Assembly (NCBI GenBank): GCA_963281255.1
Contig: OY725501.1
Coordinates: 3,883,674 to 3,947,673 of the forward strand
Direction: 5' to 3'
From: Aphrocallistes beatrix
Taxonomy: Eukaryota; Porifera; Hexactinellida; Sceptrulophora; Aphrocallistidae
DNA length: 64,000 nucleotides
The notes below the pieces were generated by a model that ran no database searches, was not told the origin of the DNA, and worked only from the letters and a program-made list of their open reading frames with translations. Every line of letters starts with the position of its first letter. Position 1 is the stretch's first letter. A program made the translations under genes and the position numbers. Positions 1 to 64,000 of this stretch are shown here, in pieces.

Positions 1-230
1 TGATGCAACTATCATCAAAAAATGATGACACATCACTCTGTTATGATATCATCATTACCCATCAAAATTTTAAAAATTGACAAATTTGGTGATTTTTCGT
101 GCAATATCGATTATAACAGTAAGGCAGACGTATTTAGAGATGGTATCTCCCATATAATTAATCAATGGTGACCACAGGCGGACACAAAGTGTCCGCCAGC
201 CGCGCAACACAAGTAAGGGAAGCGCGCTTG
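1..230 (+). repeat. Dispersed repeat family R1, partial copy
   Basis: Matches 18330-18575 and 20028-20215. It shares the block from gatgcaactatcatcaaaaa through the cgcgcttg end. It lies in a gene A intron; sequence related to the other a-b introns resumes near 231. Confidence 0.75.
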
Positions 231-471
231 TTAGTATCTATAGGACAAAGATTTGCACGTTGGTTTGACCTTTGATAATTTTCAAACCTTTTCTCGTATT
301 AACAGCTCTAGTGTCTAAATATAAGTATTTTTGTTATATTCTATAAAACAAGCGAATTTGTAATTGTTAATTCAACATTAGAAGGGCACTTAATCATATC
401 CATAGTCTGATTTCGCAGGCAAAGCTAGCGTACATATCTCTATTGGTGAAAGTCAATTCAAATCTATTTAG

Positions 472-738
472 TTTTTGTGCCTGATTTCAACTTGATCGAT
501 GATCGTAACTACACGATTGGAATAGACAGAGAAGAAGTGTTTCTATTCTGCAACAGTTCCAACAGTTCCATCTCATTAACTGACATAAAGTGGAGAGTGA
601 CAGGAAATAATAGAACATTCCCAAACCCACTAATCCCACACAGCAATATGTTGTTACAGAGTGGTACCAGCTATAATATTCAGTGTGTCGATATCAAAAC
701 TAACTCCATCATACTCAATACTCAATATACTGTACAAG
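472..738 (+). CDS. Gene A Ig exon, type b1
   Basis: Type b Ig domain with Cys in LFCNSS, Trp in IKWRV and Cys in NIQCVD. It is one codon longer than its sisters because of a doubled Asp (LIDDRNYT). It ends VQ plus one base, before gtaagc. Confidence 0.85.
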
Positions 739-3700
739 GTAAGCAATTAGTATTAGTGTAGTATTTGTATTAAAATCATTTGAGTTACTTTTGACTGAAC
801 AAGACCGAATTATTTCATAACTGGAATAAGACCGAATTATCAAGATTGGAAACAATCGAATAATATGTACGTATCGCTGAAAAATAAGTGACTAACAAGT
901 TAAATGTACAGACTGGGGGAAAATTTGTCGCCAGACAATTCATCGCATGGACACTTCGTCGCACGAATATTTCGTGCACAAACATTAGTCACTGGAGAAT
1001 GATTAGCGGAACTTTCGTCACTGAGATTTTCGTCCTCACAAAGTCCTCATTTTCACTCTTTTATCACATAAAACATATTCCACTCCAAAAGCCTCAACTC
1101 CGTTCCTTACATACTGGTACCAGTATATTTAATCTCTAATAAGGCGAAATTCCCGTGAAATAGAGATGGAAATCCCCTACAGTGTTTAAAGGATTAATTG
1201 TCCGTCAACGAAATATACATTTTGTTCGAAGTCGATTTCACAGGGAAATTGTTAAGATATTTCACACAAATCACCTTAGAATCTCCTCCGTATCTGAACA
1301 AACCAAAGAATGCCTTTAATCAAGTCTGTATTCTGTATTTCACAAAGGAAACACTATTCTTCCTACAGACGCAAATTGACAATTCGGCCTTTTTCCAGTG
1401 TTGAAATCGTTCGGCCTTATTCCATTTTTTCTTCAGAAAATATGATTGAAATAATCTTACCCTAATTACAGTCAGTCTTTTACACGGAATTGCAATATAT
1501 AGAGTAATCAGCAGGCTAATAATAAATTTTAGTTCTTCTCTTTTTAATTCCTTCGCAGGTCCTCCACTAATTATATTGAATGATGGAGTCATCCAATCAT
1601 TCTCTCTGCTACCTCCTAACATGAACTCAGCTTCTGTCACTGTTCTGGCACAGAATGTGGTTCTGAGTACTAATCTAGCTGGGAGATGGCAGAGACCTGA
1701 TAGCAGCTCTGTAGCATCCAACACTCTTACCTTCTCAACTTTCTATGTCACTCAGGGAGGAGTGTACAAGTTCTATGTTGACAATTGGGATGGACAACAG
1801 ACACTAGCTATTCAATTGGATATCATTGTAATAGGTATACACAAGTCATTATTTTAAATTTTATGAAAATTATTTTATCTTAAACGACTAATATTTGTAG
1901 ACAATCGTTTATTCGGAGAATTTGATACCATGAGCTACGGTGAAATTCCCAACAATCACATTCTCTCTCAGAACACAACTCTATACTGCATCACAGAGAG
2001 CAGCACTCCTTGGAGTTTTGTAGATCTAGCTGGTATCAGAACAGTTCTTAACACTACAGTTGATGCTAATACAGGAATCAGCATTCTAGCTGTAACCACT
2101 GATAATCCAGGCTACTACTCGTGTGAGGTTGCTAGAACAGGATTTTATGAAACATACACTGCTGGAGTGTTTGATCTCACAAATTACACAAGTAAGTGTT
2201 GGAAATTATTTCGCTTGGGATCCTAATCATTTGCCGTGCGTCCTTCTGCTTGTTCCTAGAATGTCAATTGGTTCAGATTGCACCAAAGATGAATGATGTA
2301 TTAGTATTTATATGACAGAGATTTGCACTTTAGTGAAACCTTTGATAAACTTTCATACCTTTCTCATACTAACAGCCCGAGTGTATAAAATATAAGTATT
2401 GTTTTCAAAGTTTTATTCTATAAAAGCAGGGAATTATTATAGTTAAATTAACATTGGAAAGGCACTTGATAGTACATAGAGTTTGATAGCGAATGGAAAA
2501 ACTAGTCTACACATCTCTATTGCTGAAATTCGATTCAAATCTATTCTTTTAGTGTTTGTACCTGATTTCAATTTGATCGATCGAACCTACACCATTGGAA
2601 TAGACAGAGAGGATATATTTCTCTTCTGCAACAGTTCCAACAGTTCCATCTCATTAACTGACATAAAGTGGAGAGTGACAGGAAATAATAGAACATTTCC
2701 AAACCCTCTGATTCCACACAGCAATATGTTGTTACAGAGTGGTACCAGCTATAACATTCAGTGTGTCGATATCAGAACAAACTCCAACATACTCAGTACT
2801 CAGTATAGTGTGCAAGGTATGCAATTAGTATTAGTGTAATAACTGTATTTAAAATCATTTGAGTTACTTTTAACTGAACAAGACCGAATTATTTCATAAC
2901 TGGAATAAGACCGAATTATCAAAATTGGAAACAGTCGAATAATATGTACGTAATGCTTGAATAAATAAGTGACTGACAAGTTACATATACAGACTGGCGG
3001 AGAATTCGTTGCATGGAAATTAATCTAAGACACTTCGTCGCACTTTTTAAACAAACATTAGTCACTGGACAACGGGTAGCGGAACTTTCGTCACTGGGAT
3101 TTTCGTCACATGAAATTTTCGTCTTCCAAATACCACTTTTGCATGACTCACACTAGTACTAGTTTATTTAGCCTCTAACGAGGTAAAATTCCCGTGAAAT
3201 AGAGATGAAAATCCCGCGACAGTGTTTAGAGGATTAATTGTCCGTCAACGAAATATACATTTCGTTCGAAGTCGCATTAACAGGGAAATTGCTAAAGTAT
3301 TTCGCATCAGATAACCTTAGGATCTCCCCTGTATCCGAACAAACCAAAGAATGCCTCTAATCGAACCTGCATTCTTTATTTCACAAAGTTGAAACTATTC
3401 TTCCTCGAGACGCAAATTGACAATTCGGCCTTATTCTACTTTTCCTTTACAAAATATGATTGAAATAACTTCACCCTAATTACAGTTGCAAAGTAACTTT
3501 TACTCAGAATTACAATAGATTTAACAGTGTGCACGCTAATAATAAATTCTTATTCTTCTTCTTTTAATTACTTCGCAGGTCCTCCATTAATTTTATTGAA
3601 TAACGGATCCATCCAATCATTTGCTCTCCTACCTCCCAACATGAACTCAGCTTCTGTCACTGTTCTGACACAGAATGTAGTTCTGAGTACTAATCTAGCT

Positions 3701-6700
3701 GGGAGATGGCAGAGACCTGATAACAGCTCTGTAGCATCCAACACTCTTACCTTCTCAACTTTCTATGTCACTCAGGGAGGAGTGTACAAGTTCTATGTTG
3801 ACAATTGGGATGGACAACAGACACTAGCTATTCAATTGGATATCATTGTAATAGGTATGCACAGGTCATTATTTTGAAATTTTATGAAAATTATTTTATC
3901 TTAAACGACTAATATTTGTAGACAATCGTTTATTCGGAAGATACGATACTATGAACTACAGTGAAATTCCCAACAATCACATTCTCTCTCAGAACACAAC
4001 TCTATACTGCATCACAGAGAGCAGCACTCCTTGGAGTTATGTAGATCTAGCTGGTATCAGAACAGTTCTTAACACTACAGTTGATGCTAATACAGGAATC
4101 AGCATTCTAGCTGTAACCACTGATAATCCAGGCTACTACTCGTGTGAGGTTGCTAGAACAGGATTTTATGAAACATACACTGCTGGAGTGTTTGATCTCA
4201 CAAATTACACTGGTAAGTGTTGGACATTATTTCGCTTGGGATCCTAATCATGAGCTGTGCGTCCTTCTGCTTGTTCCTAGAATATCAATTGGTTCAGATT
4301 GCACCAAAGATGAATGATGTATTAGTATTTATATAACAGAGATTTACACTTTAGTGAAACCTTTGATAAACTTTCATACCTTTCTCGTACTAACAGCCCG
4401 AGTGTATAAAATATAAGTATTGTTTTTCAAAGTTTTATTCAATAAAAGCAGGGAATTATTATGGTTAAATTAACATTGGAAGGGCACTTGATAGTGCATA
4501 GAGTTCGATAGCGAATGGAAAAACTAGTCTACACATCTCTATTGCTGAAATTCGATTCAAATCTATTCTTTTAGTGTTTGTACCTGATTTCAATTTGATC
4601 GATCGCACCTACACCATTGGAATAGACAGAGAGGATATATTTCTCTTCTGCAACAGTTCCAACAGTTCCATCTCATTAACTGACATAAAGTGGAGAGTGA
4701 CAGGAAATAATAGAACATTCCCAAACCCACTAATCCCACACAGCAATATGTTGTTACAGAGTGGTACCAGCTATAACATTCAGTGTGTCGATATCAGAAC
4801 TAACTCCATCATACTCAGTACTCAGTATAGTGTACAAGGTAAGCAATTAGTATTCGTGTAGCATTTGAGTAAATGATTTGGGTTACTTTTGAAGTGTTGA
4901 ATTAATAAGATCAAACTGTCTATCCGGATTAAGGCTGAATTATCAAAGTTTGAAACAGACGAATACGCGTAATATGTACGTAATACTGGAATAAACAAGT
5001 GACTAACGAATTAAATATACATTTTCTTTGAAGCCGCCTTAACAAAGAAATTGTTGAAATATTCCGCATCATAACCCCTTAGAATCTCCCCTGTATTTGA
5101 AAGAAATAAGGAATGCCTCTAATCGAGCTTACAATCAAAATTTCACAAAAGAAACACTATTCATTCTCTAGATCCAAATTGATAATTTTGCTTATTCGAT
5201 TTTTCCCTTTTGAAAATATGATTGAAATAATCTTACTCTAAATGCAGTCACAAAGTATCTCTTACTCAGAATTGCAGTAGACTAAGCAATGAGTACGCTA
5301 ATAATGAATTCTAATTCTTCTCTTTTTAATTTTCCTCTCAGGTTCTCCCTTAATTTCATTGAATGATGGATCTACCCAATCATTTTCTCTCCTACCTCCT
5401 ACAATGAATTCAGCTTTTGTCACTGTTCTGACACAGAATGTAGTTCTGAATACTAATCTAGCTGGGAGATGGCAGAGACCAGATAACAGCTCTGTAGCAT
5501 CCAACACTCTTACATTCTCAACTTTCTATGTCACTCAGGGAGGAATGTACAAGTTCTTCGTTGACAATTGGGATGGAAAACAGACCCTAGCTATTCAATT
5601 GGATATCATTGTAATAGGTATGATATCTAGAAGATGCGTTCACAACATTCATTTGTAAATAAAAATATTTTCAATTTGATTTTGTCTGTAGTTGATCATG
5701 CTTTTGGCGTACTTAACAGTTCAGTCTACACGAGGCTTTTGAACAATCAGATACAATTCAAGAGCACAACTCTATACTGCATCTCAGAGACTAACCTTCC
5801 TTGGAGTTATGTGGATCTATCTGGAAACAGAACAGTTCTTAACACTACAGTTGATGTCAATACGAGTATCAGCACTCTATCAGTAACCACTGACAATCCA
5901 GGCTACTACTCGTGTCAGGCCATTATTGCTAATGTCAGTGAGACATTCAACATTGGAATATTAGACTTAACCAACTATACAGGTTTGTGTATTTCTATGA
6001 CATTCACTATCTAATCATGATGATGCAGTTGTATGATTGTGCTTCAAATCCTAGAGTTTACCCCCAGTGATAATACTATTGAGTCTACATACACGATTGG
6101 AATAGACAGAGAGGAAGTGTTTCTATTCTGCAACAGTTCCAACAGTTCCATCCCATTAACTGACATAAAGTGGAGAGTGACAGGAAATAATAGAACATTC
6201 CCAAACCCACTATTTCCACACAGCAATATGTTGTTACAGAGTGGTACCAGCTATAACATTCAGTGTTTGGATATCAGTACTAACTCCATTATACTCAGTA
6301 CTCAGTATAGTGTGCAAGGTATGCGATTATTATCATTATTAAAAATCATTTAGTTGCCTTTGAAGAGTTCACTGAATAAGACCGAATTATCAAAATTAGG
6401 AACAGTTCAATAATATGAGCGTAAATTTGAATAAACAAGTGATCAACAAATTACATATAGTATATTTGTTTAAAGACTCAAAAACACGGAAATTGGTAAA
6501 AATATTCACACCAAACCCATTAGAATCTCCTCCGTATCCGGACAAATCAAAGAATATCTCGAATCGAGCCTGCATTATTTATTTCGCAAAGTAAACACAA
6601 TTCTTCCTCAACATTCAAATTAATAAAAGTGTTGAAATAAATCGGCACTATTCCACCTTTCGCTTTTGAAAATATATTTACAATAATATTATCCTAATTA

Positions 6701-9700
6701 TAGTCGCAAAGTGTCTATTACTCAGAATTACAATAGATTTATCAATGAGTATGCTAATAATAAATTCTAATTCTTCTTTAATTACAGGTTCTCCATTGAT
6801 TTTGTTGAATAACGGATCTATCCAATCATTTTCTCTCCTACCTCCTAACATGAACTCAGCTTATGTCACTGTTCTGACACAGAATGTAGTTCTGAGTACT
6901 AATCTAGCTGGGAGATGGCAGAGACCTGATAACAGCTCTGTAGCATCCAACACTCTTACCTTCTCAACTTTCTATGTCACTCAGGGAGGAGTGTACAAGT
7001 TCTATGTTGACAATTGGGATGGACAACAAACACTAGCTATCCAATTGGATGTCATTGTAATAGGTATGCACAAACATTAGTTTTGAAAATTTATGAAGAC
7101 TATTTTAGCTTAAACGACAATCTTTGTAGTAAATCGTTTATTCGGAGAATTTGATACTATGAACTACAGTGAAATTCCCAACAATTACATTATCTCACAA
7201 AACACAACTCTATACTGCATCACAGAAATCAGCACTCCTTGGAGTTTTGTAGATCTAGCTGGAAACAGAACAGTTCTTAACACTACAGTTGATGCTAATA
7301 CAGGAATCAGCATTCTAGCTGTAACCACTGATAATCCAGGCTACTACTCGTGTGAGGTTGCTAGAACAGGATTCTATGAAGCATACACTGCTGGAGTTTT
7401 TGATCTCACAAATTTCTCAGGTAAGTGTTGGAATTTATTTCGTCTGGGTTCTGTAATCATGCCATTATGAATAGTGTGTGAAGCTCGTGTGCCCTTCTGC
7501 CTTTTCCTAGAAAATCTATTGGTGCAAATTGTACCAAAAATAGATGATGCAATAGTATTTATATGACAAAGAATTGAACCTTGGTTTAACCTTTGATAAT
7601 TTTGAAACTTTTTCTCGTATTAACAGCTCGAGTGTATAAAATCTAAGTATTTTTTTCAGAGTTATATTCTATAAAATAAGCGAAATTGTAATTGTTAAAT
7701 CAACATTAGAAGGGCACTTAATCATATGCATAGTCTGATAGCACAGGCAAAGCTAGCGTACATATCTCTATTGGTGGAGTTCAATTCAAATGTATTTAGT
7801 TTTTGTGCCTGATTTCAACTTGATCGATCGTAACTACACGATTGGAATAGACAGAGAAGAAGTGTTTCTATTCTGCAACAGTTCCAACAGTTCCATCTCA
7901 TTAACTGACATAAAGTGGAGAGTGACAGGAAATGATAGGACATTCCCAAACCCACTAATCCCACACACCAATATGTTGTTACAGAGTGGTACCAGCTATA
8001 ACATTCAGTGTGTCGATATCAGAACTAACTCCATCATACTCAGTACTCAATATACTGTACAAGGTAAGCCTTTGCTATCTGTATTCAAATCAATTCAGTT
8101 ACTTTTGAAGGTTTGACTGAATAATACCGAATTATCAAAAATTAGAAACAGTAATAATATGAACGTAATATTTGAATAAACAAGTGACTCACAAATTTAA
8201 TTCATATTTTGTTTGAAGCTGCCTTAATTGGGAAATTGTTAAAATATATCACATCAAACCAGTTATAATCTCTTCCGTATCCAAACATACCAAAGAATGC
8301 CTCTGATCAAGCCTGCATTCTGTATTTCACAAAGTAAACACCATTCTTCCTCTAGATCCAATTTGATAATTCGGCATTATTCCACTTTTCCCTTTTGAAA
8401 ATATAATTGCAATAATCTTACCCTAAATACAGTCACACAGTATCTATTCCTCAGAACTACAAAATAGTTAGCAAAGGGTACGCTAATAATAAATTCTAAT
8501 TTTTCTCCTTTTAATTATTTCGCAGGTCCTCCATTAATTTCATTGAATGATGAAATTAACCCAATCCAATCATTTTCTCTCCTACCTCCTAACATGAATT
8601 CAGCTTCTATCACTGTTCTGACACAGAATGTAGTTCTGAGTACTAATCTAGCTGGGAGATGGCAGAGACCTGATAACAGCTCTGTAGCATCCAACACTCT
8701 TACCTTCTCAACTTTCTATGTCACTCAGGGAGGAGTGTACAAGTTCTATGTTGACAATTGGGATGGACAACAGACACTAGCTATCCAATTCAATATCACT
8801 GTAACAGGTAAGTTCATTTGACTTCGCATAATGCTATGAAACTTAAGATTGTGCCTCTCTGAGTACTATCTTTTCTAGTTGACTATCCATTTGGAAGAAA
8901 AATCAATGCAACAACCTTCGTGTATGATCACCTCCAGGACAATCAGATTCTATCTGAAGACACAACTCTATACTGTATTACAGAGAAGAGCACTCCTTGG
9001 AGTTATGTAGATCTAGCTGGAAACAAGATGGGTCTCAATAACACAATGGATGATAGCACAGGAATCGGAACTCTAGCAATAACAATTGATAATCCAGGCT
9101 ATTACTCATGTCAAGTCACGCTTAGCGGATTGAATGGCATCTTCAAAGCTGGAATATTCAAATTTACGAATTATACCGGTAAGCATGAAATTAGGTCATG
9201 ACACTATTTACTATTTGTTAGTGAGAAACTGTTCTATATTTAAGAAGTTATAATCCCTAGTATATAACTCTGCTGACCAAAATGCAACAGATCGCAGCTA
9301 TACCATTGGAATTGACAGAGAGGAAATTATTCTATTCTGTAACAGTTCCAACAGTTCATTCTCATTAACTGACATAAAGTGGAGAGTGACAGGAAATAAT
9401 AGAACATTCCCAAACCCACTAATTCCACACAGCAATATGTTGATACAGAGTGGTACCAGCTATAACATTCAGTGTGTCGATATCAGAACTAACTCCATCA
9501 TACTCAGTACTCAGTATAGTGTGCAAGGTAATCCAATAATATAATAAGATCTTTTGATTACTTTTGAAAATATGATTGCAATAATCATACCCAGATTAGA
9601 TTTAGGAAGCATCTTTTACTCGGAATTGCAATAGATTAAGCAATCAGCACGCTAATAATAAACTTAAATTTTTCTTTTAATTTGTTCACAGGTCATCCAT

Positions 9701-12700
9701 TAATTTCATTGAATAACGGATCTATCCAATCATTTTCTCTCCTACCTCCTAACATAAACTCAGCTTCTGTCACTGTTCTGACACAGAATATAGTTCTGAG
9801 TACTAATCTAGCTGGGAGATGGCAGAGACCTGATAACAGCTCTGTAGCATCCAACACTCTTACCTTCTCAACTTTCTATGTCACTCATGGAGGACTGTAC
9901 AAGTTCTATGTTAACAATTGGGATGGAGAACAGAGACTAACTATCCAATTGGATATCATTGTAATAGGTATGATATCTAGAAGATGCATTCACAACATTC
10001 ATTTTTAAATAAAAATCTTTTCAATTTGATTTTGTCTGTAGTTGATCATGCTTTTGGGTCACTTAACAGTACAGTCTACACGAGGCTTTTGAACAATCAG
10101 ATTCAATTCAGGAGCACAACTCTATACTGCATCACAGAGACTGACCTTCCTTGGAGCTATGTTGATCTCGCTGGAAACGAAACAGTTCTTAACACTACAG
10201 TTAATGTCACTACGAGTATCAGCACTCTATCAGTAACCACTGACAATCCAGGCTACTACTCGTGTCAAGCCATTATTGCTAGTGTCAGTGAAATATTCGA
10301 CATTGGAATATTAGACTTAACCAACTACACAGGTTTGTGTATTTCGTATGACATTCACTGCCTAATCATGATGATGTATTTGTATGATTGTGCTCCAAAT
10401 TTTAGAATTTAGTCCCAGTGATAATACAATTGAGGCTACATACACGATTGGAATAGACAGAGAGGAAATATTTCTATTCTGCAACAGTTCCAACGGTTCC
10501 ATCTCATTAACTGACATAAAGTGGAGAGTGACAGGAAATAATAGAACATTCCTAAACCCACTAATCCCACACAGCAATATGTTGTTACAGAGTGGTACCA
10601 GCTATAACATTCAGTGCGTCGATATCAGAACTAACTCCATCATACTTAATACTCAATATACTGTACAAGGTAATCCATTAGTATAAAGAACATTTTGATT
10701 ACTTTTGAAAATATGATTGCAATAATCTTACCCCAATTGCAGTCAGGAGGTATCTTTTACTCGGAATTGCAGTAGATTAAGCAATCAGCCCGCTAATAAT
10801 AAATTTTAATTCTTCTCCTTTTAATTACTTCTCAGGTTCTCCCTTAATTTCATTGAATAATGGATCTATCCAATCATTTTCTCTCCTACCTCCTAACATG
10901 AACTCAGCTTCTATCACCGTTCTGACACAGAATGTAGTTCTGAGTACTAATCTAGCTGGGAGATGGCAGAGACCTGATAATAGCTCTGTAGCATCCAACA
11001 CTCTTACCTTCTCAACTTTCTATGTCACTCAGGGAGGAGTGTATAAGTTCTTTGTTGACAATTGGGATGGACAGCAGACACTAGCTATTCAATTGAATAT
11101 CGCTGTAATAGGTAAGTACAGTCGACTTCGCATAATGGTGCAAAACTTAAGATTGTGCCTCTATGAGTATTACCTTTTCTAGTTGACTATCCATTTGGGA
11201 GAAAAATCAATGCAACAACCTTCGTGTATGATCACCTCCGGGACAATCAGATTCTATCTGAAGACACAACTCTATACTGTATTACAGATAACAGCAATCC
11301 TTGGAGTTATGTAGATATAACTGGGAGCAAGACAGATCTCAGTAACACAGTAGATGATAGTTCAGGGATCAGTTTTTTATCAGCGGCCACTGATAATCCA
11401 GGCTATTACTCATGTCAAGTCACGCTTAGCGGGATGAATGGCATCTTCAGAGCTGGAATATTCAATTTTATGAATTATACCGGTAAGCATGAAATTAGAT
11501 AATGATCCTATTTGCTATTTGTTAGTGAGAAACTGAGTTCTTTATTCAAGAATTTATAATCTCTAGTATATAACTCTGCTGACCAAAATGCAACAGATCG
11601 CAGCTATACCATTGGAATAGACAGAGAGGAAATAATTATATTCTGCAACAGTTCCAACAATTCAATTCCATTAACTGACATAAAGTGGAGAGTGACAGGA
11701 AATGATAGAACACTCCCAAACCCTCTGATCCCACACAGTAATATGTTGTTACAGAGTGGTACCAGCTATAACATTCAGTGTATCGATATTGGAGCAGACA
11801 CTACCATACTCCATACACAATATACTGTACAAGGTAAACAATTTGTAATATTTATACAAACAACTAATTCACAGGTTGAAATATATTTTGTCAATATCTT
11901 GATATAATTACAGTCTGGATTTCTCGCTAAATTTAGGTAAGTAAATTGGAGGACGAATGATCGTCTGAATACAGTGAATGTTTGTTTAAATTCTTCTACA
12001 TTAACTGATCTAGTATTTTGATGAAAATCATATACTTTGACAATAATTATACATACCGTATTGCTTCGAATAAGCGCCCGGGCGCTTATTTATTTCGTGC
12101 ACCCTTTAGACCCGGCGCTTGTTCAAACCGGCGCTTATTCAAGCCCCGGCGCTTATTTATTTCATTCGCTATTTTGACCCGGCGCTCTTTTTTTGTTTAC
12201 TACATTGGCTGGCACTTTTATTTTTGCCACAACTGAGAATGTTAGTTCTATTAAAAAAAGGATAATGTAATGTTTCAAAAAGCACTTGTATCTATGCCAC
12301 TACTGAGAATACTAGTTTGATCAGAGAACTAAAATGCCCCGGCGCTTATTCGAGCCCCGGCGCTTATTCAAGCCCCGGCGCTTATTTATTTCGCTCACCC
12401 TTTAGACCCGGCGCTTATTCAGGGAAATACGGTACTCGCACTACTTGTATTACGCCTAGATTGATTATTAAACTTTTTTAACTTCCTTCGAGGTTTAAAA
12501 CAGTCCCTCTTATTGAAGATTATTTCTTCCAGGTCCTCCCATAATAACACTGAACAACGGATCTATCCAATCATTTTCTCTCCTACCTCCTAACATGAAC
12601 TCAGCTTCTGTCACTGTTCTGACACAGAATGTAGTTCTGAGTACTAATCTAGCTGGGAGATGGCAGAGACCTGATAACAGCTCTGTAGCATCCAACACTC

Positions 12701-15700
12701 TTACCTTCTCAACTTTCTATGTCACTCAGGGAGGAGTGTACAAGTTCTATGTTGACAATTGGGATGCACAACAGACACTAGCTATTCAGATGAATATCTC
12801 AGTAATGCAAGGTAAGTATAGTTGACTTCTTATGATGGTAAGCACTAGAATTCAGGTTGATCCTGTCAGAATATTGATATTCAGTTCTCAGACTTTCTTG
12901 TAATAAAGCAACCGAAATTGATATGAAGTAAAATTTAGCCACAAGTTGTAAAATGCCTAACGACCAAAATACGGCCGGACAAACATTGTAGGATGAAAAA
13001 TAAACCGACTTAAACTGTAGTAATATTACAAGATTAAAGTTATTCTGTAGAGGCAATACTGTTTATAATTTTAGTCTTAATTGAGATCTGAAAAGCGATC
13101 AAGATACGATGCACCCGTATCATGCTAAAGATTATTGGTCAGGTAGTTATAAATTTAAAAAATGATGCGTAGAAATTAGAAGCTCAACTCTGTACTGAGA
13201 TTTATCAAAATACAGTTAAAACCGTTTTTCGTATTTATCGTTTTTTCTTACTGTTTATTTTTATTGATTGTGTAAACAATTCAACTTGGCTACTACTTTT
13301 CATCGTTTTTTCTTACTAATTTACTCAGCACCGAAAGTTGGTCAGGTTGAAACCTGACCAACCTGAACATTTGCTACGGCCCTGCAATGTGATTACTTCT
13401 CGATTATATTTATTTCTAGGATCATATGAAACAACACATCCCAGTACAACAACAACTATCACGACCCTAACTCCCCAGATCACATTCCCAGACACAAACT
13501 TAACGATAATATTAAATGGAACTGGCGTTGTTATTGGCAGTGTTGAATGCGTTGCTACTGGAGTACCGCTACCAGACATATACTGGACAAGAGATTTCAC
13601 GTCGAAATTCATCGATTCACCAATACTTCAAGTCAACATCACAGATCTAGCAAATGATGGAGAGAAAATATTCTATTGCGTTGCAGAGAATGTAGCGGGA
13701 AGAAATGTTGCATCTGTCACTTATGAACTCGAATTAACCCTTGAAAACATTCAGGAAAATTTAGAAGAAATCAGCGATGAGTTGAATAGTGTAGAATCCA
13801 TTTCTGATGAGAGATCTGGACAAACTGCAGATCTTGCTAAGGTTGTTATAGATGCGGCTAACAGTGATGGTGGAATCACGAGTGAAAATAAGAGTATGAT
13901 ATTAGTGGATGCTGTAATGGCGACAGAATTGATTATTAATAAGACGAACGGGACATTCAGTAGCGAGACAGCTGAAAAGATCACTGGGCTATTGAGTAGC
14001 ATCGTGAATGGGAGTTCATTCCTTCAAGAATCAGAACCGATGAATATGACGCAGGTACTTAACACTATTTATACCAATATAATTATATTATACAATTGTT
14101 CTATTCTACTACTACAATCGCCTATAGACATACTTTTCATCATTTTTGTCCTTAATCATTGCAAAAAGGTGACGACAATATCACAATTCAATGATTATTT
14201 AACATGGCAACGCTAGGAAAAACTGGGTTTCGACTTTGTTTCTTTGGTAAATTGCAAAGAATCTCCATCTAATTTACGATGAGTTCACTACATGTAGTCC
14301 TTATCAATGTTGATTCGTTTTTCTAGCAACAATCAGAGCAAACCATTTCAACCATACCTACAGCATTGGCAATCACGTTAAATACACTGGAGAGGTTTTC
14401 ACAGAGACTCAGCGAGGACTTAACGGAAAATAGAGAAGTTGACACTGTTAGAACGGTAGAGTCTCAATTGATCACAATTATAGTGCAAAACGTTGCTCTC
14501 AACAGTAGCGATGATGATAGTGATACAAAAGCTGAAATTGTTCTTCCAAAGAAGAGCTCTGAAGATGTGCAGTATTCAGTTATGGTAACACTCCCAACAA
14601 ATCTTGCTTTCAATCTATCAACAGATGGAATAAGTCTAGCGGTAAGTCAATACCATAGCGTGGGTTTGTATTGAGCAGGAATAACGTAACCAATTGAATT
14701 TTCAGATATTTAAACCTAAAACCATAGATACTTGGATACAATTGTCAAATATTTGTATGGGCAAGTTTGGAGCTGTTGACTCTCATTATTACACTAGAAA
14801 AGTACAGCTTAAAAAACGGCTTTCTGATAATAATACATCATAGAATAGTTTGGATTGTCAAAACAGTGGCAAAGTCAGGTTATATCCAAATCGTCAGTTT
14901 AGTATGATAAGAAAATCTCGATTATAAACTCTTTCTTCAATTACTGTACATAACAAATTCAAGAATTTACATTATTATTCTAACAACAAACTTTCTCAAG
15001 ATCGCTACTTCGATTACTAAAAGAATTGAGAGTAACAACTCTGATTCCAACGATGAAAATGGATTCGAACAGACTACTCAAGGTAGTGATATTCTGACCA
15101 TCGCTTTGGAAGGAAAGTTTGGAATCATTGAATTAACTGAAAATGTAAGTTTTAATACACCGAAATTGATTATTTAATACGAAATAATAGTTTACCAAAT
15201 CTGGTATCAGTGAAATCCCGTTAAATAGAAAGAAATCCTTGAGAAGAAAGCATTCAACATTTGATCTGTTTTTGGGAATGCTATTTACTACTGGGCTCAC
15301 ATTTTTGTCTCCCAAATATGTAAAAGTGAGCTAATCATTTCTCGCCCATCAATAAAGTATTATAGAATGATGTGAATATATAATTAATACGTAACTTTAT
15401 TGTTCTCATCTTTAGGCAACACTCTCATTCGATGTATATTCTAGCAAACCTTCTCTAAGTACTTGTGTGTTCTTGGATGGGACAAATTGGGTCAGTAACG
15501 GTCTGGGCACAGATCAAAAGAGCCAAAATTTCACAAACTGTATATCTCCCCACTTCACAAGTTTCGCAGTTTTCGTTACTCCATACGAAATTGAGAAAAG
15601 TCCTGGCGAATCAATTGCACTTTCTGTCATTAGTTATGTATTTGTTGGCATCTCATTCATCTCTCTGTTAATATCTCTCATCATATTCATCGTAGCAGGA

Positions 15701-17294
15701 AAACCATTTTTCAAAGTGGAGACTAACATTGTTTACTTCAACTATTGCCTATCTATGCTTCTCGCCACTGGACTGTTCATGCTTGGTATTCAGGTTGGTA
15801 CATATAACATTGTGCTATGTAAGATCATTGCATTCCTACTCCACTACTCTTGGCTGGCAGTGTTTACCTGGACTCTGTGCATTGGAATACTCATCATGCA
15901 TAAGATCGTCATAGGTGAGTGTGGATAATTTCTAGTTTTGAATTTGTATAATTTTTCTAACTCTGCCATCTATTTCACTTGCCCCTCTTCTACCTAAATT
16001 TAAGAAACATTAATCCAAATGGAACAAGTGAAACCTTTAATATTCAATGGAATTTACGTTTATTTTCAAGAATATTTTGGATAATATACAATAATTACAT
16101 AATATTTTCTCTTTTAGGTGTATTATCAACAAGGAAAATATATAGATATCTCATCTTTTTCGGTTGGATATTTCCTCTTCTCATCCCAATCATCACCATA
16201 GCTGTTGCAAGAGACTATTACGTAGATGCCAGCAAGCATTGTTTCCTCAACGTCATAGGAGGCGTCATTTGGGCTTTCATTGCACCTATTTGGACCATGA
16301 TCTTGATTAATACGATCTTCTTGATAATTGCGATCATTCGAATCATCCAAACTAGATATGCCGCAATAAAGGATGATGCTCGAAAGATCGTTAAGGATGC
16401 ACTGATCACTGGGTTGGTGCTAACGCCTGTGCTTGGATTGCCTTGGTTGATTCTAATCTTCAACGTTGCAATTCAGCATTCCGTTCTTGAATGGGTCTTC
16501 ATCATCGTCAATGGCCTGATGGGGCTAGTCTTCCTCCTCGTAGTTGTCCTCAGGAATAAAGAAGTGCTGGCAGTTTTCAAGAAAAAGGAGAAATACACAG
16601 TTCCAAATACACAAAAGACTCCAGGACATAACACCTCAAGCTCTGCCACTATGAGTTCCATGACCAGCAACCGATTCAAGAAAAATACTCTCGAGAGACA
16701 ATTCGCTAAGGAATCCCAAATGAAGAGTAGTACAATTGGTAAGTAATTTCCTGTAAACTAATACATACTTGTAGATCAGTCAGAGTATTGTCTAACTGCA
16801 TCAGTGATATAGAAATAATTTTGGCTGTGTGTAATAACTGATGTCCACATAGTGATTTGAATTGAACATACATTAGATTATATCCTGAAATAACCTAGAC
16901 ACAGCCTACTACACATAAGCCCTAAGGATAACTTTCACATTATAAATTATTTTTCCTCAAATTTAATTCTTTAGAATTGAAATCAGTGACTGAATATTCT
17001 AATAATGTTGAAGAAAACATCTATGAAATAAACTCGGATGTGAAAGAGACGTTTAATACTTTTGGACATGGAAAGAAAGTTCAAAGTACTTTGGTTCTTG
17101 AAAACACTGCAATTACTGGCTCTAAATTGGAAGATGTTCCAATCCACAAGAACCTATCTTCAGTGGAGATGGCGGGTGAAGTGCACACCAATCCAATGTA
17201 TCTTCAATCTCCAGCTAGTGTTCTGAGTGAGACGAATGAAATTTACTCTGACATTGCAGATGTGACTGAATCGATCACTCAAATACCATTTTAG
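472..17294 (+). CDS. Gene A: giant Ig-rich adhesion GPCR (5' partial)
   Basis: This is a predicted surface adhesion GPCR; the signal peptide lies left of the window. In-window exons, all with GT-AG borders, are 23 Ig cassettes (472-738 to 12533-12811), then 13420-14054, 14327-14641, 15001-15144, 15416-15914, 16118-16738 and 16975-17294. Joined they give one open frame of 2974 residues plus TAG. Domain order is 24 Ig-like domains, GAIN region, GPS ending in HFT, seven TM segments and a cytoplasmic tail. All Ig exons are phase 1-1; the GAIN exons switch to phase 0. By family knowledge the GAIN domain self-cleaves at the GPS and the segment after it acts as a tethered agonist. The ligand is unknown. 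Every exon was placed by eye from conserved borders, so alternative splicing cannot be excluded. Genes D and F are close paralogues. Confidence 0.85.
739..1558 (+). other. Long b-c intron of gene A
   Basis: Holds no exon that I can support. It is related along most of its length to 2817-3578 and more weakly to 4839-5341 and 8064-8525, so it was copied with the repeat unit. Short ORFs here show no domain. Confidence 0.6.
1559..1834 (+). CDS. Gene A Ig exon, type c
   Basis: Type c Ig-like domain of 92 codons, phase 1-1, with no cysteine. Recognisable by AGRWQRPD and GGVYKFYVDNWDG. It reads TVLAQN and DSSS where most copies read TVLTQN and DNSS. Confidence 0.85.
1901..2191 (+). CDS. Gene A Ig exon, type a1
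   Basis: Type a Ig domain starting DNRLFGEFD. It has the classic Cys (TLYCITE), Trp (PWSFVD) and DNPGYYSCE. Phase 1-1, 97 codons, with donor gtaagt. Confidence 0.87.
2553..2816 (+). CDS. Gene A Ig exon, type b1
   Basis: Type b Ig domain (RTYTIGIDREDIFLFC), 88 codons, phase 1-1. The intron before it (2192-2552) is clearly related to 4213-4574, 7421-7799 and 22010-22363, which shows that a and b were duplicated together. Confidence 0.85.
3579..3854 (+). CDS. Gene A Ig exon, type c
   Basis: Cysteine-free Ig-like cassette of 92 codons, phase 1-1. It reads SIQSFALLPP where most copies read SIQSFSLLPP. The core is nearly identical to the other copies. Confidence 0.85.
3922..4212 (+). CDS. Gene A Ig exon, type a1
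   Basis: Type a Ig domain, a near duplicate of 1901-2191, with YSEIPNNHILSQNTTLYC and DNPGYYSCEVARTG. 97 codons, phase 1-1. Confidence 0.87.
4575..4838 (+). CDS. Gene A Ig exon, type b1
   Basis: Type b Ig domain, a near duplicate of 2553-2816, with sequons in NSSNSS and NNRT. 88 codons, phase 1-1, donor gtaagc. Confidence 0.85.
5342..5617 (+). CDS. Gene A Ig exon, type c
   Basis: Cysteine-free cassette and one of the more diverged copies (GSTQSF, PTMNSAF, GGMYKFFVDNWDGKQ). 92 codons, phase 1-1. Confidence 0.85.
5692..5982 (+). CDS. Gene A Ig exon, type a2
   Basis: Second a subtype, starting DHAFGVLNSS with TRLLNNQIQF, then the usual TLYC and DNPGYYSCQ. Its closest relative is 10042-10332. 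Confidence 0.86.
6055..6318 (+). CDS. Gene A Ig exon, type b2
   Basis: b2 subtype starting FTPSDNTIESTYTIG, paired with the a2 exon across a short intron. 88 codons, phase 1-1. Confidence 0.84.
6788..7063 (+). CDS. Gene A Ig exon, type c
   Basis: Cysteine-free cassette of 92 codons, phase 1-1. It has Tyr for Ser in MNSAYVTV. Confidence 0.85.
7130..7420 (+). CDS. Gene A Ig exon, type a1
   Basis: a1 subtype (NRLFGEFDTMNYSEIPNNYI) with TLYCITE and DNPGYYSCEV. 97 codons, phase 1-1. Confidence 0.86.
7800..8063 (+). CDS. Gene A Ig exon, type b1
   Basis: b1 subtype (FVPDFNLIDRNYTIG), 88 codons, phase 1-1. It carries NDRT where most b exons carry NNRT, so one sequon is lost. Confidence 0.85.
8526..8807 (+). 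CDS. Gene A Ig exon, type c (two codons longer)
   Basis: Cysteine-free cassette of 94 codons. Two codons are added near the start (NDEINPIQSF). Phase is kept at 1-1. Confidence 0.84.
8879..9178 (+). CDS. Gene A Ig exon, type a3
   Basis: Third a subtype, starting DYPFGRKINATTFVYDH, then TLYCITE and DNPGYYSCQV. 100 codons, phase 1-1. Closest to 11183-11482. Confidence 0.86.
9261..9527 (+). CDS. Gene A Ig exon, type b3
   Basis: b3 subtype starting YNSADQNATDRSYTIG, with FCNSS, IKWRV and NIQC. It has no internal ATG in frame, so simple ORF searching misses it. 89 codons, phase 1-1. Confidence 0.84.
9692..9967 (+). CDS. Gene A Ig exon, type c
   Basis: Cysteine-free cassette and a diverged copy (GHPLISL, PPNINSA, GGLYKFYVNNWDGEQRLTIQ). 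92 codons, phase 1-1. Confidence 0.85.
10042..10332 (+). CDS. Gene A Ig exon, type a2
   Basis: a2 subtype (DHAFGSLNSTVYTRLLNNQI), 97 codons, phase 1-1. Flanking introns match those of 5692-5982. Confidence 0.86.
10406..10669 (+). CDS. Gene A Ig exon, type b2
   Basis: b2 subtype (FSPSDNTIEATYTIG), paired with the preceding a2 exon. 88 codons, phase 1-1. Confidence 0.84.
10836..11111 (+). CDS. Gene A Ig exon, type c
   Basis: Cysteine-free cassette, 92 codons, phase 1-1, reading MNSASITVLT and GGVYKFFVDNWDG. Confidence 0.85.
11183..11482 (+). CDS. Gene A Ig exon, type a3
   Basis: a3 subtype (DYPFGRKINATTFVYDH), 100 codons, with DNPGYYSCQVTLSG. A near copy of 8879-9178, including its intron context. 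Confidence 0.86.
11567..11833 (+). CDS. Gene A Ig exon, type b3
   Basis: b3 subtype (YNSADQNATDRSYTIG). The far end has diverged (IDIGADTTILHTQY). 89 codons, phase 1-1. Confidence 0.83.
12055..12434. mobile_element. MITE-like element with GC-rich subrepeats in a gene A intron
   Basis: Ends are inverted (accgtattgc and aatacggt) with gaataagcgcc just inside each. The interior repeats ccccggcgcttattc several times, much more GC-rich than its surroundings. The target duplication is unclear. Confidence 0.6.
12533..12811 (+). CDS. Gene A Ig exon, type c (last of the array)
   Basis: Cysteine-free cassette of 93 codons starting GPPIITLNNGS and ending NISVMQ. It closes the repeated array before the GAIN part. 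Genes D and F have the matching c exon at the same place. Confidence 0.85.
13420..14054 (+). CDS. Gene A membrane-proximal Ig plus start of GAIN
   Basis: A Thr-rich start (THPSTTTTITTLTPQ) leads into a canonical Ig domain (VECVATGVPLPDIYW, then KIFYCVAENVAG). A helical segment follows (ENLEEISDELNSVESI), matching the helical first part of GAIN domains. Phase 1 in, phase 0 out (after CAG). Confidence 0.85.
14327..14641 (+). CDS. Gene A GAIN exon 2
   Basis: 105 codons, phase 0-0, containing TLERFSQRLSEDL, VALNSSDDDSD and VQYSVMVTLPTNLAF. This resembles the beta-rich part of a GAIN domain. The intron before it (14055-14326) holds nothing recognised. Confidence 0.8.
15001..15144 (+). CDS. Gene A GAIN exon 3
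   Basis: 48-codon phase 0-0 exon (IATSITKRIESNNSD to GIIELTEN). It is too short to find by ORF length, but is conserved at 45697-45840 and 60784-60927 with the same borders, which supports it strongly. Confidence 0.82.
15416..15914 (+). CDS. Gene A GPS and TM1-TM3
   Basis: Two-cysteine GPS (STCVFLDGTNWVSNG, then FTNCISPHFTSFAV). The predicted cleavage is between Phe and Thr of HFT. Three hydrophobic helices follow, with the TM3 pattern CKIIAFLLHYSWLAVFTW. Phase 0 in, 1 out. Confidence 0.88.
16118..16738 (+). CDS. Gene A TM4-TM7
   Basis: Four TM helices: YLIFFGWIFPLLIPIIT, then a loop with the Cys of HCFLNVIGG expected to bond with TM3, FIAPIWTMILINTIF, LITGLVLTPVLGLPWLIL and VFIIVNGLMGLVFLL. 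A basic, Ser/Thr-rich juxtamembrane stretch ends the exon. 207 codons, phase 1-1. Confidence 0.88.
16975..17294 (+). CDS. Gene A cytoplasmic tail exon
   Basis: The last exon encodes a hydrophilic tail with several Tyr motifs (NIYEIN, PMYLQS, EIYSDIAD) and stops at TAG. The tail is conserved at 47942-48252 and 58020-58327. The sequence after the stop is also shared with gene D and with the remnant at 37065-37265. Confidence 0.83.
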
Positions 17295-17625
17295 ACAGAT
17301 GAGGAGGAAATTGTGTGTGAATCACCTCAATCTGATTTTGAAATTCTTTTTTCATAAAAATTAGCTAACTTTCATGTATAAGTACATACTTCAATGTACC
17401 AAACTTGTTTTTCAAACTGACTACTTTTACTTTTGTCCCATGATTTTATTGTGTGTAGTAAGAATACTAATGTATAACCTGTCTTAACCTTAATCAACTT
17501 GTATAAAGTTGAATATGCAATACGTTTCGTCAGGGATTTTACTGTATGTACATCACTTACGACTTCAATCTTACAATAGAAAAGTTGCACTTACTCCACT
17601 ATATGATAGTTTTGCATATATGCAT
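17295..17625 (+). other. 3' flank or UTR of gene A
   Basis: No ORF. It is similar to the sequence after gene D (48253-48660) and to 37065-37265, so it is probably the 3' UTR and flank copied with the GPCR genes. Confidence 0.55.
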
Positions 17626-17794
17626 GGTATGGTGGAAATCTTTCGAACCAAAACCGGAAATAGTTCGATTTTCAATAAAGGAAATAGTTCGAAAAAAACA
17701 ACACCAATCCTAATGATAAAAAGTCGAACTATTTCCTAAATCCTCAGCTCGGACTATTTCCTTTTTTGAAAAGTCGAACAATTTCCGAATTACC
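17626..17794. mobile_element. MITE with TIRs and 8-bp target duplication
   Basis: Starts ggtatggtggaaat and ends atttccgaattacc, which are inverted versions of each other. It is flanked on both sides by atatgcat (17618-17625 and 17795-17802). The paralogous gene D flank near 48615-48640 lacks it. Confidence 0.7.
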
Positions 17795-17814
17795 ATATGC
17801 ATACTACGTTTGCA

Positions 17815-18726
17815 CAGGGCTGGGGTTGGATAACTGATTTTAGGGCTCGGTTATTTTGGTTTCCTCTAGGGCGGTTAACCGGTTAACCGATGTCAATATT
17901 AATTGGTTGAAATATGGATTTTTAGACTAATATTTAACCTGCTAGTGATTAATTTGATAATTTTCTGTTGTCTCGAAATATACTATATGGTTAAAATAGA
18001 AATAATAATGTATTATTAATTTTTTAGAAGTAATCTTTACTATTAAAACTCGATTAATGTGTATATGTATATGTATATATATATATATCTGTAACGAATT
18101 GATTGAAGAAACTGTCAGGCCCAGAAAGCTGATTTTGGCATGTGGGAGTCTTTTGGCTATGGCTCCAGTAAGTTCTGAGCTCAGAGCGAAATGTCGACTC
18201 ATGGAATTATGACGTCATTGTCACATTTTTAAAAGTTAAGCAATACAGTTATTCGAGCATAACTCAGCCATTATAGGAGATAGAAGGCTGAAGTTTTAAT
18301 AGAATCTGTATACTAACATATCTCACATATGATGCAACTATCATCAAAAAATGATGACTCATCACTTTGTTATGACGTCATCATTACGCATTAAAAATTG
18401 AAAATTTGACAAATTTGGTGATTTTCCGTGCGATATAGATTATAGCAGTAGGACAGACGTATTTAGAGATGTTATCTCCCTTATAATTAACCAATGTGGT
18501 CCCAGGTGACCGAATGGAGCTTCCGGCGAACACAAAGTGTCCGCCAGCCGCGCAGCGCAAGCAAGCGAATCGCGCTTATATTAATTAATCTCTATCGAAA
18601 AACAATGGAATTAGTGTAAATATTTAGAAAATAAAGCAGATCGGCTAGCCGATCCAAGATTTTCTTAACCGTTAACCGAGATCGACGGCGGTTAGCCGGT
18701 TAACCGGTTAACCGAATCCAGCCTTG
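17815..18726. mobile_element. hAT-like element with an R1 copy inside
   Basis: Ends read cagggctgg and ccagccttg (inverted), with ggttaaccggttaaccg motifs inside both ends. An R1 repeat (about 18031-18575) sits inside it. A second copy of the neighbouring MITE end (18772-18794) and its atatgcatactacg flank follow, so the insertions are nested. Target duplication not clean. Confidence 0.55.
18031..18575 (+). repeat. Dispersed repeat R1, longest copy
   Basis: Begins ctattaaaactcgattaatg, then a TA-rich microsatellite, and ends at the cgcgctt motif. Two TGACGTCA palindromes are present (18210-18217 and 18373-18380). Related copies occur at 1-230, 19718-20215 and, inverted, in 25480-25975. Confidence 0.7.
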
Positions 18727-19000
18727 AACTTTGCAATAATTTGAACTATTCGAACTATGTATTTCCTTTTTCAGAAAGTCGAACCATTTCCACATTACCA
18801 TATGCATACTACGTTTGTAATAATATGATCAAACTTTTATGTCAGCAAATGGTTATATCACACTGTATACTGATTTAGATTCAACACAATTCAAAATGTC
18901 AATCCCGAAATCCCGGGATTACAATATATGAACGGGATTGTAAGCCCTACAACTAAAGCAATTCTACTTATGTGTATATGCAGTTGTATTTGCTAAAGGA

Positions 19001-19207
19001 GTGGGATGCAGTTTAGTTACTACCTACACTTCATTTAGTCTTTTTTCAAAATATTATTTTAGGACATGTATTCGAAAATTTGGAGGGCGGCACGGCTTCA
19101 TATTTGCCTTGGGAAGCGAATTTAGAACCCGACTCAAGGACCGGCCCTGCAAAGAGGATGCTGCATTTGTCTGTCGTTTCCTCTACCGTGTTCGCTACTA
19201 CTACTAG
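19001..19207 (+). other. Orphan ORF, possible C-type lectin end
   Basis: A 68-codon frame ends LKDRPCKEDAAFVCRF, which faintly resembles the last cysteines of a C-type lectin domain. No acceptor in the right phase and no upstream half is visible. It may be a fragment or chance. Confidence 0.2.
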
Positions 19208-19248
19208 GTTATTAGTGTGACTAAAATTATCTAAAATAATCCTTTTAG

Positions 19249-19644
19249 ATATAGCAGTGCCTAGAAGTGGATGTGATCTGATCACAGAGAGAGGAATATG
19301 TTTCAGTTATTTCACGAACAGTCCATCTAATTGGACAACAGCTCGTAGTCGATGTGCTGTTTGGGGAGGTGACCTAGCTACTATCACAAATCGCAATGAA
19401 GATGTATTATTAGATTTAATAGCAGGTGTACCTACATCACCAATTTGGATTGGATATAATGATATTGAAACAGAGGGAGAATTCAAATGGGCTGATGGTA
19501 CTAATAGTAGTTATACTAATTGGGAAATTGGTCAGCCCGATAATTATGCTGGTAATGAACAGTGTACAGAGAAATTTTATATAAACCCTAAATGGAATGA
19601 TGACAATTGTCAGTATTTGAGAAATTACTTCTGCAGTACTAAAG
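19249..19644 (+). CDS. Gene B C-type lectin exon 1
   Basis: 132-codon phase 1-1 CTLD: SGCDLITERGICFSYF, WGGDLATI, WIGYNDIE, then GQPDN with KWNDDNC. QPD is the motif tied to galactose-type Ca2+ binding in the family. Donor gtaagt is intact. Confidence 0.85.
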
Positions 19645-22600
19645 GTAAGTTTACTTGTAAAATGCTTATTATACATATATCAATAATTTTGATAAATTAT
19701 TATCTCTCGAACCCAAATCTTTAATATTAAAACCCGATTAATGTATATATATATATATATACTGTCTGAACAAAAGTATTCGTACACTCCATAATTCCCC
19801 ATACAAATAGTTATAATACTGATTTATTTAGCAAGTCAAGGTATTTAATTGGTAAGAGATACGCTTAATTTTACTTCAAATTCGAATTCTCCACATTCTA
19901 ATTACTCACTTTTTAATCTTTCAACTTGTTTACACTCCCACAAGGTTAAAATTTTTCAAACTGCGCCACCTCATACCACCAATGCTATCATATACAATGG
20001 TGATCACTCGCGACATGTTGCATATTTAACCATTATCAAAAAAGATGACTCATCACTTTGTTATGACGTCATCGTTACACATCAAAGATGTAAAAATTGA
20101 TAATTTGGTGATTTTTCGAGCGATATCGATTAACATAGTAGGACAGGCGTATTTAGAGGTGTTATCTCACTTACAATTAATCAATGTGATCCCAGGCAAG
20201 CGTAGCGCGCTTGTAATAATTATAATATACGATTTTATCAAACAATTAATAATAACATTGATAGATAAAAAGGTTGTAAAGTGGGAATTGTTTGATATCT
20301 AATTGATTTCTAGTGATCCCGTTTCAAATAAAACTAAATGGATCATTCATTACTGCTGACAATGCACCGATCAATCAAGACGCTACTCTCTATTGCATCA
20401 CAGAGAACAGGAACACTCCACAAGTGAATTGGAGCTATGTAGATCTAGATGGGAACAGATCAGTTCTTAGTAGCTCAACTAATGTCACTACAGGAGTTAG
20501 TGTTCTGACTGTAACCACTGATAATCCAGGCTACTACTCGTGTGAAGTCACTCAACAAGGAGGAATCAGTAGGATCATTGGATTGCATGATCCTTCACCA
20601 TTAGCAGGTACTACATGTATTAGCCATTAATTTTAAAATTTAACTTGTGAATCATATATTAAAAATTGTTGCAATCTCAAAATTTAGGATTTAGTGCTAC
20701 GCTACAAAATGTACTCCTAGTTAATAGAGAGTAGTCTACTGCGATCAAATTCACATAAGTTAAAATGTCTGATTTCGAATCAATCCGTTCCTATCTTGTC
20801 GATTTTCTATAAAAATCATATATATTAATAATACTGAATCTAATCAAAGCTTTCAAGTTGGAATTAGCGAACATTACTTTAATTTGTAGATAAGTGTTAT
20901 TAGTTCTACTTTGTCTCAGTCAATCATATTTTAGCATCAAAAAGCATTATTTGCATGCAAGATGATACATCTAATCATATAAATAAATAATGTTAACGAT
21001 AGATGTAGTCTCTAGCATGAAAATTCGTTTTATTTAGTAAAATGTGCATAATACTGGTTATTATTGAGGTAAAATTTATAATATATAATTAATTCATGTG
21101 CCGAGTTGCGAGGCACTAAATCATTATTGCCACACTTAATTAAATTCCTTTTAGATATAGCAGTGCCTAGAAGTGGATGTGATCTGATCACAGAGAGAGG
21201 AGTGTGTTTCAGTTATTTCACGAACGGCCCATTTAATTGGGCAATAGCTCGTAGTAGATGTGCTGTTTGGGGAGGTGACCTAGCTACTATCACCAATAGC
21301 AATGAAGATGCATTGTTAGATTCAATAGTGAGTGTACCTCCACATCCCATTTGGATTGGATATAATGATATTGAAACAGAAGGGGAATTCAGATGGGTTG
21401 ATGGAACTAATAGTAATTATACTAATTGGGGATCTGGTCAGCTCAACCCTAGTCCTAGTGATGATTGTGTAGAGAAATATCCACACGACTTCCTTAAATG
21501 GCATGATGACTATTGTTTTCATTTGAGAAATTACTTTTGCAGTACTAAAGTAAGTTTAAAATGCATATTATACATATATCAATAATTTTGATAAATTATT
21601 ATCTCTTGAACACAAATAATAATGTACGTTTATATTTAACAATTAAGGATAATCTTGATTGATAAAAATGGTTGTAAAAGTGAGAATTGTTTGATGTTTG
21701 ATTGATTTCTAGTGATTCCGTTTCAAATAAGAATAAATGAATCATTCATTACTGCTAACAATGCAAGCATCTATCAAGACGCTACTCTCTATTGCATCAC
21801 AGAGAACAGGAACACTCCACAAGTGAATTGGAGCTATGTAGATCTAGTTGGGAACAGATCAGTTCTTAGTAGTGCAACTGATGTCACTACAGGAGTTAGT
21901 GTTCTGACTGTAACCACTGATAATCCAGGCTACTACTCGTGTGAGGTTGCTAGAACAGGATTTTATGAAATATACACTGCTGGAGTATTTGATCTCACAA
22001 ATTACACAGGTAAGTGTTGGACATTAGTTCGTCTGAGTTCTGTAATACTAATCATGCCATTATGAATAGTCTGAAAGGTGCGTGCTTCCTTCTGCTTGTT
22101 CTTAGAAAATCTATTGGCGCAAATTGCATCAAAAATGAATGGTGTATTAGTATTTATATGACAAAGATAATTTTCCTACTTTTTCTCGTATTAACAGCTC
22201 TAGTGTATAAAATCTAAGTATTTTTTCAAAGTGATGTTCTATAAAATATGCGAAATTGTTGAATCAATATTGGAAGAGCATTTGATCGTGTGCATAGTCT
22301 GATAGCGCATGCAAAGCTAGTGCACATATCTCTATTGGTAAAATTCAATTCAAAACCATTTAGTTTTTGTGCCTGATTTCAATTTGATCGATCGTGACTA
22401 CACAATTGGAATAGACATAGAAGAAGTGTTTCTATTCTGCGACAGTTCCAACAGTTCCATCTCATTAACTGACATAAAGTGGAGAGTGACAGGAAATAAT
22501 AGAACATTCCCAAACCCACTAATCCCACACAACAATATGTTGTTACAGAGTGGTACCAGCTATAACATTCAGTGTCTCGATATCAGAACTAACACCATCG

Positions 22601-24417
22601 TACTCAGTGCTCAATACACTGTGCAAGGTAAGCCATTCGTATTAATTACAGTCGCAAAGTCTCTTTTACTAAGAATTACGATAGATTTAGCAATGAATTA
22701 TAATAAATTCTAATTCTTCTCCTTTTAATTCTCCTCTCAGGTCCTCCATTAATTTTATTGAATGATGGTTCTATCCAATCATTTTCGCTCCTACCTCCTA
22801 ACATGAACTCAGCCTCCGTCACTGTACTGACACAGAATGTAGTTCTGAGTACTAATCTAGCTGGGAGATGGCAGAGACCTGATAACAGCTCTGTAGCATC
22901 CAACACTCTTACCTTCTCAACTTTCTATGTCACTCAGGGGGTACAAGTTCTATTTTGACAATTGGGATGGACAAGAAACGCTAGCTATTCAGATTGTGAT
23001 TACTTCAAAAGGTTATTTACTTTAATAACTATTTTTGATAAACTCATTTTAAGATCTAACCATAGCCTACTGTAATACCCTGATTTAATTTTGTTTCTAG
23101 TCAATAGTCCATTCGGGATCAAATCAGATTCCGAATATATTACACTTCAAAACAATCAAATTATATCTGAAGACACAACTCTATACTGCATCACAGAGAT
23201 CAGCAATCCTTGGAGTTATGTAGATCTAGCTGGAGATAAGACAGTTTTCAATACTACAGTTGATGTCATTACAGGAATCAGCACTCTATCAGTAACCAAT
23301 GACAATCCAGGACTTTATTCATGTCAGATCGATGATCAGATGTATACTATAGTATTTCTTGATCTAGATAATTATCTTGGTGAGTAAAACCTTTAGTCCA
23401 GGTTGCAACTACAAGTATCTCATAACCAGAAAGTATAGAATTGTATTAACCAATCAAATCCCAAGGATTTAATATTATAAATAAAGGAATGACATATTAA
23501 AAATAAACCCCTGAGATCTGGGAACGCAGTTAAATCTATTTATCTCAAAATATGCTCAGATTCCTCAAATTTGGACGAAATAAATTCAATTATTTTCAAA
23601 AATGTGCTCTATCAAATCATGATGGGAAGACGGAGAAGAGAAATTGGAATATTCATGTAATATAATATTTCACATAGTTTATTTTTCTTTAGGCATATTT
23701 GATCAGAGAATTACCAGCATAAAGACAGAGACATCTAGTCCTACTTCAATACTCGTCAGCTGGATTCTGCTCTATAATCAAACAGCAAACTCCAACGAGA
23801 CATTCTCAGTGTACTACAGTACTGCTGGAGGAGCAGAAGTATTGGCTGGGATCACAAGTTCTTTAAAGTTTAACATCACTAAACTTCTATCAAATGTAGA
23901 ATATAGAATCAGAATAGAAGTTAATGTTATGTTTTTACTGAAGCAAACATTTTCTCTTCAAACCTTTCATCTAATCTCAATACCTAAAGATCCATCTCCA
24001 ATGACAACTGAGGTAACTTCCACTTCAAGCACCTTAAATCCAATGATAACTGAGGTAACTTCCACTTCAAGCACCTTAACTCCAATGACAACTGAGGTAA
24101 CTTCCACTTCAAGCACCTTAACTCCAATGACAACTGAAACCATTTCTACTTCAACCAAGCTACATATATCCTCAAACTTCCAGTTTACTCCTGAAATAAG
24201 CTACACAGTGGGAGTTGTATCGATAGTATACATCCTCCTCTTCGCTCTATTCGTCATTTTCGCTTCCATCGTATTTTGCTGCTGTAAAATGACTAAGAAG
24301 CGAGGAGATAAACGCAAGAATGAGAATAACCTGCAGGCCATGCAAGCACATGTTAACCCTGTAAATCCTGATAATTCCCTATATGCATCTATTGAAAATG
24401 ACAAAATCCATTCTTGA
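19249..24417 (+). CDS. Gene B: lectin/Ig/FN3 single-pass receptor with ITIM-like tail
   Basis: A predicted type I membrane receptor. Usable exons are CTLD 19249-19644, Ig 20314-20607, Ig 21713-22009, Ig 22364-22627, Ig 23101-23379 and FN3-TM-tail 23693-24417. All are joined in phase 1. Two further exons (CTLD 21155-21549 and type c Ig 22741-23011) carry frame-breaking deletions; leaving them out gives a continuous 750-codon frame. No signal-peptide exon was found between gene A and 19249, so the 5' end is unresolved and the first CTLD may not be the true start. The tail carries SLYASI, which fits the ITIM consensus. Either a living gene that skips damaged cassettes or a recent pseudogene. Confidence 0.65.
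19718..20215 (+). repeat. Dispersed repeat R1 copy in gene B intron
   Basis: Begins atctttaatattaaaaccc and a TA microsatellite, and ends gcgcgcttgtaat. It contains a TGACGTCA palindrome at 20064-20071. The middle part differs from the 18031 copy. Confidence 0.65.
20314..20607 (+). CDS. Gene B Ig exon, lectin-linked a type
   Basis: Ig domain starting VIPFQIKLNGSFI, with TLYCITENRNTPQ, VNWSYVD and DNPGYYSCEV. 98 codons, phase 1-1. This subtype follows lectin exons in genes B, C and D. Confidence 0.82.
21155..21549 (+). pseudogene. Gene B C-type lectin exon 2, frame lost at donor
   Basis: A full CTLD by domain content (SGCDLITERGVCFSYF to NYFCSTK), but the last exon base is missing. The sister exon ends aaag before gtaagt; this one reads aaa then gtaagt. 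Splicing here would shift the next Ig exon into an immediate TGA. Confidence 0.7.
21713..22009 (+). CDS. Gene B chimeric Ig exon
   Basis: The first two thirds match the lectin-linked subtype (VIPFQIRINESFI, ENRNTPQVNWSYVD). The last third (CEVARTGFYEIYTAGVFDLTNYT) and the following intron match gene A a1 exons. 99 codons, phase 1-1, intact. Confidence 0.82.
22364..22627 (+). CDS. Gene B Ig exon, type b1
   Basis: b1 Ig domain (FVPDFNLIDRDYTIG) with FCDSS, IKWRV and NIQC. 88 codons, phase 1-1. Its upstream intron is the gene A a-b intron type. Confidence 0.82.
22741..23011 (+). pseudogene. Gene B type c Ig exon with 5-bp deletion
   Basis: Matches the type c cassette until 22937. There five bases of the GGAGGAGTG codons are lost, and TGA follows six codons later. 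The border bases remain. The length of 271 nt is not divisible by three. Confidence 0.8.
23101..23379 (+). CDS. Gene B Ig exon, type a
   Basis: Type a Ig domain (NSPFGIKSDSEYI, TLYCITEISNPWSYVD, DNPGLYSCQ). 93 codons, phase 1-1, donor gtgagt. Confidence 0.82.
23693..24417 (+). CDS. Gene B FN3, stalk, TM and cytoplasmic tail
   Basis: Starts with an FN3-like domain (SSPTSILVSWILLY to NVEYRIRIEV). A Ser/Thr stalk made of three 42-bp repeats follows, then a TM helix (VGVVSIVYILLFALFVIFAS), Cys residues and a basic tail. SLYASI near the end fits (S/I/V/L)xYxx(I/V/L). Stop TGA at 24415-24417. Confidence 0.83.
23998..24123 (+). repeat. 42-bp tandem repeat encoding the mucin-like stalk
   Basis: Three tandem 42-bp units, each encoding 14 residues (PMTTEVTSTSSTLT), in the coding frame. 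A partial fourth follows. Likely an O-glycosylated spacer whose length can vary. Confidence 0.9.
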
Positions 24418-25567
24418 TTAATCCTGTATACGATCTGAAAATGGAGGAGGCATCCATTAATCCTAATTAGCCCTACTTACTACTTGGAGATGAAAGCTGC
24501 GCCCAAGGAGAGCTTAGTTGAGACGCAAGTTTCTTGTGTTGCAAGTAAGAGCCCGTTTTACAACAACATTAGCTAGAATAACTGTATAGGTTCATTACTA
24601 GGTTACTACTGTGTGTTTTTGCGTTCAGAAGATATGACTTAAAATATGTACTCATCATCTCTGAATGAAATGTGTAAACTTGTCTGTTAATGATTACTTT
24701 ATTCTGTTTTTTTAAGCGCAATTTCTGAATCTTCTGTATTCCATATATGATTGTTGATAAACATGATTTATTAAATGCAGCTCTTACTCCCAGACATGCT
24801 CTATGCTACAAGTGCTACATATTGGAGCAGGTTGTGGTGACTACTGTAACTCTTTGTGTTTGGGGTTTGTAGATTATTAAAGTTTGCAATATTTAACGGG
24901 GTTACTGTTGGCTATGTGATTTGAACTGATAATGAAGTAATAGAAGTTGAGTATGACGATAAACCACAAATAAAATGTAAAATCTAATTATGTGATTTAA
25001 TTAGTAATGTTTTATCCTTCAATAACCAAACTATCAATAGTAAGTCGTTTTAAAGCTGACACTGATGATGTTTCATTATACTACCCCCTACTTCCCAACT
25101 TTCTTATTACTTCTGGTTTCTTCAGGTTGTTTTAGGTGTAGGTTCATGTTTTGTCATGAATTTTTTCTGTAATCGAGATGGCTGATACTTAACTGTGTCA
25201 ATGTTTTCATTGCAGTCTTGACATATAGCACAATGGATTATCTTGGAGTTAAAAAACATTATGTACTTTTTCCGCTTCCCGGAGTGGTCCGTCTTATCTG
25301 AGTTCTACTGTATAATAACCTGACCAGTTTTGGAGGGGTCGACTCTTTGTGTCCGCAGGAGGCACTCTTTGGGAGCCTAGGCTCACATGGATCAATTATA
25401 ATGTGGTAGATAACATTTCTAAATAGGTCTGTCTTGCTGTTATAGTCGATAATAGTCGATAACGACATTTTCGTCTGAGCTCAGAACTTAATGGAGCCAT
25501 AGTCAAAATACTCCCACATGGCAAAATTAAGCTTTCTGTTTTCTTCAAATCAATTCGTTATATATAT

Positions 25568-25608
<41 letters not shown>

Positions 25609-26185
25609 CATACAGATCCGAAGATATAATATTCGAAATCTACATCACTAAAAACATCATGTCACCCGTTGGAAGCTAATCTCTAGCATTATTTTCAAAA
25701 TTCATCAAATGGTGTGAAAATATGTATAGAAAGGTGTGAAAATTGTTTTCTATTTTTTGGTGTCAAAATTTCGCTTAGATCTTAGAACTTAATCGTACTT
25801 AATCGTAGTCATATCATTTGACGCCTACAGTGGCTACATGCCAATTTTCACATCTCTATGACTTCCCAATTCTTCAATCAATTCGGACAAACACAAAAAT
25901 AATTCTAACATTTTAATATATAAGATATACGTATATACAAACATTAATTGAGTTTTAATAGTAAGGATATCCCACACTTTTAAGGGTTCCCCGCCCAAAA
26001 TGACTGAGTAAGCAACCTTGGGATAAATTTGTTTTGATATTTGCCATAGAAAATTGAAAGTCAATATACATAATAACAAACCAATATACTAACTTTGAGT
26101 AAGACAAACAAGTTGCAACATTAATTACAATACTACTACTGCAATAAGGATTTATCACGTTTCTATATTCAGAGAAGATACTAAA
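24418..26185. other. Intergenic region between genes B and C
   Basis: No convincing gene. It contains the 3' flank of gene B, a TA microsatellite (about 25558-25603), two inverted R1-like segments, and one possible transposon end near 25275-25310 (ggagtggtccgtcttatctg) with no partner seen. Confidence 0.55.
25480..25975 (-). repeat. Inverted R1-like segments
   Basis: 25480-25600 is the reverse complement of about 18080-18195. 25790-25975 is a more diverged reverse copy that ends with the complement of the R1 start (attgagttttaatagtaagg). Confidence 0.55.
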
Positions 26186-26243
26186 ATGAATCAGATACTG
26201 ATTATGATAATACTTTCTTTGGTTCTCAAAGCGTTCGCTCAAG
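26186..26243 (+). CDS. Gene C signal peptide exon
   Basis: ATG followed by MNQILIMIILSLVLKAFAQ, a typical hydrophobic signal peptide. It ends in phase 1 before gtaagc. Same layout as the first exons of D and E. Confidence 0.85.
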
Positions 26244-29200
26244 GTAAGCGATAATTTGTTTTGACTTTACCCTAAAAACATCACACCGATTTCATATGAC
26301 CAACCTATGCCAGCGGATGTATTTAATACTAAGATCTAAAAATATATGCAAATTTCTGCGCGCTTAGTACTATTTTGATTTAGATTCACTGTCTGTAGCT
26401 GTCTGTAGCTGAAAACCGGATTTTTATACATTCCACATGTCTAATGTAGTATTTCAACAATATTATTTTTCTGCACTATTCATAGCTCCAAGTAGTGGAT
26501 GTGACCTAATTACGAGTGATGGGAAGTGCTTCAGCTACTTTGCTAGTCCACTAATACTTTGGCTCGATGCTAGAGCTAATTGCCAGACGTGGGGAGGAGA
26601 TCTGGCAAGCATCGCTTCAGGAGCTGAAGTTGTAGCATTGCGTTTTGCTGGAGGTCCTTTTCCAACTGATTATTGTCACATTGGTCTGAATGACATTGAA
26701 ACAGAAGGGACTTATGTGTGGAGTGATGGAAGCAACAGTTCCTACAGAAACTGGATTAATTACCGCTTGGATCGCGATTGTGTAACCAGTAATATACACA
26801 ATTACTACTGGTATGATCATATTTGCTCGGATTTGAACATTCAATGTTATTACTGTGGCAATCTTACTGGTGAGTTACTACACACGCGTTTTATTTATTG
26901 AAATAATACTTGTATTCCCTTTTGCTGGTGTTCGAATGTGCTGTGTTGAAATAGAGATTAGAATGAGGATCTTGTAACATTGTATCGTTAAGACAATGCA
27001 GCTACTATTTAGAGTATGAATTGCATTGATTCATTGTTTCTGAAACCTCAAAACTTATAAAACTATCTGTGGTTGCAAGATTTGGCATATTAAATATTTC
27101 TGATCTGTGTTCGAGTGGAAATTGGAAAAAATCACTTCTGGCTAAAATAAATGTATGATTAGCAGCAGATAAGCGCGTCCTGACTTTATGGTTATTCTAA
27201 TTCCAGACTAACGAACACATATTCGTTCAGTGCAGTTCCTATTATTCGTCCAGGATCATTCGAAAGAAATATATAAAAAACAAAAAACTCTGAACGAGAC
27301 CAAAATACAAGTTAGACAAAAGCATCCTTGAAAACATTCAAAAGCCCAACAAAGTCCAACTTTCGGTAGACAAATTTTGACCCCCAATGTCCGAAACTCC
27401 ATTTCTTGATACAATTCTCTTTGAAATTGTTTAGAATTGGTAGTATTAACTAATTAGAGATATTCTATTCTAATCAATGTCAAGTAGGACTGTATATATG
27501 CATAGAAAAAAAATTCCAACTCGGACGATCCATTCAAAGTTATAACCAAATGATCACACAGTACGGACAAAATTTCCCCATTTAGCGATCCGTTGAAATA
27601 CCATAACTTTAAAACTATAACTGTTAGAGCATTGTTTTGTGATAAGATATCATATAGAATACCTCCATACTTAGCAATCTAAATGTTTCCTATATTCCAG
27701 TCAAGGTATCAGGTAGTTACATTTTTGTAATTTTCAATCAGATTTGTTTTCCAAATAGTAACTCTGTTCGGGAGGATCGAATCAGGATTTGAGAGTCTGA
27801 TAAGCCATGAACACCTGTTCCAAGACACAACTCTGTTCTGCATTACAGAGAACAAGAACACTCCAAGCGTCGTGTGGGAGTATGTGGATCTAGCTGGAGT
27901 TAGAACAAACATGACTGTGAATAGCTCACTCAATGTGGACAGAGGAGTGAGTACACTGCGAGTGTACACTGATAGGCCCGGTAACTACTCTTGTTCTGTT
28001 AGTCGAGACAATGGAGCTGTTAGCAGAGAATATGTTGCTGTCATGGTAGTGGTATATGGTAAGTGAGTCTTCAATCAATATTTTCTTAAATTCTATTTAT
28101 GTTGAGCGATTCAACCTAGAAGATCAAAACTGTCGCGCGACGATGAATGTTTCATCTATGAAATGCTTCTAGTCCTCCTCCTAGTCTAAGAGATACGTTA
28201 TGTCATGATCGGTGAACGTCCATCTGCTCGCTTCTGAAAATTTATTTGGTCAGATTGCGTCAAATTTAGACCATATTTCTTTATGTTAGTTGAAATTTAA
28301 GCTTGGATGTAATCTTGGCAAATCTTCTCACTTTTCTCAAAAGTATTACGTATATTAGCCAAACATTTGGGTTTGATTTTATTGGCTAATGTAGATTATA
28401 CCTAACACAGTGAATATCTTCTCTATTAATACTCATTGGTTTTTATTTATCACAACATATAACGCACTTTAATTGCTGTTAGGTTCTAGAAATATGTTCC
28501 AAAAATTCACAAGCGCTTGTGATAAACAGCTAAATGAAGAGTAGCGCTTGTTTAGAACTTTTGATACCTCAATGTTTCAAATGATTTTATCAAATACATT
28601 CCGCAGCTGATCCTGTAATAACACTGAACAATGGAACTCCCCAATCATTTTCTCTCCTACCTCCCAACATGAACTCAGCTTCTGTCACTGTTCTGACACA
28701 GAATGTAGTTCTGAGTACTAATCTAGCTGGGAGATGGCAGAGACCTGATAACAGCTCTGTAGCATCCAACACTCTTACTTTCTCAACTTTCTATGTCACT
28801 CAGGGAGGAGTGTACAAGTTCTATGTTGACAATTCAGATGGACAACAGACACTAGCTATTCAAATCAATATATCAGTTATAGGTACTTATAGATTGTAGA
28901 ATATTCTTAATTTAAGTAGCACTTTTGAAGACTATTTTTTTTACTGAATCCCTTTCTTAGTTGATCACTTTTTTGGAAAACTTGATTCTTCAACCTACCA
29001 AGAACTGCCTGACGATTCAATTCTTGCTCAAGATACAACCCTGTATTGCATTGCTCATGAGGTGAGCATTTCTAACTTGCTTTGGAGCTACATAGATATA
29101 GATGGAAACACGTCAAGTCTGAATGTTCTAATCAATTCCACCACAGGACTGAGTTCTCTTCCTATAACCACAAATAATCTTGGCTATTATTCCTGTGCAC

Positions 29201-32200
29201 TCCCGCATCACACTTATACTGCTGGATTACTCCATCTCACAAACTATACAGGTTTTGCAATCTAAAATATTTGAATTTTCTTCAATAACATCTCTAACAC
29301 TATTTTAATCTAAAATCGATCTGCTTATTATTTAATAATTTTAATTGCTTGCACCCTTGTTGTTTTTCAATCAATGAATATTAAAGTAATATTATATCTC
29401 TGTATTTAGTATTAAATCAACTCAGCAATCTAAGCGAGTATACATACACAGTTGGGATAGATGATGCTGATAGAACTTTATTCTGTCAGAGCTCTGATGA
29501 CGCTATCTCACTGACAAGCATAAAGTGGAGAAGAGTACCAGATAACGAGATTTACCCAAATCCACTTAGCGTTCTTAGCCATGATAGTCTACTTGACACT
29601 GGCAACAATCACATGCAATGTATAGACATTGAAAACAATAATTCTATTCTCAGTTTGGGACTAATATTTCAAGGTAAGTGTTAGTGACAATAAATTCTAT
29701 ATTCTTAGAAAGTCTAATGGTGTTAATGGTTTACGAAACTTTTGGTATCATAAAGGTCCACCCTTAATTTCATTGAACCACGGATCTATCCAATCATTTT
29801 CTCTGCTACCTCCTAACATGAACTCAGCTTCTGTCACTGTTCTGGCACATAATGTGGTTCTGAGTACTAATCTAGCTGGGAGATGGCAGAGACCTGATAA
29901 CAGCTCTGTAGCATCCAACACTCTTACCTTCTCAACTTTCTATGTCACTCAGAGAGGAGTGTACAAGTTCTATGTTGACAATTGGGATGGACAACAAACA
30001 CTAGCTATTCAGTTGAATATCATTGTCATCGGTAAGTATCTAAGATGTATATTATTATCTCTAACAGTTGTCAGTCTTCAAATTGTTGATTTTTCAATTA
30101 GTTGATCATCCTTTTGGGAGATTTAATGGAATAAACTACACAATACTTCCAACCAATCACATTCTCGCTCAGAACACAACTCTATACTGCATCACAGAGA
30201 ACAGCACTCCTTGGAGTTATGTAGATCTAGCTGGAAACAGAACAGTTCTTAACACTACAGTTAATGGAGTCACTGGGATCAGTACTCTAACTGTTACCAC
30301 TGATAATCCAGGCTACTACTCTTGTCTAGTTGTTGAAGGAGGAGTCAATGAAACATATATCACTGGAGTGTTTGAATTTACTATTCACTACACAGGTAAG
30401 CTACAGTAGTTAACCCCTTCATAGAATTTAATGATATAATCCTAAATTTTAACTAATAGTATTCAAATAATTTTATATATTATCTCAGTCAGGTCATTAG
30501 TTTAGGAGAGCTAATTAGTGATTATCTCACGAGGATATTCATTACCATGTTTAATAAAGTATTTTCTGTTTAGTTTTCAATACTAGCGACAAAAGAATAC
30601 ATCGCACCTACACCATTACAATAGACAGAGAGGAAATGTTTCTATTCTGCAACAGTTCCAACAGTTCCATCTCATTAACTGAAATAAAGTGGAGAGTAAC
30701 AGGAAATAATAGAACATTCCCAAACCCACTAATCCCACACAGCAATATGTTGTTACAGAGTGGTACCAGCTATAACATTCAGTGTGTCGATATCAAAACT
30801 AACTCCATCATACTCAATACTCAGTATACTGTGCAAGGTAAATTACACATTATCTTCAAATGCACTATTTGGTATCAGTTATAGTAATAGAAATATTGAG
30901 GTGTTGGATGCTTTAATATTATTTCAACCCATCTCTAGTCTTTCATATGATTTTGCCAGTTGAGTGAATACAAACACTATAACCTATGTAAATACACTTA
31001 CAGGCCCTCCTATGGTGACACTGAACAACAGATCTAACCAATCATTTTCTCTCCTACCTCCTAACATGAACTCAGCTTACGTCACTGTTCTGACACAGAA
31101 TGTAGTTCTGAGTACTAATCTAGCTGGGAGATGGCAGAGACCTGATAGCAGCTCTGTAGAATCCAACACTCTTTCTTTCTCAACTTTCTATGTCACTCAG
31201 AGAGGAGTGTACAAGTTCTATGTTGACAATTGGGATGGACAACAGACACTAGCTATTCAGTTGAATATCATTGTCATTGGTAAGTATCTAAGATACAAAT
31301 TGTTGATTTCAATTAGTGGATCATCCTTATGTAAGATCTAAATTCAATGGTTTACGAGTTATTAGATAATTCATCATTTTGTCCACATTTGGTAATTTGT
31401 CAACCATTGATTTTAAACATAGAACATTCCATAAAATTTTTTTCGCATCAACCAATTAACAGCACAGTTCTATCAGAAAACTTCATATTAAACGCACTTA
31501 GAAGTGTCTATTAAATGCCCTCTGTAAATCACTAAAATAACTTTTGCAGTGCTAGAGGTAAATTTTAAATTGCATACTATACATATATCAATATTATACT
31601 AGATAAAACTATATCTCTTGAAGTGTATAACCAGAATAATAATATTTTTATTTTACAATTAATCTTAATTGATAAAAATGGTTATAAAAGCGGGAAATTT
31701 TTGATGTTTGATTGATTTCTAGTGATTCCGTTTCAAGTAAAAATAAATGAATCATTCATTACTGCTAACAATGCAAGCATCTATCAAGACGCTACTCTCT
31801 GTTGCATCGCAGAGAACAGGAACACTCCACAAGTGAAATGGAGCTATGTAGATCTAGATGGGAACAGATCAGTTCTTACTACCTCAACTAATGTCACTAC
31901 AGGAGTTAGTGTTCTGACTGTAACCACTGATAATCCAGGATACTACTCGTGTGAAGTTACTCAAGATAATGGCGTCAGTAGGATATATGGTGTCTGGTTA
32001 CAAGATCCTTCACTGTTAACAGGTACTGTATCATTAAAATACTCATCCTGTTCTAGGATTGTAGCATCATACCCTCCCTTGAATTCTGAGACTTTAAAAA
32101 TATAATCTTTATCAATTAACTAATACGTACGAGTAATTCCCTAATTTCCAAAGTTTGGCATCCCTGTCAATATAATTGATGGTAGATGTAAAGGTTCATA

Positions 32201-35200
32201 GTGGTCCTGACTGAACTTCTACCAAATGCTAATTACTGTGTAATAATTCGGGTTGAAAGCAGGATTCAGTGAATTTAGTTCTCCAAATTGTGCACGTACT
32301 CACGAAGCAAGCAAGATTTATACATTATGAAATACCTATATAGTATATACATATGGCAAAAGTAAAACTAACGATTTGAATTTTTAAGATGATGCCGTAG
32401 ATTTTAGATTAGCATCTATCTCTACAATTTTCGATCTGTAGGAGAAAATCTTAAGCGAGGCAATTTTGGACCATATTTTCTTTCTTGCGAGAATGTGGGC
32501 ACACTCATTGTGTGGGGCCTTTTGTATGTATATATTTATATGTTCTCTATTCTAGGCCTGACATGCGTAAATGAATATTGCTACTTAGATACAGATATGG
32601 ATACTTATCCAGATCTACTTTCTTTCTGTCCACAATTTAGCATGTCCTGTAAAGATAATTGTCCTAGCGAATATAATCCTGATCAAAACGACTGTGACAA
32701 TAACGGCATAGGAGATGTATGTGACAATACGTGTGAACCAGAAACAGACAGTATATTCAAGCTCTACTGGGAGTGCACTAAAGGTGGAGAGATGGTTTTG
32801 GTAAACTGTCCTAATGGTACGAACACTGCTAGTCGTATGTGCGAGATTTCCGGGGATTGGAGTATGAATATTGACACCTCTCAATGTGTATCTAATGAAT
32901 ATGGAAGTATTAGTAATGTGACCTCAGTGGAAGGGCTAGAAATTGTGATTCAAGTAAGTACTATGATGCAAACCTTTTCTACTATGCAGTGCTAAATGTG
33001 TAGGACCTCCCTAATGTTATGATAACCAAATGCAATTCAGCATATTAGTAGAGAACAAGAAAGCGACGTATTGTTTCTCTAATATCCCCAAGCGCCCACT
33101 GGATGTCTCTACAGACACACAGTGTCCGCAAGCCGCGCAGCGCAAACAAGCGAAGCGCGCGGTCTATGGTAAACTTGGGGTTTATGTGAAATACGTCTAT
33201 GTTTTCGTTATTGAGATCTATAATTGTCTTATTATGAGATATCATGGATCTCTTTTGGGCTCAATGAGACAATGCCTACGTTCTCTGGTGACTTTAGCCA
33301 TCCCTGAATGTATTTAGACCCACTTAACTCCCCTAAATCCGGGCCTAGATCCTACTCTGATTGTTGCCGGATTAATTCCTGGGACTAGCACATGCGCTCA
33401 GTTTGAAGCAGGAAAGTTTTCCAGGGAGCATTACCACCCCTTACCCCCCACCGGTGGTAGAAATAGGCCAATTGCTTTCTCGAATCATATTTCTTCGATT
33501 TATATGGGCACTTTTGGGCTTATGTCTGGTATATGCGTCTGCGTTTAGTAGATATTAAGTTGGTATTGTTCATTTTTACACAAGAATGTAGTGATTATAT
33601 TCATTATCAGAACTAACTAATTTTGTTGATCTTTTAAAAGAACTGGTCTTATCTATGTAAACTAGAGGTTATGTGAAATATGTCTATGTTTTCGATATTG
33701 GTATCTACAATTGTCTTATTATGAGAAATCATAAATCTCTTTAGGTACTCAGTGATACAATGCCTACGTTCTCTGGTGACATCATCATCATTGTAGACAT
33801 TCTGGAGAGCACAGTTGATGCTACTGCTCAATCGAATCAGAGTGAAGTTATCGTCACTAAGACCATACAAGTTATTGATTTTCTGACCAACTCTTCTCAG
33901 CTGCAACTCTTAAACCAAACACAACAGAGTTCTGGGGTAGTCCAGAAAATATTGGGTTTGCTTGATGGACAAGCACAAGTTCTCGCAGTTAATCGCACCA
34001 TGAATGTACGTCTGAACGAATCCCAAAATGTCTTCTTCGAAACTAGAATAATAAAGCAGGATCAAGTTGGAGATGTGGTATTAACTGCAGATAACATACA
34101 AAGTGATGGGCAACCGCCACCCAGTGTGAGTATACCGGTTCAGAATATCGCAAAGGGGAATGGAAGCATGAGTGTTGCCGTAGTTGTCTTGAGAAATATT
34201 GCAAATTTGATCACATCTTATGCTGGTGAGATTTCATTAGGTACGAGAGGTTTGAAATTGAGTTCTTTCTCAAAGTTTGAGATTATCACTCCAGTTGTAT
34301 CTGTGCAGATATTTTCTAATGGAAAACTCATGACTACCAATTCTAACAATACGCTTGTCACCTTAAATTTACCATTAGAATTATCTCAGATAATAAACTC
34401 AGATAACTTCTATAGACCCACATGTCTTTTCCTCGCTAATGCGACTAGCAACAGTCCACAATGGCGAGACGAAGGAATACGCAAAGTTTCATTGATGGAA
34501 GTATCTGCTGATAATGTATTGACGTGCAATTCTGGTCACTCGACAGCTTTTGTTGTTCTAATCGGAATAAACAGCCTGGAGGATCAAACATTTGTACTAA
34601 ATATCCTCTCTTACTTGGGTTGCTCTGTTTCTATAATCTGTCTAGTGATGAGTATCACAATCTATTTATTATTCGGGCGTAAACTTTTGAAGAAAATCTA
34701 TCACTTTGCTCATTTCCAACTGTCCTTCTCTTTATTGCTGCTCTACCTAGCCTTTCTGTTTGGCGTGGAGCTCGCCTACGTTGACGTATGGTTCTACATT
34801 CCTTGCAAAATGGTGACGGTTCTAATAGAGTATCTCCTGTTAGTCGTGTTCCTATGGATGTTGTTAGAGGGAGTAGTTATCCTTATTATGGTCATATGGC
34901 CTTTCCATGTATTTAACTGGAAGCATTTCTTAACTTTCTTTTGCTTCGCTTGGTTGATACCTCTCCTCTATGTAATTCCTTTTATACCCTTTTTTCACAA
35001 CTTCTACCTTTCCCCGCCTATTTCTAGCAACTTCTCTTTTGGCGCCAATTACTGCTGGCTCCATTCAGATGCAAACACGTACATAATATACTCAGTCACT
35101 GTCCCGATAGCTTTGATCATTCTCGTTAATTTGGTCATAATAGCTATCATAATTTTTCGTTATATTCTTCTCGTTGCGAAACAGAGGAGTTTATCTAAAT

Positions 35201-35724
35201 TCCATCGAGTCCAGAATACTGCGTTACGTCTGTTAAGATTGATTCTTGTGTTATTTCCAGTTTTGGGATTTGGCTGGGCATTTGGGTTATTGGCGGTTTA
35301 CTTCAACCGTGTTGTTTTTGCTTGGATGTTTACGATTTTGTGTAGCTTCCAGGGTTTGAGTATTTTGATATTTGTCCTATTGTTGCGTCGTGATATCCAA
35401 AAGTCCATTGTGGAGAAACTCAATCTCAAGTCACACTTCTATACTTTACAGTTCCGTCTTTCTGAACTCTCTAAACAGATAGGTACTAAAGGTAATGTTG
35501 ATAGCAAGCAAGCTGACATTGACATTCCGAATTCTGAACTTGATTTAGATTCTCCTCCTTCTGTCATCGTAGATGTAAATTGGCGCAGCGAGATGGAAGA
35601 ACTAAAACTGAAGAATAACTTGTCTCAGAAGTTTTTTGACTTGGTTATGTTTTACGAAAGTATGATTCATGAAGAGTTGGGAAGAAAAGTTGGAGAAGGC
35701 AATGTTGAAATGTTTGATGATTGA
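26186..35724 (+). CDS. Gene C: lectin/Ig/HRM adhesion GPCR (complete)
   Basis: Thirteen exons: 26186-26243, 26486-26869, 27759-28058, 28607-28882, 28961-29251, 29410-29673, 29756-30031, 30102-30395, 30574-30837, 31004-31279, 31723-32022, 32556-32953 and 33745-35724. They join in frame to 1786 codons plus TGA. Order is signal peptide, CTLD, nine Ig domains, a TSP3-like and HRM-like module, GAIN, GPS (HST) and 7TM. The start is the ATG of a clear signal peptide. The 7TM part is unlike genes A, D and F: the whole GAIN-7TM is one exon and has the more usual adhesion-GPCR motifs FLWMLLEG and NYCWL. The extracellular cassettes were therefore combined with two different GPCR backbones. Role inferred as cell-surface recognition; ligand unknown. 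Confidence 0.85.
26486..26869 (+). CDS. Gene C C-type lectin exon
   Basis: 128-codon CTLD (SGCDLITSDGKCFSYF, WGGDLASIA, IGLNDIETEG, YRNW). The sugar-binding QPD/EPN position reads YRLDRDC and WND is replaced by WYD. Canonical Ca2+-dependent sugar binding is therefore doubtful. Phase 1-1. Confidence 0.83.
27759..28058 (+). CDS. Gene C Ig exon 1
   Basis: Diverged a-type Ig (LFGRIESGFESL, TLFCITENKNTPSVVWEYVD, RPGNYSCSV). 100 codons, phase 1-1. The 0.9-kb intron before it has no recognised content. Confidence 0.82.
28607..28882 (+). CDS. Gene C Ig exon 2, type c
   Basis: Cysteine-free cassette almost identical to gene A copies, except a new start (ADPVITLNNGTPQSF) and DNSDG for DNWDG. The neighbouring introns show no such match. 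Phase 1-1. Confidence 0.85.
28961..29251 (+). CDS. Gene C Ig exon 3, diverged type a
   Basis: DHFFGKLDSSTYQELPDDSI, then TLYCIAHEVS, LWSYIDIDG and LGYYSCALPH. 97 codons, phase 1-1. Clearly older than the gene A a exons. Confidence 0.82.
29410..29673 (+). CDS. Gene C Ig exon 4, diverged type b
   Basis: YTYTVGIDDADRTLFCQSS, IKWRRVPDNE and NHMQCIDIE. 88 codons, phase 1-1. It has no in-frame ATG long enough for ORF searching; found by its border and domain pattern. Confidence 0.8.
29756..30031 (+). CDS. Gene C Ig exon 5, type c
   Basis: Cysteine-free cassette (LNHGSIQSF, TVLAHNVV, TQRGVYKFYVDNWDG). The acceptor tract is weak in pyrimidines. 92 codons, phase 1-1. Confidence 0.83.
30102..30395 (+). 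CDS. Gene C Ig exon 6, type a
   Basis: DHPFGRFNGINYTILPTNHI, TLYCITENSTPWSYVD and DNPGYYSCLV. 98 codons, phase 1-1. Confidence 0.83.
30574..30837 (+). CDS. Gene C Ig exon 7, type b
   Basis: FNTSDKRIHRTYTITIDREE, LFCNSS, EIKWRV and NIQC. 88 codons, phase 1-1. Core nearly identical to gene A b exons. Confidence 0.83.
31004..31279 (+). CDS. Gene C Ig exon 8, type c
   Basis: Cysteine-free cassette (GPPMVTLNNRSNQSF, DSSSVESNTLSF, TQRGVYKF). 92 codons, phase 1-1. Confidence 0.83.
31723..32022 (+). CDS. Gene C Ig exon 9, lectin-linked a type
   Basis: VIPFQVKINESFI with TLCCIAENRNTPQVKWSYVD and DNPGYYSCEV. One extra Cys replaces the usual Tyr. 100 codons, phase 1-1. Confidence 0.82.
32556..32953 (+). 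CDS. Gene C TSP3-like repeat and HRM-like module
   Basis: A Cys- and Asp-rich segment (KDNCPSEYNPDQNDCDNNG, GDVCD) matches the thrombospondin type 3 Ca2+-binding pattern. It is followed by an HRM-like hormone-receptor domain (YWECTKGGEMVLVNCPNG, CEISGDWS, DTSQC). Phase 1 in, 0 out. Confidence 0.8.
33110..33160 (+). repeat. R1 repeat fragment
   Basis: acacagtgtccgcaagccgc and cgaagcgcgc match the end of R1 copies at 185-230 and 18530-18575. Confidence 0.5.
33161..33313 (+). repeat. Duplicated intron end and exon start in gene C
   Basis: Repeats 33648-33785, which spans the acceptor and first codons of the GAIN-7TM exon. In this upstream copy the acceptor ttag is lost (ttgggctcaa), so it should not splice. 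Confidence 0.75.
33745..35724 (+). CDS. Gene C GAIN-GPS-7TM exon
   Basis: A single 1980-nt exon: GAIN region, two-cysteine GPS (TCLFLANATSNSPQW, then LTCNSGHSTAFVVL, cleavage motif HST), and seven helices with FLWMLLEGVVILI (TM3), NYCWLHSDA (loop 2) and FPVLGFGWAFGLLAVYF (TM6). A tail of about 100 residues follows. Phase 0 entry after ttag. Confidence 0.9.
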   Translation, partial: VLSDTMPTFSGDIIIIVDILESTVDATAQSNQSEVIVTKTIQVIDFLTNSSQLQLLNQTQQSSGVVQKILGLLDGQAQVLAVNRTMNVRLNESQNVFFETRIIKQDQVGDVVLTADNIQSDGQPPPSVSIPVQNIAKGNGSMSVAVVVLRNIANLITSYAGEISLGTRGLKLSSFSKFEIITPVVSVQIFSNGKLMTTNSNNTLVTLNLPLELSQIINSDNFYRPTCLFLANATSNSPQWRDEGIRKVSLMEVSADNVLTCNSGHSTAFVVLIGINSLEDQTFVLNILSYLGCSVSIICLVMSITIYLLFGRKLLKKIYHFAHFQLSFSLLLLYLAFLFGVELAYVDVWFYIPCKMVTVLIEYLLLVVFLWMLLEGVVILIMVIWPFHVFNWKHFLTFFCFAWLIPLLYVIPFIPFFHNFYLSPPISSNFSFGANYCWLHSDANTYIIYSVTVPIALIILVNLVIIAIIIFRYILLVAKQRSLSKFHRVQNTALRLLRLILVLFPVLGFGWAFGLLAVYFNRVVFAWMFTILCSFQGLSILIFVLLLRRDIQKSIVEKLNLKSHFYTLQFRLSELSKQIGTKGNVDSKQADIDIPNSELDLDSPPSVIVDVNWRSEMEELKLKNNLSQKFFDLVMFYESMIHEELGRKVGEGNVEMFDD

Positions 35725-35771
35725 CAATATCTTAAGTAGCAGAAATGAACGAATTCCTTATTTATCTATTT

Positions 35772-35777
35772 AATAAA
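35772..35777 (+). terminator. Possible poly(A) signal of gene C
   Basis: AATAAA about 50 bases after the stop codon, the only canonical signal close to it. Confidence 0.45.
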
Positions 35778-36383
35778 CTTTTCCCTTAGATACTAAGTAG
35801 ATAATTTTTGTGATTTTTAAAAATATATTAATCTGCCTAGTTTTCGCAAGTTATTGCCTTTGGGAGAACCAACATGAATTTTTGAGTTTGTTGCCCACTA
35901 AATTATTAGTGCAACTCACATTATCTTAAAATTTCCTTTTAGATATAGTAGTGCCTAGAAGTGGATGTGATCTGATCACAGAGAGAGGAGTATGTTTCAG
36001 TTATTTCACGAACAGTCCATCTAATTGGAATTGGACAACAGCTCGTAGTAGATGTGCTGTTTGGGGAGGTGACCTAGCTACTATCACCTATAGCAATGAA
36101 GATGTATTGTTAGATTCAATAGTGAGTGTTCCTCCACATCCAATTTGGATTGGGTTTAATAATATTGAAACAGAAAGGGATTGGAAGTGGGCTGATGGTG
36201 CTAATAGTAATTATACTAATTGGAATGCTAATAGGCCTGATAATCATCTTGGTAATCAAGATTGTACTGAGAAATATTTTATAAACTGGCCTAAATGGGA
36301 GGATGACTTATATTAAAATTTGAGAAATTACTTCTGCTGTACTAAATGTAAATTTTAAGATGTATATTATACTACTATATATA

Positions 36384-36536
36384 CAGTTGACTCCGCTTAA
36401 TAGGGTCACTGGTTAATATGGAAATAACTCTCACACATATAGAAGCTAATACAAATACATTCGGTTAATAGGGTTCTCCGCTTAAGCGAGGCAAAATGTC
36501 CTCTGACGATATGACCCTATTTAGCGGAGTCGACTG
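36384..36536. mobile_element. Tigger/pogo-like MITE
   Basis: 153 bp with inverted ends (cagttgactccgcttaatag and ctatttagcggagtcgactg) flanked by TA on both sides. This fits the pogo/Tigger style of Tc1-mariner elements. Confidence 0.75.
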
Positions 36537-37324
36537 TATCAATCATTTTGATAAAATACTATCTCTTGAATTATACAAATTAAATAATAATATACATTTT
36601 AAATTAACAATCAAAAATGGTTTTAAAAGTGAGAATTGTTTGATGTTTAATTGAATTTTAGTGATCTCGTTTTAAATAAAAATAAATGAATCATTCATTA
36701 CTGCTAACAATGCAAGCATCTATCAAGACGCTACTCTCTATTGCATCACAGAGAACAGGAACACTCCACAAGTGAATTGGAGTTATGTAGATCTAGATGG
36801 GAACAGATCAGTTCTTAGTAGTTCAACTGATGTGTCACTACAGGAGTTAGTGTTCTGACTGTAACCACTGATAATCCAGGCTACTACTCTTGTGAAGTCA
36901 CTCAACAAGGAGGAGAGGATAAGATCTATGGAATCTGGTAGCATAATCCTTCACTGTTAACAGGTACTGAATCATTAGAATATTCATAGGAACAGGACCA
37001 GTGGTTGGAGCCTCAGCCTCCTCCCCTTTGATTCTGAGATATCCTGAGACATAATGCAAAAAATTGAGGAAATTCTTTATAAATCACCTCAATCTAATGT
37101 TGAAACTCTTTTTTTCATAAAAATTAGCTAACTTTCATGTACTAGTATAAGTACATACTTCAATGTACCAAACTTGTTTTTCAAACTGACTACTTTTACT
37201 TTTGTCTAATAATTGGATCTTTTCTATCATTATGTGTAGTAAGAGTGCTAATGTATAACCAAATAATATGACCAAGACCAGGGATGCCAACTTTGGGAAA
37301 CATTAACCTATTGATGAGGTAGCA

Positions 37325-37470
37325 AAATACGATGGAGAGAATGATGATGAAAAGAGTAAAGAGAAGGATGTGTGTTGTTGATACAACTCCCAACGTGATT
37401 GCTACTTCAGGAGTAAACTGGAAGTTTGAGGATAGTAGGGGTAGTTCAGTTGAAGTAGAAATTATCATTT
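37325..37470 (-). pseudogene. Receptor TM exon fragment in reverse orientation
   Basis: On the minus strand reads STELPLLSSNFQFTPEV, then a TM helix ending FIIILSIVFCYL. It matches the TM part of the gene B and E last exons but is isolated from FN3 and tail. The same fragment is at 57600-57745 on the plus strand. Confidence 0.7.
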
Positions 37471-38420
37471 TTGGTACTGGATTTAGAGGGAAGTCCGACA
37501 ATTCGTAACATACAAATCGCAACAACGACGATTCGTACCTACTTGTAAATTATCTAGGAAATAAATGCATTAATGATATATTGGGAACAGGAACACTCCA
37601 CAAGTGAATTGGAGCAATGCAAATCTAGATGGAGCAGATCAGTTCTCAGTAGCACAACTAATGCCACTTTTCAGGAGTCAGTGCTATGACTGTAACTACT
37701 AATAAGCCAGGCTACTACTCGTGTGAAGTCACTCGTGATAATGGAGTCAGTGGATATAGTATGGTGTTCTGATGCAAGACCCTTTGTCATTGACAAACAT
37801 TATTCAAATATATAGAGTTGAATGCATTTATATGGTGAGCCACAATAAATCCCATGAACGCAGTACAAAATTCTGATCTGAAGCTTCTTGAAAGCCTGTA
37901 AGAAGTCCCAGAAAAAGGAAATAGAGTTGATAATGAGAATGACATTCAGGGCTTGTAAGCACATGTTAATCCAGCAATTCCTGAATGTAGCAACTATTGA
38001 AAATGTCAACAAACCCGAATTCAATCTATTTCAGACCAATCTTGTATGCACAAATTCCGGAAATGAAAAGAGCATCCAACGAGAGCTTAGTTGAGACATA
38101 AATTTGTCTGTCTTTTTGGAATAAAATTTCTGATTTGCTCCTAATTATAACCTCAGATATATTTTTAGAATATTGACTGTAGTTTTTATCAATAAATTAA
38201 ATTAAATTAAATTGTGTTCTCTACACTTTTACACAATAGCTTGACAGAATACAATATTGTGACTGGAAGAGTAATTATAAACCTTACTCAGTCTTATATT
38301 ATAGTAAATTGATTGAAAATCCTTCCTTCTCTCACTGTTCCCATAAATTAAGGAAAGAAAGTATAATATTCTGATACTTTACATTAAGTAGGTATACATT
38401 AGTACTATACTGCAGTGTTT

Positions 38421-38430
38421 TGATATATAA
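38421..38430 (+). promoter_or_regulatory. Possible TATA-like box of gene D
   Basis: tgatatataa about 33-42 bases before the ATG. Also present before gene E (about 56594-56603, minus strand) because the segment is duplicated. Transcription start not known. Confidence 0.3.
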
Positions 38431-38462
38431 CATACTTGTAGCTTATACTAATCCTAAAAAAA

Positions 38463-38523
38463 ATGGATCTGATATTGAATGTATTAGTAATATTTTCTCT
38501 AACTACTACGGCATTTACTCAAG
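38463..38523 (+). CDS. Gene D signal peptide exon
   Basis: MDLILNVLVIFSLTTTAFTQ, a clear signal peptide, ending in phase 1. Encodes the same peptide as the first exon of gene E (56565-56505). Confidence 0.87.
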
Positions 38524-41500
38524 GTATATTGAATATTTCATGTTCTACACACTTCACTATAGTTGAGTATACATAGTTGTAAAGTAATAATGAATGAACT
38601 GTTCTATTTTAGTTCCTAGCAGTGGATGCGATCTGATTACGAATGAAAACAAGTGTTTCAGTTACTTCACAAATTCTGGAATCAATTGGACAGATGCTAG
38701 AGTTAATTGTCAGTCATGGGGAGGAGATCTAGCTAGCATAGCTAATGCTGGTGAAAATGTAGCAGTGGATTCCATTAGAAATTCTAGCGCATCTGGATTT
38801 TGTTGGATTGGACTTAATGACATTGGAACAGAAGGAACATTTGTGTGGAGTGATGGCAGCAACAGCTCTTATAGGAACTGGAATAGCATTCAACCAGATA
38901 ATTCAGGGAATGAAGACTGTACTAATTTAGGACCAATTACCTGGAATGATCTACGTTGCAGTTATCTTCTCCCTTGTTATTATTGCAGTTTATTAATTGG
39001 TGAGTGAACGGGAACTAGCAAAACCCAGTAACATTGCTAGGTCCAGGCATAGCATTCTATACATAAGGCAATGGCAGTCACTTTTTTTTTTGACCAGGGA
39101 TTGCTTAGTATATTCAAATTTACATTCATCCTTTATACGTTATATATGATTAATTAAGCATTTTTAGTGACCCCACTCACAAATATGACCATTAATTGTC
39201 AAGACACATTTGATCTTTGTAATTATTTTTATTCCGGAGAAAACAAATATAACATAATATAAATATCAAGCTCATATATACAAAATAAACATTAGATTTC
39301 GAGAAGTACTAATGAGATGGACTTCTACTTCTTGATGGCAGACTATGGCTTGACTTAGTTTGAGACAGACTTGACTTAGCTTGAGACAGACTTGACTTAG
39401 CTTGAAAGACAGACTTGACTTAGCTTGAGAAACAGACTTGACTTAGCTTGAAAGACAGACTTGACTTAGCTTGAGAAACAGACTTGACTTAGCTTGAAAG
39501 ACAGACTTGACTTAGCTTGAAAGACAGACTTGACTTAGCTTGAGAGACAGACTTGACTTAGCTTGAAAGACAGACTTGACTTAGCTTGAGAAACAGACTT
39601 GACTTAGCTTGAGAGACAGACTTGACTTAGCTTGAGAGACAGACTTGACTTAGCTTGAAAAACAGACTTGACTTAGCTTGAGAGACAGACTTGACTTAGC
39701 TTGAGAGACAGACTTGACTTAGCTTGAGAGACAGACTTGACTTAGCTTGAGAGACAGACTTGACTTAACTTGAGAGACAGACTTGACTTAGCTTGAAAGA
39801 CAGACTTGACTTAGCTTGAGAGACAGACTTGACTTAGCTTGAGAGACAGACTTGACTTAGCTTGAAAGACAGACTTGACTTAGCTTGAGAGACAGACTTG
39901 ACTTAGCTTGAGAGACAGACTTGACTTAGCTTGAGAGACAGACTTGACTTAGCTTGAGAGACAGACTTGACTTAGCTTGAAAAACAGACTTGACTTAGCT
40001 TGAGAGACAGACTTGACTTAGCTTGAGAGACAGACTTGACTTAGCTTGAGAGACAGACTTGACTTAGCTTGAAAGACAGACTTGACTTAGCTTGAGAAAC
40101 AGACTTGACTTAGCTTGAAAGACAGACTTGACTTAGCTTGAGAGACAGACTTGACTTAGCTTGAGAGACAGACTTGACTTAGCTTGAAAGACAGACTTGA
40201 CTTAGCTTGAGGATAGACTTAACTTAGCTTGAGACAGACTTGACTTAGCTTGAGAGACAGACTTGACTTAGCTTGAGACAGACTTGACTTAGCTTGAGGA
40301 TAGACTTAACTTAGCTTGAGACAGACTTGACATAGTTTGAGAGACAGACTTGACCTGAGACGTCATAAGGGAACAATGTACTTCTACGAGTAATAAGGAA
40401 CAATCACACGCTCTGGCCTTCCAATAGGCTATAGTTACACATTTCGGACCTTTACAGCATGATGAAGTTGACTAAATAAACAAATAATATTATTAAATTA
40501 TGTAGTTCTTAAATTTAGCAAGTTTAGTTTACTATTATCATTTTCTCAATACTACGGTAGTGCATTATATAGAGGTCTTAACTTTATTAGATAATGAACA
40601 GCTGAATACAGTGAAAAAAGCTTTGGAAGAATGTCAAACCGTGACGTACTGCATGTGCAAAATGCCTCAAAGTATACAATGTTCTAATTCCAGAGTAGTA
40701 CATGCCAAATGAATAAGAATAGTATGGGAAGAGCCAGAATAAAGTTTTTAAATTTCTGCTAAAAGGGTGCAGATACATCGTCGTTAAAATGACTATTCTT
40801 CTCTACCCAATTCACATTGAACATTCTCCAAACATCATTGATGAATTTCAAGAACTCAACAGTTTGGTTCTCACAATGTTTTTTCCATGTTATAAGCTTA
40901 CTGTTCGATATAAGTTGACTCATGGGAAACCTTAAGGGCCAAATTAATATTTTTCCTTTCCAAGCTGATAGCCAGCAAGCTTTCGTTGTTAATTTGGGGC
41001 ACTTCTAAATAAATTGCATTTATTCAAATTAAATAAGGTTCTTATACACATGGTTTTGGAGTAACGAGGATTGCATTCACTAAATTGGGGGAAGGTAAAC
41101 ACTATTTTTTCAAATTCAGTCTATTGTTTCTAACAAACTTGAGTATATGCATGATTCTAGAATAATTACATTACTTAAGTCTTAAGAAACTACTCTCCTT
41201 TGGAATCTTGTGTTTGTTGTTTTAGTAGTCATCACTCGATATCATGGCTCGATATCATTTTCACGAAGAGCAGCATCTTTTGGTAAATAAAAAAAACTTC
41301 ATGGAGTGTTCTACTCCTCTGTAATTGGAAGTAAAGCCAGGCGCGACACAAGACATCTCGTCCAAATATTGACTCATGCAATTAGTGTTGTCAAATGAGG
41401 CATTACAAATGAGTAATAGAAATGATATACAATAAAACAATACGTAAGTGTAATACACTAGTGTTGTATGCGAAGTAAATATAAATATTGTGGTTACATA

Positions 41501-44500
41501 ATATTTTCAAAATGAATATTTAATCAACCATGAACACAAAATATGTAATAATTATATAGTTGATAATAACAGCATTAATTTAGCGGTTTTAGGATTAAAT
41601 ATACTAAGCAATCCATGGTACTAATTTTTTGGTGACTGCCATTGCCTTATGTATAGAATGCTATGGTCCAGGTTTTGATAATATTTGTCTCTGCCTGGAA
41701 AATCGAACGTACTAATATCGTTAAAATGCTATGAAATAATAGTTATTGACTTGATATAAGTGCAGCATAAGCAATACTACTTATACTTATTTCAAATTCC
41801 TAGAGTATGCATTATATTTATATTTTAAAGTTTAAAGGTGTCTAGAATTGGGCTGATGGCACTAATAGTAGCTATACTAATTGGAATGCTAATAGGGCTG
41901 ATAATTATCTTGGTAATCAAGATTGTGTGGAGAAAAATTTTATGTACAGCCCTAAATGGGAGGATGACTGTTGTTGTAATTCGAGAAATTACTTCTGCAG
42001 TGCTAAAGGTAAATTTTGAAATGTCTATTATACATATATCAATAATATAAATGAAATACTATCTCTTGAAGTGTAGAACCCATATAATAATATACATTTT
42101 TATTTATCAATTAATAATAATCTTGATAGATAAAAATGGTTATAAAAGTGAGAATTGTTTGATGTCTAATTGATTTCTAGTGATTCCGTTTCAAATAAAA
42201 ATAAATGAATCATTCATTACTGCTAACAATGCAAGCATCTTTCAAGACGCTACTCTCTATTGCATCACAGAGAACAGGAACACTCCACAAGTGAAATGGA
42301 GCTATGTAGATCTAGATGGGAACAGATCAGTCCTCAGTAGCTCAACTGATGTCACTACAGGAGTTAGCGTTCTGACTGTAACCACTGATAATCCAGGCTA
42401 CTACTCGTGTGAAGTCACTCAACAAGGAGTCAGTAAGATCTATGGAATCTTGTTAAATGATCCTTCACTGTTAACAGGTACTGTATCATTAGAATATTCA
42501 TAGGAACAGGACCCGGGGCTGGACTCTCAGCCTCCTTCATGTATTCTAAGATATCCTGAGACATAATGCAAAATATGGATATTCCCGTAATCCCTCTAGA
42601 AGTGCCATTACAGTACACCCTCGCTAATTCGAACACTTCATTCTTACAGTCCGAGCACCCAAAAAATAATTTTATTTGCCTTTATGCTTTGAATCAACGT
42701 TTATAACATTGTATCTTTCAATAAGTTTGAGAATCCTCGTTAAAAAAGCGATCGTAACAAAGTAATATCCTAATTTTCTAACAATAAGAATTTATTGCTG
42801 TTATTACCTCTCTAAATTAGTGATATTTCACCAATCGGAACAAATTCACTAATCCAAACGATTTTGTATGATCAAATCTTTCATAAAGCATTATTAGTTT
42901 TTTTTCTCTTTAGTACCAGTGAATACATCCACCTACACTTACACAGTGGGAATAGACAGAACAGATATTCAACTTCTCTGTCAGATTGAATCTTACTCAC
43001 TTCAGAGCTTCAGATGGAAAAGATTCAACTCAACAATTCTAAACTCAAATCCACTCAATATTAGTAATGAGCTGCTCAGTTTAGGTAACAGTCAAGAGTT
43101 GCAGTGTATTGATACAGATACTGGAAACTTGATTTCACACATAGAACTTGTAATTCAAGGTAAATTATTCCATATTCTCCTTTCAATAAGTAGTATGAAA
43201 CTCTCATTAGAATACAAACCGTGGAATTATTAAAACTGTATGCCATACACCAAATTCTTCATTAGTTGAAAATTTACACAATATAAAGAGTGTTCTAAGT
43301 ATCAAGTTATGTTCCAATCAAGTTCACTTGATTTCTCAGGATTATCTAGATCAGGAGTCTTCAACCTGCTGCTCGTCCATACTAGAACATCTCATGTAAA
43401 ATAGCTGTACTAAAATCCTAAAGTTAAATATTCAAAAATATTATTAGCTTAATTTAATGAATCCATTCCTAAGAAGCACATTGGTTTTGTTAAATCTTTC
43501 CTCAATCTTTACTAACTATTTTATATGTACTGTATTTTGAACTCAAGGTCCTCCCATAATAACGCTCATCACCGGATCTATCCAATCATTTTCTCTCCTA
43601 CCTCCTAATATGAACTCAGCTTCTGTCACTGTTCTGGCACATAATGTAGTTCTGAGTACTAATCTAGCTGGGAGATGGCAGAGACCTGATAACAGCTCTG
43701 TAGCATCCAACACTCTTACCTTCTCTACTTTCTATGTCACTCTGGGAGGAGTGTACAAGTTCTATGTTGACAATTGGGATGGACAGCAGACACTAGCTAT
43801 CCAATTGAATATCTCAGTAATGCTAGGTAAGTCGAATTTTTATGATACAAAGCACTAAACCAGTGGTTCCCAACCTGGGGTCCATGGACCCCTTAGTGGT
43901 CCACAGAAGATGTCAGGGGGTCCACAGGATTCGAAATTTTGTATTACGGTTAATAGGAGGGGGTCCACAGAATATAGGAAAATTGCTATAAGGGGTCCAC
44001 AGTCAAAAAAGGTAGAAAAACGCTGCACTAAACCGTATCAACTGTAATAGTACAAGATGAAAGTTATTCTGAAGAGGCAATGCTGTTCAGAATTTAAGTC
44101 TTAATCGGGACCTAGAAAGCGATCAAGAAACAACGTGATTACTTCTCGATTTGGTTTATTTCTAGGATCAAATGAAACAACACATCCTAGTACAACAGCA
44201 ACTATCACGAACCTAACTCCCCAGATCACATTCCCAGACACAAACTTAACGAGAATATTAAATGGAACTGGCGTTGTTATTGGCAGTATTGAATGCGTTG
44301 CTACTGGAGTACCGCTACCAGACATATACTGGACAAGAGATTTCACGTCGAAATTCATCGATTCGCCAATACTTCAAGTCAACATCACAGATCTAGCAAA
44401 CGATGGAGATAAAATATTATATTGCGTTGCAGAGAATGTAGCGGGGAGAGATGTTGCATCTGTCACTTATGAACTCGAATTAACCGTTGAAACCATTCAG

Positions 44501-47500
44501 GAAAATTTAGAAGAAATCAGCGATGAGTTGAATAGTGTAGAATCCATTTCTGATGAGAGATCTGGACAAACTGCAGATCTTGCTAAGGTTGTTATTGATG
44601 CTGTTAACAGTGATGGTGGAATCACGAGTGAAAATAAGAGTATGATATTAGTGGATGCTGCAATAGTGACAGAATTGATCATTAATAAGACGAACGGGAC
44701 ATTCAGTAGCGAGACAGCTGAAAAGATCACTGGGCTGTTGAGTAGTATCGTGAATGGGAGTTCATTCTTGCAAGAATCAGACCCGATGAATATGATGCAG
44801 GTACTTAACTCTATTTATGCCTATTAATTTTTCTATTCTACAAGTACAATCGCCTAAAGATATATTTTCATCATTTTCGTCCTTAATCATTATAAAAAAG
44901 GTGATCATTATGTCACAATTCCATGATTATTCGACGAAATAATTATCGCTAGGAAAAGGTTTCTACTTTTGTTTTTTTTTTGTTAAATGCTAAAATGTAT
45001 CCATCGAATTTGCTGTGTGTTCACAATAACTTGTCAATTCGTTTCTCTAGCAACAATCAGAACAAACCATTTCAACCATACCTACAGCATTGGCTTTAAC
45101 GTTAAATACACTGGAGAGGTTTTCACAGCGACTCAGCGAGGACTTAACGGAAAGTAGAGAAGTTGACACTGTTAGAACGGTAGAGTCACAATTGATCACA
45201 ATTATAGTACAAAACGTTGCTCTAAACAGTAGCGGTGATGATAGTGATACAAAAGCAGAAATTGTTCTCCCGAAGAAGAGTTCTGAAGATGTGCAGTATT
45301 CAGTTATGGTAACACTCCCAACAAATCTTGCTTTCGATCTATCAACAGATGGAATAAGTCTAGCGGTAAGTCAATACCATAGCGAGGGTTTGTATTGAGC
45401 AAAATTAACGTAACCAATTGAATTAACAGATATTTAAAGCTAAAATCATGGATACTTGGAAATATGTAATTCCAAATATATATATGACAAATTTTTGCAT
45501 TGTTGACTCTCATTAATTCACTAGAAAGTATCGTTTAGTAATTTGGTTTTCAGATATTAATAGATCATAGAATAGTTTTAAATTGTCAAAACAGTGGCAA
45601 AGTCAGGTGATATTATTCAATCAGTCAGTTCAGCGATAAGAACTGTATAGCAAATTCAGGAATTGCGTTAATATTCTACCAACATACTTTTTCAAGATCG
45701 CTACTTCGATTACTAAAAGAATTGTGATTAACAACTCAGAATCCAAAGATGAAAATGGATTCGGGCAGTCTACTCAAGGTAGTGATATTCTGACAATCGC
45801 TTTAGAAGGACAGTTTGGAATCATTGAATTAACTGAAAATGTAAGTTTTACTGAACCAAAATTAATTATTTAATACGCATGATATTTCACCAAATCTGGT
45901 ATCAGTGAACTCCGGTTAAAAGAAAGAAATCCTAGAGAAGAAAGCAATTCAAGAGTTGATCTGTCTTTGAAGTGCTATTTACAACTTGGCTCACATTTTT
46001 GTATCCTAATAATTTTTGCTATTAGCTTTCCAAATAAGTAAAAGTGAGCTGAGCATTTCTCCCGCGAATCAATTAAAGTATCATAGAATGATGTGAATGT
46101 ACAATTAATACTTAACTTTATTTATCTCATCTTTAGGCTACACTCTCATTCGATGTATATTCTAGGAAACCTTCTCTAAGTACTTGTGTGTTCTTGGATG
46201 GGACAAATTGGGTCAGTAACGGTCTGGACACAGAACAAAAGAATCAAAATTTCACAAACTGTATAACTTCCCACTTCACAAGTTTCGCAGTGTTCGTTAC
46301 TCCTCACGAAATTGAGAAAAGTCCTGGTGAATCAATTGCACTTTCTGTCATTAGTTATATGTTCGTTGGCATCTCGTTCATCTCACTCTTAATATCTCTC
46401 ATCTTATTCATCGTAGTAAGAAAACCATTTTTTAAAGTGGAGACTAACATTGTTTACTTCAACTATTGCCTATCTATGCTTCTCGCCACTGGACTGTTCA
46501 TGCTTGGTATTCAAGTTGGTACATATAACATTGTGCTATGTAAGATCATTGCATTCCTACTCCACTACTCATGGCTGGCAGTGTTTACCTGGACCCTTTG
46601 CATTGGAATTCTCATCCTGCATAAGATCGTTATTGGTGAGTGTAAATAATTTCTGGTTTTGAATTTGTATAACTTTTCTAACTCCACCATCTATTTCATT
46701 TGCTCCCCAATTTTAAGGAACATTATTCCAAATGGAACAAGTGAAACCATTAATATTCAATGGAATTTATGTTTATTTTCTATAATCTTTTGGATAATAT
46801 ACAATTTTTGAAAATATTTTTTCTAATTTAGGTGTATTATCTACAAGGAAAATATATAGGTATCTCATGCTTTTCGGTTGGATAGTCCCTCTTCTCATTC
46901 CAATCATCACCATAGCTGTTGCAAGAGATTATTACGTGGATGCCAGCAAGCATTGTTTCCTCAACGTCATAGGAGGCGTCATTTGGGCTTTCATTGCACC
47001 CATTTGCACCATGATCTTGATTAATACCATCTTCTTGATAATTTCGATCATCCAAATCATCCAAACTAGATATGTCGCTATAAAGGATGATACTCGAAGG
47101 ATCGTTAAGGATGCACTGATCACTGGGTTGGTGCTAACGCCTGTGCTTGGATTGCCTTGGTTGATTCTAATCTTCAACGTTGCAATCCAGCATTCCGTTC
47201 TTGAGTGGGTTTTCATCATCGTCAATGGCCTGATGGGGCTAGTCTTCCTCCTCGTAGTTGTCCTCAGGAATAAAGAAGTGTTGGCAGTTTTCAAGAAAAA
47301 GGAGAAATACACAATTCCAAATGTACAAATAATTCCTAAACATAACACCTCAAGCTCTGCCACTATGGGTTCCATGATCTGCAGCCGATTCAAGAAAAAT
47401 ACTCCAGAGGGACAATTCGCTAAGGAATCCCAACTGAAGTGGTGTGGTACAATTGGTAAGTTATTTCCTATAAAACTAATACATACTTGTTGATTAGTCA

Positions 47501-48252
47501 GAGTATTGTATAACTGCATCAGTGATATAGAAATAGTTTTTAATTTTTGGCTGTGTGTAAGAGCTGACATTCACAAAGTGATTTGAATTGAACATACATT
47601 AGATTATGTCCTGGAATAACGTCTTTATGCTGGTGATACTTTGATCATATAAACCTGAAAAAGAGTGGCAACTTTTTAATTAAAAAATGAACTTCCTGGA
47701 ATAACCTGGTCACAGCCTACTACTCATACGTCCAGAATCCAGCTGACGAGTATTGAAGTAGGACTAGATGTCTCTGTCTTTATGCTGGTGATACTTTGAT
47801 CATATAAACCTGAAAAAGAGTGGCAACTTTTTAATTAAAAAATGAACTTCCTGGAATAACCTGGTAACAGCCTACTACTCATACGTCCTAAGGATAACTT
47901 TCTCATTATAAATTATTTTTCCTAAAATTTAATCTTTTTAGAATTGAAATCAGTGACTAGATCTTCTAATAATGTTGAAGAAAACATCTATGAAGTAGAC
48001 TCTGATGTGAAAGAGACGTTTAATACTTCTGGACATGGAAAGAAAGTTCAAAGTACTTTGGTTCTTGAAAACACTGCAATAACTGGCGCTAAATTGGAAG
48101 ATGTTCCAATCCACAAGAACATATCTTTAGTGGAGATGGCGGGTGAAGTGCACACCAATCCAATGTATCTTCAAACTCCAGTTAGTGCTCTGAGTGAAAC
48201 GAATGAAATTTACTCTGACATTGCAGATGTGACTGAATCGGACACTCAATGA
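38463..48252 (+). CDS. Gene D: lectin/Ig adhesion GPCR (complete)
   Basis: Eleven exons: 38463-38523, 38613-38999, 42181-42477, 42914-43159, 43548-43826, 44166-44800, 45051-45365, 45697-45840, 46137-46635, 46832-47455 and 47942-48252. They join in frame to 1265 codons plus TGA. Order is signal peptide, CTLD (QPD motif), Ig (lectin-linked a), Ig b, Ig c, membrane-proximal Ig, GAIN, GPS (HFT), 7TM and tyrosine tail. From the c exon on it is a close copy of gene A and gene F, while its 5' end matches gene E. It looks like a hybrid of an A-type GPCR and a lectin-receptor front end. The second intron holds a 2.6-kb transposon and a CTLD remnant. Confidence 0.86.
38613..38999 (+). CDS. Gene D C-type lectin exon
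   Basis: 129-codon CTLD (SGCDLITNENKCFSYF, WGGDLASIANAG, WIGLNDIGTEG, QPDNSGNEDC, TWNDLRC). QPD and WND are intact, fitting Ca2+-dependent sugar binding. Phase 1-1, donor gtgagt. Confidence 0.86.
39048..41665. mobile_element. 2618-bp TIR element carrying a minisatellite
   Basis: Perfect 34-bp terminal inverted repeats (39048-39081 and 41632-41665, starting CATAGCATTCTATACATAAG). They are flanked by an identical 7-bp direct repeat GTCCAGG (39041-39047 and 41666-41672). No transposase-length ORF is inside, so it is non-autonomous. Superfamily not recognised. It sits in gene D intron 2. Confidence 0.88.
39349..40354. repeat. 23-bp minisatellite, about 44 units
   Basis: Tandem array of acttgacttagcttgagagacag, with 21- to 23-bp variants (gagacag, gaaagacag, gagaaacag). 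Every frame checked on either strand meets stops, so it is non-coding. It lies inside the 2618-bp TIR element. Confidence 0.93.
41846..42008 (+). pseudogene. C-type lectin exon remnant in gene D intron 2
   Basis: The second half of a CTLD only (WADGTNSSYTNWNANRADN to NYFCSAK). The donor is present but the first half and an in-phase acceptor are missing; a TAG lies in the expected frame just before it. Confidence 0.7.
42181..42477 (+). CDS. Gene D Ig exon 1, lectin-linked a type
   Basis: VIPFQIKINESFI, TLYCITENRNTPQVKWSYVD and DNPGYYSCEV. 99 codons, phase 1-1. Confidence 0.84.
42914..43159 (+). CDS. Gene D Ig exon 2, diverged type b
   Basis: YTYTVGIDRTDIQLLCQIE, FRWKRFNST and QELQCIDTD. Shorter than other b exons (82 codons), phase 1-1. 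Not part of the homogenised group. Confidence 0.83.
43548..43826 (+). CDS. Gene D Ig exon 3, type c
   Basis: Cysteine-free cassette (GPPIITLITGSIQSF, TVLAHN, TLGGVYKFYVDNWDG), 93 codons. Closest in length and position to the last c exon of gene A. Phase 1-1. Confidence 0.85.
43861..44025. mobile_element. hAT-like MITE with perfect 8-bp target duplication
   Basis: 165 bp, starting CAGTGGTTCCCAACC and ending GGTAGAAAAACGCTG (imperfect inverted ends). It is flanked by CACTAAAC at 43853-43860 and 44026-44033. The equivalent gene A intron (near 12841) has aagcactaga with no insertion. Confidence 0.88.
44166..44800 (+). CDS. Gene D membrane-proximal Ig plus start of GAIN
   Basis: Same length and borders as 13420-14054 (ECVATGVPLPDIYW, ILYCVAENVAG, ENLEEISDELNS). 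Phase 1 in, 0 out. Confidence 0.85.
45051..45365 (+). CDS. Gene D GAIN exon 2
   Basis: 105-codon phase 0-0 exon matching 14327-14641 (TLERFSQRLSEDL, VQYSVMVTLPTNLAF). Confidence 0.82.
45697..45840 (+). CDS. Gene D GAIN exon 3
   Basis: 48-codon phase 0-0 exon (IATSITKRI to GIIELTEN), equivalent to 15001-15144. Confidence 0.82.
46137..46635 (+). CDS. Gene D GPS and TM1-TM3
   Basis: GPS with STCVFLDGTNW and FTNCITSHFTSFAV (cleavage motif HFT), then three helices. Same 499-nt length and phases as gene A. Confidence 0.88.
46832..47455 (+). CDS. Gene D TM4-TM7
   Basis: Four helices as in gene A. One extra codon near the end (LKWCGTIG). 208 codons, phase 1-1. Confidence 0.88.
47621..47842 (-). 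repeat. FN3 exon fragments captured in a gene D intron
   Basis: 47732-47842 matches the minus-strand 5' part of the gene E FN3 exon with its acceptor and upstream intron (52112-52210). 47621-47690 is a shorter copy of the same. Both lie within a local duplication of the intron sequence cctggaataacctggtaaca. Confidence 0.8.
47942..48252 (+). CDS. Gene D cytoplasmic tail exon
   Basis: Hydrophilic tail with NIYEVD, PMYLQT and EIYSDIAD, ending TGA. Aligns with the gene A and F tails. Confidence 0.83.
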
Positions 48253-49267
48253 CCATTTTAGACAGATGATGAGGAAATTGTGTATGAATCACCTCAATCT
48301 GTTGTTGAAACTCTTTTTTCAGAAAAATTAACTAACTTTCATGTAAAAGTACATACTTCAATGTGCCAAACTTTTTTTTTTCTAACTGGCTACTTTTACT
48401 TTTGTCCCATGATTGGATATTTTTGTATTATTGTGTGTAGTAAGAATACTAATGTATAACCTGTCTTAACCTCACTCAACTCGTATAAAGTTGAATATGC
48501 AATACGATTTGTCAAGGATTTTTACTGTAGCGTATTTCGCATGCACCATGTACATCATTTACAGCTTCAATCTTACAATAGGAAACTTGCACTTACTCCA
48601 CTTTATGATAGTTTTGTATGTATGCCTACTACTTTTGTAATAATATGATCAAACTTGACAATTCACAATTTATACATTACTTCAACCTATTAGGATACAT
48701 GTATCAGGTTACATACAAATAATATAACCAGAACCAGGGACGCCAACTTTGGGAATCATTTGCCAATTGATGAGGCTTCTCACTATGGGTGAGTTGTTTA
48801 AAATAAATTGGAATGCTCATCAAAATGTTCGCAAATTCTTGCGTTGCTAAGGAAATATATTTTGACTACTTGGTCAATAATTATATCCCGAAAACTTCTT
48901 TGCTGTATATTTCTTATTGGTAAAACTTTGCATCTGGCAACAACTAAAATATTTACACCTTAGACAAAAAGCGTTGAATTGTAATAACCAATAAGGATCT
49001 AGACATAACCCTTTAATTTGTATATTATATACATATATACATATGTAGTTGCAATGGAGAATCTTTGAGAGAGTAAATATAATTTAATTACATTGGGTCA
49101 AAATAGAGACTAAATCCTAAACATACTACATCAATAACTACAATGAGAAGAAAATGTGTACATAGTTAGAAATTTCTTTCGACATAAATTCACATAAACT
49201 TAATCCTCACAGATTTGAATTAGTTTTTCTTAAGACACATTCAGTAACAGCCAATTAGCTTACACGT
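48253..49267. other. Region between converging genes D and E
   Basis: 3' flanks of gene D (plus) and the gene E tandem copy (minus). The first 400 bp match the gene A 3' flank. 48718-48775 matches 37265-37320. No gene seen. Confidence 0.55.
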
Positions 49268-50019
49268 CTATTTTATAGAATTTTCTTTTGAGAAAGTCTC
49301 TCCAATACCCACATAAGAATTTTGCGTCTCAACAAAGCTCTCCTTGGGTGTCACGTCTATATCCATATATATAGAATCAGATTCGAGTTGGTTGGCGTGT
49401 TCATTAGCTTCATACAACTCAAGATCAGCACTTGCTTGATTAGCATGTGCTTGCAGGGTCTGCACAGTTTTCTGATCATCAACTCTATCTTCTCTTTCCT
49501 TGGACTTCCTACAGTAGCAAAATACAACAGAGAGAATTATGACGAATAGAGTGAAGAGAAGGATGTATATTATTGATACAACTACCACTGTGTAAGCTAT
49601 CTCAGAAGTAAACTGGGAGTTTGAGGATATAGGGAGTTCGGTTGTCATTGGAGTTAGTGATGTATTTGTGATCGGTGTTAAGGTGCTTGGGGTGGATGTT
49701 ACCTCAGTTGTCAATGGAGATGGACAATTCGGTATCGTGATTAGATGGAATGTTTGAAGATAAAAGGTTTGTATCAGTGAATACTCTAGATTAACTTCTA
49801 TTCTGATTGGATATTCTACATTTGGTAGTAGTCCAGTTATGTTGTAAAATAGAGAAGTTGTGATCCCAGCCAATACTTCTACTCCAGCAGTATTGTAGTA
49901 CACTGAGAATGTCTCGTTGGAGTTTGCTGACTGATTATAGAGCAGAATCCAGCTGACGAGTATTGAAGTAGGACTAGATGTCTCTGTCTTTATGCTGGTG
50001 ATACTTTGATCATATAAAC
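49268..50019 (-). CDS. FN3-TM-tail exon, downstream duplicate of gene E last exon
   Basis: An intact 250-codon exon in phase 1: FN3-like domain (SILVSWILLYNQSANSNETF), Ser/Thr stalk, TM helix (VVVVSIIYILLFTLFVIILS), CYC and an acidic tail with SIYMDI (49358-49375), which fits the ITIM consensus. It is a near copy of 51431-52185. It could serve as an alternative last exon of gene E or be a non-expressed duplicate; the c exon before it is damaged. Confidence 0.65.
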
Positions 50020-50338
50020 CTAGAGAAGAATGGCAAACTTTTAAATAAAAAAAGGACTATTTTTAATGAATCTAAGGAGATTGACTGATTGCTATGCAAT
50101 ATTGAAAAACAGTTGATTAGAGAACATGAGAGTTGCCAAAGATTTTTCCATGAGCTATTATCTTCAATTGATCAAACTACAAATTGCCCGTAAAGGCACA
50201 ACCAATCTTGACTTATAGCCTCCCGGAGACAATGTAATTATAATGTCATTGGTGCATTGGGATGGTAAGGCCAAATGAGAAAGAAAATCTGACACCAGAT
50301 CAGATACAAAATATTCAGATTAAAATTATTGACTTTAC

Positions 50339-50568
50339 CCAATTGTCAACATAGAACTTGTAGACTCCTCCCTGAGTGACATAGAAAGTTGAGAAGGTAA
50401 GAGTGTTGGATGCTACAGAGATGTTATCAGGTCTCTGCCATCTCCCAGCTAGATTAGTACTCAGAACTACATTCTGTGTCCGAACAGTAACAGAAGCTGA
50501 GTTCATGTTAGGAGGTAGGAGAGAAAATGGTTGGATAGATCCACTGTTCAGTGTTATTAAAGGAGGAC
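50339..50568 (-). pseudogene. Type c Ig exon with lost 3' end
   Basis: Matches the c cassette to DNW. About 50 bp containing the exon end and donor are then deleted relative to 52507-52782. A cryptic gtaaag follows but would join in the wrong phase, reaching TAA in the next exon. Confidence 0.72.
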
Positions 50569-50914
50569 CTGAGAAAAGAAATAAAGCGGAGATTAATTAG
50601 ATGCACTGATTTTGTCCAATTCCTATCAAACAATTATATTAAACTTCGGTTGTGATATTAAATCCCACAATTTCATTGGTCATCACCTTTTGTCACGTTC
50701 ACCCAATCAGATTTCAAGTTTAGAGAGTGATTATAACTAGCCTAAATGTTTGTGTAAGATCAAATCCCTATTGGTTAATAATTCCAGTCAGTTCTAATGT
50801 CATATTCCTGGATTCTGATTAGATACTACAATTTGAGCAGACGGACGTTACATGCATCTATATATAAACTAGGAGCTGCACTAGCACAAAAAATACCTTG
50901 CACAGTATATTATG

Positions 50915-51300
50915 TTAATAAATTGAGCCTAAATATATATATCCCATTACATTTTTATTCCACTATAGCCCGAGATTTTCTTTTCCGTAGGTAACAACAA
51001 TAGCTGTAAATATATCTGTTATTTGAGCATCTAGGATTTAAAGGATTTTCTGGGGGTTCTGGGGGTAAGCCTCTTGACCCCCCAGGTTTTATTCTATCTT
51101 ACTTGGCGCCGATGTGTGGATGTTATCTCAGGGGAATCTGAGCTAAGAAATAAAGCGACATAGAGGGAGTGCTCCTACCAGACATGAGGGTCATTACATA
51201 AGTAGTTAATGACACAATGTGGTCGAAACAGCGCAGCCCAAGCAAACTTGTACTGAGTAATGAAACTGTACATTTTGATCATAATTTATCTAAAACTTTT
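50915..51300. other. Spacer between the two gene E terminal units
   Basis: No gene. It begins where the duplicate breaks inside a b exon (accttgcacagtata) and contains a weak R1-like end near 51220-51252. Confidence 0.45.
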
Positions 51301-51430
51301 ATCAGTAAAACAATCTAATAAACAAAACAATCTAAAATCAATACAAATAAATTCACACAAACTTATTTCTCACAGTTTTGATTAGTTTTTCAAGAAGACA
51401 CACTAAGTAACAGCCAATTAGCTTACACGT

Positions 51431-52185
51431 TTATTTTAAAGGATTTTCTTTTGAGAAAGTCTCTCCAATACCCACATAAGAATTTTGCGTCGTCTCAACT
51501 ATGCTCTCCTTGGGTGTCACGTCTATATCCATATATATAGAATCGGATTCGAGTTGGTTGGCGTGTTCATTAGCTTCATACAACTCAAGATCAGCACTTG
51601 CTTGATTAGCATGTGCTTGCAGGGTCTGCACAGTTTTCTGATCATCAACTCTATCTTCTCTTTCCTTGGACTTCCTACAGTAGCAAAATACAACAGAGAG
51701 AATAATGATGAATAGAGTGAAGAGAAGGATGTATATTATTGATACAACTACCACTGTGTAAGCTATCTCAGAAGTAAACTGAGAGTTTGAGGATATAGGG
51801 AGTTCGGTTGTCATTGGAGTTAGTGATGTATTTGTGATCGGTGGTAAGGTGGTTGTGGTTGATGTTACCTCAGTTGTCAATGGAGATGGACAATTCGGTA
51901 TCGTGATCAGATGGAATGTTTGAAGATAAAAGGTTTGTATCAGTGAATACTCTAGATTAACTTCTATTCTGATTGGATATTCTACATTTGGTAGTAGTCC
52001 AGTTATGTTGTAAAATAGAGAAGTTGTGATCCCAGCCAATACTTCTACTCCAGCAGTACTGTAGTACACTGATAATGTCTCGTCGGAGTTTGCTGACTGA
52101 TTATAGAGCAGAATCCAGCTGACGAGTATTGAAGTAGGACTAGATGTCTCTGTCTTTATGCTGGTGATACTTTGATCATATAAAC
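51431..52185 (-). CDS. Gene E FN3, stalk, TM and tail exon
   Basis: FN3-like domain, Ser/Thr stalk (TTEVTSTTTTLPPITNTS), TM helix and acidic tail with LYEANEHAN, SIYMDI and NSYVGI, ending at 51431. 251 codons after phase 1 entry. Confidence 0.83.
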
Positions 52186-55100
52186 CTGAAGAAGAGTGGC
52201 AACTTTTTAATTAAAAAAACTTTTTTTCGATGAATCTTAGGAGATTGACTGATGACTATACAATATTGAAAACAAATCATTAGAGATCATGGGCATAGGG
52301 TTTACCAATAATTTTTCATAGGCTATTATCTTCAATTGATCAAATTACAATTTGCCCGTAAAGGCCCTAAAAATCTTGACTAATAGCCCCCTGGAGACAA
52401 TGTGATTATAATGTCATTGGTGCATTAAGTTGGCAAGCTCAAGAAAGAAAACCTGACACCAGATCAGATACAAAATATTCAGATTAAAATTATTGACATT
52501 ACTGACCTTCCAATGCGATGTTAATCTGAATAGCTAGTGTTTGTTGCCCATCCCAATTGTCAACATAGAACTTGTACACTCCTCCCTGAACGACATAGAA
52601 AGTTGAGAAGGTAAGAGTGTTGGATGCTACAGAGCTGTTATCAGGTCTCTGCCATCTCCCAGCTAGATTAGTACTCAAAACTACATTCTGTGTCCGTACA
52701 GTGACAGAAGCTGAGTTCATGTTAGGAGGTAAGAGAGAAAATGATTGGATAGATCCACTGTTCAGTGTTATCATAGGAGGACCTGAGAAAAGATATATTT
52801 AGCGGCGATTAGTTAGATGCACTGAGTTTTGTCCAATTCCTATCAAACAATTATATTAAACTTCGGCTGTGATATTAAGATCCCGAAGTTCCATTGGTCA
52901 GCACCAAATCAGATTTCAAGTTTAGAGAGTGATTATAACTAGCTATATGTTAGAGTAAGGTCAAATCTCATATTCCTGGATTCTGATTAGATACCATACT
53001 TACCAACACTCCTGGGATCCCTAGATTATCTAGGGAAATGAATTAATTGAGTAATTTTATGTTCCTCATTATTTAGCAAGTCTTCAGGGATCCTGGAAAT
53101 TTTCCTGGACTCACGAATTTCGAACGCGTAAGATAGCATTATATACGATGTACCTTTCTTTAAATACAGTGGTGTTCGCTTAATAGCAAGTCGATTTTAG
53201 CTCGAAATTTGCTTGCTAATAAGCGAACTTGCTAATAGAGAAACGAAATTAACATAATAAGCACGCTTGAGACCTGAAAATGACTTGCTAATAGACGAAT
53301 ATTACTATTAGAGCAATTGCTAATAACCAAACACCACAGTAGTTTACTTGTCCTTTTCGAAATCTTTAATTACATATATTCGGCCTTTATTTAAAATCCA
53401 GGAAATTCCCTGGATATCCTGGGATTTCCCTGGATCACGAAATTCGAAATTTAATCTGTCTATTTATTCATGCTAATTTTGTCATTAAAATTAAAAATAT
53501 AATAACATCCAGGGATTTAACATGGAATCCAGGGATTCCAATCCCAAAATCCAGGGACATTTTCAAGAGGTGTTGGTAAGTATGAGATATTACGATTTGA
53601 GCAGACGGACGTTACATGCCTCTATATATAAACTAGGAGCTGCACTAGCACAAAAAAAATACCTTGCACAGTGTATTGAGTACTGAGTATGATGAAGTTA
53701 GTTCTGATATCGACACACTGAATGTTATAGCTGGTACCACTCTGTAACAGCATATTGCTGTGTGGGATCAGAGGGTTTGGGAATGTTCCATTATTTCCTG
53801 TTACTCTCCACTTTATGTCAGTTAATGAGATGGAACTGTTGGAACTGTTACAGAATAGAAACACTTCCTCTCTGTCTATTCCAATCGTGTAGACACGATT
53901 CTCTGTATTACCACCAGGGATAAATACTAGATAAATAGAAATATTAAAATAGTTCCAATCCATGAGTTTAAACGTAGCTTCAGTCAAGACAATAAGACGA
54001 GTTAAGTTCTGACTAATCAATGAATGTGAATTTTCTTCTGACGAAATTTGATAGAAATAACTGACATAGTATCTCCACGGCACTCCCAACCAAAAATTGC
54101 TAATTCCCCCTGTGGTTAGATGCTATTTTAACTTACATGTAAAGCTTGGATTATTAAAAATACCAACAGTATATGTTTCGTCAAGGCCTCCACTCTGAAT
54201 AACTTGACATGAATAATAGCCTGGATTATCAGTGGTCACTGATAGAGTAGTGAGCCCTATAGCAGCATTAATAACTGTAGTGTTAAGAACTGTTCTGATT
54301 CCAGTTAGATCTACATAGCTCCAAGGAGTGCTGTTCTCTGTGATGCAGTATAGAGTTGTGTTCTGAGAGAAAATGTGATTGGTTGGTAGTTCTTCGGTGT
54401 AGATTACATTGTTGATTCTCCCAAAGGCACAAACTAGAGGAATATATGCAGATAAATATTTATTTAAATATAGTACATACCACTTCACTCACCACTTAAT
54501 AAACTGCAATAATAACAAAGGAGATTAGAATTGCAGGGCAGGTCATTCCAGGTAATTGGATTTAAATTAACACAGTTTTCATCTCCGAATGTATTATCGG
54601 GTTGATTACTAATCCAGTTCCTATAAGAGCTGTTGATACCATCGCTCCATACAAATGTTCCTTCTGTTTCAATGTCATTAAGTCCAATCCAACAACCTCC
54701 AGGTTCACCAGTATTTCTAATATAATCCAGTGCTGCATTTTCACCAGCATTAGCTATGCTAGCTAGATCTCCTCCCCATGACTGACAATTAACTCCAGCA
54801 TCTGCCCAATTGATTCCAGAATGAGAGAAGTAACTGAAACACTTGTTTTCATTCGTAATCAGATTGCATCCACTGCTAGGGACTAAAAATAGAATGGACA
54901 GACATATCATCACGTCTAGTTAGTAAATATAAATAGTTTGTAGATATTCATTAACAACAAACCTTACAATTTTGCATCAATTTACGGTTATTTAGTATCC
55001 GCAGCCGCAATTGATATCTAATAAAATATGCATCAACCAAGTATTGATCTATTTTCACGGGAATTTCCTAAACTTATATTTCTATTTAATTAAAATCAAT

Positions 55101-56565
55101 TGTTGTATGTGTTTTTTGTGTTTGTCCAGACGTCTGGAACAACTGGCAAGGTTTAGAAATGTTGTTTTGGTGTACAAGAAGAATCTATATGCGCTGAAAC
55201 ATTTTCACCCAGAAAATGGCACTTTTATATTTGACTAATCAGTGTCGGGTATTTTAAGCAATAGGATGTGTTCTTTTGAGAGTATATGAAACCTGAATAC
55301 AAACATTTTCAAGTGTGGTTATGGGAAGATAAACAATATTTATAGAATATATTAATAAGATGTTCTAATATTAATTTATGTGATGAAGATATTCACTCAC
55401 CATTTAATCCTGGCAATAACATTTCCGCTGTGTAAGTTAAATTCTCTCCATTCCGAGTGACTTGGCAAGAGTAAATACCTGGATTATCATTGGTTAACTC
55501 CAGAAAACTAACTCCAGTAGTAGCACTCGTTGCACTAATGGGAAAGGATCTGATTCCATCTAGATCTACATAACTCCAAGTAACCTGTGGAGTGTTCCTA
55601 TTCTCTGTGACACAGTATAGAGTTGTGTTTTGTGAGAGAATCGTGTTATTGTTCAGTTCTTCAAAGGTAGAAGCGTCTACAATTCTCCCAAATACGTTTA
55701 CTAAAAGAAATTTCGTAAGACACAAAAATAAATATTAGCATGTTCGTAGATTTTTAATTGTATTGTGGATTTGTATCCTTGCTCTATACAGTGCTGCGCT
55801 CCGACAATTTAAGAACCAGGCAGGACTCTCATTGATATTTTCAGGACGGTCGAAAGCGGTTCAGATCGTACGATTAATCTTGAAGCGTCCGAACCAACCT
55901 TTATTCTGTGCGTCTATTGAAAAATCTTATCAGATGAACTAATTTCCATCAATCACAAATTCCTCATTGATCTATCATAATACTACCGGGAATTTACATT
56001 ATTATCAAATATTTAGGCACACTCACCATTTAGTAAACTGCAATAATGACAAAACATAACTGCAGGGTAGGTCATTCCAGGTGAAAATTGGATATATATT
56101 ACCACAGTCTTCATTCCCTCCGTCATTATTTGGTTCACCACTAGCCCAGTTCCTATAAGAGCTGTTACTGCCGTCACTCCACACAAATGTTCCTTCTGTT
56201 CCAATGTCATTAAGTCCAATCCAACAACGTCCAGATTCACCAGTATTTCTAATGGAATCCACTGCTGCATTTTCACCAGCATTAGCTATGCTAGCTAGAT
56301 CTCCTCCCCATGACTGACAATTAACTCTAGCATCAGTCCAACTGATTCCAGAATTAATGAAGTAAGTGAAACACTTATTTTCATTCGTGATCAGATCGCA
56401 TCCACTGCTAGGAACTAAAAATAGAATAGTTAATTCATTATTACTTTACAACTATGTATACTAAACTATGGTAAAGTGTGTAGAACATGAAATATTGAAT
56501 ATACCTTGAGTGAATGCCGTAGTAGTTAGAGAAAATATTACTAATACATTCAATATCAGATCCAT
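51431..56565 (-). CDS. Gene E: lectin/Ig/FN3 single-pass receptor with ITIM-like tail
   Basis: Minus-strand exons: signal peptide 56565-56505, CTLD 56414-56027 (frameshifted), Ig 55700-55401, CTLD 54882-54493, Ig a 54433-54137, Ig b 53926-53663, Ig c 52782-52507 and FN3-TM-tail 52185-51431. If the damaged first CTLD is left out, the rest joins in frame to 780 codons plus stop. The tail has SIYMDI (51524-51541) and NSYVGI. The promoter and signal peptide match those of gene D in inverted orientation. Probable surface recognition receptor, with inhibitory-type signalling suggested only by motif. Gene B is its closest relative in the window. Confidence 0.75.
52507..52782 (-). CDS. Gene E Ig exon, type c
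   Basis: Cysteine-free cassette (GPPMITLNSGSIQSF, TVRTQNVV, VQGGVYKFYVDNWDG). 92 codons, phase 1-1. TVRTQN is shared with gene F, not A. Confidence 0.84.
52995..53584. mobile_element. 590-bp TIR element in a gene E intron
   Basis: Inverted ends catacttaccaacac and gtgttggtaagtatg. Flanks agatac/agatat suggest a 6-bp target duplication. The duplicated intron at about 50820 (ttagatactacaatttgagc) is the empty site. Confidence 0.78.
53167..53339. mobile_element. Tigger/pogo-like MITE nested in the 590-bp element
   Basis: 173 bp, inverted ends cagtggtgttcgcttaatag and ctaataaccaaacaccacag, with TA on both sides. The interior repeats ttgctaata. Confidence 0.72.
53663..53926 (-). CDS. Gene E Ig exon, type b
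   Basis: FIPGGNTENRVYTIGIDREE, LFCNSS, IKWRV and NIQC. 88 codons, phase 1-1. The core is almost identical to gene A b exons. Confidence 0.83.
54137..54433 (-). CDS. Gene E Ig exon, type a
   Basis: CAFGRINNVIYTEELPTNHI, TLYCITENSTPWSYVD and DNPGYYSCQV. 99 codons, phase 1-1, donor gtaagt. Confidence 0.83.
54493..54882 (-). CDS. Gene E C-type lectin exon 2
   Basis: 130-codon intact CTLD (SGCNLITNENKCFSYF, WGGDLASIANAG, WIGLNDIETEG, QPDNTFGDENC, TWNDLPC). QPD and WND are present. Phase 1-1. Confidence 0.86.
55401..55700 (-). CDS. Gene E Ig exon 1
   Basis: VFGRIVDASTFEELNNNTI, TLYCVTENRNTPQVTWSYVD and DNPGIYSCQV. 100 codons, phase 1-1. Confidence 0.82.
55701..56026. other. Gene E intron between CTLD 1 and Ig 1
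   Basis: 326 bases with no exon, repeat or other structure that I recognise. Confidence 0.5.
56027..56414 (-). pseudogene. Gene E C-type lectin exon 1, frameshifted near its end
   Basis: A CTLD closely matching 38613-38999 (SGCDLITNENKCFTYF, GEPNNDGGNEDC, TWNDLPC). Five bases are lost before the final Cys codons, so the exon is 388 nt and reads LSLLQFTKW then TGA. Its border bases are intact. Confidence 0.78.
56505..56565 (-). CDS. Gene E signal peptide exon
   Basis: MDLILNVLVIFSLTTTAFTQ, the same peptide as gene D, ending in phase 1. The upstream 1.3 kb is the inverted copy of the gene D upstream region. Confidence 0.85.
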
Positions 56566-57871
56566 TTTTTAGGATTAGTATAAGCTACAAGTATGTTATA
56601 TATCGAAACACTGCAGTATAGTACTAATGTATACCTACTTAATGTAAGATATCAGAATATGATACTTTCTTTCCTTAATCTATGGGAACAGTGAGAGAAG
56701 GAAGGATTAGTTTAAAGTTCAGCCTATAACTATTTAATAACTAAAATCGTAGAAATTTCAATCAATTTACTGTAATTTGAGACTGAGTAAGGTTTATAAC
56801 TATCCAGTCACAATATTGTATTATGTCAAGCTATTGTGTAAAAGTGTAGAGAACACAATTTAATTTAATTTAATTTATTGATAAAAACTACAGTCAATAT
56901 TCTAAAAATATATCTGAGGTTATAATTAGGAGCAAATCAGAAATTTTATTCCAAAAAGACAGACAAATTTATGTCTCAACTAAGCTCTCGTTGGATGCTC
57001 TTTTCATTTCCGGAATTTGTGCATACAAGATTGGTCTGAAATAGATTGAATTCGGGTTTGTTGACATTTTCAATAGTTGCTACATTCAGGAATTGCTGGA
57101 TTAACATATACAAGCCCTGAATGTCATTCTCATTATCAACTCTATTTCCTTTTTCTGGGACTTCTTACAGGCTTTCAAGAAGCTTCAGATCAGAATTTTG
57201 TACTGCGTTCATGGGATTTATTGTGGCTCACCATATAAATGCATTCAACTCTATATATTTGAATAATGTTTGTCAATGACAAAGGGTCTTGCATCAGAAC
57301 ACCATACTATATCCACTGACTCCATTATCACGAGTGACTTCACACGAGTAGTAGCCTGGCTTATTAGTAGTTACAGTCATAGCACTGACTCCTGAAAAGT
57401 GGCATTAGTTGTGCTACTGAGAACTGATCTGCTCCATCTAGATTTGCATTGCTCCAATTCACTTGTGGAGTGTTCCTGTTCCCAATATATCATTAATGCA
57501 TTTATTTCCTAGATAATTTACAAGTAGGTACGAATCGTCGTTGTTGCGATTTGTATGTTACGAATTGTCGGACTTCCCTCTAAATCCAGTACCAAAAATG
57601 ATAATTTCTACTTCAACTGAACTACCCCTACTATCCTCAAACTTCCAGTTTACTCCTGAAGTAGCAATCACGTTGGGAGTTGTATCAACAACACACATCC
57701 TTCTCTTTACTCTTTTCATCATCATTCTCTCCATCGTATTTTGCTACCTCATCAATAGGTTAATGTTTCCCAAAGTTGGCATCCCTGGTCTTGGTCATAT
57801 TATTTGGTTATACATTAGCACTCTTACTACACATAATGATAGAAAAGATCCAATTATTAGACAAAAGTAAA
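56505..57871 (-). repeat. Right arm of inverted repeat with 37195-38523
   Basis: Reverse complement of the left arm. Carries the gene E signal exon and promoter, a decayed receptor tail, an Ig fragment (57290-57480) and a TM exon fragment (57600-57745, plus). Confidence 0.85.
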
Positions 57872-58019
57872 AGTAGTCAGTTTGAAAAACAATAAAGTTT
57901 AGTACATTGAAGTATGTACTTATACATGAAAGTTAGTTAATTTTTCTGAAAAAAAGAGTAACAAAATCAGATTGAGGTGATTCACACACAATTTCCTCCT
58001 CATCTGTTTAAAATGGTCA

Positions 58020-58327
58020 TTAAGTGTCCAATTCAGGCACATCTGCAATGTCAGAGTAAATTTCGTTCGTTTCACTCAGAACACTAGCTGGAGATTGAAA
58101 ATACATTGGATTGGTGTGCACTTCACCCGCCATCTCCACTGAAGATAGGTTCTTGTGGATTGGAACATCTTCCAATTTAGAGCCAGTTATTGCAGTGTTT
58201 TCAAGAACCAAAGTACTTTGAACTTTCTTTCCATGTCCAAAAGTTTTATACACCTCTTTCACATCAGAGTCTACTTCATGGGTGTTTTCTCCAACATTAT
58301 TAGAAGATTCAGTCACTGATTTCAATT
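58020..58327 (-). CDS. Gene F cytoplasmic tail exon
   Basis: Tail with EIYSDIADV, PMYFQS and KEVYKTFGHG, ending TAA. It lacks the NIYEI tyrosine of gene A (reads NTHEVD). Confidence 0.83.
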
Positions 58328-61300
58328 CTAAAGATTAATTTTGAGAAAATAATTTTAAATGTAACTGTAAATATGTATTTACTCATCAATGAATGGGGAA
58401 TTAAATCAATTTTTAATTTATATTTCAGAGATGGATCCGGTCAGATTGGATCGGGTACCTGTCCTGATCCTAACCGACCTATTAACTCTAACTTGTAAGT
58501 TCGAGTGATATACAAGACTCGAAAATAAATAATTTGGATGATCAACACTGGAAATTTTAGTTGTCTTAAATGAAGTTTCTTCAAATGTAATATGGCACTG
58601 TTGTGTGTTTTCTCAAGCTTGTGTGTATAGAATAACTTCGACAAAGATGGTTTATGTATGCTTTAGTCCGGTGTACAGGTGCGAATTGACTGGGCGGGCA
58701 ATCGAACGCGATCGACTCAAATTCGCAAGTTATTCTCAGGACCTATGTGTATTAGGCTGTGACCAGATTATTCGAGGATATAATTTTAATATAATGTATG
58801 TTGATTTCAAATCACTTTATGGGTATCAGCTCTTACCAAGCACACAATTAAAAAACTATTTCTACATCACTGATGTAGTTATACAATACACTGACTGATC
58901 TACAAGTATGTGTTAGTATTGCAAGAAATAACTCACCAATTGGACCACTTTTCATTGGGGATTCCTTAGCGAATTGTCTCTTTGGAGTATTTTTCTTTAA
59001 TCGGCTGCTGGTAATGGGACCCATAGTGGCAGAGCTTGAGGTGTTATGTCCAGGAGTTATTTGTGCATTTGGAACTGTGAATTTCTCCTTTTTCTTGAAA
59101 ACTTCCAACACTTCTTTATTCCTGAGGACAACTACGAGGAGGAAGACTAGCCCCATCAGGCCATTGACGATGATGAAGACCCATTCAAGAACGGAATGCT
59201 GAATTGCAACGTTGAAGATTAGAATCAACCAAGGCAATCCTAGCACAGGCGTTAGCACCAACCCAGTGATCAGTGCGTCCTTAACGATCTTTCGAGCATT
59301 ATCGTTTGTCGCAGAATATTTAGTTTGGATGATTCGAATGATCGCAATTATCAGGAAGATCGTATTAATCAAGATCATGGTCAAAATAGGTGCAATGAAA
59401 GCCCAAATGACGCCTCCTATGACGTTGAGGAAACAATGCCTGCTGACATCCACGTAATAATCTCTTGCAACAGCTATGGTGATTATTGGAATGAGAAGAG
59501 GAAATATCCAACCGAAAAAGATGAGATACCTATATATTTTCCTTGTAGACAATACTCCTAAAAGAGAGAATATTGTTTAATCATTGTATTTTATCTAAAA
59601 TATTATAGAAAGTAAACGTGAATTCCATTGAATATGTATAGTTCTCACTTTTTCAGTTTGGATTAATGTTTGTTAAATTTTGCTGGGGGGGCAATTGAAA
59701 ATCTGGTCGGTACAAGTAAATCTGGGGGTTTTATGTAGAAATTCTAGGGAGCCTGATCCTTTGGTACTATGAGCATGACGCCCGTAGTTGGTAGCGTTAG
59801 AAACTTAATACAAATTCAAAACCAGAAATTATTTACACTCACTTATGACGATCTTGTGCATGATGAGTACTCCAAAGCACAGAGTCCAGGTAAACACTGC
59901 CAGCCATGAGTAGTGGAGTAGAAATGCAATGATCTTACATAGCACAATGTTATATGTACCAACTTGAATACCAAGCATGAACAGTCCAGTGGCGAGAAGC
60001 ATAGATAGACAATAGTTGAAGTAGACAATGTTAGTCTCCACTTTGAAAAATGGTTTTCCTGCTACGATGAATAAGATGAGAGATATTAACAGAGAGATGA
60101 ATGAGATGCCAACGAATACATAACTAATGAGTGAAAGTGCTATTGATTCCTCAGGACTTTTCTCAATTTCGTGAGGAGTAACGAATACTGCGAAACTTGT
60201 GAAGTGGGAAGATATACAGTTTGTGAAATTTTGACTCTTTTGTTCTGTGTCCAGACCGTTACTAACCCAATTTGTTCCATTCAAGAATACACAAGTACTT
60301 AGAGAAGGTTTGCTAGAATAGACATTGAATGAGAGTGTAACCTATAGATGAGAGCAATAAAGTTATATATTAATCGTACATTCTAGTATAATGCTTTAAT
60401 TGGTTTGCAAGAAATGATCAGCTCACCTTTACTTATTTGGAAAGCTAAAAATTATTAAGGAGACAAAATGTGAGCCCAGTAGTAAATTATATTTCTAAAG
60501 ACAGATCAGCGGTTATAATGCTTTCTTCTCAAGGATTTCTTTATCGCAGGGAATATTGATGGTTGACAATGAGAAATTAGATGAGGAAGTATCTCATTTC
60601 TCAAATAATGAATTTTGCCCTAACGATTCGAGAGCAGTCGACGTGCTTTATCTACAAAGCTCTGCATATAATGAACCTAAACAGAAATCTGGAGTGATTC
60701 CTTTTAACGGTAGTTTACTGATTCTAGTTTTGGGGAAACATCATTGCGTATTAAATAACTAATTTTGGTGCAATAAAACTTACATTTTCGGTTAATTCAA
60801 TGATTCCAAACATTCCTTCCAAAGCGATCGTCAGAATATCACTACCTTGAGTGGACTGTCCGAATCCATTTTCATCGTTGGAATCTGATTTGTTACTCAC
60901 AATTCTTTTAGTAATCGAAGTAGCGATCTTGAGAAAGTATGTTGTTAGGATATTAATGTAAATTTTTGACTTTGTTATACAGTAGATTAAGAAAGAGTTC
61001 ATAATCGAGATATTCTTATCACACAGAACTGACTATTTGGATATAACCTGACTTTGCCACTGTTTTAACGATACAAACTATTCTATGATGTATTATTATC
61101 AGAAAACCATTTTTAAAGCTATACTTTCTAGTGAATTGATGAAAATCAACAATGCCAAACTTTGTCAAATAGATATTTGACAATTATTTCCAAGTATCCA
61201 TGGGTTTAGCTTTAAATATCTGGAAATTCAATTAATACGTTAATTCCTGTCCAATCCAAACCCTCGCTATGGTACTGACTTACCGCTAGACTTATTCCAT

Positions 61301-64000
61301 CTGTTGATAGATTAAAAGCAAGATTTATTGGGAGTGTTACCATAACTGAATACTGCACATCTTCAGAGCTTTTCTTTGGGAGAACAATTTCTGCTTTTGT
61401 ATCACTATCATCACCGCTACTGTTGAGAGCAACGTTTTGCACTACAATTGTGATCAATTGTGACTCTACCGTTCTAACAGTGTCAACTTCTCTATTCTCC
61501 GTTAAGTCCTCGCTGAGTCTCTGTGAAAACCTCTCCAGTGTATTTAACGTTACTGCCAATGCTGTAGATATGGTTGAAATGGTTTGTTCTGATTGTTGCT
61601 AGAGAAACGAATTACAAGTAACATAGATAGAAACAGTGAATTCATAGTAAATTCGATGGATAGTTTTCAGCATTTTACCAAAAAAACTATAGTCAAAACC
61701 CAGTTTTACTAAGCCGTTAATTTGTAGAACAATCATGGAATTGTGATGTCATCATCACCTTTTTTTATAATGATTAAGAACAAAAATGTTGAAATATCTG
61801 TCTATAGGCGATTGTAGAATAGAACTTAAAAATTAATTGATATAAATAGTGTTAATAACGCGCTTGGCGGCGAGGTGTTTTGTAGCGTCTTTTCCTGTAT
61901 AAGCCATTTTGGGCGGGGAAGCCATACAAGTTTGGGGGTCTGACTATAAATAGAAAAATCACTTAGCCAACCGTAGGTTAAGTACCTGCATTATATTCAT
62001 CAGTTCTGATTCTTGCAGGAATGTACTTCCATTCACGATACTACTCAGTAGCCCAGTGATCTTTTCAGCTGTCTCGCTACTGAATGCCCCGTTCGTCTTA
62101 TTAATAATCAATTCTGCCGTTATTGAAGCTTCCACTAATATCACACTCTTATTTTCACTCGTGATTTCACCATCACTGTTAGCAGCATCAATGACAACCT
62201 TAGCAAGATCTGCAGTTTGTCCAGATCTCTCATCAGAAATGGATTCTACACTATTCAACTCATCGCTGATTTCTTCTAAATTTTCCTGAATGTTTTCAAG
62301 GGTTAATTCGAGTTCATAAGTGACAGATGCAACATCTCTTCCCGCTACATTCTCTGCAACGCAATAGAATATTTTCTCTCCATCGTTTGCTAGATCTGTG
62401 ATGTTGACTTGAAGTATTGGTGAATCGATGAATTTCGAAATGAAATCTCTTGTCCAGTATATGTCTGGTAGCGGTACTCCAGTAGCAACGCATTCAATAC
62501 TGCCAATAGCAACGCCAGTTCCATTTAATATTATCGTTAAGTCTGTGTCTGGGAATGTGATCTGGGGAGCTACGTTCGTGATAGTTGTTGTTGTACTGGG
62601 ATGTGTTGTTTCATATGATCCTAGAAATAAATGAAATTGGGAACGAAATTGGGAAAGAATCAGAAACTAGACAATAAAAAGTTTTTAAAAGGAGTGAAAA
62701 TTCATGATGCAAATGACAATAGTCATTAGGCCTATCAGTGACCCCTTTCTCTAAAATATTAACATCTTGTGGCCAAATTTCATCTAACAACAAATTGGGC
62801 GCTTTATTATAGTAAAGTAAATTTAATATCGATATTCAGGATCAACTACAAGATCAACCTGAATTCTAATTGCGTCATAAGAAGTCAACTGTACTTACCT
62901 AGTATTGCTGAGATATTCAATTGAATAGCTAGTGTCTGTTCTCCATCCCAATTTTCAACATAGAACTTATACACTCCTCCCTGAGAGACATAGAAAGTTG
63001 AGAAGGTAAGAGTGTTGGATGCTACAGAACTGTTATCAGGTCTCTGCCATCTCCCAGCTAGATTAGTACTCAGAACTACATTCTGTGTCCGTACAGTGAC
63101 AGAAGCTGAGTTCATGTCAGGAGGGAGGAGAGAATAGTTCCTTGAAATTACATTTTCGAATTGGATAATTGGAGGACCTTGAAATTAAAGTTTCATTAAA
63201 TCTCTGCCTAAAATATATTTTTTGAATTAATACCAAATTGAATTTATTCTCCATTTTGCTATAACATACACAATGTATGTTTATTTCAGTACGCAATTCA
63301 TCTACTATAGCAGCAAAAAATATTCTGGTCAAATCTTACAAAGAAGACTCTGTATTCTACTAACAAGAAATGTTTCCAACTTACAAGAGCTTACCTTGTA
63401 CACTATATTGAGTACAGAGTATGATGGAGTTAGTTCTGATATCGACACACTGAATGTTATAGCTGGTACCACTCTGTAACAACATATTGCTGTGTGGGAT
63501 TAGTGGGTTTGGGAATGTCCTATCATTTCCTGTCACTCTCCACTTTATGTCAGTTAATGAGATGGAACTGTTGGAACTGTTGCAGAATAGAAATATCTCC
63601 TCTCTGTCTATTCCAATGGTGTAGGTGCGATTTATTACATCCTCAATAGTACTGAAGACTAGAAAAAGTACAAATATGTAAAGAAGAACCTTCTCATTAG
63701 AATATACGGTATGTAATTGTTGCTTGATGGTAGACAGTCTTCTCAATAGAATGTGCCACTTGTCTCATTGGCTTGATTTTCTATCGATGCAAATACGAAC
63801 TCTTTAATTTGTTGGATGAAATTAAGCCTCAACTTACATGTGTAATTTGTAGTAATAAGGAGTCCGGTCGTTCTTGTTTCAGTTACACCATCACTTCTAC
63901 TAATCTGACATGAGTAGTAGCCTGGACTATCCGTGGTTATTGACAATACACTAAATCCTGTAATGACATTTGTGCTGGTGTTAAGAGTTGATGTGTCTCC
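58020..64000 (-). CDS. Gene F: Ig adhesion GPCR of the A/D type (5' partial)
   Basis: Minus-strand exons in the window: Ig a 64000-63838 (cut by the edge), Ig b 63658-63395, Ig c 63177-62899, Ig plus GAIN 62620-61986, GAIN 61598-61284, GAIN 60927-60784, GPS and TM1-3 60341-59843, TM4-7 59557-58937, and tail 58327-58020. Phases and lengths match genes A and D throughout and the frame is open. GPS ends CISSHFTSFAV. Earlier exons lie to the right of the window. No damage was seen in the visible exons. Confidence 0.85.
58328..58936 (-). other. Gene F intron before the tail exon
   Basis: Longer than the gene A equivalent by several hundred bases. Holds a non-homologous stretch (about 58430-58740) with no recognised element. 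Confidence 0.45.
58937..59557 (-). CDS. Gene F TM4-TM7
   Basis: 207-codon exon (YLIFFGWIFPLLIPIIT to VVVLRNKEVLEVFKKKEKF), phase 1-1, equivalent to 16118-16738. Confidence 0.88.
59843..60341 (-). CDS. Gene F GPS and TM1-TM3
   Basis: 499-nt exon with STCVFLNGTNW, FTNCISSHFTSFAV and three helices. The donor reads a then gtgagt where A and D have g. Confidence 0.87.
60784..60927 (-). CDS. Gene F GAIN exon 3
   Basis: 48 codons (IATSITKRIVSNKSD to GIIELTEN), phase 0-0. Confidence 0.82.
61284..61598 (-). CDS. Gene F GAIN exon 2
   Basis: 105 codons, phase 0-0, equivalent to 14327-14641 (VALNSSGDDSD, VTLPINLAF). Confidence 0.82.
61986..62620 (-). CDS. Gene F membrane-proximal Ig plus start of GAIN
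   Basis: 635-nt exon matching genes A and D (ECVATGVPLPDIYW, IFYCVAENVAG). In the following intron, 61858-61955 is an extra GC-richer stretch absent from A and D. Confidence 0.85.
62899..63177 (-). CDS. Gene F Ig exon, type c
   Basis: Cysteine-free cassette with a new first strand (GPPIIQFENVISRNYSLLPP) and the homogenised core from MNSASVTV on. 93 codons, phase 1-1. Confidence 0.84.
63395..63658 (-). CDS. Gene F Ig exon, type b
   Basis: FSTIEDVINRTYTIGIDREE, LFCNSS, IKWRV and NIQC. 88 codons, phase 1-1. Confidence 0.83.
63838..64000 (-). CDS. Gene F Ig exon, type a (cut by window edge)
   Basis: The last part of a type a Ig domain (VLSITTDSPGYYSCQISRSD), ending in phase 1 before gtaagt. 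The start lies beyond 64000. Confidence 0.78.

Follow-up and report, generated by a model that had tools for sequence, protein, structure and literature searches.

The 64,000-nucleotide stretch of Aphrocallistes beatrix DNA analyzed here (the window) probably belongs to a glass-sponge multigene cluster of modular recognition receptors, in which a common pool of exon cassettes has been copied onto differing signaling anchors. What is established directly is the set of modules with its exon phases, the blocks that genes have in common and the anchors; these suggest mix-and-match recognition of other cells or microbes.

Organization of the receptor cluster

The window contains four adhesion GPCR genes with seven-transmembrane (7TM) ends (A, C, D, and F) and two single-pass genes (B and E), which bears out the gene content given in a preliminary description, namely four 7TM and two single-pass genes assembled from common cassettes. 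The same description took these six genes as the cluster; all six are present, but the cluster spans about -13,200 to +107,600 in window coordinates, roughly twice the window, and includes the single-pass genes G, H, I, and J outside it. The features are as follows.

-8148, plus strand: signal-peptide exon of gene A, upstream of the window, as are 12 further gene A cassettes
1-17294, plus strand: gene A, adhesion GPCR, starting upstream of the window
472-12811, plus strand: 23 gene A cassettes within the window (8 IgC, 8 IgA, 7 IgB)
13420-14054, plus strand: gene A GAINa with Ig-like domain
14327-14641 and 15001-15144, plus strand: gene A GAINb and GAINc
15416-15914 and about 16118-16738, plus strand: gene A 7TMa and 7TMb
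about 16968-17294, plus strand: gene A tail with NPMY and EIYSDI
19249-24417, plus strand: gene B, single-pass; CTL, IgB, CTL, IgB, IgC, IgA, IgB, FN3-TM-tail
26186-35724, plus strand: gene C, adhesion GPCR, signal exon at 26186; CTL, IgB, IgA, IgB, IgC, IgA, IgB, IgC, IgA, IgB
32408-32995, plus strand: gene C HRM, plus a sub-threshold TSP3 match
33745-35724, plus strand: gene C GAIN-7TM in a single exon
35948-36938, plus strand: degenerate CTL with an in-frame TAA, and a frameshifted IgB fragment
37174-38267, strand undefined: mosaic fragment of 7TM-tail-like, TM-tail-like and IgB-like pieces
38463-48249, plus strand: gene D, adhesion GPCR, signal exon at 38463
38613-38999 and 41849-42010, plus strand: gene D CTL and truncated second CTL, followed by IgB, IgC, IgA
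44166-45840, plus strand: gene D GAINa-c
46137-46635 and 46832-47455, plus strand: gene D 7TMa and 7TMb
about 47926-48249, plus strand: gene D tail with NPMY and EIYSDI
49271-56565, minus strand: gene E, single-pass, signal exon at 56565; CTL, IgB, CTL, IgB, IgC, IgA, FN3-TM-tail (51434-52210)
49271-50569, minus strand: second end of gene E, a truncated IgA plus FN3-TM-tail
57950-64000, minus strand: gene F, adhesion GPCR, continuing past the right edge to a signal exon at 68245
58944-59561, 59835-60338 and 62013-62624, minus strand: gene F 7TMb, 7TMa and GAINa, with the tail before 7TMb and GAINb before GAINa
62899-63177, 63395-63658 and 63838-64140, minus strand: gene F IgA, IgC and IgB, the last spanning the window edge
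beyond the window, minus strand: gene F CTLy, CTLx, IgB, CTL, IgB, CTL and the signal exon at 68245

Gene A comprises 35 cassettes in all. For the 3' ends, the automatic model of gene A was used for its first exons only, and that of gene D was used whole. Frame lesions occur in the single-pass genes B (a 5-nt deletion in the IgA exon, 22740-23013), E (an 8-nt deletion in the first CTL exon), and H. The second CTL exon of gene B has a misplaced donor in phase 0. The mosaic fragment includes 784-nt and 305-nt stretches whose inverted copies at 57109-57892 and 56803-57107 are 100% identical; both sit within a 1,257-nt match at 97.2%.

The host assembly comprises 100.5 Mb. Its mitochondrial contig carries atp9, AGR codons read as Ser, rare TGG (0 in cox1 by count), and an atp6-cox3-nad2-nad5-nad1 block; the genes, their order within the block and the sites of Ser were assigned by eye from open reading frames and known sequences. 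These traits are consistent with a hexactinellid host, based on comparison with PMC2267718. AGA read as Ser in cox1 had at first pointed to a bilaterian, a reading set aside in view of atp9 and the hexactinellid block.

Cassettes and shared ectodomain blocks

Four cassette classes were distinguished: C-type lectin (CTL), IgB (canonical Ig), IgA (cysteine-free Ig-like), and IgC (two-cysteine). In the cassette scan, Lectin_C scores above the Pfam cut-off. The preliminary description referred to Ig exons, a term that suits IgB, which appears to be Ig-type even though the scanned exon gives Pfam Ig matches below threshold only; it applies weakly to IgA and IgC, as the scanned exons of these classes have no Pfam Ig match.

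Exon phases were assigned to 155 cassettes, after 29 of 184 matches, drawn from the cluster and from further loci that were read, had been removed for query coverage below 70%. With strict best-score splice sites, 121/155 cassettes are phase 1-1 (40/53 in the window). Many of the exceptions, inspected by eye, have an extra AG a few bases into the exon. A tolerant pick, adopted after the strict exceptions had been read, allows any phase-1 site scoring no more than 2 units below the top one; a phase-1 acceptor is then possible in all 155 cassettes, and 145 are fully 1-1 without a stop (48/53 in the window). The earlier statement that nearly all of the shared Ig and lectin exons are phase 1-1 holds under the tolerant pick. 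Of the 7TM anchor exons, four of five depart from 1-1 (GAINa 1-0, GAINb 0-0, GAINc 0-0, and 7TMa 0-1; 7TMb is 1-1).

The cassettes are shared across GPCR and single-pass genes. GPCR gene F and single-pass gene J have eight of eight consecutive ectodomain exons colinear and open, with no stops and every AG/GT end retained. Identity over this block is 95.4% in exons and 94.3% in introns, and F and G match over 1.3 kb at 96.4% and 95.6%, respectively; these values describe shared blocks rather than entire ectodomains, and the flanks, the anchors and the number of cassettes are not the same in F, G, and J. The J ectodomain extends over 21 cassettes (2142 aa) with no stops, and that of G is open across 17 assembled cassettes, an assembly that omits the CTLx of this gene and its partial IgB at 80149. 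Signal exons, found for E, G, H, and J among the single-pass genes, also cross the divide. The signal-exon peptides of D (7TM) and E (single-pass) are identical, those of F (7TM) and H (single-pass) are 95% alike, and a second type is 89% alike between C (7TM) and G (single-pass). For genes B and I, the search for a signal exon found none convincing.

Output labels are mixed on the exon trees of three of the four cassette classes, with 11 label changes for IgB (40 exons; 13.3 after shuffling), 9 for IgC (28 exons; 9.45), and 5 for CTL (13 exons; 4.6). The IgA tree clusters by output (6 changes over 31 exons; 0/300 shuffles as low). The comparisons support recent movement of sequence between output types. 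They also agree with the earlier proposal of one extracellular module set behind two outputs, here at least two, given the intron-inclusive identity of F with J and G, the common signal exons and the label mixing. Near-identical ectodomain blocks with unlike signaling ends, the criterion used for paired receptors, occur within this one cluster.

The closest shared ectodomains have pN/pS of 0.45-0.50, and pooled close pairs give 0.47-0.68 per cassette class. As the ratio is about 0.5, the closest ectodomains give no sign of overall diversifying selection. Between F and J, the two outermost lectins carry 47.4 nonsynonymous changes over 621 sites, compared with 35/1485 in the other six exons. This excess is only a hint, because synonymous change is raised at the same exons (18.6/153 versus 27/429).

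Signaling ends

Genes A, C, D, and F are assigned as adhesion GPCRs by their secretin/adhesion-type 7TM regions and GAIN/GPS domains, the latter from a Pfam scan of C and D. The 7tm_2 domain scores 115.8 bits in C and 108.8 bits in D (cut-off 20.6), and A and F are identified as 7TM by homology and PF00002 matches. GAIN is found in C (34.4 bits, cut-off 26.5) and GPS in D (23.5 bits, cut-off 22.5); the scan lists neither GAIN for D nor GPS for C. HRM in C is above the Pfam cut-off. Autoproteolysis and a tethered agonist are predicted from H-F-T (A and D) and H-S-T (C), seen by eye where the cleavage motif is expected. The GPCR anchors are split over several exons in A, D, and F and contained in a single exon in C. 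NPMY and EIYSDI are found in the tail of F as well as those of A and D.

The single-pass genes B, E, G, and I end in FN3-TM-tail anchors with tyrosine motifs; H shares the tail, and J has another single-pass end, distinct from the FN3 type. One hydrophobic stretch precedes each single-pass tail (by eye; B, E, G, H, I, and J). ITIM-like [SIVLT]xYxx[ILV] motifs are present in six of seven type-1 tails, such as SLYASI in B and SIYMDI in both tails of E; the seven include two from E and that of K at C15:685k, and G is the one without a motif. Individually these motifs are weak, with chance occurrence in 2.5-28.5% of shuffled tails, depending on the tail. Motifs in the single-pass tails recur between gene copies. 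The proposed ITIM-type output is putative, with support at motif level in most type-1 tails; G lacks such a motif, as does J, whose tail has none by eye.

The genome encodes G-alpha, SH2, and PTP domains. Two SH2 matches and PTP matches lie on one strand at C8:160251-163182, in what we take to be the order of a SHP-type phosphatase. At other loci, IgA cassettes of a diverged kind precede receptor tyrosine phosphatase domains. One such gene end, C15:115328-117682, has the predicted organization of a receptor tyrosine phosphatase, with a TM (by eye) followed by PTP domains (Y_phosphatase, 389.4 bits in two stretches); an fn3 match is below cut-off (18.9 bits versus 25). The opposite-strand control for phosphatases stands at 20 with match C11:1082077 counted. 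Receptor tyrosine phosphatase is probably a third output of the cassettes.

Alternative explanations and biological implications

According to the explanation we favor, phase 1-1 lectin and Ig-like exons would form a common pool, blocks of which are placed by duplication, inversion, and probably non-allelic conversion ahead of split-exon GPCR, single-exon GPCR, FN3 single-pass and J-type single-pass anchors. The ligands of the ectodomains would be carried by other cells or by microbes. A recognition event could drive G-protein signaling through the tethered agonist in GPCR genes, and the same recognition could recruit SH2 or PTB proteins through tyrosine motifs in single-pass genes; signals from near-identical front ends could therefore be paired or balanced. 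The IgA clustering by output, the B, E, and H lesions, the pN/pS of about 0.5 and the weak ITIM motifs count against this explanation.

Because of those frame lesions, a serious rival is a tandem family of adhesion receptors under ordinary birth-and-death turnover. In this view, the shared cassettes reflect nothing beyond recent common descent, and the GPCRs are functional, whereas the single-pass genes are unpaired, decaying by-products. The degenerate fragments at 35948-36938 and 37174-38267 fit such decay, as do F and J introns almost as similar as exons, but the open ectodomains of G and J and the recurrent tail motifs make it rather unlikely. Somewhat better placed, though still short of our preferred account, is a receptor set for development or tissue adhesion, acting in cell sorting, syncytium formation or matrix binding and not in immunity or allorecognition. 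Sponges ordinarily possess adhesion GPCRs whose ectodomains contain Ig and fn3 (PMC4302439), and the pN/pS suggests constraint; copy turnover, pseudogenes and, as a hint, the outer F/J lectins argue the other way. This alternative concerns biological role and is compatible with the cassette-pool explanation.

Symmetric cassettes could instead serve mainly alternative splicing, with gene A yielding many in-frame ectodomain isoforms. Any 1-1 cassette can be skipped without frame loss, and lesioned exons could be skipped too, but near-identical arrays add little sequence diversity in IgA, and we consider this improbable. Least probable is an assembly artefact, with unmerged haplotypes or a false inversion creating the shared blocks. 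The 100% identical inverted stretches would suit it, and haplotypes could differ by about 5%; F, G, and J nevertheless diverge outside their common blocks, and similar cassettes also occur on C1, C6, and C12.

Paired immune receptors (KIR, LILR, PIR, and SIRP) are clustered, with near-identical ectodomains, different signaling ends and gene turnover. The present cluster resembles them in each respect; unlike them, it has a 7TM receptor as one end and is known from one assembly. Adhesion GPCRs of the sponge Amphimedon (PMC4302439) have Ig, I-set, V-set, fn3, HRM, and SRCR ectodomains. The genes here share with the ADGR family 7tm_2 with GAIN or GPS, HRM, Ig-type modules and a sponge expansion, but differ in having lectin and three-module arrays copied almost unchanged into non-GPCR neighbors; the word "lectin" has 0 matches in that paper. 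Drosophila Cirl similarly produces adhesion GPCR-type proteins with and without 7TM, though by splicing of one gene rather than from separate adjoining genes (PMC13197933). Botryllus fuhc fester/FcoR and Hydractinia alr are likewise clustered Ig-type receptors, and both have ITIM motifs, the FcoR tails having YxxI/L/V cores; the sections of PMC12065747 seen describe no GPCR output there, and report functional allorecognition evidence for Botryllus, whereas this cluster is known from sequence alone. The phase 1-1 extracellular modules recall Patthy class 1-1 shuffling, a process across animal evolution (PMC8001218), but here the copying is recent, with introns still matching at about 94%.

No glass-sponge allorecognition receptors were identified among the matches listed (titles and abstract starts, with subscription journals mostly outside). 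The near-same ectodomain block on a 7TM and a single-pass receptor would be a natural experiment in coupling recognition to signaling, and the cluster would offer a candidate locus, open to testing, for how an early-branching animal lineage tells self from non-self. More speculatively, and on balance doubtfully, glass sponges may use an exchangeable, genome-encoded cassette pool, maintained through the copying of blocks, with at least three outputs (G-protein, tyrosine-motif, and tyrosine phosphatase) for opposing or graded self/non-self signals. If true, one recognition specificity could be given opposing or graded outputs.

Cassette exons and the receptor genes they build

Four exon classes recur in the cluster. 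CTL is a C-type lectin (Pfam Lectin_C, 74 bits), IgB has the C-W-Y-C pattern of an Ig domain at a sub-threshold Pfam score, and IgC contains two cysteines and one Trp. The cysteine-free IgA may be weakly Ig-like in structure and has no match in Pfam. Gene A carries 35 cassettes (2 CTL, 11 IgA, 11 IgB, and 11 IgC), and there and at other places they are arranged as A-B-C triplets. According to the preliminary description, nearly all of these exons are phase 1-1. Across the cluster and the additional loci covered, 184 cassette matches were obtained, of which 155 entered the phase count after 29 partial ones were removed. With a tolerant choice of splice sites, a phase-1 acceptor fits 155/155 and 145/155 are 1-1 and stop-free; a strict choice gives 121/155 as 1-1, against the one ninth expected for random phase, and the claim holds. 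Phase symmetry alone is ordinary, because 1-1 is the usual class for mobile extracellular modules of animals, as stated in the available part of PMC8001218. Symmetric cassettes could also be skipped in splicing.

The cluster of four adhesion GPCR genes (A, C, D, F) and two single-pass genes (B, E) with common exons is real and larger than first described. Beyond the window edges lie genes G, H, I, and J, the beginning of A, and the 5' portion of F. The GAIN-7TM that ends A, D, and F is split; that of C is a single exon preceded by HRM. One TM-tail type ends B, E, G, H, and I. All of these except H, in which none was found, also have an FN3 match. Gene J has an unrelated TM and tail (acceptor phase 1 by eye). 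Gene E features two near-identical FN3-TM-tail ends (window 49271-52210, block 92.7% identical), possibly alternative 3' ends. Between lectin exons 1 and 2 of D lies a tandem array of a 23-base unit (39349-40354, 44 copies, 93% matches). Upstream of the window (-13226 to -9028, stretches L010 and L011), a CTL-IgB-CTL-IgB-IgC-IgA-IgB series resembles the front end of gene B, with no membrane anchor matched ahead of the gene A signal exon.

Ectodomain sharing across outputs

Ectodomains are shared at the DNA level across outputs, the signaling ends behind them. DNA self-comparison reveals long blocks common to genes with different ends. F (7TM) and J (single-pass) have eight consecutive exons in common (CTL-IgB-CTL-IgB-CTLx-CTLy-IgB-IgC, where CTLx and CTLy are lectin exons), all with AG/GT ends and free of stops, at 95.4% identity in exons and 94.3% in introns. 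F and G share 1.3 kb (exons 96.4%, introns 95.6%), and the A-H and C-J triplet blocks are 91-92% identical in exons and 82-88% in introns. Signal-peptide exons also cross outputs: one occurs in D and F (7TM) and in E and H (single-pass), another in C (7TM) and G (single-pass). In quick-method trees of intact cluster exons, output labels are mixed about as in 300 shuffles for IgB (11 output changes, shuffled mean 13.3, 13% of shuffles equally low), IgC (9, 9.45, 49%), and CTL (5, 4.6, 87%). The exception is IgA, with 6 changes against a shuffled mean of 10.6 and 0/300 shuffles so low, to which the big array within gene A may contribute.

Against a recognition system stand lesions and fragments of the kind that plain birth-and-death of receptor genes would leave, and the cluster holds both: gene B has a 5-nt deletion and a misplaced donor, E an 8-nt deletion within one lectin, H several indels, and D one truncated lectin. 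Two fragments are degenerate:

35948-36938, degenerate fragment
37174-38267, degenerate fragment with an identical inverted copy

The stretches 37174-38267 and 56803-57892 are inverted and 100% identical. Their pieces resemble the tail of a 7TM gene, the TM exon of a single-pass gene, and an IgB exon; a recent duplication could account for them, as could conversion or a fault in the assembly. Pooled pN/pS over close, non-independent pairs is 0.49 for IgA, 0.49 for IgB, 0.47 for IgC, and 0.68 for CTL; it is 0.50 for the exons shared by F and J and 0.45 for G-J, from 6/8 exons, the other two being without a full homologue in G. Coding constraint therefore appears to persist at these values of 0.45-0.68. 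The two outermost F-J lectins hold 47.4/82.4 nonsynonymous changes on 621/2106 sites and 18.6/45.6 synonymous changes on 153/582 sites; since the synonymous share is high as well, these lectins are more diverged overall.

Tails, partners, and a candidate third output

An ITIM-like motif is present in 6/7 type-1 tails (two from E, and gene K at C15:685k on the window's contig included), G being the exception, with a chance occurrence of 2.5-28.5% per tail in shuffled tails. NPxY is found in 4/7, and the A, D, and F tails contain NPMY and EIYSDI. The genome encodes SH2, PTP (tyrosine phosphatase), and G-alpha domains. The signaling roles of the receptor ends are putative. On the plus strand at C8:160251-163182, two SH2 matches precede PTP matches, which we take to be the order of an SHP-type phosphatase.

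Of 55 diverged IgA copies (<60% identity), 50 are followed within 12 kb, on their own strand, by a PTP domain among the matches listed, versus 20 in the opposite-strand control; the copies are clustered and non-independent. Diverged A-B-C cassettes precede PTP on the same strand at C15:65-276 kb, C10:824-830 kb, and C11:1074-1080 kb (L032 and L033 read). One phosphatase gene end is a 785 aa ORF with an FN3-like region (score below cut-off), TM, NPAY, and two PTP stretches (Y_phosphatase, 389.4 bits), the first with HCSAGVGRTG and the second with K replacing R; an IgA cassette upstream is 52% identical to a window IgA. Order and strand suggest that diverged cassettes are spliced to the phosphatase. 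Between receptor genes, L032:6048-9998 is a long open frame that resembles a retroelement and contains what, judged by eye, is a zinc-knuckle-like stretch.

Genome setting and known systems

The assembly totals 100.5 Mb in 28 contigs; the window is C15:3883674-3947673, and contig C28 (18 kb) is mitochondrial. Judged by eye, C28 carries atp9, AGA at the usual Ser sites of cox1, and the order atp6-cox3-nad2-nad5-nad1; its cox1 uses TGA and no TGG. These traits match those given for hexactinellid mtDNA in the accessible part of PMC2267718, and the host is accordingly read as a glass sponge. In C28 (L030), cox3 is spread over two frames, much as in Aphrocallistes vastus, for which a frameshift in this gene is reported.

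In the portions of the sources available, Amphimedon adhesion GPCRs have Ig, fn3, HRM, and SRCR domains (PMC4302439), the A. vastus genome contains tandem clusters, AIG1-domain genes among them (PMC10282587), a GPCR survey is mentioned for O. minuta (PMC10280926), and microbial patterns up-regulate an adhesion GPCR in a sponge challenge study (PMC6208332). The words immunoglobulin and lectin have 0 occurrences in the accessible text of a GPCR survey of animals' relatives (PMC12716839). Among the matches listed, with subscription journals mostly outside the scope, no title or abstract start described ectodomains common to neighboring GPCR and single-pass genes. From what the partial sources give, the nearest functional analogues are the Botryllus and Hydractinia loci (PMC12065747), and the nearest structural analogue is the set of Drosophila Cirl splice forms (PMC13197933). 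Judged by its sequence, the cluster may reasonably be regarded as a putative recognition system.
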